From assembly GCA_030272585.1 (NCBI GenBank), contig BSYQ01000005.1, positions 248,001-312,000 on the forward strand: 64,000 bases of DNA, given 5' to 3'. Under the pieces are notes generated by a model. The model worked only from the letters and a program-made list of their open reading frames with translations. It did no database searches and was not told the DNA's origin. The position numbers were made by a program, and so were the translations under genes. The stretch comes from Bryopsis sp. KO-2023. Lineage: Eukaryota > Chlorophyta > Ulvophyceae > Bryopsidales > Bryopsidaceae. Positions 1-64,000 of this stretch are shown in pieces. The first letter of the stretch is position 1; the number at the start of each line of letters is the position of its first letter.

Positions 1-2510
1 CAAAAATGCAGTGGATATCAAACCAGGCAAGTTTCCCAATCATATTCATCCCTTCTCTACCCACAAGACGAGCCGAGGCTGTGTGCTACGCAAGTGCAAT
101 TTTCGATGGCGACGTGAGTTCTTATGATATTAAGACAACCGCCCATTTACATTCTTGTCTTGTTCCAGGTATGCTGCTGGCGTTTTCTGAGGGTGGAAAG
201 ACGGTCCAGATGATTTCCAAGTACAGACCTTCTTGTCCCGTGCTTGTGGTCACCGCAAATCCACATCTGGCGAGACAATGCTCTGTCTACTTCTCTGCGC
301 ACGTGATGTTATTAGACGAGCCCGTGAGGGGAGACCTTCTCCCATACGTGAAGAGTGCGCTGAGTTATGGAGTTCAAAATGGGCTGTGTGTGGCTGGGAA
401 AGAGGTGCTGGTGCTCACAAGCACCACAGTGGCGAAGGACGGAGAAGGTATGTGTGTGTATGCACTCTGAATAGTCCACTGGGGCTGCCAATTTTATGTG
501 TTTTGTGTTTCGGATCTTATGTTGGGAAAGCTAATTTGGACACAACGTTCAACGTTCAGGTAACAAGGATCAGTTGCCACAGCGGGAAACATATTGCACG
601 ATCGCACCTGGGAATTTGGATTACGGAAAGCTGGGAACATTGGCCCCGTTCGTGAAAGGATCTGAAATGAACCAGACCTCCAAAATCATTTCGCTGCGTT
701 CTACCGTCATCGACCTCAAAATGCTCACTGAAGAATCCACCACGGTTCGAAAAACGAAAATCATGGCAACTCTGGGACCCGCTTGTGATTCTGATGAAGT
801 CTTGGGGAAGATGCTGGATCGAGGTTTGAATGGGGCTACAATTCAGATTGCCTGTAATAGAATAGGCGACATCAAGCCATTGCTCGCTCGATTCCGAAAG
901 GTGGGAGATACAATCGAAAATTACTGCAAGACATCTTGAGCTTTCGTTTTTCAAGCTTTTGAACTCGTTTTTTTCTTTAAACAGGTCTGCAAAGAAAAAT
1001 CTCAACAAGTAGCCACGGTGGTAGACATCACAGGTCCAGAGTTTGAAGCTAATAGCTTCTTGAGTGCAAAGGGGGAAACACTTCAATCAATTGAACTCGC
1101 AGAGAAACAGCTGGTTTGGATCCAAGTGGCTTCGACTAGCCAAGGCTCTGACGAGCATCCCACCATACAATTGACCCCATCAGATGGCACCTCCACATTG
1201 AAAAGTGAAGAACGGTTGCAGAATCAGGCAAGAAACCGCTTCTTGAACAGCTTTCAACGACCCTATTCCAATCTGGCGGCTGTGCGTTGAATATCGGAAT
1301 CTTGACGATCGAATTTAGGGTTCCAGCATTCATCTCGAAATTATAAAGATGCAAAGCGAAGGTTTGTTCTTGGCGGAGGTGCTCAGCGCCGGCAAGATTG
1401 ATCAACACAGCACGCTACATGCCCTGGCATTCAACCCCCGGGAAAAACACTTGGCTTCCCTGAGAGATGTCCTCATCGAATTTGAGGTGAACTCTCCAGA
1501 CTTGTTGTATCTGCGGTTGTTCATGACGACAGAACCAACGCTGACAGCCATCCTGTTCAGGTTGCGTTTCTTGCAGCGTCCGTGGGATGCAGTGAAGATG
1601 TTGAAGACATTCGCGAGTCGGTGGCGATCGATGATCTAAAGTTTTTGTCCAAAGTTGATGGGACGAAGCCCCTGAAGGAGATGGACAGCGTTATAGAGGC
1701 CAGCGATGGAATCGTAGTCGCCAGAGGCGCTCTTGGAGCGTCAATTAGCCCTGAAAAGGTAAACTGAGAACCTAGGGCAAAGCTCCTTTCTGCCTTGTGC
1801 ACTTGCAGATGATCGACCCGTGCCTTCCTTTGCAGGTTACATTGGCGCAGAATATGCTTATAACGAAGACCAACATTGCTGGGAAAATCGCAATATTATC
1901 GTGCCAAATTCTCGAATCCATGGTATCAAACCCTCGACCCACTCGTGCCGAGATGACAGACGTAGCGAACGCGGTCTTTGACGGAGCCGACTGCTTGCTG
2001 CTAGACAGAGAAACATCTCACGGAGAATTCCCAGTGGAGAGCATCGCAACAGCTCACGCAATAGCTCAAAATGCCGAGCAGGCCACTAACTATTGCTCTG
2101 TGCACTCTTTTGTACGCGATATGTCCCCCAAGCCATTCAATACGTTGGAGGCGGCCGCCTCAGGTGTGGCCAAAGCCTGTGTCGACGGAGATGTTGGACT
2201 CTGTGTGGTGATCTCGGAGAAGGGCCTCGCAGCCGACCTTGTTTCCAAATACCGACCTCCGACGCCTCAGCTCGTGATCACGAATGATAAAGCATTCGCA
2301 GCCCAAGCACAGATTAACTTTGGGCAATATGTGTATCTCGTCGACAGTTATGGTGATAATGTTAGAAGCTTGCTGAGAAAAGCTGTCGATTGGGGGAGAA
2401 AGGAGGGAATTCTCAAAGAAGGCGGCAGCGTTGCGATCATGCACGGATCGGTTGATGCTAACTCTGATGAGGATCCTATGTTGAGAGTTATGCGGTTGAA
2501 TGACTTGTAA
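1..2510 (+). CDS. Tandem-module pyruvate kinase-like protein, 5'-truncated by window edge
   Basis: Pyruvate kinase makes pyruvate and ATP from phosphoenolpyruvate and ADP in glycolysis. Bases up to 447 encode the end of one kinase module (RAEAVCYASAIFDGD, then a C-terminal domain with MISKYRPSCPVLVVTAN). A phase-1 junction leads into a whole second module in exons 560-900, 985-1281, 1319-1486, 1561-1758 and 1836-2510. Its landmarks are RKTKIMATLGPACDSDEVL (N-domain), VDITGPEF, EASDGIVVARGALG, NPRPTRAEMTDVANAVFDGA and VSKYRPPTPQLVIT, with a TAA stop at 2508-2510. The phases of these exons close exactly. Catalytic positions are lost in this module: the family NFSHG segment reads IQIACN, ARGDLG reads ARGALG, and ATQMLES reads LSCQILES. 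It is therefore probably not an active kinase and may be regulatory or structural. The small intron near 114-168 of the upstream module does not splice in frame, so that part is uncertain. Confidence 0.85.
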
Positions 2511-5113
2511 ATTTTGTGCAGCACCCCTGCAAAAAAAAAGTGTTGCAGAAGGACAAGCAACATCGCCTCCATCGGCTCAGTCTCAGGATCCAAAAAAGCC
2601 CTGAGTGATCATGCCACTTTTAGTGGGTTTGCTTGCTGGAAGGAAAAAATGAATGTCCTTTTCGAAGAGCGAACAAATTGTCCACAAATGCATTGAAAAT
2701 ACATGAATCTTACATCACGGGTTCCCTATGCTATGCAGTTGGGCCCATGAATTCCAGCCGATTAAACTGGGTGGTGTCGTTATGAGGGTCATATCTCAGT
2801 GTTGAAACTCCAAGCTTGGAGTTTCAACACTCAAGTGTGCTTTTTTTGGTATTTTTCTGGGTGTTTTTTTCTCGTCTTTATGTTATGACATTTCGATCCT
2901 TTTTGTTGTAGTTGTAAAATGTGGTGTTGAGCGGTCCGTATTTGTTTTACCCCAAGGGGAATAATTTTTTTTTGGTGGTGCAGGTTGTGAATTTTATGGG
3001 CTTGGGTGCACCCTCTCCATATCAAATGTTTTTTTTGCCTGTTTACGCCATCAGTCAATCATTCGAACAACAACAGGACAGGTCCAGATATTGTTTCATT
3101 GAACAGCCGTCTTTCCACCAGTCGCACCTCCTTTTCTGTTCTGCGCTTATATTTGGGACAGTAGATTATCAGAAACAACATTTGTGAGATGGGTGCATGT
3201 GTTTTTATTTTTTCATGTCCATGAAACATGATCATCGACCACCATCACATGCACCATGTGCATGATCCATGTGATTTTCTCCGGAGAAATCTGCAGCAAA
3301 ATTTTTTTCCTCACAATACCCTTCCTGCAGTTCAAAGAGACGATTGCAAGAAAAGCCAAGGGAAAAGATTCCCCCCCCTGAGTCTTCTGGAGCTTTTCCG
3401 AAAGAATCCCAAAAGAGGGAAATTCTCATGGTGGCCATAAATCGCCATCATTAGATGAGTTGTGAGCTGAATTTGGTTTTTCATATTGTAGGGCTTGGAT
3501 CGTGCATTTCCCTTCTAAGATTTTATTTTCCTTGCCTTGATGTATCATGGGGCATGGAACCTTGTCATAACGCTTTTTTCTACCTGCTTACTACAAGAAG
3601 GATGTTTTCCCTTGCATTAAAGAGTGTGCAAAAAAGTCTTTTATCTAAATCAGAAGATGAGAAGAACCGATGTGTGTGCGTTCGCATGTAGGTCATGGCC
3701 TGGATTGATTGAATGACCTGTCCTTTTCCCCACTGACAAATCACCATGACTGACTAAAACGCACAGAGATCCAACTGCCCTAGTCCTAGAAAATATCTGG
3801 AGAGAGCCTGAACCTGAATTATTCTTCTGAAAAATAATATAGGCAAGCCACAGCCATGCCCTGGACAATGCTTCACATAGTTTTCGTTTGAAGATTTGGT
3901 GTTTTGCCACATCATTTCAGTTTAGAAGTTTTTTTATGAGATGTTCGATCATCCTTTGCAAAGGGTACATCAAACCAAACAATGTACATGCAATTCTTCG
4001 GGAAATGATCCTTAACCATGCATGACAATTTAACAGTTCACACCTTGAAAAATATCATCCACCTCTCCAATTTTGGACCAATTTTTGGTTGGATATTGGA
4101 AAAAGAACAAAGCAAAGATCCTTCACGGTTTAAACTTGAAAGGTTCTTGCTGCTCGACACTAGCTTACAAACCACCCCTGTCATTGATTAGCAAATTATC
4201 ACCTCCCTCTCCCTGATGGAAAAGTATCTGAGAAAAGCATTCCTTTGAACCTCCAAGTGGGGCACAACAAAGAAAAAATTCTGCCTGAAGCAGAGATGCT
4301 TAAGAAAAACACATCACATATGCCCAGGAAATCAAATGAGATCAGAAATATCATTGGACGGCAAAAACACCCTTCCTACTGCCCTGTTCCTTTCAAAACT
4401 ACCATTTGGGGGAAAATTCCATTCCTCCCCCCTCTCTTATCTTGCAAGCCACAGGAAAAGAAAACTATCAAGTCAAACAAAGTTTGGGGATGACATATAA
4501 AGCTTCAGCAGGTGATTGAGCTTTGCTATCTCAGCTGGAAAAAAATCACCCCCCCCCCCCACACACTTTTCATGTGAACAACTCGTTTTGACCTTTTTTA
4601 TCAGCCCAAATGATATTTTATCAATACAAGATCATGTCAGCCAGTTCACCCTACCACAGAATTTTTTTTTTAATTATTATTTTCCCTTTTTCAAGAGATG
4701 CAGTAAACATTTCTTTACAACAAGAGTTTACAATGATCGAGTGATTCTAACATAAGACCACCTCCTTTTCTGACATCTAGTTTCTGCTAAATTGTTCTTG
4801 AGTTTGAGACGAGCAACAAAAAAACCCAACAAGTTCTGCATGGATTCAACCAGCCAATACTTTCACAATTTGTAAAGAAAAAAAGGGACAAAAAGAAAAA
4901 CAAGTAAAAAAAGACCCCCCCCCCCCAAAAAAAAAAAAAAAAAGAGAAAAAACAAGACAGTACGAAACAGATCCTTCATTGCATTTCTGTAACAGAAATG
5001 GAAAGAAAAAAAAACATCTTTTCCAGATTCTAAAGAACAAAATTGAAACAAAAAGATAATAATGTTGGGAAAAACGCAGCCTTTTGAGAAAAAGAACCAA
5101 AACGCTGTTTCAT
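2511..5113. other. Intergenic stretch, AT-rich, no gene seen
   Basis: No supported reading frame lies between the pyruvate kinase stop and the lectin stop. The stretch holds homopolymer runs, among them a C-run followed by an A-run near 4914-4943, and one long perfect palindrome at 2798-2831. The two genes converge here, so their 3' untranslated regions and poly(A) signals should lie in this stretch. Confidence 0.6.
2798..2831. repeat. Perfect 34-bp palindrome downstream of the pyruvate kinase gene
   Basis: Two 17-base arms meet with no spacer around a central AAGCTT. The left arm begins agtgttgaaactccaa and the right arm is its exact reverse complement. It lies about 290 bp after the stop codon. 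It could form a hairpin in a 3' transcript or a cruciform in DNA; its role is unknown. Confidence 0.9.
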
Positions 5114-6118
5114 TCAAACAATGTTTTTCCTGTGTTCCTTCACCGCCTTGACCATTGCGTAGACCTCCACTTCGCACAGTGTCAAATGCTCCTTGGGCTG
5201 TATGTTGGTAATGGTCACGAATCTACCCCGCAACGCACAGGGGAAGGATTTGCTTTTGCCCAAACCAACCGATCCACCGATCAAGCAAGCGGGGTTCGAC
5301 GCGGAAGACGCGTTGTCGCCAACGTTTATCATAAGATTAGAAAACTGCTTTGGACAGCAGTCGCTTCGACCGTATATCTCAACCCTGGAAACGTCGTAAG
5401 TGTCCAGCAAATCGACCGACCACCATGGGTCGAGAGTGAACATTGTAGCTGAACAGCTTTTTCCTTTATTAAAATCCAAGTTTTTGTTTCCATCGACAGC
5501 CCAGCTCGAGACGGACCCTTGTGGACCAAGGGTAGCATGTTGGTAAGTAGAAGACTGTGTGGTAGGTTTTCCCCGAGATACGAGCTTCTCGACGCCTTGG
5601 CCCGCCTTCTTCAAGTGTCTGGTTTCTTGTACATGGCACTGCGCCTTTTCCAGTCTGTCATCCCCGCAACACCCCATGAGGGTCTTGTGGTAACCCACGT
5701 AGTCTGGGTTGGCTGTGAACCCACCTTGTCTGTTCATTTTGAGGCAGCCCCCCACGCCTTTCCCCCAGGGGCCGAAAGAGAAGCCGTCGCAACCGACCAT
5801 CGAGCGGCATTCCTCTTTCGCAGCTTCCACAGAGGGGTAGGGCGAGCACTTGAAATCTCCACCGAAGTCGCCGACGGACTCCAAGTAGCCACCCTCCACC
5901 TTGAAAAAGTTGCACTCAGGGGTGGAAAAAGCTGCAAAACAGCTGTATTATTGTCAAACAACTAGTTGAAACGCAGTACTGCGTTTCGCCGCCAATCGCA
6001 ACTATCTGACGACGAATCCTTTACCTGGGACGAGGGCGCTGAGCAAAATGGCTGCAATGACACCACTCACGTTCAGGAGATTCGCCATGGTGCGGAACAG
6101 AAGCATGTTGCGGCCCAT
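5114..6118 (-). CDS. Secreted PAN-like + fucolectin-type (F5/8C-like) lectin
   Basis: Two exons on the minus strand, 6025-6118 and 5114-5931, join in phase to give 303 residues. Exon 1 encodes a short basic start and a hydrophobic stretch (SGVIAAILLSALVP), read as a signal peptide. Residues about 35-115 are a Cys-rich PAN/Apple-like domain (C-N-F, EECRSMVGCDGFSFGPWG, GGCLKMN). Residues about 130-295 match the fucolectin/tachylectin-4/pentraxin-1 type: SSWAVDGN, then VEIYGRSDCCPKQFSNL with the vicinal Cys pair, RGRFVTITN and CEVEVYAM. Proteins of this family bind fucose or other sugars outside the cell. The start is the first ATG of the exon; two in-frame ATGs follow within the exon. The single intron contains a 20-bp perfect palindrome. 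Sugar specificity cannot be read from this sequence. Confidence 0.88.
5968..5987. repeat. Perfect 20-bp palindrome in the lectin intron
   Basis: Arms gaaacgcagt and actgcgtttc abut with no spacer inside the only intron of the lectin gene, about 37 bp from the 3' splice site in transcript direction. It may fold in the pre-mRNA; no function is known. Confidence 0.85.
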
Positions 6119-7641
6119 GGCACAACGCTCGCGTTAAATGGAGGTTCTTTGCAGCGCTACAGTCGCACACAACCTCAAATTTGAACGAACGAAAAGACTG
6201 GGAGGCGACTTTGACAAAGAGAAATCAAGGGCAGATCGATAGAATCCTTCAGCTGAACCCACCTACTCTGGCAAAAAATCGTTTACTCTCCTCTCTTTTG
6301 CTTTGCCTTGCCGGAGGTGTAGATAACAACTGTTCATCAATAACAACTGGTAGACTTTGTTCAACTTGTTCACGGGCCCGACGGGTTTGTATCTGCATGG
6401 TGGAGTAGATCGTAGTCACGGTTTATCGTTCTCGCCTTGTTTCATTTGGGTATTCTTGCGGATGAAGCCCATCATCTTATTTTTATTTTTTTTTCTGGAG
6501 TTTTCATCAATTATAATTGATGAAAACGCTGTATTGTAGTTTGTTTTCGCATAGAAATCAATAAAAAGGGACTTGGATAGACTACAACTACAAATTACTT
6601 TTCTTCGGTGGGTTTTGGGTCTTCCTTGCTCCACTCCAGTGTTTAAATTGCTAGCGGATTTGAAAGTTAAGCCTTTGATGCGTCTAGTATTTCGATACTG
6701 GAACCATTCGGTATCTCCCCAGGTTGATAATCTTGCTGCCCTTTTTTTTTTGAATTTCTCGAGGCAAGGTTCTTCTATCCCCGCGATTTTCGCTTGCCAC
6801 ATATCCGTTTGGTAAAGTTAGTAGTTTGGTTAATACCATTGATCCTCTGGCTTTTTATTTAGACCCGATGGGTCAATCGATATTACTGCGACTAGGGCTT
6901 ATCAGATTCAATGGGGTCGGGAGTTTTCCCATTCATACCCAAAGGCATTTTACTTCACTGGTTAAAAGTGGCCAAAAAAAATTAATTTGAACGACCCCAG
7001 ATGAAACCGCCAACCCCCCCTTGCAATTATATGGAATATTCCAGATATTTTAGCATTAACTATCTACTTGAATTAAATGCTGACAAGCTATCCTTGTAAT
7101 ACCAGTTCACCCTGTTGCATGACAAACGGCGATTCCATTTGACATCCCAAGGATGTAGCATTTCAGCGAATGAAAATTGGATTCCTATTGAATGTTGATG
7201 GTAATTTCCAAACCAGCACAAGTGCATCAAGCTGGGGAAAAATACTATAAAATTTGAAACAACTTTTAAAATGAAAGGCACTGTTTTAAGTGCAATCGAT
7301 GGCTTTTCATATATATTTTGTACTGTACAAAATCCTCCTTTCTGGTTGCTTGTGCTATGTAAGACTCATTTCATTCCCACTGGTGAAACATTAGCAGATC
7401 TCTCTATTTCCCCCAACCCCTCCCCGGCTTTCTAAACAAAAACTTTAAAAACACTAAATTTATCGAAGCACTCAGTTCCGGGACCTCCGTCTGTCAGCGC
7501 TTTGCACCAATCCTCGGGCCTGCACACAACCAAGCAAACATATTCGTCCAAACATATGCTTTTCATGCAACAATTGCCAAAATATCATCCCAAAATATCG
7601 CCAGCTCTGCAACTTCTACCGATCACAATCCCACAGGGGAA
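6119..7641. other. Intergenic: lectin upstream region and kinesin 3' flank
   Basis: No supported gene. The lectin promoter should lie just above 6118 and the kinesin 3' untranslated region just below 7642. The only clear structure is the 28-bp palindrome at 6500-6527. A further kinesin exon in 7460-7620 cannot be excluded. Confidence 0.5.
6500..6527. repeat. Perfect 28-bp palindrome
   Basis: Arms gttttcatcaatta and taattgatgaaaac abut exactly, about 380 bp upstream of the lectin start codon. With those at 2798 and 5968 it forms a small series of spacer-free palindromes in the left part of the window. Confidence 0.9.
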
Positions 7642-10600
7642 TCAAATCCATCCTGGAACAAGGATGCTTTCCAAAAGGGATGTTTTTTTCTTGTTTGTCA
7701 CTTTTTTCACCCGGAAAGGGTTACAATATACCTGGGGAAAGAGTTCTGCCTTTTGCTTTCCAGGGGATTTTGGTTTGGGTGCATCGGTCAATGATCCAAT
7801 GTCGGTTGCATTCCTTGAGGAGCTCCTCCGAGCTGAACTCTTTCGGCTGCCTGGCCTTCCTGTAAACAAGCAAAAAAAAAAGAAAGAGATTGGAGTGCTG
7901 TCAGCTTTGTAGATTTGGAATCTGTGTCGAAAATGCACATTTATTTGTTTCTTTCCGTACAAAAGTTTTCATCCCTTTGCATGCAAACCTGAATTCACGA
8001 TGAAAAAAGAAACCGATAGAAAAAGAATAAGAAAAAAAAATCGAAATCTTCCCAAACGAACACAATCGAAGAGGTCTCAGTAGGAGAGAAATTATTTCCC
8101 TTTCTTTCTTTCTTTCCTTCATTTATTTATTTTGGACCTTTGTTTTTTTCCATACGCATTTCAAGGTTGTTTATTTTTTCAACCTGATTTTGGACGGTTT
8201 CTTGATTCTGGCCTGTCCCCCCTTTCACCCATCATTCCCAATTCCTCCACCAAAGTTTCATAGGAAAAGTAGACATTGGCCAAAGCGCCCGAATCGCCAT
8301 GCAATAAGCCGCTGTCCAAATCGCCATCCACCGTCTCTTGCGCATGGGAGGCCTCGTTTTGAGCTCGAATAGAATTTCCTGAAATTAAAAAATCAATGAT
8401 AATTCAATTAAAAAACAAAATACAATCGGAGTGCTTTTTCAAAATAATTACGACGAAATCTGACAAAAAACCCTATAAAGTTGAAAGACAAAGAGAGCAA
8501 ATTTCGTCCAAAACTAGAGAAAATAAACATCAGCAAACGTCGGCAATATTACTAGAATTTCCCTCCCACCTCCCGAAAAAAATAAAAAATAGAAAAATGG
8601 AATAACAAATAAAATAAAACTATATAATGAATAAATATAAATCAATAAGTACATATATATATGCAGTGGACTCATTGAATCGCAGTGAAAAAGCACCAAC
8701 AAGCAAGTTTCAAAAAAACAGACCAGCTTCAAAAAAAAAAAAAAGAAAAGAAAATCCACCACCACCACCACCACAATCAGGATGATCAAGTATTTTCGAC
8801 CTTTTTCTTTTTCGTTTTGGATGCACCCACCAGCAAACTGTACGTGTTCGATTTGCCAGGAGCCATCATATTCGCTGTACTTGCAATGAGCCATTATTTT
8901 CTCTTGATATTTTGGAGGAATTGAGCAAGCAATCGAGAGGTCTTTTAGCTTCAATTGCTGAGTCAGCTCTCGAACATCGTTCAGCAGATCTGCATTTCAT
9001 CAGGACAAAAAAAAATATATACAGTAGACGCCGCTTTAATAACCATCGGATAATTAACCCCGCCGCTTTCTTAGCCCAAATCGCCAGGAACGGAATTTTC
9101 AGGGGGTGGGAACCATCGTTTAATTAGCCCGGCCGTCGGCTAATTAACCACGCCACTCGCGAATTTCATATGCGAATGGTCGAACGAAGAACGCGCAGTG
9201 CAAAGGGAATTCGAAAACAGTCGAACAAAATGAACTGAATGCATAGAGAATATGAAACGGCTGAAAAAATGAACGCACTGCAATATGAATATGTAACTGT
9301 CGAACTTCTGTATCTGTTTCTGGACGTCATAACCTGCGACTCGTGCTCGACAAGACCTTTCCGTCACCGAGAACGACCCAAGACGGGATCATGGAGTTCC
9401 TTCGACGGCGTTTCAACCGCCAGACCACTATTAACGAGTTCTTTAGAGTTTGATTCGAATGCGTGCGCGTCTGGGAGAGGGGAAATGTCGGACATCGGAT
9501 TGTTAACCAATCGCTTTATTAGCCCGAAAAGGCGTGGCCCGAATGGGGTTAATAAAGCGGCGTCTACTGTATATCTATTTATTTATTTACATTTTTTTGA
9601 ATTTGAAAAACCTAACAAACAAAGTTGGGTGGAAATTTGATGAGGACAACAAAAAAAGACTAACGATTGAAAAAAACTAACAAACAAGGTCGAAAAAAAA
9701 AAGAAAAGAAAATTGATGGGGTCCTTGAGAAAGCAACACTTCACTGCCGGCAAATCCTACAGAGTTTTTTTTTTTTGAAAAATGGGGGTTATGAATCGTA
9801 CTCACAGCATAGCATCCATATATTCTCGACTAACTTTCTCCATGGATCGACATGATTTTTTTTTTCTTTCGAAATTTTAGGGGGGCTAACATTTGAACGG
9901 AACAAATTCACAATGCATCCTACTCAGAGAATTCAAAAAGGATTTCGCCACTGTTGATTTTCTCAATATGTTTATTTACATTCTATTGCTGTGTCTTCAT
10001 TATCTTTTTTAATTTCAATGCGTTTTTTTCAAACCTTCACGCTCTGCTTGAAAGTGTAAATCCAAATCTTTCAATTCAGCCTTTTTGTTCTGATAGGTGC
10101 CGTACAGCGATTTACATTTTGAAGTTTTTGCAGCAACTTCTTCCTTTGTGCACAAAAATATAATACATTAAAAAGAAGAAAAAAATGGATGAGAAAAAAT
10201 AACTACAGATCACGTTCTTCCAACCGTGAAAAAAGAAAAATATCCAAAAACACGTGCTAAAGAGTGGAAATGAGTTAAGTTAATCCAATATCTTTGTTTT
10301 CGAAAAAATTAACCCAGTGGGAAGAAAATAAATTTTGGAATATATGTGATTTATCTGAAATGATTGATACAAGTGCGTTTTGTAAAACAAAGCTTTTGAA
10401 CTACAGTAACTTTTTACTTTATGTAACATACATATAATATATTTTTTTATTTTTTTCTATAACAAGGGTTATATACTCACTACCAGCATGCATACTGGAG
10501 TTTCAAAAAAAAGCACCCTACCTCTAGAGAGTTATATTTTTGTTCGAAATCATCGTGCATATCTTTCAATTCGGCCAATCGTCGTTTTTGCTCCTCCTCT

Positions 10601-13600
10601 TGCCTTTTCCTGATTTGCAGCTCTTCCTGTAATTTAGAAAAAAAAGGCATGTTTATTTTCAAATATGTTTTCGATCTTTTCGAGGTGCTTTCTTTTTTTT
10701 CTTCTGTTTGGAGTATGATTAAATCATAAAGAACTCGGCATTTTTCAATTACAGTTTTTTTTCAAGCGAAACCCCCCCCTGCAGAGTAAGGTGAAAAGGT
10801 GAAATTCAAATTTACAGTCCAAAAGAGAATTGATAACTACAAGTTCAAACACAAAAATTATTTCCTTTGATTAATCGACTGTAGATTATGCCCACTTTTT
10901 ATTTTCATTTTTCGGTCCGGGCAGGGAGCGAGTGAGTGCTTCAATTAAAAAACATGTATTCTTAACAAAAAAAAAACTGGTGCAAATCACTAGAACTATA
11001 TTGTTCAAGGAAAGAAGGTAAAAACAAGAAAATACCTTTGTTTCTGCCGTCGCTTTCGTGAGTTCATCCACCTTAGTGAAAAGATTTACACCACCATGCA
11101 AAACCTAATTCGAAAAAAAAAATTCAGAGAGCAAAATATGAAACAGAACAGCAAGCACTTAACGTAGAACATGTTCATTAATTTCGAAAATCTTGTCCAA
11201 AAACTTTAAATTCCACCTCAAGAAATCAGGCGACACTTTCTTACCCCAAAAAACTGAAGAAGAAAAAAATCAAGTGGTGGTGGTGGTGGTGAAAAAAAGA
11301 GCCAAGAAAATAGCCCGTCAGTTTTTATTTCTTTCCTCGTTGAAAAGGGTGAAGTAACCGGAGGAAAAGAAAAAAAAACAGAAAAGAAAAGAAAAGAAAA
11401 AAGGCACCTTGCTTTCCATAGCTTTGATTCTCGTTTCCAATTCGCTCTGCTCCTTTTTCTGATTTTCCACTGTTTCGGCGTATTGCTCGATTTCTTCCTG
11501 TTGTTTCAACAGGGCCTCTTGTGCTCGAAGCTTTTCTTGATTCGTTGCATCCTTCTCTTTCATAATCGCCTACCATCCAAAAAAACCAAAAAAAAAGTGG
11601 AGTGCCACGATTTAAAAATACAATATAATACAAGGAGATCTTGCGCACCAACCAAAAAAAAAAACTACATTTATTTGAATTCTTCTTTTTGTAATATATT
11701 TTCCTCGGGAAAAAAAAAGAACGTGTTAAGTTTTATTCTATTCGGAAAGAGAGAAAGAAAGGCAAGAACTGACAGAAGGGAAAATCTGATGTTGATTCGA
11801 AAAAAGAAAAAAAAAGAAAAGAGGGGAGAGGGTTTACTAACCTTGAATGAAGGTTTAAATCTTATTTCAATAACAGGAAATTCAATTTTAATCATTAAGC
11901 AGCACATCTGACAGATTTTTGGTATCCGTTTAGTCATTTCTAAAAACAGCTTCCTATTTTCGATCGATGGAAAGAAAGCCAATGTCTGTTTGTTTTTTCA
12001 AAAAAAGGTCAAAGAAGCATCTGTTCCTCTTCGGTAAGTGAGAAAAATATATATTTTTTTCCCATGTTCAATTTTAACCTCCAGTTGGGCTTTCGCTTTT
12101 TCCTCCGCCTCCTTTTTGGCATTTGCAATGGCTTCATCACTCAATGACTGATTGAGTTTGGCCTCCAACTCCCTACAGCAAGAAGAATAAATAACATTTT
12201 ATGTATTTTTTTTTAATTATTATTTTCTTTTCGCACGAGAAATTGCTCTTGAGACCCCTTGTATAGGAATGAAATTCTACGTAAAATAACAGAAGCCTCC
12301 AATTGAGTATTCGATTTTTTTTGTTTTTACCTTCGCATTTCCTCTCTGATTTTTTCCACTTTTTCTTGACTGACCTCTGTTTCCACAACCTGAAAAAGCC
12401 AGATTCGAATACATCATTTCAGCCTTTTTTTTTTTTCAAATTTTTAACGGCACCATAATCTCCCCATCTGAGAAAAAAACTGAAGGGAGTCCCAATCTGT
12501 GGCTGCTCTTAATGAATTATTACTACAACCGACTTTTTTTTTTACTGTTTTCGCCACACCTCCAGTTCAGTTTGTTTTGAAGGCTTTCTACACACACAAT
12601 CTCCACCAGAGAAGGCAAAAAAATTCGCCTACTTTCCCGGCAGAATGTAATATGTAATTTCTAATGTAATTTGAAAGCGCCCCAGCATGCCTTTCCATAG
12701 TTCAAATCAGCGGAAAAAAATGCTTAAAGAGAAAGAACTAAAATACTCCAGTCGAAACATCAGCAAATGCTCTGTGCTGAAGGCTCCGTAAAATGCTATT
12801 TCGTTTGCCAGTATTGAATTAGGACAAGGTGCTTCCTTTTTTTGTTTTCTTTTTCTCTCTTGCCATGAAAACGGGTATAAAAGGTAAGGAATTAAAAAAA
12901 AAAGAAAAATTAAAGGGATGCATTCGTCAGAACTCACTTTCTCCACAATTTTTTCTTGCACTTTTCCTTTGCCATCCAGTTGGGCCTTCAAGCGAGCAAT
13001 TTCTTCCTGAAAAATGAAAAAAAAAAAAAAAAAACAGGAAAGAAACAAATAAGCAGTCAAAGTTTCCACACAAAATTTACCCTACTTTCTCCAGTCACAG
13101 TCAGAAAAATGAGAGAAAAAAAATAGAAAAAAATCCACGTTTTTTCGCTTCCCTACACATCGAAATCTTACATGCCCCTCCCCAATTGACGGATTTCCCC
13201 TACGCAAATCCTTGTTTTCCTTCAGTTTTCCCCCCACATGGTGTTTTTTTTTCCATCAAACCTGAAATTCTCTCAGCATGGCATCTTTGGGGTCTTCGTT
13301 AATTCGAGGTTTGTTTTGAATATTTTTGGCACGATTTGCATATCGCAATGTACTGAGGGTTTCGTCGAAGTTCCAATCGGCTGGACCCACATTAGCTATC
13401 ATGACAGTCTTGGTGTTTCCCCCCAGCGAATCCTACATGGAAAAAAAAAGAAATTGACTCAAAAAAAAGAAAGAAAGAAAAAAACAAACAAACCTGAGAC
13501 TTCACTCCAGTTAAAATTGGCCTCTTGACACATAAGTGCGAATTTGGCACCCAGTCTGACCTCAAATTGATACTAAGGACATTGAAAAATCTGATATGAA

Positions 13601-16600
13601 GAATACATAGGGTTCTACATATCCAGTCCAGTCCAGTGGGAAAAAAAAAAAAAAAACGATATTGCACATAACACCATTGTTTCTTTCCCACTGTACTTCT
13701 TTTGTTTTGATGTAATTTTGATTTTATCCAGTTGATTCAGCAAGGTGGGCTTTTTTTTATCACCTTTTGGGGAAGTTTTTTCCCTTCGAAGGAACACCAC
13801 CACACAGACGAAATTCCAAATTCCAAATTTCAAACTCCAAATTCGAAAGAAAAAAAGATACTTTTTAGAAAATTTGGCAATGTTTTCTCAAACACCTGAA
13901 GGAGTCTGGTCAGTTTGCTGTCTCTGTACGGAATGTGATCCGATTTTCCCACCAAAGCAGAAATCACATTTCCGAGGGCCGTCAGGGAAAGATTGATTTT
14001 GATGCCTTCTTTCAATCGATCACCTGCAATGCAACACACCCCATCCACCATCAAATCAAAAAAAGATTTCCTAAAAAAATATATTCCTAACAAAGTCATG
14101 GCCCCGAGCCGATCGCTCAACCAATAGTTTCAATTCTGATAAAACCCTGTCGATAGTTTTCACAAGCAAACCAAAAATACATTTGATAGCTCATTTTCGA
14201 TGGTTGAAACTGGACATCAAATTTTCCCCACCGGTAGCCCCTGTTTTTGATTGCCTTTCGCTCCCTGCTAAATCCACCAGATTTAATTTTCCAACCCGAA
14301 TATGGCTTTCCCCATCTTTTGCTTGCGTCGGAGCATCGGCTTCTTTTCCATTTCCGGATGAGCCATTTCCGTTTTGCTGCATTTTTTCCCTGGTTTCGAT
14401 CGTAATTGTGAAAATGGAGTGTGACCTGGACGAATCTTGATTCATCAATGTCGATCCAACTGCTCTATTCTTTTTACCCACCTTGGAAAAAAAAAAGTCA
14501 ATCAATCAAAGGGGAAAAAATTCTGGGCGTAAAGTATTCCCTCTTGCGTATGAGCATATTTCTATTTTCTTAAAAGAAAAAAATATAAATGTTTAAGAAA
14601 AATAGCACAGGAGTTTTATTTTTTCTTTATATATATATATATATTTATTTTTTTATTTTTTTATTTTTTTATATTTTTTTTATTTTTTTGGGGGGGCTGT
14701 CCTCCAAATATTCGATCCATATGTGAAATAAAAATTCTTCGACAGAACTGAACTCCAATTTTTTCCTTTTTCAAAAAAGGAAGAAAAAAAAACTCACTTG
14801 GAGTACACTGGTAATTTCTGACACGCCTTTCACAACAAATTGCATCAAATCTTTGACGAAAACCCCATTGTCGACGGTTTCCTTCAATTGCAGTTTCTTG
14901 TCTGAATTTTTGGCCAGCAAATCCCGAATTTCCTCGTTATAGATTTCCAAATACGATGCCCTCACCAAAAATTCCTTTTTACCGCCTGCACACAGTGGGA
15001 AAAAAAATGTCAATCTGCACTTTCTGTTAAAGGTCACTAAGAAGATAGGGCAATCTGTTTTCTGGACACAATTTGACTGCACTGATAAAGCTTCGCAAAA
15101 TAAAATAGGGGTGATAATCAGGATCCATGCAAAACTGAATTTCTTTTTCTAGATAGCAGGTAACGATTGCTTGTTCGTTTGAATTGAAGTAATTTCGCTA
15201 CTGACTGACATAAACTATTTCCGCTTTTTGTATGTGTGCCTTTCAATCAATTTTCAACGGACAAAACACCCTGATGGCTGTGTTTTTTCTTGTTTTTTAT
15301 TTCGCTTTTTTTTTCCTTGCCATATGCACTGGACACACATCACAGGTAGGTGTAGATACAAACAGAATTGTTTAAAAAAAAATATACATCATCATCGAAT
15401 TTAATTTAAAAAATGATGAATTCAAGAATGGACAAAACAAAAGCACGAGTATGCCCAACCCTCCACCTCCTTTCAAAAAAATTTATCAGTTGTTTGCTCA
15501 AAAAAATTTATGAAAAGCCTGTTATGTCACTTTTTTTTTACTTTTTTTTTCTTGGGAGGGGGGGGGGGGCGCCAGATTGAACTCACTTTCTTTCGATATT
15601 CTGTTGAAAATATAGTCGAAGGTGTTTGGAATCGTCCCCTTTTGATCAGGTGGGTCATCTCTGCCTTCCATCGTGTGTGATTTCCCCGTTCCAGTTTGAC
15701 CATATGCAAATATCGTCCCTGAATTTTTTTAAAACAAAAAACAAACCACAGTGTCAGTGCTATCTATAATCAACTCTCAGAAGAAGTATAAGATAGGCAC
15801 ATCAAATCAGTCTGTCTTTTTCCCCTTTTTTTCTGTTTAGTTTTTTTTCAGATTACCTGTGTTTTCAGCCATTCAAAATTCAACTCCAAAATTCGATTAT
15901 CGGATTGCTGGGTTGGTCGCTGGTTGCTTTTTCATTTGCAATTTTTAACAATTCTTATTTTGAACCAACAAAAAAAGTCCTTTTTTTTTTCACTGTTCAC
16001 TCTCAACCTTATCTGGACATTCGGATTTCTGTAGTGAAGGGTGGTGTGCTGTTGTTTTGCATTCAACACATATTTGATACTGAAAAAAACTGCGTATTTT
16101 TTGGGGGGTTGGATGTAATAGCACAGTACAGCGCAATTATACGTGCATTTGTTCCATTACTTGATTGATTTTTCCAGTTTTTGATTTTAATGATTTTTTG
16201 ATATTTTGGTGGGGTTTTTTCTGTGTGTTGATTTCACCATTGTAACCGTCCATTACTGCATCCACGATCGGCTGAACAGTGATATCAAAAATTTCTTTTT
16301 GACCAGCATTCCAATCGTACACCTGATATTTCACATTCACCATTCAAAAATTCCCCACCCCTCTGGTGCTTATAGAAGAAACAAAATCTGATTCGGGAAG
16401 TTGTATACATAATAATAATAATAATAATCACTGGTACTTGCTGTATGACTCCATCTTTTCCAATTCGATGGTCAACTCAGTCATCATGGACAATTTTCAA
16501 ATTTTTTTGCACCACTTATTTTTCGACATCAAGCTTAGAAAAAACATGTATATATATATATATATTTTTTTTATTTTTTTTTATTATTTTTTATTTTTTT

Positions 16601-17961
16601 TTTGGCGGCGGGGGCAGCAAGGTCGTGGAAGGGTGGGGTCTGGTTGAAATTTTTTCCATCAACAGAAATTGTCTGTGTGTTTCCCCCACATTGCTTCAAG
16701 TTTGAATTCAATATAAAAAACAAAATTGAAAACAATCTCGATACAGTAGGGCATAACCGTGAATTCTTTTTTTCACTCTCCAAATTTTCTGATAAATACT
16801 TTACAAAAATCGTCCACACGGTTTCACCAATAGAATTTCTCCAAGCACACCTCTGCCCTTCTCGGGATATGGAGTTGAGTTTGTTCATTTTTTGTTTCAT
16901 TGCTTGCTTTTTTGTGTCAGGAAAATTGGCAAAAGCATGGTCACACAAAAGAATACACTTCCTGCATTTTCCCTGTTGTGATATTCTTAAATTTCTGAAT
17001 TGTGCGTTCGCGTGTGTGTGAGTGTGTGTGTTTTCTCAACACCTGGTCAAAAGTGAAGCTTCTGGCCACTTCATCAGGGTCCCCCTTGAAATTCTTGACC
17101 TGTAATTGAAAGATCACAGTTTCAAAAATCAAAAAAAAAAAAACCCTAAATGAGAAAAAATGGTGCTGAAAGGAGAGATCAGTTTTTTTAAGGGTTTTAT
17201 AATTATAATTATAACAATTATTATTATTATTCACGATTGTTGCTTCATGATCAAAGGTCTAGGAGAAACAATAAAAGCATGCCAATGTGATAGAATATCA
17301 ACAAAGAAAAAAACTCGATAATTTATGGGAAAACAACTCAGCATGGATGTGTTGAGATCAATTTCTATTTCTGTTTAAAACACAGATGGTAAAATTCACA
17401 TTCATGAAGGAGCGAAAAAAAAGATAAAAAGTTAATCGAAAAAAAATTAACAATAAAAATTAAACGGAAAGGGAAAAGAAAAGCAGACCTGAACTTGTCC
17501 GCTAGAGGAATCCATTTCGACGATCCTTTGCCTTCCATCTTGAATTTCTTGTGAATTCAATGGCCGACAGCGCACCACCACCTGAAGCAAAACATTGTGA
17601 AATCTTAGTTTGACAAAAAAAAATGACAAAAAAAGAATGACCAAACAAAGAATGACAAAAAAACAGAATGGCCAAAAAAAAATGACCAAAATAAGAAAAC
17701 AAAGATTCTTGCAGCAATTTCCTGAGGGTATGATTATCATGGTTGCCAATTCTATTCTGTATGGAAAAAAAAAAGAGTGAAACCCACAAGTGGAAAAGGA
17801 AAAACAGGGGAATGGAAACCATCACATTCTGAGTGAGAAGGAATTTTCCCTGCTATACATGTGTATATATATATGTGTTATATTCATTCGTGGTATTTTT
17901 TTTTGGGCCAGACGTCAGAGAGACGACGCACCTTCACAGCTTCTTGGTTTTTGTTAGTCAT
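7642..17961 (-). CDS. Kinesin-2 motor subunit, KIF3B/FLA8 type (19 exons)
   Basis: Plus-end microtubule motor, known from the family to drive anterograde intraflagellar transport as a heterotrimer. Minus-strand exons: 17932-17961, 17489-17581, 17043-17099, 16238-16322, 15587-15718, 14798-14985, 14232-14481, 13896-14023, 13262-13432, 12938-13006, 12331-12389, 12079-12172, 11408-11569, 11036-11104, 10522-10626, 10035-10143, 8831-8989, 8184-8378, 7642-7859; all phases close (790 residues). Visible are [11 protein letters not shown]-loop [11 protein letters not shown], switch [12 protein letters not shown], switch [10 protein letters not shown] and the kinesin-2 neck [13 protein letters not shown] followed by [14 protein letters not shown], closest to KIF3B. 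Coiled coil follows, then the tail [14 protein letters not shown] and a basic Ser/Arg-rich end. A Gly/Asn-rich insert ([11 protein letters not shown]) precedes HIRVGKLNL. The last exon may splice onward at CAG|GTATAT, so the exact C-terminus is uncertain. The gene implies a cilium or flagellum. Confidence 0.95.
9022..9569. mobile_element. Non-autonomous pogo/Tigger-like DNA transposon, 548 bp
   Basis: Terminal inverted repeats start cagtagacgccgctttaat at the left end and end with the reverse complement at the right, with one mismatch over about 25 bp. Both ends are flanked by TA (9020-9021 and 9570-9571), the target duplication of the Tc1/mariner-pogo group. Motifs of the type attaaccccgcc/attagcccg recur inside both ends. 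No transposase is recognisable in the short internal frames. The element sits in the kinesin intron between exons 10035-10143 and 8831-8989, so it does not disturb the protein. Confidence 0.88.
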
Positions 17962-18950
17962 TTTTTTTCCCTTGCATATATCGCATCAACCGGAGGAAGG
18001 AACGCCACGAACGCGCTGGGCTGTATCAGCGAACCCGAGTATCCCCCAAAGCGAACGTCAAATCATTCGGACTCCTCAGAACGACGCGCGCTGTCTGGGA
18101 TTCGTTGAGGGTGGGGTGATTTTCAGACCGGAGTGGGGTTGTCGTATCTGTGTGTCATGCAGCCATGACTAAGCACCGATTGACAGACCGTTATTGTGGC
18201 AATGCGTGACGTCCAGATAATCTGGTTTTAATGGTTTGAAGGGAAACTGAGTGGAGCAAACTGACCCAAAAACACCACCAAGATTTAATGGCGACTGATT
18301 GAAAGCCCATCGGTCCATTTCTAAGAGTCCGATCGCCAATCTTTTATAAATGTTTTGTCATTCAATCACCACTCGACAAAGTCCCAGAGGAAAGGTCTCC
18401 AAAGCAAACGAGAAATCTGCGCTGACCAGATACCAACATTTAGATCTGCCATGTCCTAACACATGCCAATATTGGAATGTGTTGAACTGTTGTTTTTGAA
18501 CTGGTTCGAGCAGGTACTCATGGGTGAATTTGTGAAAGAAAACAGACGGCTAATAGTGATTATTAAATGAGGACGAGGGGGTTATATTCGTGATGACCTC
18601 CTCTTGCCGTTTTGTCAGTATTAATTGTTTGTTTGGGTTTCTTTTGTCGTTTTTTTGGCGATGACTTTTCACTATTGATCGACTGGCCAACCTATAGAAC
18701 CTATAGAACAGTTGTCGATCGAACTCCCAAAGTTGCAAACACTTGATTAATATTTTCCACGACATCCCCCCTGTAGAACCTACTCACTGATATTTCCACA
18801 AAATCGTTCCTGGACAACCTACTTACTCCATGCATATTTCACACACACGCACACCAAAAAAAAGAAAAAGATATATTATTCTACGACAATTGGCCCTTCC
18901 AAGTGACCACTCAGTTTCAGTTGACCATCCTCAGTTTCAATTTTTTTTTT
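17962..18950. other. Intergenic: kinesin upstream region and 3' flank of the Cys-rich gene
   Basis: No supported gene. Both neighbours are on the minus strand, so this interval holds the kinesin promoter and the 3' end of the upstream gene. I see no clear TATA box or repeat. Confidence 0.5.
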
Positions 18951-21637
18951 CTAGATCTTCATTGCGATGCAATCCGAACACGGTTCAGGATTGACCAGTT
19001 TCGACTTCAGCCAACAATGACCAAAGTCCCCACGGAACAGCCACCCTTTGCAACCTGCGGATCACAAAGCACAGAAATTTGCGCCGTACTGGCAAAACTG
19101 GAAACCTGACTTTCTTGCAACTAGTAGCTTTGTGCGTTCGGTATTATCGCGGTCACTTTCTCGGAGAAAGGGAACCCACAAGAAAGGTCATGAATACAAG
19201 AGGAAAACGCACAGAAAGACAGGGACCGAAAGTATGGCGGCGCCCACCTTTAGTTCCTTGGCACTTGGCGCAGCAATCTGGGTGATTGTTGATGTTGAAT
19301 GGCGTGTTGATGATATCGTTTCCTGGATAATCCACCCCTCTGGTTTGTTCGCAGATTACTCCTGTGAAAAAAAAAGGCAACAGACCGTGACGAATACAAA
19401 AATGGATACGATGTTGGGATTCCAACAATATTTTGTTCGAGCAAAGCTAAAACTAGAAGATATTCACCTCTGGCGTTGCTGCATCTGAGCTCCCCTGGAC
19501 CTCGTTGGTTTTTGGCGAGGAACCAAAAGCATCGCTCGCAATCAGGGATATCTTGCGTGGAGCAGCCTGAACAAAAGAACGATATGACAAATAGAAAGAA
19601 AAGAATAACTCCACCAAGCCAAAAAAAAGCTACTGAAAAAGGCAACGTCAACTTTCTGAAAGATAGCTTCGTCTGTAGAAAAGACCTCCGTATTTTGATA
19701 CTGCGAGACCCATCCCAGCCACAATTCCTGATTTCATGTTGAAATTTGAAAGTTTTTTAAAAGAGGCACTTACTCAAGCACTGTCCAGCTCCGTTGCGAA
19801 ACGTGTAGTATCCAGTTTTGCACCCATTGTTATCACACAGCTCCTTGTTTCTGCACCGGGTGCAATTGGGGTCGCACCCTGCAGGAGTGTTGCAAAAAAT
19901 AAATAAATCATAAGTTAACGAAAAGAAAGACATTTTCTCTTTGAAAAAAAATGGGAAAAAACAATAACGTTGATATCTTTTTAAGCTGAACGAAGGTCCC
20001 GGTTGGAAAAGCAGTAGAGAAATAATCGTTTCCAGGAAAAAAACACAGTATTCCAAATCTAAACTTGACAGTCTCTGATTATTCCGATTCGAGAAAAGAG
20101 ATATGCTTGATCTGATCGTTGCTCCTAGCTGTACCTTCAATCTTGGTGCACTGTGGACCTTCAAACCCAGGTAAGCAGCTGTCACACTTGTCCCCGCTGG
20201 TGCACTTGAAGCAATTCTTAATTTTACTTGAACACCCTTCGGAAATATACAAAGCAATGAATTCGCTCGAATTTAATGAGTCTAGAATAGTACTCATTCT
20301 TGTCACCACATTGAATCATTTTGAGCACTACTCCCCGGCAATATATTCTCGGTAGGAACTCAACTCAAATCAGCCAATTCAAATATATATATATATATAT
20401 GCAAATTGGCAAAATGCATGTGAGTTTGGAATAGAAGGATACTTTTTTGCATTAGCCAGCTGACCATGTCAAAAGCGGCAGGGTCTTTTCCCACTTACTG
20501 GTGCATAAATTGTTTTCAAGGAAAACCCCTAGGCTTGAGAAGCATTCTTGGCAACCGGATGTACTGCAGACTTTGCAGGACTCACCACAATCTGCTCCCC
20601 ACAAAACACAACCAGAACTGTCATATCTAGGCAAACAAACTTTACTCCCTTTTGCATGTGATGACAGGGGAGATCAAGCTTGCTGAGCACAACCCTTAGT
20701 GACAAGGAGCCTCTCTCTGATTCATCGAAGACGGACTCCATTGTCGGAAATTGTTGTTGATTTAGTAAAAGCAGCTCTGTCATTCCCAAGCGGATGTGCG
20801 GATTTATCAAAGTTCATGATATGATATGAGTCCCCCCACGCCTTGACAAAAGAGTCCTCTGTCTAAAGGTGTAATATTCAGGGGGGGCGCATCCAAGCGA
20901 TTCACGAGCTGAATAAACATTGAGCCCAGACAGTCGCGCTTGTCCCTGTTTGTCGACAAATCGTATCACGGGCTTGGGTCGGACAACGAACCAGCATTCT
21001 GTCGGAGCTCTCTTCCTGGCGACGTGAGAAAATCTGTAACACAGCCAGCCACACACGTCCTTTAAGCCCAAGGCATCGCACATATGACTTTTGAAATTGC
21101 ACAGCGTGCACATGTAATTGCTCTGCTGTGCGATGTTTTGGATCACGTCGCGCGATGCTTTTCCAAACTATCCACAGCCATGTTTTGCAACAGACATTGC
21201 GAACATCGCACAGTATAGATTTTCCCATAGTGAAGAACTATCTGGACCAGGATCTTGCACTTGAAATGTATGGACGCATACTCGCAAGAACATTTGATCC
21301 AGTGTAAACCACGTGGTTTGCATCTCTTGCGGATTAGTTATGCATCCCAGGTTCCCCATAGATTCCAAACGTCACTAAACAAAAGGCGAGTGCGGTGAAA
21401 CGGAGCTGATTGCTTTCGTCGCACAGGCCGCGATCTCAACGTTGAAATTCTTATCTCGAAAAAAAATGTCTGAACACAGGAAATAGATATGTGTGTGACA
21501 AGAGGTCAGGTTTCGTCAGTGGTTCTGGCGATATGGGGACACTTGGGGGAGTCCATCGTGCCGAGCTCACCTTTTGTGGTCGCCGCGCAAAGGGCAGCGA
21601 AAGCAGCCAGCAGAACACAGCCCAGTAAACGTGCCAT
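18951..21637 (-). CDS. Secreted Cys-rich modular protein with C-terminal PAN/Apple domain
   Basis: Seven minus-strand exons: 21571-21637, 20499-20591, 20135-20236, 19774-19878, 19468-19566, 19248-19361, 18951-19054. All six introns are phase 1 and the frame closes at 227 residues. Exon 1 encodes a signal peptide (MARLLGCVLLAAFAALCA). Exons 2-4 each carry one small Cys-rich repeat, for example CGESCKVCSTSGCQECF, CFKCTSGDKCDSCLPGFEG and CTRCRNKELCDNNGC, like furin/EGF-type extracellular repeats. Exon 5 holds another Cys module. Exons 6-7 make a PAN/Apple fold: ICEQTRGVDYPGNDI, then HPDCCAKCQGTKGCKGWLF and GHCWLKSK. It is likely an extracellular adhesion or recognition protein; its ligand is unknown. 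The long first intron could hide another exon, and the 3' splice site chosen for exon 2 is the least certain. Confidence 0.85.
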
Positions 21638-22684
21638 CGTGATGGTTTTATGTTCCCTCTGCTTTTTGGTAAAAGTTCACAAAAGGATTAAGTACTGAAA
21701 CAACTCTCCATCGCCATATTTATGAGAATCGACACACTGAGAAGTGTGTGCGGATGCGACGCCAGGATGCTCGCAGGTCGACGATTTGAATGAGGTGGCC
21801 CTAGTTCGCACGGGCGTTTCAACATATTGTAGCCTGTTCAAAGTGAACCTCTCCCCAGGGAAACATAACACAGTGTGTTTAACACTGTGAAAGGAAGTTC
21901 TCACACGGTGGGGTTTGTTTGGCAGTGAAGGGAGCGCCTTACGGCATGCAACAAAAATGGCATAAAACACTCCGAATCGAATAAAATAAAATAACAAGCA
22001 CATACACTGATCACACAAAAAATTCACTTAATAATTCACAATACTAATATTAAGTTCGAGAGCTGACCTGGCGATTGAAGCGTGCAGTTTCCTGGTAGCT
22101 ACCTATAAATCAGGTCGAAAGAATAATTGAGGTGCTATCGCTGTTTCAAACAAAGGTTGGTGTGTTTTTTTGGTTTTTTTGGAGAGGATTCTCCCGGCGA
22201 ATCAGTTGTGGGTTTAAGATTGTTTCAAGAGTTGGTTTCCATGGCTGCTGGAAACTTGGCTTTCAGTTCAACATGTATGTTGAACTTTTTTGTTGCAGGA
22301 TCAGTTGCCTGTTGGAAACAAGTTCGAACTCATAGTGAAAACACAAGACATGATCAGTGTATGATTGGCATGTTTGAAATTGTACACAGACCTGTCAACA
22401 AGATACCACATTTCCGTTCATTCTAGCATCAGCTCTTTGAACAACATGCAGCCCACAGCTCACCCTCTCTTGAATTTTTTGGTTTTAACAAGTACAACCC
22501 CCCTGGCCACTCCACTTATCTATCAGCAAAAAATCACCTTGAGGTTGCAACAACAAATATCCATTCACACAGAGCTTTTCATCTCAAGCCCAACAATAAA
22601 CCTTGATCTTGAGTCAATGATAGCCACAAGCCAGCCACTCCCCTCGCAGACTCAACCTCCACAAGAAACCTGGAGCGCGTCAGA
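21638..22684. other. Upstream region of the Cys-rich gene; no gene seen
   Basis: Contains the presumed promoter of the Cys-rich gene. A short inverted repeat (cacagtgt / acactgtg) lies at 21869-21889. Other open frames look like chance frames with no recognisable domain. Confidence 0.45.
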
Positions 22685-23436
22685 ACTCACTCCCTTCGCA
22701 AAGCTCACAGCCATGAGAAGAGTGTCCCATCGCAAACCCAACACTCCTTAAAGCGGGCGGAGTGTATTGTGACACCCCCCCCTCGATCTCACGAATTCCT
22801 CCGTTAACACACCAGAAAAATACGTTATTTTGGGGGGTTTATTCTCCGAGCATGAAACATGAAACTCAACAAACCAACACAATACTCTTACTCTCCATAC
22901 AGAAATCTCATTAGAAAACGGAAATTCCATTGTGAATACGATGTCCTAAACTTGTTGAGAACGGCCTGAAAGACTTCACAATTGGTGCTGCAACAGAGAA
23001 GGCCATGTGTTGTGAATGGTTGCTTTTTTTTTGTTAGATTCAGGGGTGGAGGAGTGGACTCATCTCGATCTCGTTCATCAGTGATGAACGAAACTTTCGT
23101 GATGAATCATCACTAAAACAGCTTAGAGGATTCCGTGTTTCAAGGGGACTGGGAAGACAACGTTCACGAGAAAGTCTTGAGAAAGGAGTTTTATTTCTCA
23201 ATTGAGAATGAACTTCGACGCAAGGGATATTTTCGATGGGGATTTACGCTTTTGGTGTGATATTTTGAGTTTTTTTTTTGAACAACTGCTCTTAAGAGCT
23301 TGGTTTTCTCATCATCTTCCAATACAACATATAAGTTACAGAAGGTACACTTGAGGAGCAGCTTGACTGCCTATTTGAAAAACTGAGACCCGGGACGAAA
23401 GTGCCAAAAAGCACTGCCCCCAAGGTTGTGATTTTC
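22685..23436. repeat. Duplicated segment, copy 1 (partner at 26794-27425)
   Basis: From cgcaaagctcacagccatga through caaggttgtgattttc this segment matches 26794-27425 in the same orientation, with substitutions and indels. Shared blocks include gcgggcggagtgtattgt and ccaaaaagcactgccccc-type sequence. The LTR element inserted later between the two copies. Confidence 0.75.
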
Positions 23437-23580
23437 GGTTACCTCTTCGGCGGCCCAGAAATTGTAATGAACACCCTGTCACAGCAGAACATCGACACCA
23501 ACAAGGTGATGCTGGGCACTTTGAAATCTTGCAAGGATACCCAGATGTCGGTGTTTCCAGCCCGGGCAAAATGCCAGTAA
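23342..23580 (+). CDS. Possible terminal exon of an unrecognised gene
   Basis: After an AG at 23340-23341 a frame stays open to TAA at 23578-23580. It encodes about 79 residues with segments such as EEQLDCLFEKLRPGTK, KVVIFGYLFGGPEIVMNTLS and KVMLGTLKSC. I recognise no family. The second copy of this segment (to 27425) keeps only the first part, so this could equally be a gene remnant. No upstream exon was found. Confidence 0.3.
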
Positions 23581-23780
23581 ATCTTTAATGTGAGAGATAT
23601 GAAAAATCCTAAAGAAATTTCTTTTGATTAATTCATTGTTTCTCCTAGCCAGTCTCAGCCGTGGGATATTTTCTGTCTGTCTGTGGATCGGGGTAATTTT
23701 TTTGGTTTGATGTCAATTAAATACACATGTTGACACCTGCTGTCAAGCAAAATAAAAAGAAAACCCTCCAAAAATTGAGA

Positions 23781-23998
23781 TTACCAAACCCTTTTCAGTT
23801 TCGACTCAAACTCAGTTCTGTTCCCCAACAACATGGCAGGTCGAGCCACTCGAAGTTGTCTGGGCTGGAGCTTTTTTTTGTTTGTGGTTGCCAGAATTCC
23901 ATCCTTTTGTTCATGAGTGTTTTCCTTTAGTTCATCCTCCAGTTGGGCCATGATGGTGATGGAGCTGGGGTTCACTGCCAGAACTTGCCCATTTGTAT
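23781..23998 (-). pseudogene. Downstream half of an open frame split by LTR element insertion
   Basis: On the minus strand this encodes NTNGQVLAVNPSSITIMAQ, a Glu/Lys-rich stretch and a basic end before a stop at 23781. With the LTR element and one target-site copy removed, the frame continues upstream into 26385-26510 without a stop (there YERANEEGYAVADNEGEP). I do not recognise the family. The element therefore interrupts an older open frame. Confidence 0.5.
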
Positions 23999-24389
23999 TG
24001 TTAAACTCGAGACATCCACACACACACACTCACTCACATGACACAACACCACTCATTCATCTCACACTTCAAGACAAGGCCTCGAGTACCTAGTCCAAGA
24101 CATCGGGGTTGTAAGTGTAACGTCGGTGGTTGTTGAGTATAAAAGAGGGGAGTTTTCAATGTTTAAGGATCTCATCTCATCCTTTTGGGATCCCTCCCAC
24201 GCCTCCAGGGCGTTGGCGAGGTAAGCATGAATCTCGTTCTCACACATTCTTTCGAGGTCACTCGCTCACAATAGCGCCTCTCACACGTTCGAAAGCGCAA
24301 CACCTCCGACAAAGAGGTTACACCGACGACGAGATCTTTGGTGTACCAAGTCCCATCAAACGGCCTAATTGGAAGCAGCGAGTTCTTTA
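23999..24389 (+). repeat. 5' LTR, 391 bp
   Basis: Identical by eye to 25994-26384. It contains tataaaag at 24138-24145, a candidate U3 promoter. A good 5' splice site (gaggtaagc) occurs about 70 bp downstream of that TATA box, and an open frame runs out of the LTR into the interior. Confidence 0.9.
24138..24145 (+). promoter_or_regulatory. TATA box of the LTR promoter
   Basis: The octamer tataaaag lies in the middle of the LTR, followed by a purine stretch. The same motif recurs at 26133-26140 in the 3' LTR. Its position fits a retroelement U3 promoter. Confidence 0.6.
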
Positions 24390-25102
24390 TGGTTTCGGAG
24401 CCGGAATGATCCTCGGAACGACGATTTTGATTTTGATGGTGGCGGCGCGCACAAGCGCTGGACCACCGTTCGCACCCAAAAATTCGACGCTGGCGCAAAG
24501 GGTTGTGGAGTTGGAGCAGGCCTTACATCGGTCAGACGAACACACTAAGGCGCTGGAAGCGGCGAAACGCGGAATCGACGTCCTTACAGGAGAAACTACA
24601 GGAAGTAATTACAGAGCTGGCGACTGTCAGAACCAATCTGGCGGAGGCAGCCAAGCTGCAACGACAACAAACGAGGGGCTGGGGTTGGTTCGCATGGCTA
24701 ACGCCAACTGCCTCGACTACATCAATCGGAAATTCTGAGGCCTGCGATTCTATTCGGGGATGCATGCAGGGTTTATCGCAGTCGCTGCAACGACTGACTG
24801 CGTTACTCATCGAACGCATTTCGAGCTTTTTTTGGAATCCGCTACCGGATTGGTTTTCGCTTTTGGACATGCTGCCGGAACCTTGGCGAAATCAATTTCG
24901 CTGGATGTCGCATGTGATTGGAGCATCCATGGGACTTCTACTGGTCATCGACAACCACTGTCATCACCAGGCCAATTGGTGCGACTACAGGAGCGCACAA
25001 ACGAAAGAAGCAAGTTGGGACTTATGGGGGTCTCACAAGAAAATCGTCTTCAACACAAGAGGGAGACCGTTATCAAGGACGTCGGGACGTCAAACACAAT
25101 AG
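24226..25102 (+). CDS. LTR-element internal coding region: membrane + coiled-coil protein, frame-split
   Basis: One frame runs from within the 5' LTR to 24738 and encodes a basic segment, a membrane segment (GAGMILGTTILILMVAA) and the start of a coiled coil. A second frame, overlapping from about 24503 to 25102, carries on the heptads (LQEKLQEVITELATVRTNL), a Trp-rich patch, further amphipathic helices and a second hydrophobic stretch near SHVIGASMGLLLVI. The heptad pattern passes between the frames near 24565-24600, so this is either a frame change or a one-base indel. It does not look like Gag or Pol. An envelope-like or accessory role is a guess. Confidence 0.4.
24390..24404 (+). other. 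Primer-binding site next to the 5' LTR
   Basis: The sequence tggtttcggagccgg starts at the first base after the LTR. TGG pairs with the CCA end of a tRNA, and the rest resembles the TGGTATCAGAGC type used by many LTR elements. The tRNA species is not determined. Confidence 0.6.
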
Positions 25103-25993
25103 ACGCCGACTGAAAACAAGGTTGTCAACGCGAGGACAACTCGTCGTGGGCTTGGAGCGACGTAAAACAAGTCGAGAGACAATCAGAATGCGTTAAGGTG
25201 AAGGTGGAAAAACGTCAACGAAAAAATCAACTGGGTTTCTTGATGGCGACAGAGTGGAAAGGGTGTCACGACCTGAGCTAAGCACCAAGAACAAGGCGTC
25301 ATCATTCAAGCTCTTTCTGGAACAAACACAGTCGAACACGACCTTGGAGGGTTTGCAGACGCCAGAATGACCACTCCCAGGAAGGATGTGCAACGCTAGT
25401 CAAACGCCAGTCAAACGCTGGTCAAACGCTTGATCAAAAGCAGCACCTACAGACGAGGTCGACACGCTGTGATGCTCGCCAAAGAGCGCACGACGAAGCA
25501 ATCGTCGCTCACAGGAGGTGTCGACAACTGGTAGCAATCTGAAAGCACAGGATAGAGAAAAGGAGGATGATGGCAACCTGGAGTGGGGGAACTCGTTGTT
25601 TTCGAATTACTGTGGTTCGAATTGCAGCGATAATGGAAACTATGATGCCAATGGACTGCGAATAAAATCGATGTTGATGGCAATGGTTTGCAGTCGTCAC
25701 TCGTTGTTCTGGCTGAGGAAATTTGCAGACTGAAAGAAGAAAGGTCGCACTGCACAATGTGGAGTCGAGCTGACCAAGTGGTTCAACGACGCTGATTGGA
25801 ATCGCGCTGGTCAAGTGGTTCAAAGCCGCTGCTGTGCTGTGCGTAGTCAGAAAGTTACAGTGACGACCCAACGCAGGTCGACAAGTACCACGCACAGGGT
25901 GTCACCACGTAAGCTAAGTACACGCACAGGGCGACACCACTCAGGCTCTTTCTAGTCATTTCGGAGATTCTACAGGGAAAGCTGGTGGGCCCA

Positions 25994-26384
25994 TGTTAAA
26001 CTCGAGACATCCACACACACACACTCACTCACATGACACAACACCACTCATTCATCTCACACTTCAAGACAAGGCCTCGAGTACCTAGTCCAAGACATCG
26101 GGGTTGTAAGTGTAACGTCGGTGGTTGTTGAGTATAAAAGAGGGGAGTTTTCAATGTTTAAGGATCTCATCTCATCCTTTTGGGATCCCTCCCACGCCTC
26201 CAGGGCGTTGGCGAGGTAAGCATGAATCTCGTTCTCACACATTCTTTCGAGGTCACTCGCTCACAATAGCGCCTCTCACACGTTCGAAAGCGCAACACCT
26301 CCGACAAAGAGGTTACACCGACGACGAGATCTTTGGTGTACCAAGTCCCATCAAACGGCCTAATTGGAAGCAGCGAGTTCTTTA
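25994..26384 (+). repeat. 3' LTR, 391 bp
   Basis: Matches the 5' LTR base for base by eye. The preceding purine-rich stretch (agggaaagctggtggg) is a weak candidate polypurine tract. It is followed by the right target-site copy GTAT. Confidence 0.9.
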
Positions 26385-26793
26385 GTATTACTGTTCATCG
26401 GTTCCCCTTCATTGTCTGCAACTGCATAACCTTCTTCATTTGCTCTTTCATAAGAAAGTCGGGGAACCCTGACACTGATATTGTTTGTGTGGTTGGATAT
26501 AGATTACTGTAGTTACAGACAAACCGTGGAGTCCTCTGTTTCCGTTTCGTACCCCCAATTGCGGTGCCAGGTAAAAAGACTTTCCTTTTCTTATGAAATG
26601 TAACAGCACGAAAGACTGAGTCCGTTGCGAAAAGAGAAGAGGGCCCCACCCCCCAAAAAGAAAAAACAAGAACAACAAACCTCGATAGGTAAAACAAAAA
26701 CAAAATCAAAACAACACAAAAGAAGCCCAAACAAACAAACCAATGAACAATTGCTTTTTAGTGGGCCTAATCCACCCAATACAAACCAACCGC

Positions 26794-27425
26794 AACTCAT
26801 TCCCTCCGCAAAGCTCACAGCCATGAGAAAAGTATCCCATCGCAAACCCAACACTTCTTAATGCGGGCGGAGTGTATTGTAGCACCCCCCCTGGATCTCA
26901 CGAATTCCTCCGTCAACACACACAACCAGAAAGACACGTTATTTTTTTGGGGGTTTATTCTCCCAGCATGAAACATCAAACACAGCAAACCAACATAATA
27001 CTTTTACTCTCCAAACAGAAAGCTCACACAAAAACAAACATGCGATTGTGGATACGAGGCGTAGTAAATACATTGAACGGCTTTAAACATCCTTGAGAAT
27101 GATTGCTTTTTATTTTGTTAGATTCAGGGGTGGAGGAATGGAACCATTCGGATCTCCTCCATCACTACATCAGCTAGAGGATACAGCTTTTCAAGGGGCC
27201 TGGGAAGACAACGCATGAGAAAGTCTTAGGAAAGGAGTTTTATTTTGAAATTGAGAATGAACTTCGACGCCAGGGATTTATTTGATGGGGCTTCCCGCTT
27301 TTGAAAACGAAATGTTTTGTTTTTTCTGAACAAATGGACCAGCTTGACGTGCCCATTTGAAAAACTAGAATCTGAGACCGGGGACAAAAGTGTCAAAAAG
27401 CACTGCCCCCAAGGTTGTGATTTTC
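26794..27425. repeat. Duplicated segment, copy 2 (partner at 22685-23436)
   Basis: Same order and orientation as copy 1 but diverged and truncated on the right, where it loses the open frame seen at 23342-23580. This shows that the duplication preceded, or occurred independently of, the LTR insertion. Confidence 0.7.
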
Positions 27426-28768
27426 AAAGCTTGTTCATGCACAACCTCCAGACATTGCGCAATGCATGCATTAGAACTAAGTGGAGCTGAATATACTTGA
27501 AGTGTAAGCACCTCTCATAATATGTGGTATTGAAGAATATCCACATTTTATGGCAATTTGATGAATAGTCAAAATCAGAAAACAAGTGCAAAAACTTTCT
27601 TTCAAGAGCTTGTGACTTCATTCAAGTGTGAATCAACTTTCAGTCATCATCCCTCAAGCTCTTGATCTTTCTTTGGTGGATGGTAGAAGCAAACATGATG
27701 GGGCACAACAAAACGGCAAAGAACATGACTACTCTTTGATTAATGCAGTTCATTGAAGGATCTCAAAAACCAACTGTAGTGAGGATATTGATTTCAAAAC
27801 TTTTTCGATAATTGATTATTTTTTTTATTGATTGATTTATGGTCTGAATGACACTACTAAATCCTGTTTTCTTATTTTAGGAACCATTATACACTTCACA
27901 GGTACCGCGGGATTCTCTTATCATCAAAGATCCCCAAAGTGTTCATTTTGAAAATTGTCCTCCTGCACTCCGTGGTAACTGCTTGAAAATCTTTTGAGGG
28001 CATCACATCACATAAGATATTCAAATTTCTTCAACTGGTCGTCGATTTCGAATGCTTTTTCACTGTATACCCAGAGTTCTTAGAATCCATCGTTGTTGTC
28101 CAGTGGTGTCATTGATAACAGAAGCATCCCCAGCAGTCACCGTTTTCGGTTTATTCAAAGTGGGTTCATCCGCTTCGGAGTTCTCCTCCTCTCCTTTTCT
28201 CGATGTCTATCTAAATCAAAGTCGGCTCGGCTAACCTGTTTTCCCAACCATGCTGTCATCAGTCAGGCACCGGCCACAGAAGCAATTACGATGATTCCTC
28301 ATTGGTGAGCTTTTTTGTCTCTTTCCACTTGCCCCCCCCCCAAAAAAAAGTGGAACCAAAGAACCATAAAACCTCACAGCTTGTCACAAGGAATCGCTGA
28401 AGTCCAGCGACAGAAAAACAACCCATCAAACTCACATGTTCTTCACACTTGTAAAAAAAAAGTAAAGAATAAAAAATTGGGAGCTGTTCAGGGCCACCTT
28501 TGGAGGATCCCCCCCCCCCTGCACATTGTCTGGCCCTGCCCATCCCATTTATCTTCATCCGCCAACTCCAGTCTATTGCTGTATTCTCGTGGTGGTGGGA
28601 TCGCTTTTATCCTGAGTGGCCTAAACACAGAAGATTTGCCGACAGTGTGCTCTCCTGCCAGTTTTTTTGTCTGGAGGAACAGGTTTTTCTTTCGGTTCAC
28701 ACTGCATGAACAGAAACAGAACGCGAATCCGCTGCGCTAAGGATTCGCGTGCTGCGCCCCCACCATCG

Positions 28769-29362
28769 CTACATCACATCAGCAAAACGCCCACTAAAAC
28801 GAGCAGCCCTACCAATCGAAAGAAGGAAAACCATCACGATGATCGTCGCAAGTTCGAATATAATCGCTGCCGAAAAAAAAGCAGCACTAGCACTGGGAAA
28901 GCCCCTTGATCCACGCAACATAGCTTCTGGGGTCGTTAGTTTCTGTGGACGATCGAAAACACTCACCACGGCGCACTGACAATCGGGGCCCACCCCAGGA
29001 TTCCTCCCATCCATTACTTTCGACGTCGAGTGAACTGGGTCGATACTCGGCACCACGCACTCACACACCCCATCAAAAACGAGATTCCCAAGAGTTTGGG
29101 TCCTTGCAATCGTTTCCTGTCGTATTTTGGAGATGGTTCTAAGGAGTTTGAAGCACCGTCGTTCCCTGTCGACTTCACAGCACATCGTACTTTTTTTTTT
29201 TGGCACTTTTTTTGAGGCCACCCTCAACATCGTATTCACATCACAAAGCTGTAGCCTCATGAGGCTGCGTTTATCATTCGTCAAGTCCTCGTCGAGTTGG
29301 AGCAGCTCTGGACGGAGCGGGGGGGAGAGGCGGTGTGTGTTTGTTTTGGATAGCTTCTTCAT
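28769..29362 (-). other. Open frame in the left arm, partly conserved in the right arm
   Basis: The first 50 residues (LQLDEDLTNDKRSLMRL, DVNTMLRVASKK) are nearly identical in the right arm at 61799-61960 on the opposite strand, after which the frames diverge. The duplicated DNA itself is highly similar here, so conservation alone does not prove coding. I recognise no family. Confidence 0.25.
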
Positions 29363-29689
29363 AAAAATTTGCAGCTTTTCTGGTTTCGCTTTTTTTTGAG
29401 CCTAGGGATTGAAAAGCGGCAATGATGAAGCTGACAGTGTACCTTCTCGTTGTTTTTTTTTATAGAAAATGCAATCTTTGATGACTGATGATAGCCCTCA
29501 TATCGGCCACTCTTGGGTAATCAACCATTTTTCCTTCATTTTTTTTGGAAAAAAGTATGTTGATAACCAACATATTGAGCACATAGACCCTCTGTTTTTT
29601 TGTTTTTTCTACGTCTATTTTTCTTCCTCAAACAACCCGGGGGTTGGAGAGGTGTTCAAAGGTATTTTATTTTTAGTATTTTTTATAAC

Positions 29690-30195
29690 CCTTTTTTGTA
29701 AGGAATGTGCTTGGCGATCAGCAAAGGGGCTTCTAGGAGTGCACTTTTCGACATAGAGCTGGACGGTGCCCAGTACAGTTGACTGGACTCGGAATTTTGA
29801 TTTGGGCATTGAAATCAGGCCAACTTAGTTCTGCTCGTATGAAAACAGGCCGGATGAATGTGAATGGAATGCAGGTAGTAGGGTTGCTTCTTCTATTTCT
29901 TTTGTTGATCGATATTCCACAACCAGCATTTTCTATTGTGCCTGTAGCTTTTCAAGATTGAGAATGTAGCTTTCGCCCACTCAGGCCGTCTTGGAAAAGA
30001 TTTTGTCTGATTCTGAATGGTCGATGCCTGAGTATAAATATATTTCCCCGAATGCTTCACTCCTATGTGGAATGACCAGGCGGTATTTTTTTCTTGGAAT
30101 CGTAGGTTCGAGATTACGTCTTTTTTTGCACGGGTACAATGAGCCGGTTATTTTATTTCTACTCAAACCTATCCCCACACGGCCAGGACAGTTGA
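29690..30195 (+). pseudogene. CPSF160-like fragments in the left arm
   Basis: CPSF160 (CPSF1) is the large subunit of the mRNA cleavage and polyadenylation complex. One piece near 29810-29875 reads WALKSGQLSSARMKTG before a splice donor at ATGCAG|GTAGTA; its upstream half is frame-broken here but intact in the right arm (FDIELDGAQHSWMDSK). A second piece at about 30112-30195 reads FLHGYNEPVILFLLKPIPTR, matching the family's LHGYxEPTLL segment. In CPSF160 the LHGY segment precedes the ELDxA segment; here the order is reversed. The fragments are scrambled and broken, so I call them remnants. Confidence 0.55.
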
Positions 30196-31747
30196 GGTAA
30201 GCTCCGACTATGGTTTCAATCGATCACTTTCTAATTTTTGCTGATTTGTATTTAGGAGGGACATTTTCCTGGAAGAGCATGGTCTGGATACGATTCAAGC
30301 AAATGCATTCTCACAGAAACATGTGGTCGATTTCGGCTGTTTTTTTTTTCCTTGTGAGAGATTGTTCTCTGGTAAAACTTTTTGGGGCCTGGAGCTTTCG
30401 TTTTCTCTTTTTCTGATCGCATAAAAAAATTCACCTTCCAACACCTAATTTATTTATTTTATTAATTTCATTTAAATATCTAAAAAATGTTGTCTGCAGG
30501 GAGAGAAAGACACTTGCTGGTTGTGGTGATCACTGTTTCGTATGATGGAATGATTCATGTGAAAAGCGATCCAGAGAAATCATGAGTGAGGCTATTTTTG
30601 TTTTCTGTTTTTTTCTATGAGGCTTCACTTGGACGTGTTTCTATAAAAAAAAGCATTTTCCTTCCAGCTCATTCCCATTCAGTTTCTCATTTGTTTTTTG
30701 GGTTTTGCCATTGCTTGGTTGCGTTTCAAGAGGTGAGCCTTTCCCCCCGAAAAAAAATAAGCAGCAGATTTCATATTCTCGGGACCTGCTACTGCCTCTG
30801 TTCTATACTCCATGGATTCGTAATTATGATTCTGAGTCCTGTGCCCTGGCGTCAACCATTTTGAATATTTGTGCACATACTGATCTCTTCCTAGAAACAG
30901 TGCTTTCGCTTCGATTCAGGTTTTCCTATCAGAAAAACACTTGTGGAAGGTATTGCATTATGCTGCTGTACAGAATTTGGCTGCTTATGTTCACAAACGA
31001 TAATCTCGTAGTGAGGAGAGATCCTTATATAGGGCCAGATGGATTCCCCACCAATTCATTCTGGCTGTGGATTCCTGTCGCAAACAGGCATGTGTGTGTA
31101 CGTACGTAGTTTCCTTTTTTTTTTTTTTGGAAAATTGGGGGAGGAGGGTGCAGAGCCTGAGTGATTGTTGTGACGTTTTTTTGGTTTCAACTGTTTCCCC
31201 GGGGATTCAGATTTGCATCTGGTTTTAAGTAACATTGTGGAGAAAGTTGAGTGTGAAGACTGTTTGATAATAGAAACGCTTGGAGGGGCTTCCGATGCAA
31301 GCCCTTCACTTTCCACAACTGAGAATTTTGGGGTGAATCCATGATGGAGTTGTGAAGTAGAGAATTCTCAAAAGAGTTTTTTGCTTCGTGTTGCTTCAGA
31401 ATATTGATATCGTCAGGGTGACTATGGAGCATCCTCGGTTCAGGAAAAAATCGGCCACTTGACAAGACAATTTTGTGGGGGATGGAAGTGGCTTACTATT
31501 ATTATTGGCTGAATAGAGGGTTGATTGTGGGGCACAGGGGCAGGAAGGTTTTTTTTTGCAAAAATTAAAGGGCAAAGAAACAAGTGTCTTTTTCGTTCGA
31601 CTTGACTTGACGGGGGACTGGTGGTGGCTAGTTTTTTTGATTTCTACCCTTGGAAAGAGATTGTGCAAGTGTTTTTTTTTAAGACCTTTATCATATGACA
31701 ATATATCAACCCGCATTTTTTTGCTTGCCTCCGGGGTAGTTGTGAGC

Positions 31748-31800
31748 AGAGTTGTGCCGAAGTCGTTTTTTCGACAACAAAACGACTTCGGCACGACTCT
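31748..31800. repeat. Near-perfect inverted repeat, 22-bp arms
   Basis: Arms agagttgtgccgaagtcg (31748-31769) and its complement (31779-31800) differ at one base and enclose a 9-base loop. It lies just outside the inner end of the left duplication arm. Confidence 0.85.
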
Positions 31801-31893
31801 CCCTTCGAAAAAAAATAAAAATTATTCATTACACAGAAGCACTCAAAAATTAGAGTCAAAAATACACACCCATACCCACACCCACCCACACCT

Positions 31894-31925
31894 GAGTTGT
31901 GCGCCGTTGCAACGGCGCACAACTC
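31894..31925. repeat. Perfect 32-bp palindrome
   Basis: Arms gagttgtgcgccgttg and caacggcgcacaactc meet without spacer. The gagttgtgc start resembles the arm of the inverted repeat at 31748, so the two may be related elements at this duplication boundary. Confidence 0.9.
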
Positions 31926-32213
31926 TGGTTGTGAGATAAATGATGGTTTCAAGTACAAATTCAACAAGCCGGGAATAATCGTTCGAATGAAGGATTTGTG
32001 CAAAGTATTGAGTTTGATTCGGATTTGGTGGGGTCCCCAACTGATGAAACACAAAACACAAAACAACCAACTCAAAAAAACAGAAAAAACAACACTTGAA
32101 AACAAATAACAAGAAACATGAACAAAACACAAATGAAAAAACAACAACAAAATTAGTTTAGTCAGTTACGGAAATCAACAAAATATCCTTTTTCTTAAAT
32201 CACTTTTTTAAAA

Positions 32214-35200
32214 TCACAAGCCCAACTCCCCCCTGAGTTTCTCTTCAAAGTTTCTCAAAAGTGTGGTAATCAATAGGGGGTCGGGTTTCTTTTGGTCGCT
32301 CGTTTTTTTTTCGTTCTCGATTCTTTCTTCCAAATCGACAAGAGCATCAAGATAATCTTTCGTTTCCCATTCCCATGTTGTTTGGACATGAACTCTTTCT
32401 TTTTTGATATGCTCTTTGTGTTCTTGTGCCGTCCATTCCCGTTGGAGCTTTGATTTCTTGACATCTGTTTTTTAGGGCAAGAGGACACTTCAAGAAAAAA
32501 AAAGAACAAGCACACATGAAAAAATGCAGTACCTAATCCAAATCCCTCCCGAACCCCTTGATCTCACTCACCTTCGTGGTCAGAGTTCGTAGCAGTAGTC
32601 TGATTTCTCGCATCCAACAGTTTGTCATTCTTCTTCATCATGCTCACACACAGAAGCAGCGAAAAGATCAACTTGTGCTTCTCGAACAGCGATTGGCAAA
32701 CGTTTGCATGTGGGGAATGCTCGTTCGAGTTTTCCCCTCTTTCCTTGATATACTTTGCGCGTCGGGCTTCCCTGATCCCCCTCACAAACAGAGCAATCAA
32801 CCACCCCAGGGAATATCGACACATGGGATCCACTGAGGCCAAGTCTGACATGCAGAAGAACGACAAGCTCGCCCGGATCGACACTGGTCTGTTGAGCTCT
32901 TCCTTCTGTGCTTTCTCAGCTCCTTGGAACTTGGCTGCAATAATATTCGAAGTGATCTTGGACTGAGAGAGCATGTCGGTGGGCTGTTCCTTATCCACGA
33001 TGTTTCCTTGAGAGTTGCTGAGTACGAAAAGAATGTTTTCCTCGATGTCTCTGAGTTTTTTACTGATGCTCGGGCTGGATACCACCATTTGATTTTCCAT
33101 GTTGGCCAGATCCTGCCTCTCTTCTGCAGCTACGATGCCCAGAAGTTGTTCCTCCAAGGCTTCCGGAGTGACGAAAAAATTAAGGAAGGACACCTGATTT
33201 CACAGAGATCCACAGAGTGGGGAAACCGTATCTGAATTCTGCCAGCAAAGCTGAATGTATCTTGTGTATCGCAAAATCTGGGGGAGGATAAAGGAGAAAA
33301 CTGGCAGTTGCTTACCTTCACAGCCACTTCTGGAGGATTTTTCAGCTTCGTGGTCTTTGAAAGCTTGAAATCAAGATCGTACTGAATGATATGGTTGCCA
33401 GTTTTGATCATTTTGCTTCCCCCAGGCGATAACAATACAATCAGAGGGGTCCGGGGGGAAGACGTCAGTGGGCTTTGGAGGTGGCAATTGTAAGTGTGTC
33501 TGAAGTACACAAAGGTGATGCACCAAATGAAGAGGCAGTCAAATGTTTAAATACGAAACAAGGCATGGAAAACAAATATGGATGGGCTGCGGAACCCAAT
33601 CCCATCCACAATCAGTCCAAAACACGCACGGATGGTACACATTTTCATAAGTAAGGCTGACTTTTGGGTGTGCATGTGTGTTTTTCTTATTTAAAGTATT
33701 TTTTTTTGGAACTTTCCCCCCCATGAATATCACAAACCTTGGAGCCACTTTGTACTCCCATTCGAACGTATCCAGAGTCATGACTTGTATTTTGTCGCGG
33801 CCATACCCTCCTGAGTAGTTCATGAACTGACGCAACAGTTCGATTGACGGCTGTGCACCCTTGGCTGGCACGAAAGTCACACACTTTGTACCAACCGGGG
33901 GCCCAAAAACTCCCTTACGGCGTTTCTCCAGTCTACAATCCACTTGAAAATCTTGGGTCATGTCCCCAGACGTCCTGACGGCGATAGTTTTGAAGACTGG
34001 GCAGTGCAACTCTTTGGCGAGACCCTCCACAAGGTGCCGCATGATGTACACCGGCTTGCCTGCCCCGTTCGGTCCCACCATGAGGAGGGGCTGACTATGC
34101 TGGATAGCAAGGTACCTGAGCCATCCAAAAAAGATCGACACTTCAGAGAATGAATTACTCGAGCCAACAGGTGCCAAGAACATCGAAATATCGTTTTTTT
34201 CTACCTCGCCGAGTCGTTGGTGAGGATCATAATATCGGAAACTTGTGCTCCAGCAGAGATGTCCATGTCTGTGGGTGTATTCGTCCGCTGCCAAGTGGAC
34301 GTTTCCTTGTTGAAGACGTAGTCTTTCACCGTGGTTACCTGCGTGTCAGGCCATAGTGGGCAAGAGAATCCGACAGGCTCCCCTATCACTTCCTCATACC
34401 CTGAAACGAGCTTTCTTCCAGCAAGTTCTCTAAAAAACTTGTTGAATTTCTTTCTGCCTTGATCGTCAGTGGTGCATCCAAGTGACCGTACGAACGAAAA
34501 AAGCAACATGCTGTCTATCCACAACAGCTTCTTGTCGTTGAGGAAATTTGAACCTGAAAGAACACCAGTCAAAACTGTGTCAGAAAAAGCGGATGGACCA
34601 GGCAAGGAAAAGATGCGTCAGACAAGGTTCCTTTGTTCCAACCCTGGGTGGGGGCAAACACGGATGGCAATTTTACCGGCTGGTTTAGCTGCGTCCTCTT
34701 CCTCTGATGACTGGAACTCATCCAAAAGGGAAGCAACCGTGTTCATGACTGTGTGCAACAATCGTGTTCGTGTTCGTGCAACATTAATCTCTTCGCTTGG
34801 GGATACTTCTCTGGTCTCCTCTCTCAAAAACCTCAAACAGTATGGGAGAAGCCAGCTGAAGACCTGGCCAATTCGATCGACTGGACTCTGTCCCAAGGTC
34901 GATTGCGGCAATGTGTTCATCCACGATGTCAGCAGGAGTTTCCAGTCGAGCTGATGTGGCTCCAGGTACACGATGCCGCATCTGTATTGAATAAAAAGTG
35001 CGACTGCTTGTTGATCGGCTCAAAGCTGTGAAGCAAACTGGGCGTGAAATGCACTATTTACTGGATTGTTGCTGGATTGACTACCTGGAGACTGTGACCG
35101 ATGAAGCGATCGTCAAATCCCTGACTTCAAAACTCATTGATGTCGTTGCCGACATCTCAGAGTCAGGCAAACGAAGCTCCTTGTTATCCTTTAGAACTGT

Positions 35201-36867
35201 GTTCATGTTTTCGATCCAGAGTTTCCTGCCAGGAGAAGGGTTGGATGCCAGGTGCCTGGAAGTAACTTCCACTACCACATCCTCCCACTCCTGAGTAGCC
35301 TTCTCCGATGCTGGCAAGTTGTGCAGGGCGCACTGGTTTTTCATGGCTTGCACCAACTGGTTATTGTTCGCTCCTGGCATTTTGACTCCGGGTAAAAGAT
35401 CAGAAACGATGGCGTTGGAGAGGGGAACATCATGGCTGAGGAGCTTGCACAAGTTGACGTCTTTGATTGACCGCAGCGTCAGGACAAATTCGTCGCCCTC
35501 AACGTACTCCCTCTTTCTGTCTGCCGCTGCTTGAAGCACGGCGACCAGGGCTCGCATTCCATAGTCGTAATGATCTTGACTCGAAAGTTGCTCCGAGCAG
35601 AGCTTGTACGTGGCCACAATTTTCCGAGCGCAGTCCTTCGCCTGCAATACAGCATGGATACTTCGACTGCTGCAGCGTTCGACGAGCAGCACACAAGGAA
35701 GCAGCTCTTCCCACGAGATCATACCTTCAAATTTCCGTTGGAACAAAGAACTATCTCCGCGTTTCCCATTCCAATCATTCCAACCATGATGGGCCTGGGG
35801 AAACAAAAAAACCCATCATGACAGTCATGGAACGTGCTTTGTTTTCTTTGTGGACGTTTTGATCTTTCCATGCCAGTTCTTACCCTCCAGAATCTCCACC
35901 AAAGATGGGATGGATCGCATCCATAAGTGTCCGATAACACCGATGCCTGGATGAATTTCCAAGATACTCGTATCCACACTCCGCTCTTGATTTTCTCATG
36001 CAGAGTGGAATGTCAAGCTCATTTCGCTGATCGGGATCCGGGCACTGATTCGATGAGCAAAAAACAATTGAGCTTTGGCCCTTGCAGCAAAATTGCTTCA
36101 AATCAAAACATTCATTTCAGTGTGTACCTGCCAGTAGCTTCGCAATTGGAGTGGATTTAGCCCCACAAGAGCTGCCATCACGTCTCGAGCGCGGACGTCC
36201 ATGATCACCGGGGCGCTCAAAGTCATTCTGTTTAGCTTGCTCAAATCTCCGCGCACCAGACCCACAACGTCAGACAACTGGGACGCACACTCTTCACTGA
36301 CTTCCTTAAGAGCCCCCGCACGCCCAGATCGAATCCCATTCTCCATATCCATTGTCCGGTATATTTCAGCGACGACAAGCACAACCTGACCAGGCCATTC
36401 AAGAGCTCATTCATTGCGGGGATCTTGTGGATAGAACTCCACACCCAAGCTACAATCCTTGCGTGTCGACTAAACCACCCTGGGTTCCACCTTTTTGATC
36501 CGAGAGCAATAACACAGTGAGGGGGACAAGCATATGTTCATAACCAACTAGGCCGCTTCAAATATGGTTTAGTTATCACCTTTTGCATCGCCCTGTAGAT
36601 ATAAGTGTCTCCACCCATGGTTGGACCCACCAGGACGAGACCGTGACGACCAAGCTCAGCACCATCGAATTCCTTCACGACACCCAACAGATCCACATCT
36701 GGAGCGACGACTTCTATATTCTCAGCCAGTAGTGGGGCGTGCTCGTCGAGGTTCTGGTCCAGGTTCTGGTTCTGGTTCTGGTTTCGGTTACGTTTTCGTC
36801 GAAATATTTTGTGTGCGGCGACAGCGATCCCAATTAAAAAGGTCACTTTGGTCGCTTTCTTCATCAT
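32214..36867 (-). CDS. Chimeric gene A: membrane-anchored, re-assembled dynein heavy-chain fragments
   Basis: Minus-strand exons 36549-36867, 36128-36405, 35884-36080, 35725-35794, 35085-35641, 34677-34981, 34205-34553, 33738-34115, 33316-33499, 32572-33193, 32214-32464 close to about 1169 residues. Exon 1 encodes the anchor MMKKATKVTFLIGIAVAAHK and an AAA2-like P-loop with Lys replaced (GPTMGGDT). Next come linker (WPGQVVLVVAEIYR, VRGDLSKLNRMTL), AAA1 edge (YEYLGNSSR, CYRTLM), AAA1 end (SEQLSSQDHYDYGMRA), an AAA2 lacking its Walker A, AAA3 (GPNGAGKPVY), then FVTPEALEEQLLGIVAAEER of the post-stalk region and a coiled tail. AAA4, stalk and microtubule-binding domain are absent, and the P-loop lies before the linker, out of dynein order. 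The stronger first donor (AAG|GTGATA at 36580) would shift frame; the A|GTTGGT donor fits. It may act as a scaffold rather than a motor. Confidence 0.72.
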
Positions 36868-36884
36868 CCTTAAACAAACAAGTG

Positions 36885-37005
36885 TCTGTTGACCCAGAGA
36901 TGACCTTGGACTATCCTTCCACCTTTTATACTTGCAAGAATAATCCAAGTGCCATCTCTGGATCAAGAGCTTTGACCTTTGGATTTCTGTCAAGACCGAC
37001 AGTAA
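36885..37005 (-). promoter_or_regulatory. Promoter block of chimeric gene A
   Basis: Read on the minus strand, the order is ttgacagaaatccaaaggtc, a TATA box (agtataaaagg), then aaggatagtcc and catctctgggtc shortly before ATGATGAAGAAAG. The same elements in the same order precede gene B at about 43760-43872. Such conservation outside the coding exon points to a duplicated promoter. Confidence 0.7.
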
Positions 37006-37009
37006 CTGA

Positions 37010-38080
37010 GGAGAGAAGCTCTCGATTTCCGAGTCAAGCACTGAAATAGAAGAGTCTCGACGACCGGCCAACAAAACAGAACCAATACTACCCACGTCTA
37101 AAGCATTGTCACTCTCAGCGACGCGCGCGAATATGATTTGGTAAGATACGAAGGGCGCCCTCAACCTGCCTTCCTCCGGAATCGCCTCACAGGCTGTGAA
37201 CAGCCGCCATTGAATGAAACATTAATTGTTTGGTATTCGTTTCTTTTGTTAGCATGTGCCATCGTTTTGTGCGTTGCGTTCTCCACAGGTGTTTCTGAAG
37301 CTTTTTTTTTTCCCTATGCAGTGTAGTGTTCAAGATGGAGATGGTGGAACAATTTCCTCAGACATATCCTTTTTATGTGAACTGGTGAGAAAAGTAGATC
37401 GTTAGCAACACTTTTAAATTGGTTCTGGTCCCAACATGAGGGGCTGTAGTCTTGTGTGTCAGTATATTTGAATATTACATTCAGGTGAAAACAAGAAAAT
37501 GCAACCAATACATGGAATGTTTTTTTAAGAAGGTGAATAAAACAAGCCATGAAACTGGAGAAGACTATGAAGCTGTTTTCAGAGCCACCTCCCCAAAACA
37601 AAAAAAAATGAATAGGAGCAAAAAAAAAGCAAAAACCAAGAAAGTGGTTTGAATACTGGATGATCCCTGGTGTTGAAAAAATTCCTTTTGTGAGACCGAG
37701 GGATATGGTGCTTTTCATCACCATCGGAAATGCTTAAAAGATGCTCGGTAATCAATTTTTGAAGACTGTACTAAGTTAGTACTACTCACAAGGTGGTACA
37801 ATTTTTTCTAATAGTTGTGTACAGGTGCTTGAAGACACTGTATTTGTATAGAAACGCATATCAAGTGCTTTGGATCGGTCAGGAGCAGCATTTCCCTGTT
37901 GGAGGGATTTTATTTGCTTTTTCTGAGCCGCGATCAAAACGTCGAGTGCAACAGCTACGGAACTGGCTGTGGACTTCAATGTCCATTCAGTAAGCTCTGT
38001 GCGTTTTTTGGTCTGTTTTGAGTGCATCGTTGCGTTTGTGCCCATGCTTATTTTTGGATGACTTCCTCATGAAAATTTGA
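37010..38080. other. Unassigned stretch between gene A and the next CPSF160-like copy
   Basis: Only short frames are present, such as a Lys-rich one at 37452-37652, with no recognisable domain. I see no clear gene. Confidence 0.4.
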
Positions 38081-38089
38081 AGTATTTTT

Positions 38090-38400
38090 TGTGTCTTCAC
38101 TTCACACTGTTTGTGAAACAACCCGGGGGAGAGGTTTTCAAAAGTTTTTTAAAATTAAATTTTATTAAATTTTATTTTATTTTATTTTATTTTCCTTTTT
38201 TTTTATGTAAGGAATGTGCATCTGTGATCAGTAATTGGGCTTGCAGGAGTGCACTTCTCGATCGAGACCTGAACAGTGCCCAGTACAGTTGGCTGAACTC
38301 TGAATCCTTAATTTTGGCATTAAAATCAGGCCAGCTCGTTTCTGTCCACACGAAAACAATTGGGAAAAATGTGAATAAAGGAATGCAGGTAGAGGGCCGC
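38090..38400 (+). pseudogene. Third copy of the CPSF160-like fragment
   Basis: The segment from aacccgggggagaggt to the donor ATGCAG|GTAGAG matches 29632-29880 in the left arm and the complement of 61280-61530 in the right arm. It reads ECASVISNWACRSALLD, then LNSAQYSWLNSESLILALKS. The frame is intact here although it is broken in the left arm. It is an isolated exon-sized copy with no partner exons seen. Confidence 0.5.
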
Positions 38401-39339
38401 CCCCTCAGCTGATGCTACTGTTGCTTTTATGATTTCTTTGCCGTTTTGTCAGTCTGAAAAAATGTAAAGTGGAGCCGAAGACCTGTTAGTCGCCTTTGTT
38501 TCACTTGCTGCTCTTTTTTCCCTCCAAAACCAATTGATAAATAAGTGAACTGTCAGGGCAGCTGTCAAATGTGGAAATCCCCCGATAGCTTGTTGTGCAC
38601 TGGTGGCTGGACATCGACTCTTATTCCTCACTTCTTGGCTGGGGGTTTCTTTGATGATCTATTTCGTCCCTCTGCACTCCATTGAGGGAGCCAATATTTT
38701 TGTTCTCATCTTGATTTCAACTCGTGTTTTCAGCGATGTTGCATGTTATGTTTTTTTTTTTTTAACTTTGGTTTTTGTTTCCTGTCTTCTAAGTGTTGTG
38801 GATGTGGTTTAATGAATTGGGCCCTCGAGTAATTTGATGGTGGCTGGAGCACCCACTGATGCCGCAACATACAATATCATAAACAGAAAAGCAAAAAAAG
38901 CAACAACTCACATAGATATGCATTTTGAAGGCAATCTCGAATCCTGAATGATCCACCTTTTGCAAAACGCCTCGTTTGCTCTGATGCAATTTCCCAGGCA
39001 AACTCGCAGGCCGAACTTGTTTCGAGCACCCTCTACTTGGATGTTTTGCTTTGGATTATAATATTGATCGATTGATTGAGGGAAGGGGCTGTCAGTGCCT
39101 TGTTTGTTATGGCTCCGAGCTTTTGAATCGTCTGTCGAGGAGGGGGCTGGATGGAAATCTATGATTTGCCTCAATGAAAAACAATCTGCTGGTTTAATTC
39201 AACTGCAGCGAAATTGTTCTGCCACAGTCGCAGCAAAATTTTTCAGTTTCAACGTGAAGTTTGAAGCAAAAAGCATAGAGGAATCACATTCAGTTTTTCC
39301 ATAAGCACCTTGGAATTATTAAATGGGGCATTTTCGCAA

Positions 39340-39690
39340 ACTTACATCAGTGCAGTTTACCCTGTCTTCTTCTACTTTGGCATCAGCACCTCAGATCAAA
39401 AGATCCTGAAAAGCATGTTAGAACTCATGTCAGATTAAGAAAATTCTCAAAGAAAGTAGGGTTGGTTCGTATAAAATCCTCAAAGATTTATGAATTGAAA
39501 CAACAGTGGGATTTTAAAATGGCACCAGCGAGCTTCACTCCAGGTGTACCTCAACAGTGATATATTTACCCTGACAAGCTGCTTCGATTAAGGAAGAGCA
39601 TCGAATCCACATCCTCCATGTCGCCCCCCTTATCAAGCAGATGCTGAACTTCAGAAGTCCAGAAAAATATGCTCGATTATGAGGGGGAGC
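39340..39690 (-). pseudogene. Ankyrin-repeat-like remnants
   Basis: Two minus-strand patches resemble ankyrin helices: EVQHLLDKGGDMEDVDSM near 39590-39680 and GADAKVEEDRVNCTDV near 39340-39400, the second preceded by an in-frame stop. They lie downstream, on the same strand, of a kinase N-lobe-like piece. They are too short for a firm call. Confidence 0.3.
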
Positions 39691-39999
39691 AAAACTGAAT
39701 GACTGAATCAAGAATGAGAATCATTTTTGGCCAACATGAAGACACAATCCCAGAATGCGTTGCTGGGTACTGCTTCGCAACGACTTTTTATCATTGTGCA
39801 TGGAGAATTGCTGGTTTCTGAATGTGCATTTGTTTCTCTTTGGCACGTCAAATCTAACATTTCAAACAAACAAACAAACACCAAACATCAAACTCGGATG
39901 ATGCCCTGCATTATTGCTGCCATGACAATCAACACTCATACACCAAGTAATGGAAATGCAACTGAGGGTTGTGAAATGTTAGATCCCAATGATCAGGAT

Positions 40000-40310
40000 T
40001 TGTGGGTCCTCACCTCATGGAAGGCGACAAGGTTGGGGAAAATATTCAGTTCTCGATTGGACACCTCTTGCAACAGACGTCCCGTTCCCTGCGCAGCCGT
40101 CAGAAACGCTGACAGTTGCAGATTTGCCGAGTCGAGGATCAAGGACGAAACAACCGCATCGCACTTTTGTTTGAAGTTGCACCATTTTTGGTCCATCATC
40201 GTCGATTGTAGTAGCACGCCAGACCTCGTCACAGGCACCCTCACCCACCAGATTATCCTGCGCGCCGATACGTCCATTGGTCAAATCTCACCCACTTTAT
40301 ACCGAGCAAA
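40000..40310 (-). pseudogene. Protein-kinase N-lobe-like fragment
   Basis: On the minus strand GAQDNLVGEGACDEVWRA fits a kinase glycine-rich loop (GxGxxxxV). A second frame gives RELNIFPNLVAFHEVRT, like the αC-β4 region. The two parts are in different frames, so it is broken unless an intron lies between them. The C-lobe-like piece nearby is on the opposite strand. Confidence 0.4.
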
Positions 40311-40724
40311 TGATTCAACACGGCTCTTTTGCAGAGGAAAACTGGACTCTAGAGGGATCGCCCCTCAGAAAGATGCGTCATCCTTCAAGTAAAGAGATGG
40401 TTCTCCTCGGCCCATGGGCGTCGACAACCAAACAGCGTTCATGACCCTTTTCTGAGGTCAATGGAGGTAACGAACAATTGGACTTGGATAAATCTGCTTT
40501 TGATGAAACAGCCCTTCTGAGACGGACCATCATCTAAAGTCGAGTTATGGGGACAGTGATAGACCCACTTCATCCAAGGTCTAAGGAATCAAGCCCTCTC
40601 TGACCTCACCAGGTAATCATCTGGATGTTGTGAGAGACAAAGATAACAAGTTGCCTCTTTGCCATGCACCAAAGATCCTGAGGTTAAACAGCCAGTTTGA
40701 AACACTTCATGACCATCTGAATCT

Positions 40725-41326
40725 TTGTGCAGGAGATGTTGCGATGCATTATTCATCCCAGTTTCGTGCAGGCCTATGAATGATGCCTGGTGGATCATGG
40801 AAATACGGGGGGAGTGGAGCCTTGTATTGTGATGGAGCACTGCACCAAGAGATTGTTGTCGAAAGGCATTGATGAGGACTGGCTGAAGACCAGTGGTTGG
40901 AGAGCTCAATTGCAGTTGCTTCAAGATTATGCGTGTGGACTCAGTATACTCCACAATTTGGGGAAATTACGATGCGCAGTTGGAGAATTTGCTGTGAATA
41001 TATGTTGAGTTTGGAGGCTTGATCGTAAACTTGCTGATGGGGGCATGGCCAGGTGAGCCCTTATTGAAGCATTCAGATTTAACAGACCAAGCAAATATCC
41101 CAAACATGCACCTTTCACAGGCCGACAATATGTCGAATATATGGTGACAGTAGAGTGCATTGCTGTGGGAAGATCGTTTGAGGGTGGCAATTGTTTCGCT
41201 CAAATGAATTGGTGGACTGGCCCTGAATTTGGTTGTACACACATCTCCAAATGTGATGTTAATTTCTTTGCGCTTGTCATGTGGTCAGTGCATTACCTAA
41301 AGCACCTTCCAGAAAGTGATTACTAA
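40725..41326 (+). pseudogene. Protein-kinase C-lobe-like pseudogene
   Basis: The + strand reads IHPSFVQAYE, an in-frame TGA, CLVDHGNTGG, then EPCIVMEHCTKRLL (hinge) and LQDYACGLSILHNLGK, where the catalytic HRD loop is replaced by RCAVGEF. Further on, WWTGPEFGCTHISKCDVNFF with ALVMWSV matches the APE and DVYSFxxxxWE segments. Family type looks TKL/receptor-kinase-like. The stop codon and the lost catalytic Asp mark a dead copy. Confidence 0.6.
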
Positions 41327-41329
41327 CCC

Positions 41330-43427
41330 ATTGATTTCATCCAAATGGAACAGGAGCCACCCACTCTATTTTACATTTGGAAACTAAAGAGTGGGCCTTA
41401 TTGACTTCAATGTGAGCTGGTTTCACCATCTTTTGATTGGATGGCAACACTCTTGGTATGGACTTTCAACGTCAGTTGAATGGGAATCTGTGGATGTTAC
41501 AGGTATGTGTGCGTCAAGGGGTCACTTACAGTGGCTTGAAGTTACACTCATAATTTTTGGGGGTATGAGCTCATTTTGTTGAGGGCAAAGCCTGTAGAAC
41601 CCGGGGGAACCCTCGTGGATGGAGCTTTCAATCTAACTGCTCCAAAATGAAGTCCATTATGATGGCTGAATTTCTTGAATCCAGACGTCTTCTTGCTGCT
41701 GCCGCTCTTGTTGCTGCTGCTGTGAGGGTGACTCATCAAGTTCAGGGCCCCATTCCATGAGAGGACCTGGAAATCAAACAGAGCAAACATCATCTGGGGT
41801 TGGAATTGCACCCGCTGATGTGGGCAGTACATAATCGAATTCCCCCAAAGAAGCACGCCACCCTGGCGAACCTGGAACTGCTGAGCCAGAATCAAACAAC
41901 AGATCTGAACAGGGTGTGAACGTGATTCCGTCCACACCAGTGTTTTGTGGGAAGTGGAAGGACATTCAGGCCGAGCTGCAGAAATTTTGTATCAAATTCC
42001 TCGTTTTGGTGCTTGGGGAAAGTTGATTGTCTGTTGATTGTGCACTGTCAGCCCTCACAGGAGCAGTGAAATAAGTTTGTTCAATTGTTTTTCTTCAGCA
42101 GCAGAATGTGGGGCAAACATCACAGTGGGAACAGGTCCAAAGACTAGTGGTTTGGAGGGGGAGTTTTGCTGAAATCCTCAACCAAGCATGAGAGGGGCAT
42201 TGGCTTTTTTGGAGGCCTTAAACCCGCTCCCAAAGAATGATCTCCACTCTGATGCTCCTCCGATGCTCAAAAAAGTTAAAACAGATAATATCTGTCTCGG
42301 GGAAAGCTAGTTAACGCTGGTTTCTGATTGTCCACCCAGTTTAATTCCGATAGCTGATTGTTTGCTGATCAATCAAGAGAGGAATGATGATGAGATGCAC
42401 ATCTGGAAAGTGGGTTTGAAAATTGAAAATTGCTTCGGCTGTCGGGGATTTTCATGTAAGGGGTATGTCCCATCTGGGTATTTCCTTATGCACTCTTCAC
42501 CAGCACTGGACGAACAATTAACTACCCTAAAGAGTTTTAAGCTTCTCTGTGTGTATTCTTTGTTTGTTTTTTTGAGAACTTGTGATGTACGATGTTGATG
42601 GCGGCCTCTTAGTCCCAGTACGATGTGCTGTGAAATGGACAGGGAGCGGCGGTGCTGCAAACCCCTCAAAATCCCATCGCACACCCATTCCACAACAGAA
42701 CGACAGTAAACCCTCCCAGGCGCTGCTGGCTTGTGGGAATCCTTTTTTTTTGCGTGCAGAAACACTCGACGCCTAGGCCAGCCCTTTTAGGCTTCATGGC
42801 AGGAATTTCTGCGAAAGAGTGGGTTGGACGCCTGTCGAAGTTTTGATTGACACGGCGGGGTCTGTCCGATCGCTGGCGGCCCGGATCACGGTCTAAGGAA
42901 CATGGAAGAGAGCAAAAAAGTGCGCTGTCGAACAATGCCGCCGTGATGCAGCTTGTTGCGCGTGGGTTTCCCTCCGCTGTAGCCGTATCTCGAAACTCCC
43001 GACTTTTGAGGAGCGGAAACAAGCGGAAAACGATAAAGTAGAGAGGTAATTTTGAGTTTTCTGCGTGGCTCTGCACAATTCTCGGGTTGGGGCAGAAATG
43101 TTTGGGGATCGTGCACCGGTATCGCTCTTTTATGTCCTACGTTTTTTTGCTGATGGGAGTGTGTGCAAAAAGCAACACTGGGGTTTTCTTCGGTAATAGG
43201 AGCAAGAGAACGATCATATTTTTTTTCTAAGGTTTCGCTTGTCGTTTTCGTTTCGACAGCGCTGCTCTTTTTTGGCGGGGAAATTGCTTCTTTTTTTGAA
43301 GAAAATGGTCACGATTGTCGACCGCCGCCCATATGCAACTACACTGGCAACTCTCACTCAAACAAGGGGTGGTAAGTTGTCGAGTTTATTCCATGTTTTG
43401 TTGCAGAGGCTGGGTTGACCTGATTGT
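41330..43427. other. Stretch with repeat pieces, no gene recognised
   Basis: A short block at about 42600-42720 (cagtacgatgtgctgtgaaa onward) copies sequence of the duplication arms (61965-62035 and the complement near 29140-29195). Frames at 41548-41937 (minus) and elsewhere match no family I know. No intact gene is visible. Confidence 0.4.
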
Positions 43428-43586
43428 TCATTTGCTTTTCTCTACAAGGTGCTGCTTCGATCTTTTGTACCACACTTTCGGTCTGGCTCCTCACCAGTGT
43501 GATTGGGTTGGAATATCTTTCTGTGGCCTGCCCATCCAGCTTTTTGGAGAACAGGCAATACCTGGCCAGAAACTCAAGGAAGGGAG
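43428..43586 (+). repeat. Upstream block of gene B, repeated at the right window edge
   Basis: From tcatttgcttttctctacaa through ggccagaaactcaagg this matches 63578-63726 in the same orientation. In both places the block leads to gtgcatttcctctga and a CT microsatellite, although the right copy carries about 245 extra bases before it. Confidence 0.8.
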
Positions 43587-43600
43587 TGCATTTCCTCTGA

Positions 43601-43634
43601 AATCTCTCTCTCTCTCTCTCTCTCTCTGTCTCCC

Positions 43635-43670
<36 letters not shown>

Positions 43671-43775
43671 TTCCTTTCTCCCCACAAGCCACGTGATTGA
43701 CAGAAATGTCTCTCTCTCTCTCTCTCTCTCTCTCCCTTTCCTTTCTCCCCACAAGCCACGTGATTGACAGAAATG
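43601..43775. repeat. CT microsatellite with two copies of an E-box containing unit
   Basis: CT-repeat tracts alternate with the unit ccacaagccacgtgattgac + agaaatg, present at about 43681-43708 and 43748-43775. Each unit holds the palindromic E-box cacgtg. The second copy leads directly into the gene B promoter block. Confidence 0.8.
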
Positions 43776-43872
43776 CAAAGGTCAAACTTCGCGACCCAGT
43801 GATGGGTATAAGACTTGCAAGGATAGTCCGTTTTCCATCTCTGGGTCGACCGAGTTACGACTCGGTTCAAAG
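43760..43872 (+). promoter_or_regulatory. Promoter block of chimeric gene B
   Basis: Order: attgacagaaatgcaaaggt, gggtataagacttgc (TATA-like), aaggatagtcc, catctctgggtcg, then ATGATGAAGAAAG at 43873. It aligns with the block upstream of gene A on the other strand. The cacgtg E-box lies just upstream of it. Confidence 0.7.
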
Positions 43873-46800
43873 ATGATGAAGAAAGCCAGGATAGTGATTG
43901 GACTTGGACTTGCTATCGCTGGCGCAACAAAACTCCACCAGATCCTTCGTAAGAGACGACAGAACGACCACGACCAAGACGAGAAGCACGTCAACAACCA
44001 AGAAAACGAGCGCGAAAAAGATGTGGATGCAGAAATCGAGGAAATCAGCTCAGCTGTGGGTTTGAGTCCAGCACAAGCCGAACCTGGACATTTTTTTTGT
44101 TCGATTCTTGTTTTGCTCTCTCAACGTCGGGCTAGAATCAACATGTGGAAAGCCGGGTTTCGACCTTGAATCACATTGCCTTTTTTTCTCGAAATCACAC
44201 CTCCCTTGATGAATCTTTTTCCCCGTGCTTTTCTTCTTTCCATCGCAGGAATTTGCCGAGGACGAGTCTGATGCCAAGATCCGAGAAGGAGCTATCCTTG
44301 CATTCGAATTGGGGAAACTGTTTGAGCCCTTTGTCATCAGCATTCTTCCCTTGGTGTCGACATGTTTTGACGATCCCGCCCTTCCTGTCCGAGAGGCCAC
44401 CGTCGACGCTGCCAGAGCAATCATGAGAAATCTGTCAGCCCAAGGTGAGGCATTCCGACGATTTCCTGCTTTATAAATGGATTTCATAAAAAAGTCAAAA
44501 CTGCTTTAATTCAGGAAAGTTGGACCTTGCTAGGGGGGTGTGCATCTGGACATTTTGAGGAAAAAAATGTATTCTTGTGAATTCGGCACCAGTTTTAGGT
44601 AGTATGAATCTAGGAGTTATTTCTTGATGCCGCGGAAAGAATGACGCTGATTGTTCCTTTTTAACATTTTCAAGGTGTGAAGCTTGTGCTGCCATCGTTG
44701 CTCAAGGGGCTGAGCGATTCGGTTTGGAGAACCAAACGGGGGGGTATCCAGCTTCTGGGTACAATGGCATGGTGTGCTCCAAAGCAGTTGTCCAGATGCT
44801 TGTCAACCATTGTCTCACATCAAAAAGTTCAAAAGGCTGCACAATTGGCACTCGATGAGGTATGCTCTAAAAATTGTTTAATAAAAAACCATCCAGAGCT
44901 GATATTCGTACACATAGATATATTTGTTTGCGAATTGGGGAGTTTGCAATCTGACAGACTGGGTGCGCCGCCAGGTTGGTGCCACGATCAGAAATCCAGA
45001 GGTGCAGGAGCTCGTCCCATCGTTGCTGAGTGCCATTGCCCAGCCAAACAAATTCACCAGGGATTGCTCGGAGAAGCTGCTGGACACCGTGTTCGTTAAC
45101 ACCATCAATGCCCCCAGTCTGGCTCAGATCATCCCCGTGGTGCACAGAGGCTTAAAGGACAGAAGCGGAGAAGTTAAAAAACGAGCTTCACGGATCGTCC
45201 AGAATCTTTGCAAGCTCGTCAATGATCCCAAGGTCTGACTGAGCATATCCTTGTCGTTTGATTGCACACCTCGTCTGCAAGCTTTCAATCCTCATTTTAA
45301 CAAATTCCTTGGTGAAAGCTCTTCATCCGCTAAGTCCCTGTGCTGTTTTTATGTAGGATATGGCACCCTACGTTACTCTGCTTGTCCCTGGGCTTCAAAA
45401 AGCAATTGTGGACCCGCTTCCAGCTGGTCCATCTGCAGATGTCAGGGCTCAAGCGTCCAAGGGTTTGGGATCGTTGATGGGCGACATGGGCAGAGATGCC
45501 CTTCAAGATGTCATGCCTTGGTTGACCGAGACAAAACTCAAGTCGAAAGGCTCCAGTGTGGAGCGGTACGGAGCCGCTCAGGTAAGGTTCACACTCTCTG
45601 CATGCCCAGCATAAGAGAATTCTACAATTGGTCCCGGATCCTGAGTTTCTTTTGACAACTTTGATGGCTGCAAAGTGTTGTTTAAGACCTGGTGATCAAT
45701 AAAAGGAGTGCTTGTGCAGGCGCTGGCCGAAGTTCTTGCTGTGTATGGAACATCCTACTTCGAAAGCATTCTCCCTCAGATCCTGGAGGATTGTCGAGCT
45801 CCGACGGCGGCCATACGCGAAGGTGACATCACCCTGTTCAGATTTTTGCCTTCTACCATGTGCGACACATTCCAAACCCATCTGGATGCTGTCCTCCCTC
45901 TCATTTTGGATGGGCTGGCTGACGAAAACGAGGGCGTTCGAGAAAAGGAGGAGGGCCTTTCGAACGACAACATTGTTCAATACCACGTGCGATCAGCTTC
46001 CCTCCACATCTGGAAGACAGTGGTGGTCAACACTCCGAAGACCCTAGGGGAGATTTTGCCTGCATTGATGGACTACATGATAGAGACATTGGCGCACAGT
46101 GGAGAGGATGGACGACTGTCCGCAGGTCGGTGCCTTGGTGAATTGGTCAGGAAAATGGGGGAGAGGCCTCTCCCTTGGGTGTTGCCCAGCATTCTGCCCA
46201 TTCTCAAGGGTGGAACGGAGTCCGAGAGTCCTGCGACAAGGCAAGGGGTTTGTTACGGTCTCTCGGAGGTTTTGGATGATCTGACGAGGTCGCAATTGAC
46301 GGATCACCTGCCCATGGTGTTGCCTGCGATACAAGCCACTCTATGTGACCAGGATCCTGAGGTAAAAAAATGTCTTTTAAAAATGCATGGGAGCAGTCTT
46401 CCGAAAGCTGCAGTTTCGGAACGGGTAGAAGTAATGGGCATTGATCACATCATATCATATTCAAGCTGAAACACATGCTGTGGAAAAGACAGTTTTAAAC
46501 CGAGAGCAACTGTGGCTGGTGGTTGATAAGGTCCGTGAGGCGGCGGCTGGAGCTTTTAATGCCCTTTTCAAGGCAGGTGCTGGTTCTGTCGTGGATACCA
46601 TCGTTCCAGCGCTTTTGGCACAGCTTCAATCAGACAGTGGAAATTCTCAGGCCTTGGAAGGTCTTCAAGTGATTCTGAGCGTAAGACCTCAAACGCTGAA
46701 CTCCATGGTTCCAAGGCTGCTGCACAAACCCATCTCAGTCACAAATCTTCAAGCCTTGTGGGCCCTGGCGAGTGCTGCAGGGGCATCCCTGCAAGCACAT

Positions 46801-49800
46801 TTGCCCACCATTCTGCCGGCTGTTTTGTCACTGGCCAGCATGGAAAGCGGGAAACCTGTGGAGGAAGCAGCAAAGGTGGATGTTTCGGAGCACACCGCGG
46901 TGCTCATCACAGCACTGGTGCCATTACTTGCGGAAGACAATGAAATTGTGGTGAAGACTTGTTGGACTGCCCTGGGGTCCGTCACTGCAACCATCCCCAA
47001 GGACACGCAGCCCTCTTTTGTGCGTTGCCTGAAAGATGCGGCGGCGAGTGCCAGGGACAAGGAGAGGAGGAAAATGACCGGGGAGGAGATTTGGGTGCAT
47101 GGGTTTTGCTTGCCTAAAGGGTTAGGTCCAGTCTTGCAAAGTGAGCTCGCTACTGAGGGTTTGGGAGAGCTCGTCGAGCTGACCAGCACCAAAATGCTGA
47201 GGCCATTCGTTGTTCAAATCACTGTTCCGCTCATCAGGATCATCGGTGATAGATTCCCCCGGCGAATCAAGCTTGCCATCCTCACAACGCTGGGGTTGCT
47301 GATCAACAAAGCGGGAGACGGACTCGAGGCATTCGTCCCTCAACTGCGGGCCACTTTCTTGAAATGTTTACAGGACCCCACTCCAAACGTCCGAGACCAG
47401 GCTGCCAAGAATCTAGGTCAATTGGCTCGCAGGAGTCCCACAGTTGATCAATTGGCAGTGGATCTGTCAGGCGACGCTGCGCGAAGTGAGCCTGCGGTTC
47501 GCAGGTCGTACTTAGCAGCTCTGAGGGGAATGTTTCAAACCAGCGGGGACAGGATCAACCCTGCAGTGTTGTCTGAGACTGGCCACGAAATCGTTGCTTT
47601 GCTGTCTTCGGGAGAGGAAGAAAGCGACATTGTTGTTGTGGACGTCAACTTGTGCAAGCTCCTCAGCCGTGATGTTCCTCTCTTCAACTCTATCGTTTCT
47701 GATCTTTTCCCCAGAATCAAAATGCCAGGAGCGGATATTAACCTGTTGGTGCAAGGCATGAAAAACCAATGCGCCCTGCACAAACTGCAACCAACGCAGT
47801 ATTTCATCATGAAGGTGGGCTTCCTCTCAGGGAATATATATTCCTTTTGTGAATGTGATGAGCGAGAAGATAAGTTTTTTCCAATTGTGTGGCTGCAGAC
47901 GGTGCGACTCCATGAGATCATTATTGGCCGCCACGGTGTCATGCTTGTCGGCCAGCCATTCTCTAGCAGGCGGCTGGCATCGGACGCTTCTCCTGACAGG
48001 AAACTCTGCGTGCTGGACGGTCCTGTGGATGCCGTCTGGATTGAAAACATGAACACTGTTTTGGACGACAACAAGGATCCTCATCAACTTGGCTGGAAAC
48101 TCCTGCTGACATCGTGGATGAACACATTGCCGCAATCGACTTTGGGACAGAGTCCAGTCGATCGAATTGGTCAGCTCTTCAGCTGGCTTCTGCCATGCAG
48201 TTTGAGGTTTTTAAGAGAGGAGACTAAAGAAGTATCCCCAAGCGAAGAGATGAATGTTGCACGTACAGCCATGAACACTATTGCTTCCCTTCTGGATGAG
48301 TTGCAGTCATCAGAGGAAGAGGACGCAGTTAAACCAGCCGGTAAAATTGCCATCCGTGTTGCCCCCACCCAACGTTGATCATAAAAAATGGAACAAAAGA
48401 GAACCTTGTCTGACGCATCTTTTACTTGCCTGGTCCAAGCGGATGGCTTTTTCTGACACAGTTTTGATTGGTGTTCTTTCCAGGTTTAAATTTGGACCAA
48501 CAAGACAAGAAGCTGTTGTGGATAGACAGCATGTTGCTTTTTTCGTTCGTGTGGTCAGTTGGAGGCACCACTGACGATCAAGGCAGAAAGAAATTCAACA
48601 AGTTTTTTCGAGAACTTTCTGAAGGAAAGCTCGTTCCAGGGTATGAAGAAGTAATAGGGCAACCCGTCGGATTTCGTTGCCCACTCATGCCTGACACGCA
48701 GGAAACCACGGTGAAAGACTACGTCTTCAACAAGGAAACGTCCACTTGGCAGCTGTGGACGGATACACCCACAGATGTGAACATCACTGCTGGAGCACAA
48801 GGTTCCATTGTGCTCATCAACGACTCGGCGAGGTAGAAAATAGCAATATTTCGATGTTCTTGGCACCTGTTGGCTTGAGTATTTCATTCTCTGAAGTGTC
48901 GATTTTTTTGTGATGGCTCAGATACCTTGCCATCCAACATAGTCAGCCCCTCCTCATGGTGGGACCGACCGGGACAGGAAAGCCGGTGACGATCATGGGT
49001 CTCGCCAAAGAGTCGCACAGCCCAGTCTTCAAAATTTTCGCCGCCAGTACATCTGGGGACATGATCCAAGGTCAAGTGGACTGGAGACTAGAGAAACGCC
49101 GAAAGGGAGTGTTCGGGCCCAGGGTTGGTACCAAGTGTGTGATCCTCATTGATGATATCAACGTGCCAGCCAAGAACGCACAGGACACAGGAATTCATTC
49201 GCAAGTCTTGGACAAAAAGGACCACATGAAGATGCCTCAAGGAGAGAACATTGTCGGCAACACCCTGGACGATCAAGAGCACGCCGACATGCTCTCTGAG
49301 GTCTTTTCAAAGCAAATGGACAAAGTGAAAGTGGAAACAGAGGTGAAGACTGAAAAGATAGAAACCAAGGTCAAGATGGAAGAAAAAGGGGCAGAAACGA
49401 AGGAGGAGATAAACGAGGATCTGAATGGAGACAAGAGCAACGACACTGGAGAGTGGTGCCGCGATTCAACTGAAACAATATGCGACAAGGTGGCGCAAGT
49501 TGTTTTTTCTCCTCAATCTTGTGATACACAAGCAACTTGAATATGTGTGTTTGCATAGCAGAGCGATGGTGAGAGTGCCGAATAACATATCACCTGTTTT
49601 CGTTTTGTATATCGGACTGCAGTTTTTGTTTTCGTTTTGCTTGTCAGGATTCGTATTTACTTTCGATTTTGTATGTCGGACTTTCTAAGTATTTGTTCTG
49701 CATGTGTTTGATTTGCAAGACTAAAAAGTGTTCTTCCCAGGGCTAAGATATTCATCATTATTATGCCTAAGGAAAATCGAGGTAGTCCCTTACGAAAGGA

Positions 49801-50014
49801 GGTTTTCTATTCGTCGTCGTCATCACCACCACCATTCCATTTCCATCGCAACGAAAATTCGGAACCTGTTGAATGGACAAATGAAGAGATGTTTGACGAA
49901 TATGTTCGATTGCTAGAGGAAATACCAGCTATTCCTTGCCTACGCAAAAGAGCATTAAAACTAAATTTCTACTACCATTTGGAGCAACGTTTGGAAGATG
50001 ATGGTTTGGTTTAA
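43873..50014 (+). CDS. Chimeric gene B: membrane anchor + GCN1 HEAT repeats + dynein AAA2/AAA3
   Basis: Exons 43873-44055, 44249-44444, 44675-44859, 44975-45232, 45357-45581, 45720-46361, 46531-47814, 47899-48340, 48484-48832, 48922-49489, 49748-50014 close at about 1532 residues; without the last splice the frame stops at 49540 (about 1460). Exon 1 encodes the anchor MMKKARIVIGLGLAIAGATK and an acidic stretch. Exons 2-7 match GCN1, the ribosome-bound activator of the eIF2α kinase GCN2 (GVKLVLPSLLKGLSDSVWRT, GRCLGELVRKMGERPLP, HGFCLPKGLGPVL, PLIRIIGDRFP), missing a block after LADENEGVRE. Inside exon 7, near 47635, the frame passes without a break into dynein (VNLCKLLSRDVPLFNSIVSD). AAA2 has lost its Walker [14 protein letters not shown] and a GPTGTGKP AAA3 loop remain, then a Lys/Glu-rich segment. 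It could attach a GCN1-like platform to a membrane; that is a guess. Confidence 0.8.
49748..50014 (+). CDS. Probable last exon of gene B with the shared ~50-residue tail
   Basis: The frame encodes a Ser/His-rich start and then EWTNEEMFDEYVRLLEEI, LKLNFYYHLEQRLEDDGLV and a stop. It resembles the ends of gene C ([17 protein letters not shown]) and gene A (WETKDYLDALVDLEERIE). Donor AAG|GTGGCG at 49489 and acceptor CTAAG|ATATTC at 49747 keep phase 0. A weaker reading is a separate 83-residue gene starting at 49763. Confidence 0.5.
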   Translation: MFIIIMPKENRGSPLRKEVFYSSSSSPPPFHFHRNENSEPVEWTNEEMFDEYVRLLEEIPAIPCLRKRALKLNFYYHLEQRLEDDGLV

Positions 50015-52122
50015 AGCGAGAATGTTGTGAATGTTGATTGATTGATTGAGAATGTTGTGTAACCCGGTGAAAATGATGTAAATGATGTTTGTTTGTTTGT
50101 TTGTGTAACCCGGTGTAAAAAGACTTTTCAATCAGTGAATCAATGAAAAAAGACGCACTTGACAGCAATCTGTAGCTCCAAGCTAGACTGGAAGATTTTG
50201 CATTTGTTTTTGTTTTTTCGAGTGTCGCGGCCTGGAGAAGGTGATTCATGGTGGTCATATTTTTTTCAATATATTTTTCAACACGAAATCCCACAGGTAT
50301 GAAATACTTTGCACCAGCCAATGACTTGTTTTTTCCCATTCTTTTAATAAATGTATTTCATCAAGACTGAAAACCCCATGCAGTCTTGTCCACCAATCAA
50401 ATGACCAGCTGCTCTCCCATAATTGCAACCAAATTCCATATGTTTGTTTCACTTAGTGATGATGATGTGGTTTCTTGGGCAGCTATGAACACATCGGACA
50501 GTTTTCTTGCATCAAAAAATGATTCATTCTTATCCAGATGGAAGGATGCATCCTTTGAGAGAGACTTGAGTTTTATGAAAGGGAAAACTGCACAAATCAA
50601 CTTCCAGACTGAGGTCTCCCCAGAAGAAAAAACTGGACTCAGGAGGGATCGCTTCTCAGAAGGGTGTCTACACCGTTCTGTTCGACGGCCTCAAAAAGGT
50701 GAGCTCCCAAAAAAGGCTCAGGTTCTTGGGGTATTCTTGCATTCTGGTCGGAACATCTGACATTGTACACGCCAGTCCATATCCATGTTGATCTGATCCC
50801 AAGTCCTTGAATGTGCCATCAATCGTGTTTGTCACTGTGTCCACCATTAGATATATATCTCCCATGGAAACAACAAATAACAAGAACGCAAGCAGAGGGC
50901 ACGGCCACTTCTGATGGAGTGAGGGTTGTCCAGTGGCAGTGAAAAAAGATTTTCAAGCTGAATGAGCTCATTTGTGAACACATTGTTGTGATTTTATTTC
51001 AGGAGGGAGTATCTGCTGCTCGAAAGCAAAACATGGACCAGCCAAGAGAAGCTGGACCAGAAAATCAATCGACTACGCTTTCACAATGCCAGATCTATCG
51101 TTGTATCCCACAACTGTGTCATCGACATACTGGCGGGGTGCGTCTATTTGATTGATTTGGGTAATGGAACTGGAGATTGATAAGGAAAGTGCAAAAAAAA
51201 AGGATGAAGACATCCAATGAACGTCAGGGTTCAAGGGTTCATGAAAAAATCTTTTTTATGACTATATCTGGATATAGTCCAGCGAACAACAAAGTGCTGG
51301 TCCCCTCTTTCGTTTGTCTCTTGTCTATTGACGATTTTTTGGGGTTGGTTACAGGAGCTTAATTCCAGTCTTTGACATTCAGCAGAGTGGCGACATTACC
51401 CCTGAGCCAGTTTTTCTTCTTGTTTTGATGAATTCTTTTTTGCCAGATGCACAGGGAACCTCAAAGAAACAATCGATCATTCGGCGTATGAATCATTAGG
51501 AATTATTATTTCGGAGAAGCATCTTTTGGTCAAGTGCTGGGGTGCTTTTTCATTTTCCTCGATGAGCTGGTTCCAGTGCAGGATGTTTTTTTTCTTTTTC
51601 GTTGTTTTTGATTTGCCAGGGCTCACCCAGGATTTCTACATTGAGATCGGTTTTGGCTTCCTGTGTTTGCATCAAAACTGACTGAAAAGAAGAGAGGGGG
51701 GGGGGGAGGAAGGAGTGGCTTTTTTCTCACTTTTCTTTTTCCCTTTTTTTGAATTTCTAGTTGGGGATGCCCTAATTCACACCGAAAAAAAAAAACGGGG
51801 TTTCAATTGTTGCCACTGTAACTTTTCAGCTACATAATTTCAGAGAGGCCTTTTTTTTTGGGGGGGGGGGGGGGACTTTTTTTATCCCTCAAGACATGTT
51901 AAATTCGATTACTACTGCTCGGAACATGTTCATTTAGCCTCAATCATTACAACCAATGTTCCAGAACATTATTGAATCACCAAACTGATTTTCCTTACTT
52001 CTCATTCAGTCTACCACAAAGTCAAAACAACCTTTTCTATTCAGCTCTACTCCATTCCTAAAACTCCAGGCACAACTCCTAGCACACAAGCAGACAAAAG
52101 GATTTCCTCTTTCTATTCAAAT
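50015..52122. other. Stretch between genes B and C, no firm gene
   Basis: A block near 50628-50670 (actggactcaggagggatcg) resembles 40345-40380 (actggactctagagggatcg). An exon-like frame after an acceptor at about 51000 reads EYLLLESKTWTSQEKLDQ and KINRLRFHNARSIVV; I do not recognise it. A G-homopolymer follows T-runs near 51845-51875. Confidence 0.4.
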
Positions 52123-52640
52123 TTACTGCAGATCTCTCAAGGAGGGCGGTTTGTGGGGAAGAAAGACGAAACAAAATTGTTTCGCATGGTTCTCTTGCAC
52201 TTGAAATAGATCATGCATATCGTCCACGATGTTTCCTTGAGAGTTGCTGAGTATGAAAAGAATGTTTTCCTCGATGTCTCTGAGTTTTTTACTGATGCTC
52301 GGGCTGGATACCACCATTTGATTTTCCATGTTGGCCAGATCCTGCCTCTCTTCTGCAGCTACGATGCCCAGAAGTTGTTCCTCCAAGGCTTCCGGAGTGA
52401 CGAAAAAACTAAGGAAGGACACCTGATTTCACAGAGATCCACAGAGTGGGGAAACCATATCTGGATTCTGCCAGCAAAGCTGAATGTATCTTGTGTATCG
52501 CAAAATCTGGGGAGAATAAGGGAGAAAACTGGAAGTTGCTTAACAATGAGCTAGCGCACCTTTGCAGCCACTTCTGGAGGATTTTGCAGCTTCGTTGTCT
52601 TTGAAAGCTTGCACTACCTGATGTCAGACTATTTTCCATT
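52123..52640 (-). pseudogene. Dynein post-stalk fragment, second copy
   Basis: The minus strand repeats 33000-33350 of gene A almost exactly: SKTTKLQNPPEVAAKV, then SFLSFFVTPEALEEQLLGIV and RDIEENILFILSNSQGNIVD, after which the frame goes into unrelated sequence and stops. It has no neighbouring exons and no promoter block, so it is a stray fragment that sits in front of gene C on the opposite strand. Confidence 0.75.
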
Positions 52641-53029
52641 TTTTTCTTGAGGTGGCGGTGATGATACGAGAATATTCACATTTGTGTTTTTGTTTTCATG
52701 AGGGGGGCTTTTTGTGGACTGTTTCAGTGGAAAAAGTAAGAATTTCAACAGGATAGACAACCACCAAACCGATCACAACCACCTTAACTGTGGCAGAACA
52801 AGAACCCTGTTTTTTTCTCTCTCCCACACAAATCTGAGTGAAAACTAGTATGGAGAAAAACAAATCAAATCGTTCCAACATTGAAACACATACTATGCTT
52901 TAGTAAAGCAAATTTGATTGGATGTATGTGCATATCATGGTAAAGAAGAAACAGTGCACTTGATTGAAAAATGGCAAAAGAAGGCTTGCAGGAAAGTGCA
53001 ACCGCCCTGTTTCTCCTGTTCACAGTTCG

Positions 53030-53231
53030 AAGAAGCCACGTGACTGACTTGTGGCAATTTCTGTCAACACAGGTCACGTGGCTTTGGTCAAACAACACAG
53101 CTCTTTTATCGACGAGTCTGTTGCAGTTCGACACCTCTGGGTCATTGGTGCACAGCCGTGTAGCAATCAAGGAGAGAATTCTACGGTGCACGAAAGTTTA
53201 AGCTTTCGTCTTCACCGCCAAAAAATTCGAA
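53030..53231 (+). promoter_or_regulatory. Upstream region of gene C with inverted E-box pair
   Basis: Sequences aagccacgtgac and gtcacgtggctt form an inverted repeat around aatttctgtcaacacag, whose complement (tgacagaaatt) is the element seen before genes A and B. Then come tttggtcaaac, a TATA-like cttttatcg, and ctctgggtcat about 100 bp before the ATG at 53232. It is a diverged version of the A/B promoter block. Confidence 0.55.
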
Positions 53232-56200
53232 ATGGAATATACGTCCGTTTCCATCCGAGTCCGAGCGTTGCAAGCCTACCAGGCTATTGCAAACAGGAGA
53301 GCGCGGGATAAGAGCGTAATGGGGGACGTCTTCAAACGCGTTCCATTTACTCCCCTTGGAAATTCATCCAGGCTCGTGATGACCCCGCTCGCAGATCGGT
53401 GTTATCGGACACTCATGGGTGCGATCCATCCCAACCTTTGTGGAGCTTCAGAAGGGTAAGAACTGGCATGGAAAGATAAAAACGTCACAAGGAGAAAAAA
53501 AACACGTTCCAACACATTTTTTGTTCTCCCCCAGGCCCGCTGGAATGGGACAGACGGAGAATGTTGTCGAAGTCGACAGTTTGAAGAAACCTTTCAAAAA
53601 AAGTCAGGAAAATGCAGAAAAAGAATCCAAGAAATCGGCTGCTGCCATGGAAAAATTGATAGTGCAAGCTATGAAAAACCAGTGCGCCCTGTACAACTTG
53701 CCAGCATCGGAGAATTTCATTCCAAAGGTGGGCTTCCTCGCTGGGAATATGAATATCCCTTTGTGAATGGGATGAGCTTCTTACAGTTGTGTGGCTGGAT
53801 ACAGACGGTACATCTCCACGAGATAATTATTGGCAACCAAGGTGTCGTGCTTGTCGGCCAGCCGTTCTCTGGAAAGTCGAGCTTCATCAAGGTGTTGTCG
53901 AGCGATCTGACAGAATTAAGCGAGCAAGGAGTGAAGGTCGTCCGTTTCGATGACGTCCAAACACTGGCTTTGAATCCCAAGTCGGCCACCATGAGGCAAA
54001 TGTGTGGAGAAACAGACAAGGCTACCCAGGAGTGGAAGGATGGGGTAGTGGAAGTTACTTTCAGGCACCTGGCATCGGACCCTTCTCCTGGCAGGAAACT
54101 CTGCGTGCTCGACGGTCCTGTGGATGCCGTCTGGATTGAAAACATGAATACTGTTTTGGACGATAACAAGGAGCTCTGTTTGTCCAACTCTGAGATCATA
54201 CAAATGCCGGCAACGACGTCCACGATTTTTGAAGTCGGGGATTTGGTGGCTGCTTCACCGGCCACATTCTCCAGGTAGTTCAATCCAGCAACAATTCAGT
54301 AAATTGTGCATTTCACGCCCAGTTTGCTTCACAGCTTTGAGCCGATCAACAAGCAGTCGCACTTTTTATTCAATACAGATGCGGCATCGTGTACCTGGAG
54401 CTCGACTGGAGGCTCCTGCTGACATCGTGGATGAATACATTGCCGCAATCGACCTTGGGACAGAGTCCAGTCGATCGAATTGGCCAGCTTTTCAGCTGGC
54501 TTCTACCGTGCTGTTTGAGGTTTTTGAGAGAGGAGACCAAAGAAGTATCCCCAACTGAAGATATCCATGTTGCACGTACAGCCATGAACACCATTGCTTC
54601 CCTTTTGGATGAACTCCAGTCATCAGAGGAAGAGGACGCACCTAAACCAGCCGGTAAAATTGCAATCCGTGTTGCCCCCACCGAACGTTGTATACGAGCG
54701 TTGTATGACACACCTTTTCCATGCCTGGTCCATCCGCTTCTTCTGACACAGTCTCGACTGATGTTCTTTCCAGGTGTAAATTTCCCCAACGACAAGAAGC
54801 TGTTGTGGATAGACAGCATGTGCCTTTTTTCGTTCGTGTGGTCAGTTGGATGCACCACTGACGATGAAAGCAGAAAGAAATTCAACGAGTTTTTCCGAGA
54901 ACTTGCTGGAGGAAAGCTCGCTCCTGGGTATGAGGAAGTGATAGGGGAGCCCGTCGGATTCCGTTGCCCACTCATGCCTGACACGCGGGAAACCACAGTG
55001 TATGACTACGTCTTCAACAAGGAAACGTCCACTTGGCAGCTGTGGACGGATACACCCACAGATGTGGATATTATTGTGCTCATCAAGGACTCGGCGAGGT
55101 AGAAACAAGCGATATTTCGATGTTCTTGGCACCTGTTTGCTTGAGTATTTCATTCTCTGAAGTGTCGATCTTTTTTAGATGGCTCAGGTACCTTGCTATC
55201 CAGCATAGTCAGCCCCTCCTCATGGTAGGACCAACCGGGACAGGAAAGTCGGTGTACGTCGTGCGGCATCTCGTGGAGGTTCTCGCCAAAGAGTCGCACA
55301 GCCCAGTATTCATAAATTTCGCCGCCAAGACGTCTGGGAACATGGCCCAAGATCAAGTGGATTGTGGACTCGAGAAACGCTGTGAGGGAGTGTTTGGGCC
55401 CCCGGTCCGTAAAAATTGTGTGATTCTCGTTGAGGATATCAACATGTCAGCCAAGGCCGCACAGCCGTCAATCGAAGTGTTGCGTCCGTTCATGGACTAC
55501 TCAGGAGGGTATGGCCGCGACAACCTGGCTGGTGGCAACATCGAGGGATCCGAAAGTGAAAAAATGAGTAAGTGGGTGCTTTTGCCGGCCGGACAGTTGA
55601 GATTTTTCCCGATTCTTCTCTCTGGTTAACAATTTTTCAATTTGGCTTTTGGACGACACATCGAGAAGTTTGGGCTGTTTTGCCATAATTGTTGGAGCTG
55701 CAATCATGGATACTAATTAAAAGAACGATCATAAACTGGGAAACGAGCCTTGCTGGGTTTCTGAATGGTGCTAATGAAGGGAGTGGTCCCTGAGCCAATA
55801 TCCTATTTTCCTTCATTCCATTTTTTGTTTTTCTGACCAGGTGTTTGGAGCGAGATTGAAACACCACTGGAGGCCACAATCAGTGAGCAAGTCAGTGGTC
55901 AAGCTGCTGATATTCTGGGAAGGCAAGATGATGTGGACAAGCAAGTGGAGGCTTTGCAGAAACAAGTGGAGCACCTACAGAAAGAAAACGGTCAGCTGGA
56001 GTGCATGATTGATATTCTTTGGTCGGAGATGGATTCGGTTTGGAAAAGAAACGATGCCCTGCAAGAGGAAAACCAGAAGCTTAGAATTATCGTGGATAAA
56101 AAATCTGCAAAAGCTGTCAAAGTCGACAGTTTGAAGAAACCTTTCAAAAAAAGTCAGGAAAATGCAGAAAAAGAATCCAAGAAATCGGCTGCTGCCATGG

Positions 56201-59200
56201 AAAAATTGATAGTGCAAGCCATGAAAAACCGGTGCGCCCTGTACAACTTGCCAGCATCGGAGAATTTCATTCCGAAGGTGGGCTTCCTCGCTGGGAATAT
56301 GAATATCCCTTTGTGAATGGGATGAGCGAGACGATAAGTTTTTTACGATTGTGTGGCTGGATGCAGACGATACAACTCCACGAGATGATTATTGGCCACC
56401 AAGACGTCATGCTTGTCGGCCAGCCGTTCTCTGGAAAGTCGAGATTCATCAAGGTGTTGTCGGGCGCTCAGACTGAATTAAGCGAGCAAGGAGTGAAGGG
56501 CGTCCGTTTCGATGACGTCCAAACACTGGTTTTGAATCCCAAGTCGGCCACCATGGGGCAAATGTGTGGCGAAACAGACAAGGCTACTCAGGAGTGGAAG
56601 GATGGGGTATTGGCAGCTACTACTTTCAGGCAGCTCCTCTCTCCTGACAGGAAACTCTGCGTGCTCGACGATCCTGTGGATGCCGTCTGGATTGAAAACA
56701 TGAACGCTGTTTTGGACGAAAACAAGGAGCTCTGTTTGCTGACATTGTGGATGAACACATTGCCGCAATCGACTTTGGGACAGAGTCTGGTTGATCGAAC
56801 TAGCCAGCTTTTCAGCTGGCTTCTTCCATGCTGTTTGAGGTTTTTAAGAAAGGAGACCAGCGAAGTATCCCCAATCGAAGAGATTAATGTTGCACGTACA
56901 GCCATGAACACCATTGCTTCCCTTTTGGATGAACTCCAGTCATCAGAGGAAGAGGACGCACCTAAACCAGCCGGTAAAATTGCAATCCGTGTTGCCCCCA
57001 CCGAACGTTGTATACGAGCGTTGTATGACACACCTTTTCCATGCCTGGTCCATCCGCTTCTTCTGACACAGTCTCGACTGATGTTCTTTCCAGGTGTAAA
57101 TTTCCCCAACGACAAGAAGCTGTTGTGGATAGACAGAATGTTGCTTTTTTCGTTCGTGTGGTCAGTTGGATGCACCACTGACGATGAAAGCAGAAAGAAA
57201 TTCAACAAGTTCTTCCGAGAAATTTCTGGAGGAAAGCTCGTTCCAGGGTATGAAGAAGTAATAGGGCAACCCGTCGGAATCTGTTGCCCACTCACGCCTG
57301 ACACGCAGGAAACCACAGTGTATGACTACGTCTTCAACAAGGAAACGTCCACTTGGCAGCTGTGGACGGATACACCCACAGATGTGGACATCACTGCTGG
57401 AGCACAAGGTTCCGATATCATTATGCTCATCAACGACTCGGCGAGGTAGAAAAAAGCGATATTTCGATGTTCTGGCACCTGTTGGCTTGAGTATTTCATT
57501 CTCTGAAGTGTCGATTTTTTTGTGATGGTTCAGGTACCTTGCCATCCAACATAGTCAGCCCCTCCTCATCAGGGAAGCCCCACGGGCAAAGGATATCAAG
57601 GAAGAAGGGGAAAACTCGAAGGAGAATTTCACTCACTCCCCATATGCAAACGTTTGCCGATCACTGTTCGAGAAGCACAACCTGATGTTTTCGCTGCTTC
57701 TGTGTGTGAGCATGATGAAGGAGAATGACAAAATGTTGGATGCGGTGGTGGATGTGGCCACAGTCAATGAAGCCAATGGGGAGCCTGGCAAGGTTTCGGT
57801 CGTGCAAATGGGCCATCTTTCCTTAATATGCTATGGGAAAAAGTGGTCTGTGCGACGTTCTACAGACCCTCGCACAGTATACGTGCACGATTCTCGCGAC
57901 ATCGTACAAATGAGCAATCTGATCGGAGCCCAAGAAAAGCTCAAATGGATGGATGAATTTGGAAGCATTCTTGCTGATGGACTCATCGAAAATGGAAATC
58001 AGAACTGGTTGCACCAACAGCGGAAAACCCTCCAAAAAACAAAACTCTCTCTAAAATTCCAGGACGTCGTGATGGCCATGTCAAGGATCTGCCCTGTGGT
58101 AGAATCCTTAGGGAATGCTCTGCTGGGGGGGAGGAGGATTCCAGAAAGTTCTCTGGAGTTGAGTGGGTGTTTCGAGGTGTTAGAGAAAAGCATTGCCATC
58201 ACTGCCAGCCAAGGAGGGAAATCAAAGAGCGAAGTGATCAAAATCGAGCTCACCCAGGTGATCATTATTACTATTATTACGTTGGTGGATCTTTCTACCC
58301 TTCAGTGAACTTGTTTTGACGTGCGATGGGAGGTGATTTGGGGGAGGAAAGCTCAGCCGATAGACATGGCAAAACATGCACCAGATGCCCCTAACCCCAG
58401 TTATTACTTTCATGTCATTCAGGGAGCCATTGCTGATATGATGACCACTGTGCATCAACCTGAAAACCTTCCCCTGTGGATGGATGAATTTGGAAGAGTT
58501 CTTGCCGATCAAATCACCGACAACAAAAATCAGGCATGGCTCAATCGACAGAAAAACTTCGTCCAAGAAACGCAACTCTCCATCAAATGCCAGGACGTCC
58601 AAAACCCAAGGCAGCGGCCATTGATCATTGACCTGCAAGGGCAAGCCAACGCAGTCACAAATGAAAAGCCGAGCAGGAAGAATCAAGTGATCCCCATGAC
58701 CAACGCCACCATGAAACAGGAACCCACACACATCGATGATGAGCTCAGAAACTCCCAAGGCAGCATTTTAGACGACAAAAAGCTCAGCAACACGCTCTCC
58801 CAGTCCAAAACTACTGCCAGTGAAACAGCCAAGGTCCAAGCCGTCGAACAAACTGATGGGAAGCAACTCCATGAACCCCCAAATGAAATCACAACCAAGG
58901 TCGGTAGAACCCTTGAATTACGACTACAGCCGTCGCTCTCAATAAGTCCACACCTTGTGGGTATGCGAAAAATTCGTCCACCACTTGAAAAAAACGAAAA
59001 ATAGAAACAGTAAGGGCAACGTACAAAATCTGAAGAAGAAAAAACGACAGACAACGAACACCACCCATTAACAAAGAATAGAAGCCGAAAAAATTAAGAA
59101 CAAAGCCGAGGAGCCAGAAACAATTAACAAAAATTGGACTAAAGAAAGAAAAGCATAAGGCAACGAACAACACATTACGAAAAAATACAAGAGCACAGGT

Positions 59201-59498
59201 ATATCTATATTATGAGCATTTGTTCATATTTTTCCAGAGATCTGGGCTACAAAGACAATGGACACAAAAAGACCATGAAGAAAACGAGGTATGGAGGTCG
59301 CAATTACGCTCAACAAGGGAAGCCCAAGGATGTGATCAATTTGAAGACGGTTGGACGTCTAAGGAGCTAATGGAGGCATTCTTGGATATCGAAGAGATTG
59401 AACCACCGCCAGCCACATCGTTATTGAAATACGTGGTTCTTAAAGAATTTGGAATGAAAGTCGGTGAGGAATTGGAATCTCTTGGTTTTGTGGTCTGA
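53232..59498 (+). CDS. Chimeric gene C: two tandem dynein AAA2/AAA3 modules with coiled-coil linker
   Basis: Exons 53232-53455, 53535-53727, 53805-54274, 54379-54653, 54774-55098, 55188-55567, 55841-56277, 56367-56973, 57094-57445, 57534-58257, 58423-58899, 59238-59498 close at about 1574 residues. The start lies just before an AAA1 edge ([17 protein letters not shown]) whose Walker A is degraded (GPAGMGQTE). Module 1 has AAA2 with intact [36 protein letters not shown], and AAA3 with intact [10 protein letters not shown] and VILVEDIN. A coiled coil ([19 protein letters not shown]) links to module 2, again with GQPFSGKS; its AAA3 is cut right after [12 protein letters not shown] and fused to the dynein segment [17 protein letters not shown]. 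Then come a duplicated WMDEFG unit and the shared tail. Linker, stalk and microtubule-binding domain are missing. Two intact P-loops per module 1 and one in module 2 could still bind nucleotide. Confidence 0.78.
57800..58700 (+). other. Internal duplication of a WMDEFG domain inside gene C
   Basis: Exon 57534-58257 carries [20 protein letters not shown] and KLSLKFQDV. Exon 58423-58899 carries [20 protein letters not shown] and QLSIKCQDV at the same spacing. The units align over about 45 residues across an intron, so an exon was duplicated. I do not recognise the domain outside this gene. Confidence 0.7.
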
Positions 59499-61192
59499 TT
59501 TGAAATTTTTAACATGTTGATATATTGTCATATGATAAAGGTCTTACATAAACTCTTTCCAAGGGTAGAAATCAAAAAACAAGCCACCAGCAGTCCCACG
59601 TTAAGTCAAGTCAAAACGAAAAAGACAATTGTTTCTTTGCCCTTTAATTTTTGCAAGAAAAAACCTTCCTGCCCCTGTGCCTTACATTCAACTCTCTATT
59701 CAGCCAATAACAATAGTAAAAAAACCCACTTCCATTCCCCACAAAATTGTCTTGTCAAGTGGCCGATTTTTTCCTGAACCGAGGATGCTCCATAGTCACC
59801 CTGACGATATCGATAGTCTGAAGCAACACGAAGCAAAAAACTCTTTTGAGAATTTTCTACTTCACAACTCCTCATGGATTCACCCCAAAATTCTCAGTTG
59901 TGGAAAGTGAAGGGCTTGCATCGGAAGCCCCTCCAAGCGTTTCTATTATCAAACAGTCTTCACACTCAAGTTTCTCCACAATGTTACTTAAAACCAAATG
60001 CAAATCTGAATCCCCGGAGAAACAGTTGAAACCAAAAAAACGTCGCATCAATCACTCAGGATCTGCACCCTCCTCCCCCATTTTTTCAAAAAAAAAAAAA
60101 AAAGAAAGAAACCCCGTACGTACACACACATGCCTGTTTGCGACAGGAATCCACAGCCAGAATGAATTGGTGGGAAATTTATCTAGTCATATATAAGGAT
60201 ATCTCCTCACTACGAGATCATCGTTTGTGAACATAAGAAGCAGCCAAATTCTGTACAGCAATATAATGCAAAACTCTCCACAAGAGGTTTTCTGATAGGA
60301 AAACCTGATTCAAAGCGAAAGCACCGTTTCCAGGAAGATATCAGTATGTGCAGATATTCAAGATGGTTGACGCAAGGGCACAGGACTCAGAATCATAAAT
60401 ACCAGTACATGGAGTATAGAACAGAGGCAGTAGCAGATCCTGAGAATATGAAATCTGCTGCTTGTATTGGGAGGAAAGACTCACCTCTTGGAACACAACC
60501 AAGCAATTGCAAAACCCAAAAAACAAATGAGAAACAGAATGGGAATCAGCTGGAAGGAAAAAGCTTTTGTTTTGAGAAACACGTCCAAGTGAAGCCTCAT
60601 AGAAAAAAACAGAAAACAAAAATAGTCTCACTCTGATTTCTCTGGATCGCTTTTCACAAGAATCATTCCATACCCGACACTCGCCTCATACCACTCTGCC
60701 GCATGCATGGTCACTTAATTCTCTCTTACCTATTAGGACTTCCCCCACTACTCCCCTTCTCATAACAGTAAGATCGCCTCCACCACCTATGGAGAATATA
60801 TATTCAAAATTCTTTGTTTTAGGGAGGCGGCTGCGAAACAGCTCCATATTATTCCAGATTTCATGGCTTATTTTATATTCCCTTCAAATTAAAAAAGGAA
60901 CCGATAGCTTTTTTGAATCATTTTTGCCCTCATCTGAATTTAATATGCAAATAGTCGGAGCTTACCTCAACTGTGCTGGCCGTGTTGGGTTGAGTTTGAG
61001 TAGAAATACAATGTTGTTGTTCATTGTCTCTTAAGACGTAATCTCGAACCTACGATTCCAAGAAACATTACCGCCCGGTCATTTCACATAAGAGTGAAGC
61101 ATCTGAGGAAATCTATTTATACTTATGCATCGACCATTCAGAATCAGACAAAATCTTTTCCAAGACGGCCTGAGTGGGCAAAAGCTACATTC

Positions 61193-61552
61193 TCAATCTT
61201 GAAAATCTACAGGGACAATGGAAAATGCTGGTTGTGGAATATCTATTAACAAAAGGAATAGAAGAAGCAACCCTACTATCTGCAATCCATTCACATTCAT
61301 CCGGCCTGTTTTCATACGAACAGAACTAAGTTGGCCTGATTTCAATGCCCAAAGCAATAATTTTGAGTCCATCCAACTGTGCTGGGCACCGTCCAGCTCT
61401 ATGTCAAAAAATGCACTCCTACAAGCCCCTTTACTGATTGCCGATGCACATTCCTTACCACAAAGGGATAAAAAAAAAAGAAAATAAAGGAAAACCTTTG
61501 AACACCTCTCCACCCCCGGGTTGTTTGTACAAGAAAAAAAGACGTAGAACAA
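61193..61552 (-). pseudogene. CPSF160-like fragment in the right arm
   Basis: On the minus strand ECASAISKGACRSAFFDIEL and GAQHSWMDSKLLLWALKSGQ match the CPSF160 segment written ELDAAHATWIS...KSGEL in plants. The frame is intact here, but the splice donor that follows in the other two copies (CAG|GTAG) reads CAG|ATAG, so normal splicing is lost. The LHGY piece seen in the left arm is largely deleted on this side. Confidence 0.5.
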
Positions 61553-62430
61553 AACAAAAAAACAAAGGGTTTATGTGCTCAATATGTTGATTCCCAACAA
61601 CTGTTTTTTCCCACAGAAAAAAAAGAAGAAAAAATGGTTGATTACCCAAGAGATGGCCGATATGGGGGCTTTCATCAGTCATCAAAGATTGCATTCTTTT
61701 TTTTCAAGAAACGAAAAGGTACATTGTCAGCTTCATCATTGCCGCTTTTCAATCCTTAGGCTAAAAAAAAAGCGAAACCAGAAAAGCTGCAATTTTTTAT
61801 GAGGAAGCTATCCAAAACAAACACACACCGCCAATCCCCCCCGCTCCGTCCGGAGCTGCTCCAACTCGATGAGGACTTGACGAATGAAAAACGCAGCCTC
61901 ATGAGGCTGCGACTATGTGATGTGAATACGATGTTGAGAGTGGCCTCAAAAAAAGTGCCAGTACGATGTGCTGTGAAGTCGACAGGGAACGACGGTGCTC
62001 CAAACCCCTCAGAACCATCTCCAAAATACGACAACAAACGATTGCAAGGACCCAAACTCTTCGGAATCCCGTTTTTGATGCGTGCGTGGGGCGGAGTGAT
62101 ATGGGCCGAGTGTCGACCCAGTTCACTCGACGTCGAAAGGAATGGATGGAAGAAATCCTGAGGTGGGCCCCGATCGCCAATGGTGAGTGTTTTCAATCGT
62201 CCACAGAAACCATGTCTGCCTGGATCGAGGGGCTTTCCCATTGCTGCTTTTTTTTTCCGGCGGCGCTTAACGCTAGCGCTGCGCTGCATGGGTAGCGCAG
62301 CACGCGAATCCGCAGCGCATCTTATTCGCGATCTGTTTCTGTTCATGCAGTGTGATCCGAAAGAGAAAAATAAGCCTCTTCCTGAGGGAAAAAAAAACAG
62401 AGAGAGAAAAACACTGTCGGCATATCTTCT

Positions 62431-62790
62431 GTGTTTAGGCCACTCAGGATAAAAGCGAGCCCACCACCACGAGAATACTCCGAGAAACTGGAGTTGGCGG
62501 ATGAAGATAAATGGAATGGGCAGGGGATATCCAGACAATATGCAAGGGGTGGGGGGAAATCCTCCAAAGGTGGCCCAAAACAGGCTGACCGAGCCAAGTT
62601 TGATTTAGATGGATGTCGAGAATGAAGCAGAGGAGGAGGAGGACACCGACATGGATGGACCCACTTCGATCAAATCGAAAATAGCCTCTGCTGGCGACGC
62701 TTCTGCCTCCATTGGCACTGCTGAACAACAATGGGGTCCAAGATCTCTGGGGATGCAACAAAGAAGAAGTCGAAATTGAGCGTTTGCAAG
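62431..62790 (+). other. Open frames with acidic stretch in the right arm
   Basis: A frame to 62625 reads RIKASPPPREYSEKLELADE and DKWNGQG, shared with the left arm on its minus strand (28488-28700). A following frame reads DVENEAEEEEDTDMDGPTS with a left-arm counterpart. They may be remnants of one gene running opposite to the CPSF160-like pieces. Family unknown. Confidence 0.25.
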
Positions 62791-63235
62791 CAGTTTCCAC
62801 TGAGTTCAGGAGGACAATTTGTCAAAATAAACACTTTGGGTATCTTTGATGATAAGAGAATCCCGTCGTACCTGTGAAGTGTATACTGGTTCCTAAAATA
62901 AGACGAAAGGATTTAGTAGTGTCATTCAGACCATAAATCGATTCTATCGAAAAAGTTTTAAAATGAACATCCTCACTACAGTTGGTTTTGAAGATCCTTG
63001 GGAATGTAGGTCATGCATTGATCGAACAATAGTCAATCATGTTCTTTGCTGTTTTGTTGTGCCCCGTCGTTTTTGCTTCTGCCATCCACCAAAGAAAGAT
63101 CAAGAGCTTGAGGGATGACGTCTGAAGGTTGGATGCCCTTCGCACTCGAATGAAGTCATCCAATGAATGGATGACGAAGGATTTGCGGCTGGTCTGAGGA
63201 AGCTTGTTCAATCTTACTACTCGGACTCTCTCCAG

Positions 63236-63558
63236 GCAACAATCTGGATGTGGAAATCCTGCTGGTAATGCCCGATGGCATTTGGTCTGCGGTTCTGCAG
63301 TATGTGACCCAAGATGTGATGAGTCACCTGGATTTGCTCAAATATATGGACAGAATGTGCAACGAAATTATCGCTGGATGTCTCGCTCCCATGACAGCCG
63401 CCCGTGGGCACGATCTGTTTGAGATGGATGGGCCGTGCTTTCGGTGTGGACCAGGATCAAAGAAAAAAAATCTGCCCAACTTTTGTGGGGTTGCATCAAG
63501 TTTCATTTACATTGGGTTCCAGCTTGTTTGTACAGATCGCAATGAAATGTTGGTCTAG
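63236..63558 (+). other. Unrecognised open frame near the right edge
   Basis: The frame reads DVEILLVMPDGIWSAVLQY, VMSHLDLLKYMDRMCNEII and then a Lys-rich run before a stop at 63556-63558. The helical look suggests a coding remnant, but there is no family match I can name and no exon partner. Confidence 0.25.
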
Positions 63559-63577
63559 TTTTCTGGACATGTTTTTT

Positions 63578-64000
63578 CATTTGCTTTTCTCTACAAGGTG
63601 CTGCTTCGATCTTTTGTACCACACTTTCGGTCTGGCTCCTCACTAGTGTGATTTGGCTGGAATACCTTCCTGTGGCCTGCCCATCCAGCTATTTGGAGAA
63701 CGCACTACCTGGCCAGAAACTCAAGGAGGGGCCTGAAACGGTGGTGCAACCATTCGAGCCATCAAAAAGTGGTTCAAGAGCACTGCCATCTGCTTTCAAT
63801 GGTGTCCAATGGGAATAGAGATAGGCCTTCTTTTTTCTAGGATAGAGCTAGGCCTTCTTTTGCTATGTCAGTATCTCTTTGTTTACAGTTCTGGTTGCAG
63901 GTGAAATTATGGTTGTTTTTTGTAAATGGTGGGGTGTGTGTTTTTTGAATCATTTTTCAATTTGCAATTGGTGCATTTCCTCTGAACTCTCTCTCTCCCT
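63578..64000 (+). repeat. Second copy of the gene B upstream block at the window edge
   Basis: 63578-63726 repeats 43428-43586. After about 245 unmatched bases, gtgcatttcctctgaactct resumes at 63972 and runs into a CT tract at the end. In gene B the promoter and start codon follow within about 290 bp, so another gene of the family may start just beyond this window. Confidence 0.7.

Follow-up and report, generated by a model that had tools for sequence, protein, structure and literature searches.

Chimeric Genes at the Locus

The window, a stretch of 64,000 nucleotides from the giant-celled green seaweed Bryopsis sp. KO-2023, holds three chimeric genes, A, B and C, on the minus, plus and plus strands. 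All three lie where an initial annotation had placed them, and each is open when spliced: A encodes 1066 amino acids over 11 exons, counted from the leader that it shares with other loci; B, modeled as source-projected exons plus a leader exon and a tail, 1460 over 10; and C 1600 over 12. They had been described as a family of three intact genes. The family is in fact larger: of its 11 chimeric loci, eight lie outside the window. Moreover, A is not wholly intact, bearing two stops in a parental exon. Features are given in window coordinates.

32214..36867, minus: gene A; leader, C13-dynein pieces (end of the linker, AAA1-AAA3), a piece resembling AAA5 of the C1 dynein, C-terminal module
Gene A model exons, minus: 36580-36867 (leader), 36128-36385, 35884-36044, 35725-35794, 35085-35641, 34677-34981, 34205-34553, 33738-34115, 33316-33415, 32572-33193, 32214-32326
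36766..36867, minus: gene A leader; MMKK, hydrophobic stretch, RRKR, then an N/Q/D-rich linker
43873..49540, plus: gene B; leader, GCN1 HEAT repeats, dynein AAA1 end/AAA2/AAA3, charged tail
Gene B exons, plus: 43873-44055, 44249-44444, 44675-44859, 44975-45232, 45357-45581, 45720-46361, 46531-47814, 47899-48340, 48484-48832, 48922-49540
44092..47641, plus: GCN1-derived part of gene B (source C1:3363-3371 kb)
47641..49174, plus: C13-dynein-derived part of gene B, with in-frame internal deletions
49712..50011, plus: open reading frame with a W-x-x-x-E C-terminal module, downstream of B; candidate splice attachment to B
53232..59498, plus: gene C; two tandem dynein AAA2-AAA3 sets with a coiled-coil-like stretch between them, dynein AAA5-6 fragments, C-terminal module
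Gene C model exons, plus: 53232-53455, 53535-53727, 53805-54274, 54379-54653, 54774-55098, 55188-55555, 55841-56277, 56367-56973, 57094-57445, 57534-58257, 58333-58899, 59238-59498
59343..59495, plus: gene C C-terminal module; predicted two-helix hairpin, mean pLDDT 87.9

In the model search the final exon of gene C came out in two pieces (59238-59288 / 59364-59498), whereas the GenBank model for C' runs straight through. The C-terminal module of C has a distant match at C17:155063; no Pfam match was found for the module in the three open reading frames searched. The W-x-x-x-E form also occurs downstream of F and B'.

Source Genes and the Duplication Hub

All 11 loci are housed in a partly palindromic segmental-duplication hub of 160 kb (C5:280-440 kb), whose amplicon blocks are 95-98.5% alike. 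Their parts are fused from three source genes, which survive outside the hub on contigs C13 and C1.

C13: inner-arm axonemal dynein heavy chain; gives linker end to AAA3
C1:2.82 Mb: second dynein heavy chain; gives AAA5 to the AAA6 border in several loci
C1:3.36 Mb (C1:3363-3371 kb): GCN1; gives HEAT repeats in B, B', D and D'

We call the C13 source axonemal because of its closest solved relatives: its best PDB match is 8glv_Mm, followed by other 8glv chains, DNAH7, DNAH3 and DNAH12. The parts derived from it keep linker-end-to-AAA3 homology and the intron positions of the source. An origin from just one dynein gene was rejected: over its AAA5 part, gene A is closer to the C1:2.82 Mb dynein (70% amino acid identity, versus 44%). 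GCN1 is a stalled-ribosome sensor and eIF2alpha-kinase activator; B, B', D and D' carry pieces of it, each a part of the gene, and no GCN1 match was found in loci A, C, E and F. Gene B consists mostly of GCN1 HEAT repeats (PF23271, E = 5.8e-18), 83-90% identical in residues to the GCN1 of the same genome and fused to dynein AAA pieces. The origin from dynein exons that had been proposed thus holds for the dynein parts, which come from two dynein genes, but not for most of B. The initial annotation had missed GCN1 and the second dynein source, as well as the leader at the N-terminus and the full extent of the hub.

Several segments are gone without residue from gene B, which raised the possibility of a cDNA-like retrocopy. 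The junctions turned out to be genomic deletions, one within an intron and others in or across exons, with introns retained elsewhere; retrocopying was therefore rejected. Architectures differ among the copies. Because dS to the source is about 0.3 for the dynein parts and about 0.11 for the GCN1 parts, the copies are not very young; dS between copies reaches 0.26, and loci E and E' are nearly identical.

Selection on Reading Frame and Residues

A frame-restricted model search returns only open frames, so that its models are not in themselves evidence of coding. We therefore drew the evidence from the intact source genes, projecting their exons onto the copies. Within the alignments, every projected splice site (176 of 176) is AG/GT. 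Unique indels are multiples of three in 40 of 41 cases in exons versus 24 of 81 in introns; for indels that differ between copies, the figures are 32/33 and 22/61 (P = 2e-9). The C1-dynein part, an independent set, gave the same picture (10/10 in exons, 2/14 in introns). When neighboring indels are left unmerged, the contrast is weaker yet clear (32/45 versus 26/85).

In-frame stops are absent from 16 of 17 copy-by-source alignments, where neutral drift would be expected to give 2.0-8.3 per set. In two of the 17, zero stops is unsurprising (G, 42/300 simulations; the GCN1 part of D', 44/300). Gene A is the sole stop-bearing set: both stops lie within 84 bp of the 5' end of a single parental exon, and the frame is open only if a later splice acceptor is used that avoids them. 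Copy C1' carries one 2-base exon deletion. Taken together, the indel frame test and the stop test reject chance openness, as had been argued earlier from the lengths of the frames. The data support the view that frames and splice sites have been held by selection after the duplications, and the chimeric loci behave as coding genes rather than pseudogenes. Such post-duplication selection on the frames of parts whose sources survive elsewhere is what a newly evolved family of young chimeric genes should show, and it upholds that part of the original proposal.

Constraint on residues, by comparison, is weak across the chimeras. Pooled omega over seven disjoint recent pairs is 0.73 (0.60-0.90), and two sets of three deeper pairs gave 0.81 and 0.73. 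Single copy pairs are less telling: at P < 0.05, 16 of 20 omegas are indistinguishable from 1. For the pair B-D, omega over the GCN1 part is 1.15 (0.73-1.89). The dN/dS check that had been suggested, with values near 1 speaking against the family, is thus a close call, the pooled value falling below 1 and most pairs not distinguishably so. Exon 7 of the C13-dynein set has an omega of 0.45, and no omega clearly above 1 was found per exon across nine C13-dynein exons in four pairs. Weak residue constraint combined with strict frame constraint agrees with a binding protein that is diversifying or under loose constraint.

Loss of Motor Parts and Gain of a Leader

Matches to the C13 dynein stop at position 7224 or earlier, and beyond AAA3 (AAA4 and the stalk/microtubule-binding part) no DNA-level match was found in the hub. 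The C1-dynein stalk is likewise without a match there. This agrees with the earlier claim that the stalk and microtubule-binding part are absent.

In AAA1, the Walker B glutamate has been replaced (FDEF to FDGF or SDGF) in all four loci with coverage there (D, E, E' and F), the other copies having no aligned sequence at that position, and AAA1 thus appears to hold no hydrolysis-competent pair of Walker A and Walker B. In AAA3, the Walker A serine is changed to proline in seven of nine copies (A, B, B', D', E, E' and F) and retained in copies C1 and C1'. The AAA2 P-loop, which is non-catalytic in dynein, is intact in seven of the 12 copies in which this site is covered. From the AAA1 and AAA3 losses and the missing AAA4/stalk match, the chimeras look like non-motor, largely pseudo-ATPase proteins. 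The dynein modules had been proposed to serve as nucleotide-binding or scaffold parts; nucleotide binding is weakened by these losses, and a scaffold or decoy role seems to fit better than an ATPase role.

Nine of the 11 loci, gene C not among them, begin with a novel signal-anchor-like leader, recognized as a pattern of a hydrophobic segment flanked by positive charges. The gene B leader, used as a query, gave four matches, every one on C5. Its composition suggests a putative membrane anchor, and in shape it is reminiscent of the signal anchors found in the mitochondrial outer membrane.

Discussion

Overall, we think it probable that A, B and C are members of a young chimeric family that codes for protein, largely ATPase-dead, that would act as a membrane-anchored binding scaffold or decoy, this being their most likely role, and not as a motor. 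Segmental duplication united exon blocks of the C13 dynein (linker end to AAA3), in several loci with the C1-dynein block (AAA5 to AAA6 border) and in B, B', D and D' with the GCN1 HEAT repeats; nine loci bear a new leader; and the unit was amplified to 11 loci within the hub, its frames kept open thereafter. To this point the steps can be read in the DNA. Beyond it, the genes would be expressed, the leader would hold the protein in a membrane with the remainder in the cytosol, and the cytosolic AAA pieces and HEAT repeats would form a binding scaffold, or a decoy for dynein or GCN1 partners. Against this reading stand the single-pair omegas indistinguishable from 1, the omega of 1.15 for the GCN1 part of B-D, the lesions in A and C1', the two sets in which zero stops is unsurprising, the weaker contrast of unmerged indels, and the GenBank models of B, B', C', D and D', which omit the C13-dynein exons.

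A less likely reading, to which we give a minority chance, is a conflict locus: a newborn membrane-anchored pseudo-dynein/GCN1 family that diversifies fast through genetic conflict (gamete competition, self-recognition or drive), as a sex-linked, selfish or sperm-competition-like amplicon might. Strict selection for an intact chain with near-free residue change would then be implied, and dynein pieces would disturb the flagellar function of rival gametes. The palindromic amplicon with its closely similar blocks, the fast residue change in open frames and the axonemal first source suit this reading. Further support comes from the Sdic precedent in Drosophila (PMC3395120) and from a paper on bacterial genomes from Bryopsis cultures, which records the collection of both male and female individuals of this Bryopsis (PMC12509668). 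Against it, no exon omega lies clearly above 1, among dynein exons only. GCN1, moreover, has no flagellar role to our knowledge.

It is somewhat more doubtful that the GCN1, leader or tail parts alone are expressed, with the dynein exons spliced out, so that the products of B and B' would be membrane-anchored GCN1 fragments. GenBank models BSKO_05763 (gene B: leader, GCN1 part, tail) and BSKO_05777 do join the GCN1 exon to the tail without dynein exons, and the C13-dynein exons are likewise missing from BSKO_05765, BSKO_05772 and BSKO_05774. However, this would leave unexplained why the dynein exons have conserved their frame and splice sites; GCN1 is without a match in loci A, C, E and F; and the annotation gap would be expected if the 13-copy dynein segment had been repeat-masked beforehand.

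A decaying cluster of dynein/GCN1 segmental duplicates, open merely through youth, is improbable. The pair omegas, the lost catalytic motifs, the stops in A, the deletion in C1' and the five GenBank models that omit the C13-dynein exons would suit it, yet it is strongly opposed by the copy-differing indels, and further by the dS to the sources, which speaks against extreme youth, the stop-free sets, the intact splice sites and the pooled omega below 1. Mis-assembly of alleles or source genes is very improbable: E and E' are nearly identical, but copy architectures differ, copies diverge from one another in dS, and the sources lie on C13 and C1.

The family has so far been seen in this species only. 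Its confinement to Bryopsis is provisional: about 8,000 candidates, with lengths 0.55-1.75 times that of the query, were scored in each protein search, and the other-species proteins among the matches were judged GCN1- or dynein-like by name and domains. In the literature covered, a set that did not include the Bryopsis genome paper, no title or abstract opening concerned these genes. Gene families made from shuffled motor-protein domains and kept open under selection are unusual, and young families allow the steps by which a new protein is born to be read directly. With three surviving sources and 11 coexisting variants, the shared losses of motor parts can be put in order, and the family offers a natural experiment in the uses open to dynein AAA modules and GCN1 HEAT repeats after motor loss. 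The analysis also flags exons omitted from public gene models.

The closest parallel is Sdic of Drosophila melanogaster, a lineage-specific tandem chimeric cluster formed from a dynein subunit gene and an unrelated gene, followed by small deletions; only the gene for a cytoplasmic dynein intermediate chain contributed to its coding region, while annexin DNA contributed to the promoter (PMC3395120). Both are lineage-specific clusters made by duplication and fusion, with small deletions and intact sources. The Bryopsis coding part, in contrast, consists of heavy-chain AAA modules of two dyneins, in some loci with GCN1 repeats; the sources lie on other contigs than the 11 loci of the palindromic hub, whereas Sdic lies between its sources (PMC3395120); and most of the chimeras carry a signal-anchor-like leader. 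With a single-headed inner-arm axonemal dynein heavy chain they share the linker end, the AAA1-AAA3 exons and intron positions, but they have Walker losses and no AAA4/stalk DNA match, and their ring pieces are deleted, duplicated or interrupted by inserts. Gene B resembles GCN1 in its HEAT repeats; unlike GCN1, the chimeras hold only part of that protein, fused to dynein AAA pieces and, in B, placed behind a leader.

Loci and Source Genes

The assembly of Bryopsis sp. KO-2023, a siphonous green alga, comprises 91.1 Mb in 28 contigs. Dynein and GCN1 matches delimit 11 chimeric loci, A to G with B' to E' as further members, in a duplicated segment (the hub, 280-440 kb) of contig C5 (7,048,199 bases); the window (C5:248001-312000) contains three of them, A, B and C. 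Together they carry 13 dynein copies, with two sets each in locus C (copies C1 and C2) and locus C' (copies C1' and C2'). Self-comparison of C5:198-462 kb revealed hub blocks in both inverted and direct orientation.

Hub blocks, locus strands and source genes (contig:coordinates)
C5:324.9-341.5 kb vs 379.9-396.5 kb, inverted block, 98.5%
C5:301.0-312.6 kb vs 405.9-417.6 kb, inverted block, 95.5%
C5:294.0-299.0 kb vs 434.3-439.3 kb, direct block, 98.1%
Locus strands: A (-), B (+), C (+), D (+), E (+), F (-), E' (-), D' (-), C' (-), G (-), B' (+)
C13:1391-1405 kb, first dynein source, nine GT-AG-bordered exons, unbroken from linker end to AAA3
C1:2825075-2825677, second dynein, 70% amino acid identity to the AAA5 part of gene A
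C1:3363-3371 kb, GCN1 source, nine exons used; the stretch examined is part of the gene

An imperfect palindrome (C5:301-347 kb and 377-417 kb, blocks 95-98.5% alike) is centred around locus F, its left arm beginning inside the window at about 53048. The near identity of E and E' suggests that the arms have undergone gene conversion. A second long inverted repeat (window 27831-31494 and 59723-62942, pieces 88-97% alike) flanks genes A to C; the one ORF tested per side had no Pfam match. The window also holds identical 300-base stretches at 23999-24298 and 25994-26293 (spacing 1995 bases) and, by Pfam, ordinary genes: pyruvate kinase (1776-2507, +) and an F5/8 type C domain ORF (5117-5947, -).

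The C13 dynein, an inner-arm axonemal heavy chain, also has open frames beyond the exons used, across AAA4, stalk region and C-terminal part alike. Its top PDB match is 8glv_Mm, and the ten best include DNAH7, DNAH3 and DNAH12 chains. Its AAA4 and stalk have no DNA match anywhere in the hub, which agrees with the initial annotation's view that the chimeras lack the microtubule-binding part. The same gene was rejected as origin of the gene A AAA5 part, to which it is 44% identical in amino acids, against 70% for the C1 dynein. That part has hub matches in E, E' and D', with only short pieces in C and D; an extra AAA5 piece lies upstream of gene C (window 52216-52582, -), 290 bases of it 99% identical to the gene A exon. 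In gene B, HEAT_GCN1 (E = 5.8e-18) and AAA_6 (8.9e-13) share one 647-residue open frame.

Selection on Frame and Residues

Source-gene exons were projected onto every copy. All 176 splice sites inside the alignments are AG/GT, and those of the C1-dynein part agree too, the one departure being an exon end set by hand, which does not correspond to a splice site; in gene B certain introns have been deleted in-frame along with adjoining exon sequence. We merged indels less than 15 bp apart, in exons and introns alike, dropped cancelling pairs and counted events common to several copies once. Multiples of three made up 40/41 exon indels but 24/81 intron indels (Fisher P = 3e-14; unmerged, 38/52 vs 32/117, P = 3e-8), and, counted separately, 10/10 vs 2/14 in the C1-dynein part. 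Because events fixed in all copies could predate duplication, in the source, we restricted the count to indels differing between copies: 32/33 exon events were multiples of three, against 22/61 in introns (P = 2e-9; unmerged, 32/45 vs 26/85, P = 1.5e-5). The sole exception is a 2-base deletion in copy C1'.

Of the 17 copy-by-source sets, 16 contained no in-frame stop. Under simulated neutral drift, with 0.10 substitutions per site for dynein and 0.05 for GCN1, 2.0-8.3 stops per set are expected; zero would be unremarkable in two small sets, that of G (42 of 300 runs) and that of the GCN1 part of D' (44 of 300). The remaining set, gene A, has two stops, both within 84 bp of the start of parental exon d1, and a later acceptor keeps them out of the gene model. 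Frame selection and splice sites both support the contention that A, B and C are not random pseudogenes.

Pairwise maximum-likelihood dN/dS (omega; our own GY94 script) between copies ranged from 0.46 to 1.19. It differed from 1 (P < 0.05) in 4 of 16 dynein pairs (A-B, C1-D, B-F and B-C1) and in none of four GCN1 pairs. The initially proposed dN/dS comparison gives a borderline answer: 16 of 20 single pairs are not separable from 1, yet seven disjoint recent pairs pooled lie below it (kappa 3; 0.73, 0.60-0.90; LRT 8.1). Deeper pairs, pooled in two sets of three, gave 0.81 (0.66-0.94) and 0.73 (0.60-0.85); the copy-versus-source values, 0.32-0.41, include the constrained source branch. Tested one by one, no dynein exon was clearly above 1, and exon 7 was the most constrained (0.45, 0.30-0.67). 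So the frame is strictly held and the residues loosely.

Motifs, Leader and C-Terminal Module

The AAA1 Walker B FDEF has become FDGF or SDGF in all four covering loci (D, E, E', F); the AAA1 Walker A GKT is retained in E, E' and F and altered in C1, C1' and D. The proposal that AAA2 and AAA3 serve as nucleotide-binding modules is weakly supported. The AAA2 Walker A (GxxxxGKS) is retained in 7 of 12 covering copies (C1, C1', C2, D, E, E', F), altered in C2', D' and G, and interrupted by deletion in B and B'. In AAA3, seven of nine copies (A, B, B', D', E, E', F) have GKP for GKS, which C1 and C1' retain.

Nine of the 11 loci start with a leader: M(M/W)KK, a hydrophobic segment some 15 residues long, an R/K cluster and an N/Q/D/H-rich linker. 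None was seen in C and C'. Its shape is presumably like that of mitochondrial outer membrane signal anchors. The gene B leader as query gave four matches, on C5 only. In gene A the leader exon continues into a P-loop-like piece (window 36600-36700, -), GRHGLVLVGPTMGGDTYIY, for which no source was found (only 33% like C13-dynein AAA2). Just upstream of the gene B start lie a TC microsatellite and a 67-base stretch duplicated exactly in tandem (window 43603-43775), and the unusual start of gene C has a relative (74% in amino acids) beyond the left edge of the window, some 78 kb away (C5:222887-223024, -).

A 50-residue C-terminal module (W-x-x-x-E), predicted to form a two-helix hairpin, ends A and C and also occurs downstream of B, B' and F. 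A small ORF in an otherwise unrelated setting (C17:155063-155230) matches the gene C module at 35-37% identity; given this distant match, a wider family may share the module.

Interpretation

The loci are best read as a lineage-specific family whose products, largely ATPase-dead and anchored in a membrane, would act as scaffolds or decoys. For the newly evolved family initially proposed, the analysis shows origin, architecture, selection on frame and loss of motor parts; the proteins would be expressed, anchored in a membrane and have a binding role, as scaffold or decoy. Among the rival readings, the main one of interest is a locus of conflict or gamete competition, which the amplicon structure and the flagellar source genes suggest.

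Among public gene models, gene B matches BSKO_05763 and BSKO_05777 (100% and 88%). Models assigned by sequence to B, B', C', D and D' all lack the C13-dynein exons, and only those of B and B' include the leader; a gene A protein search found no Bryopsis protein with these exons among the listed candidates of 586-1865 aa. If the models are RNA-based, the dynein exons would be unexpressed, which the frame evidence opposes; repeat masking of the 13-copy dynein segment before annotation would, we infer, explain the omission.

The nearest precedent for the chimera family is Sdic of Drosophila, a tandem cluster in which a dynein intermediate chain gene is fused with an annexin gene, and which influences sperm competition (PMC3395120).
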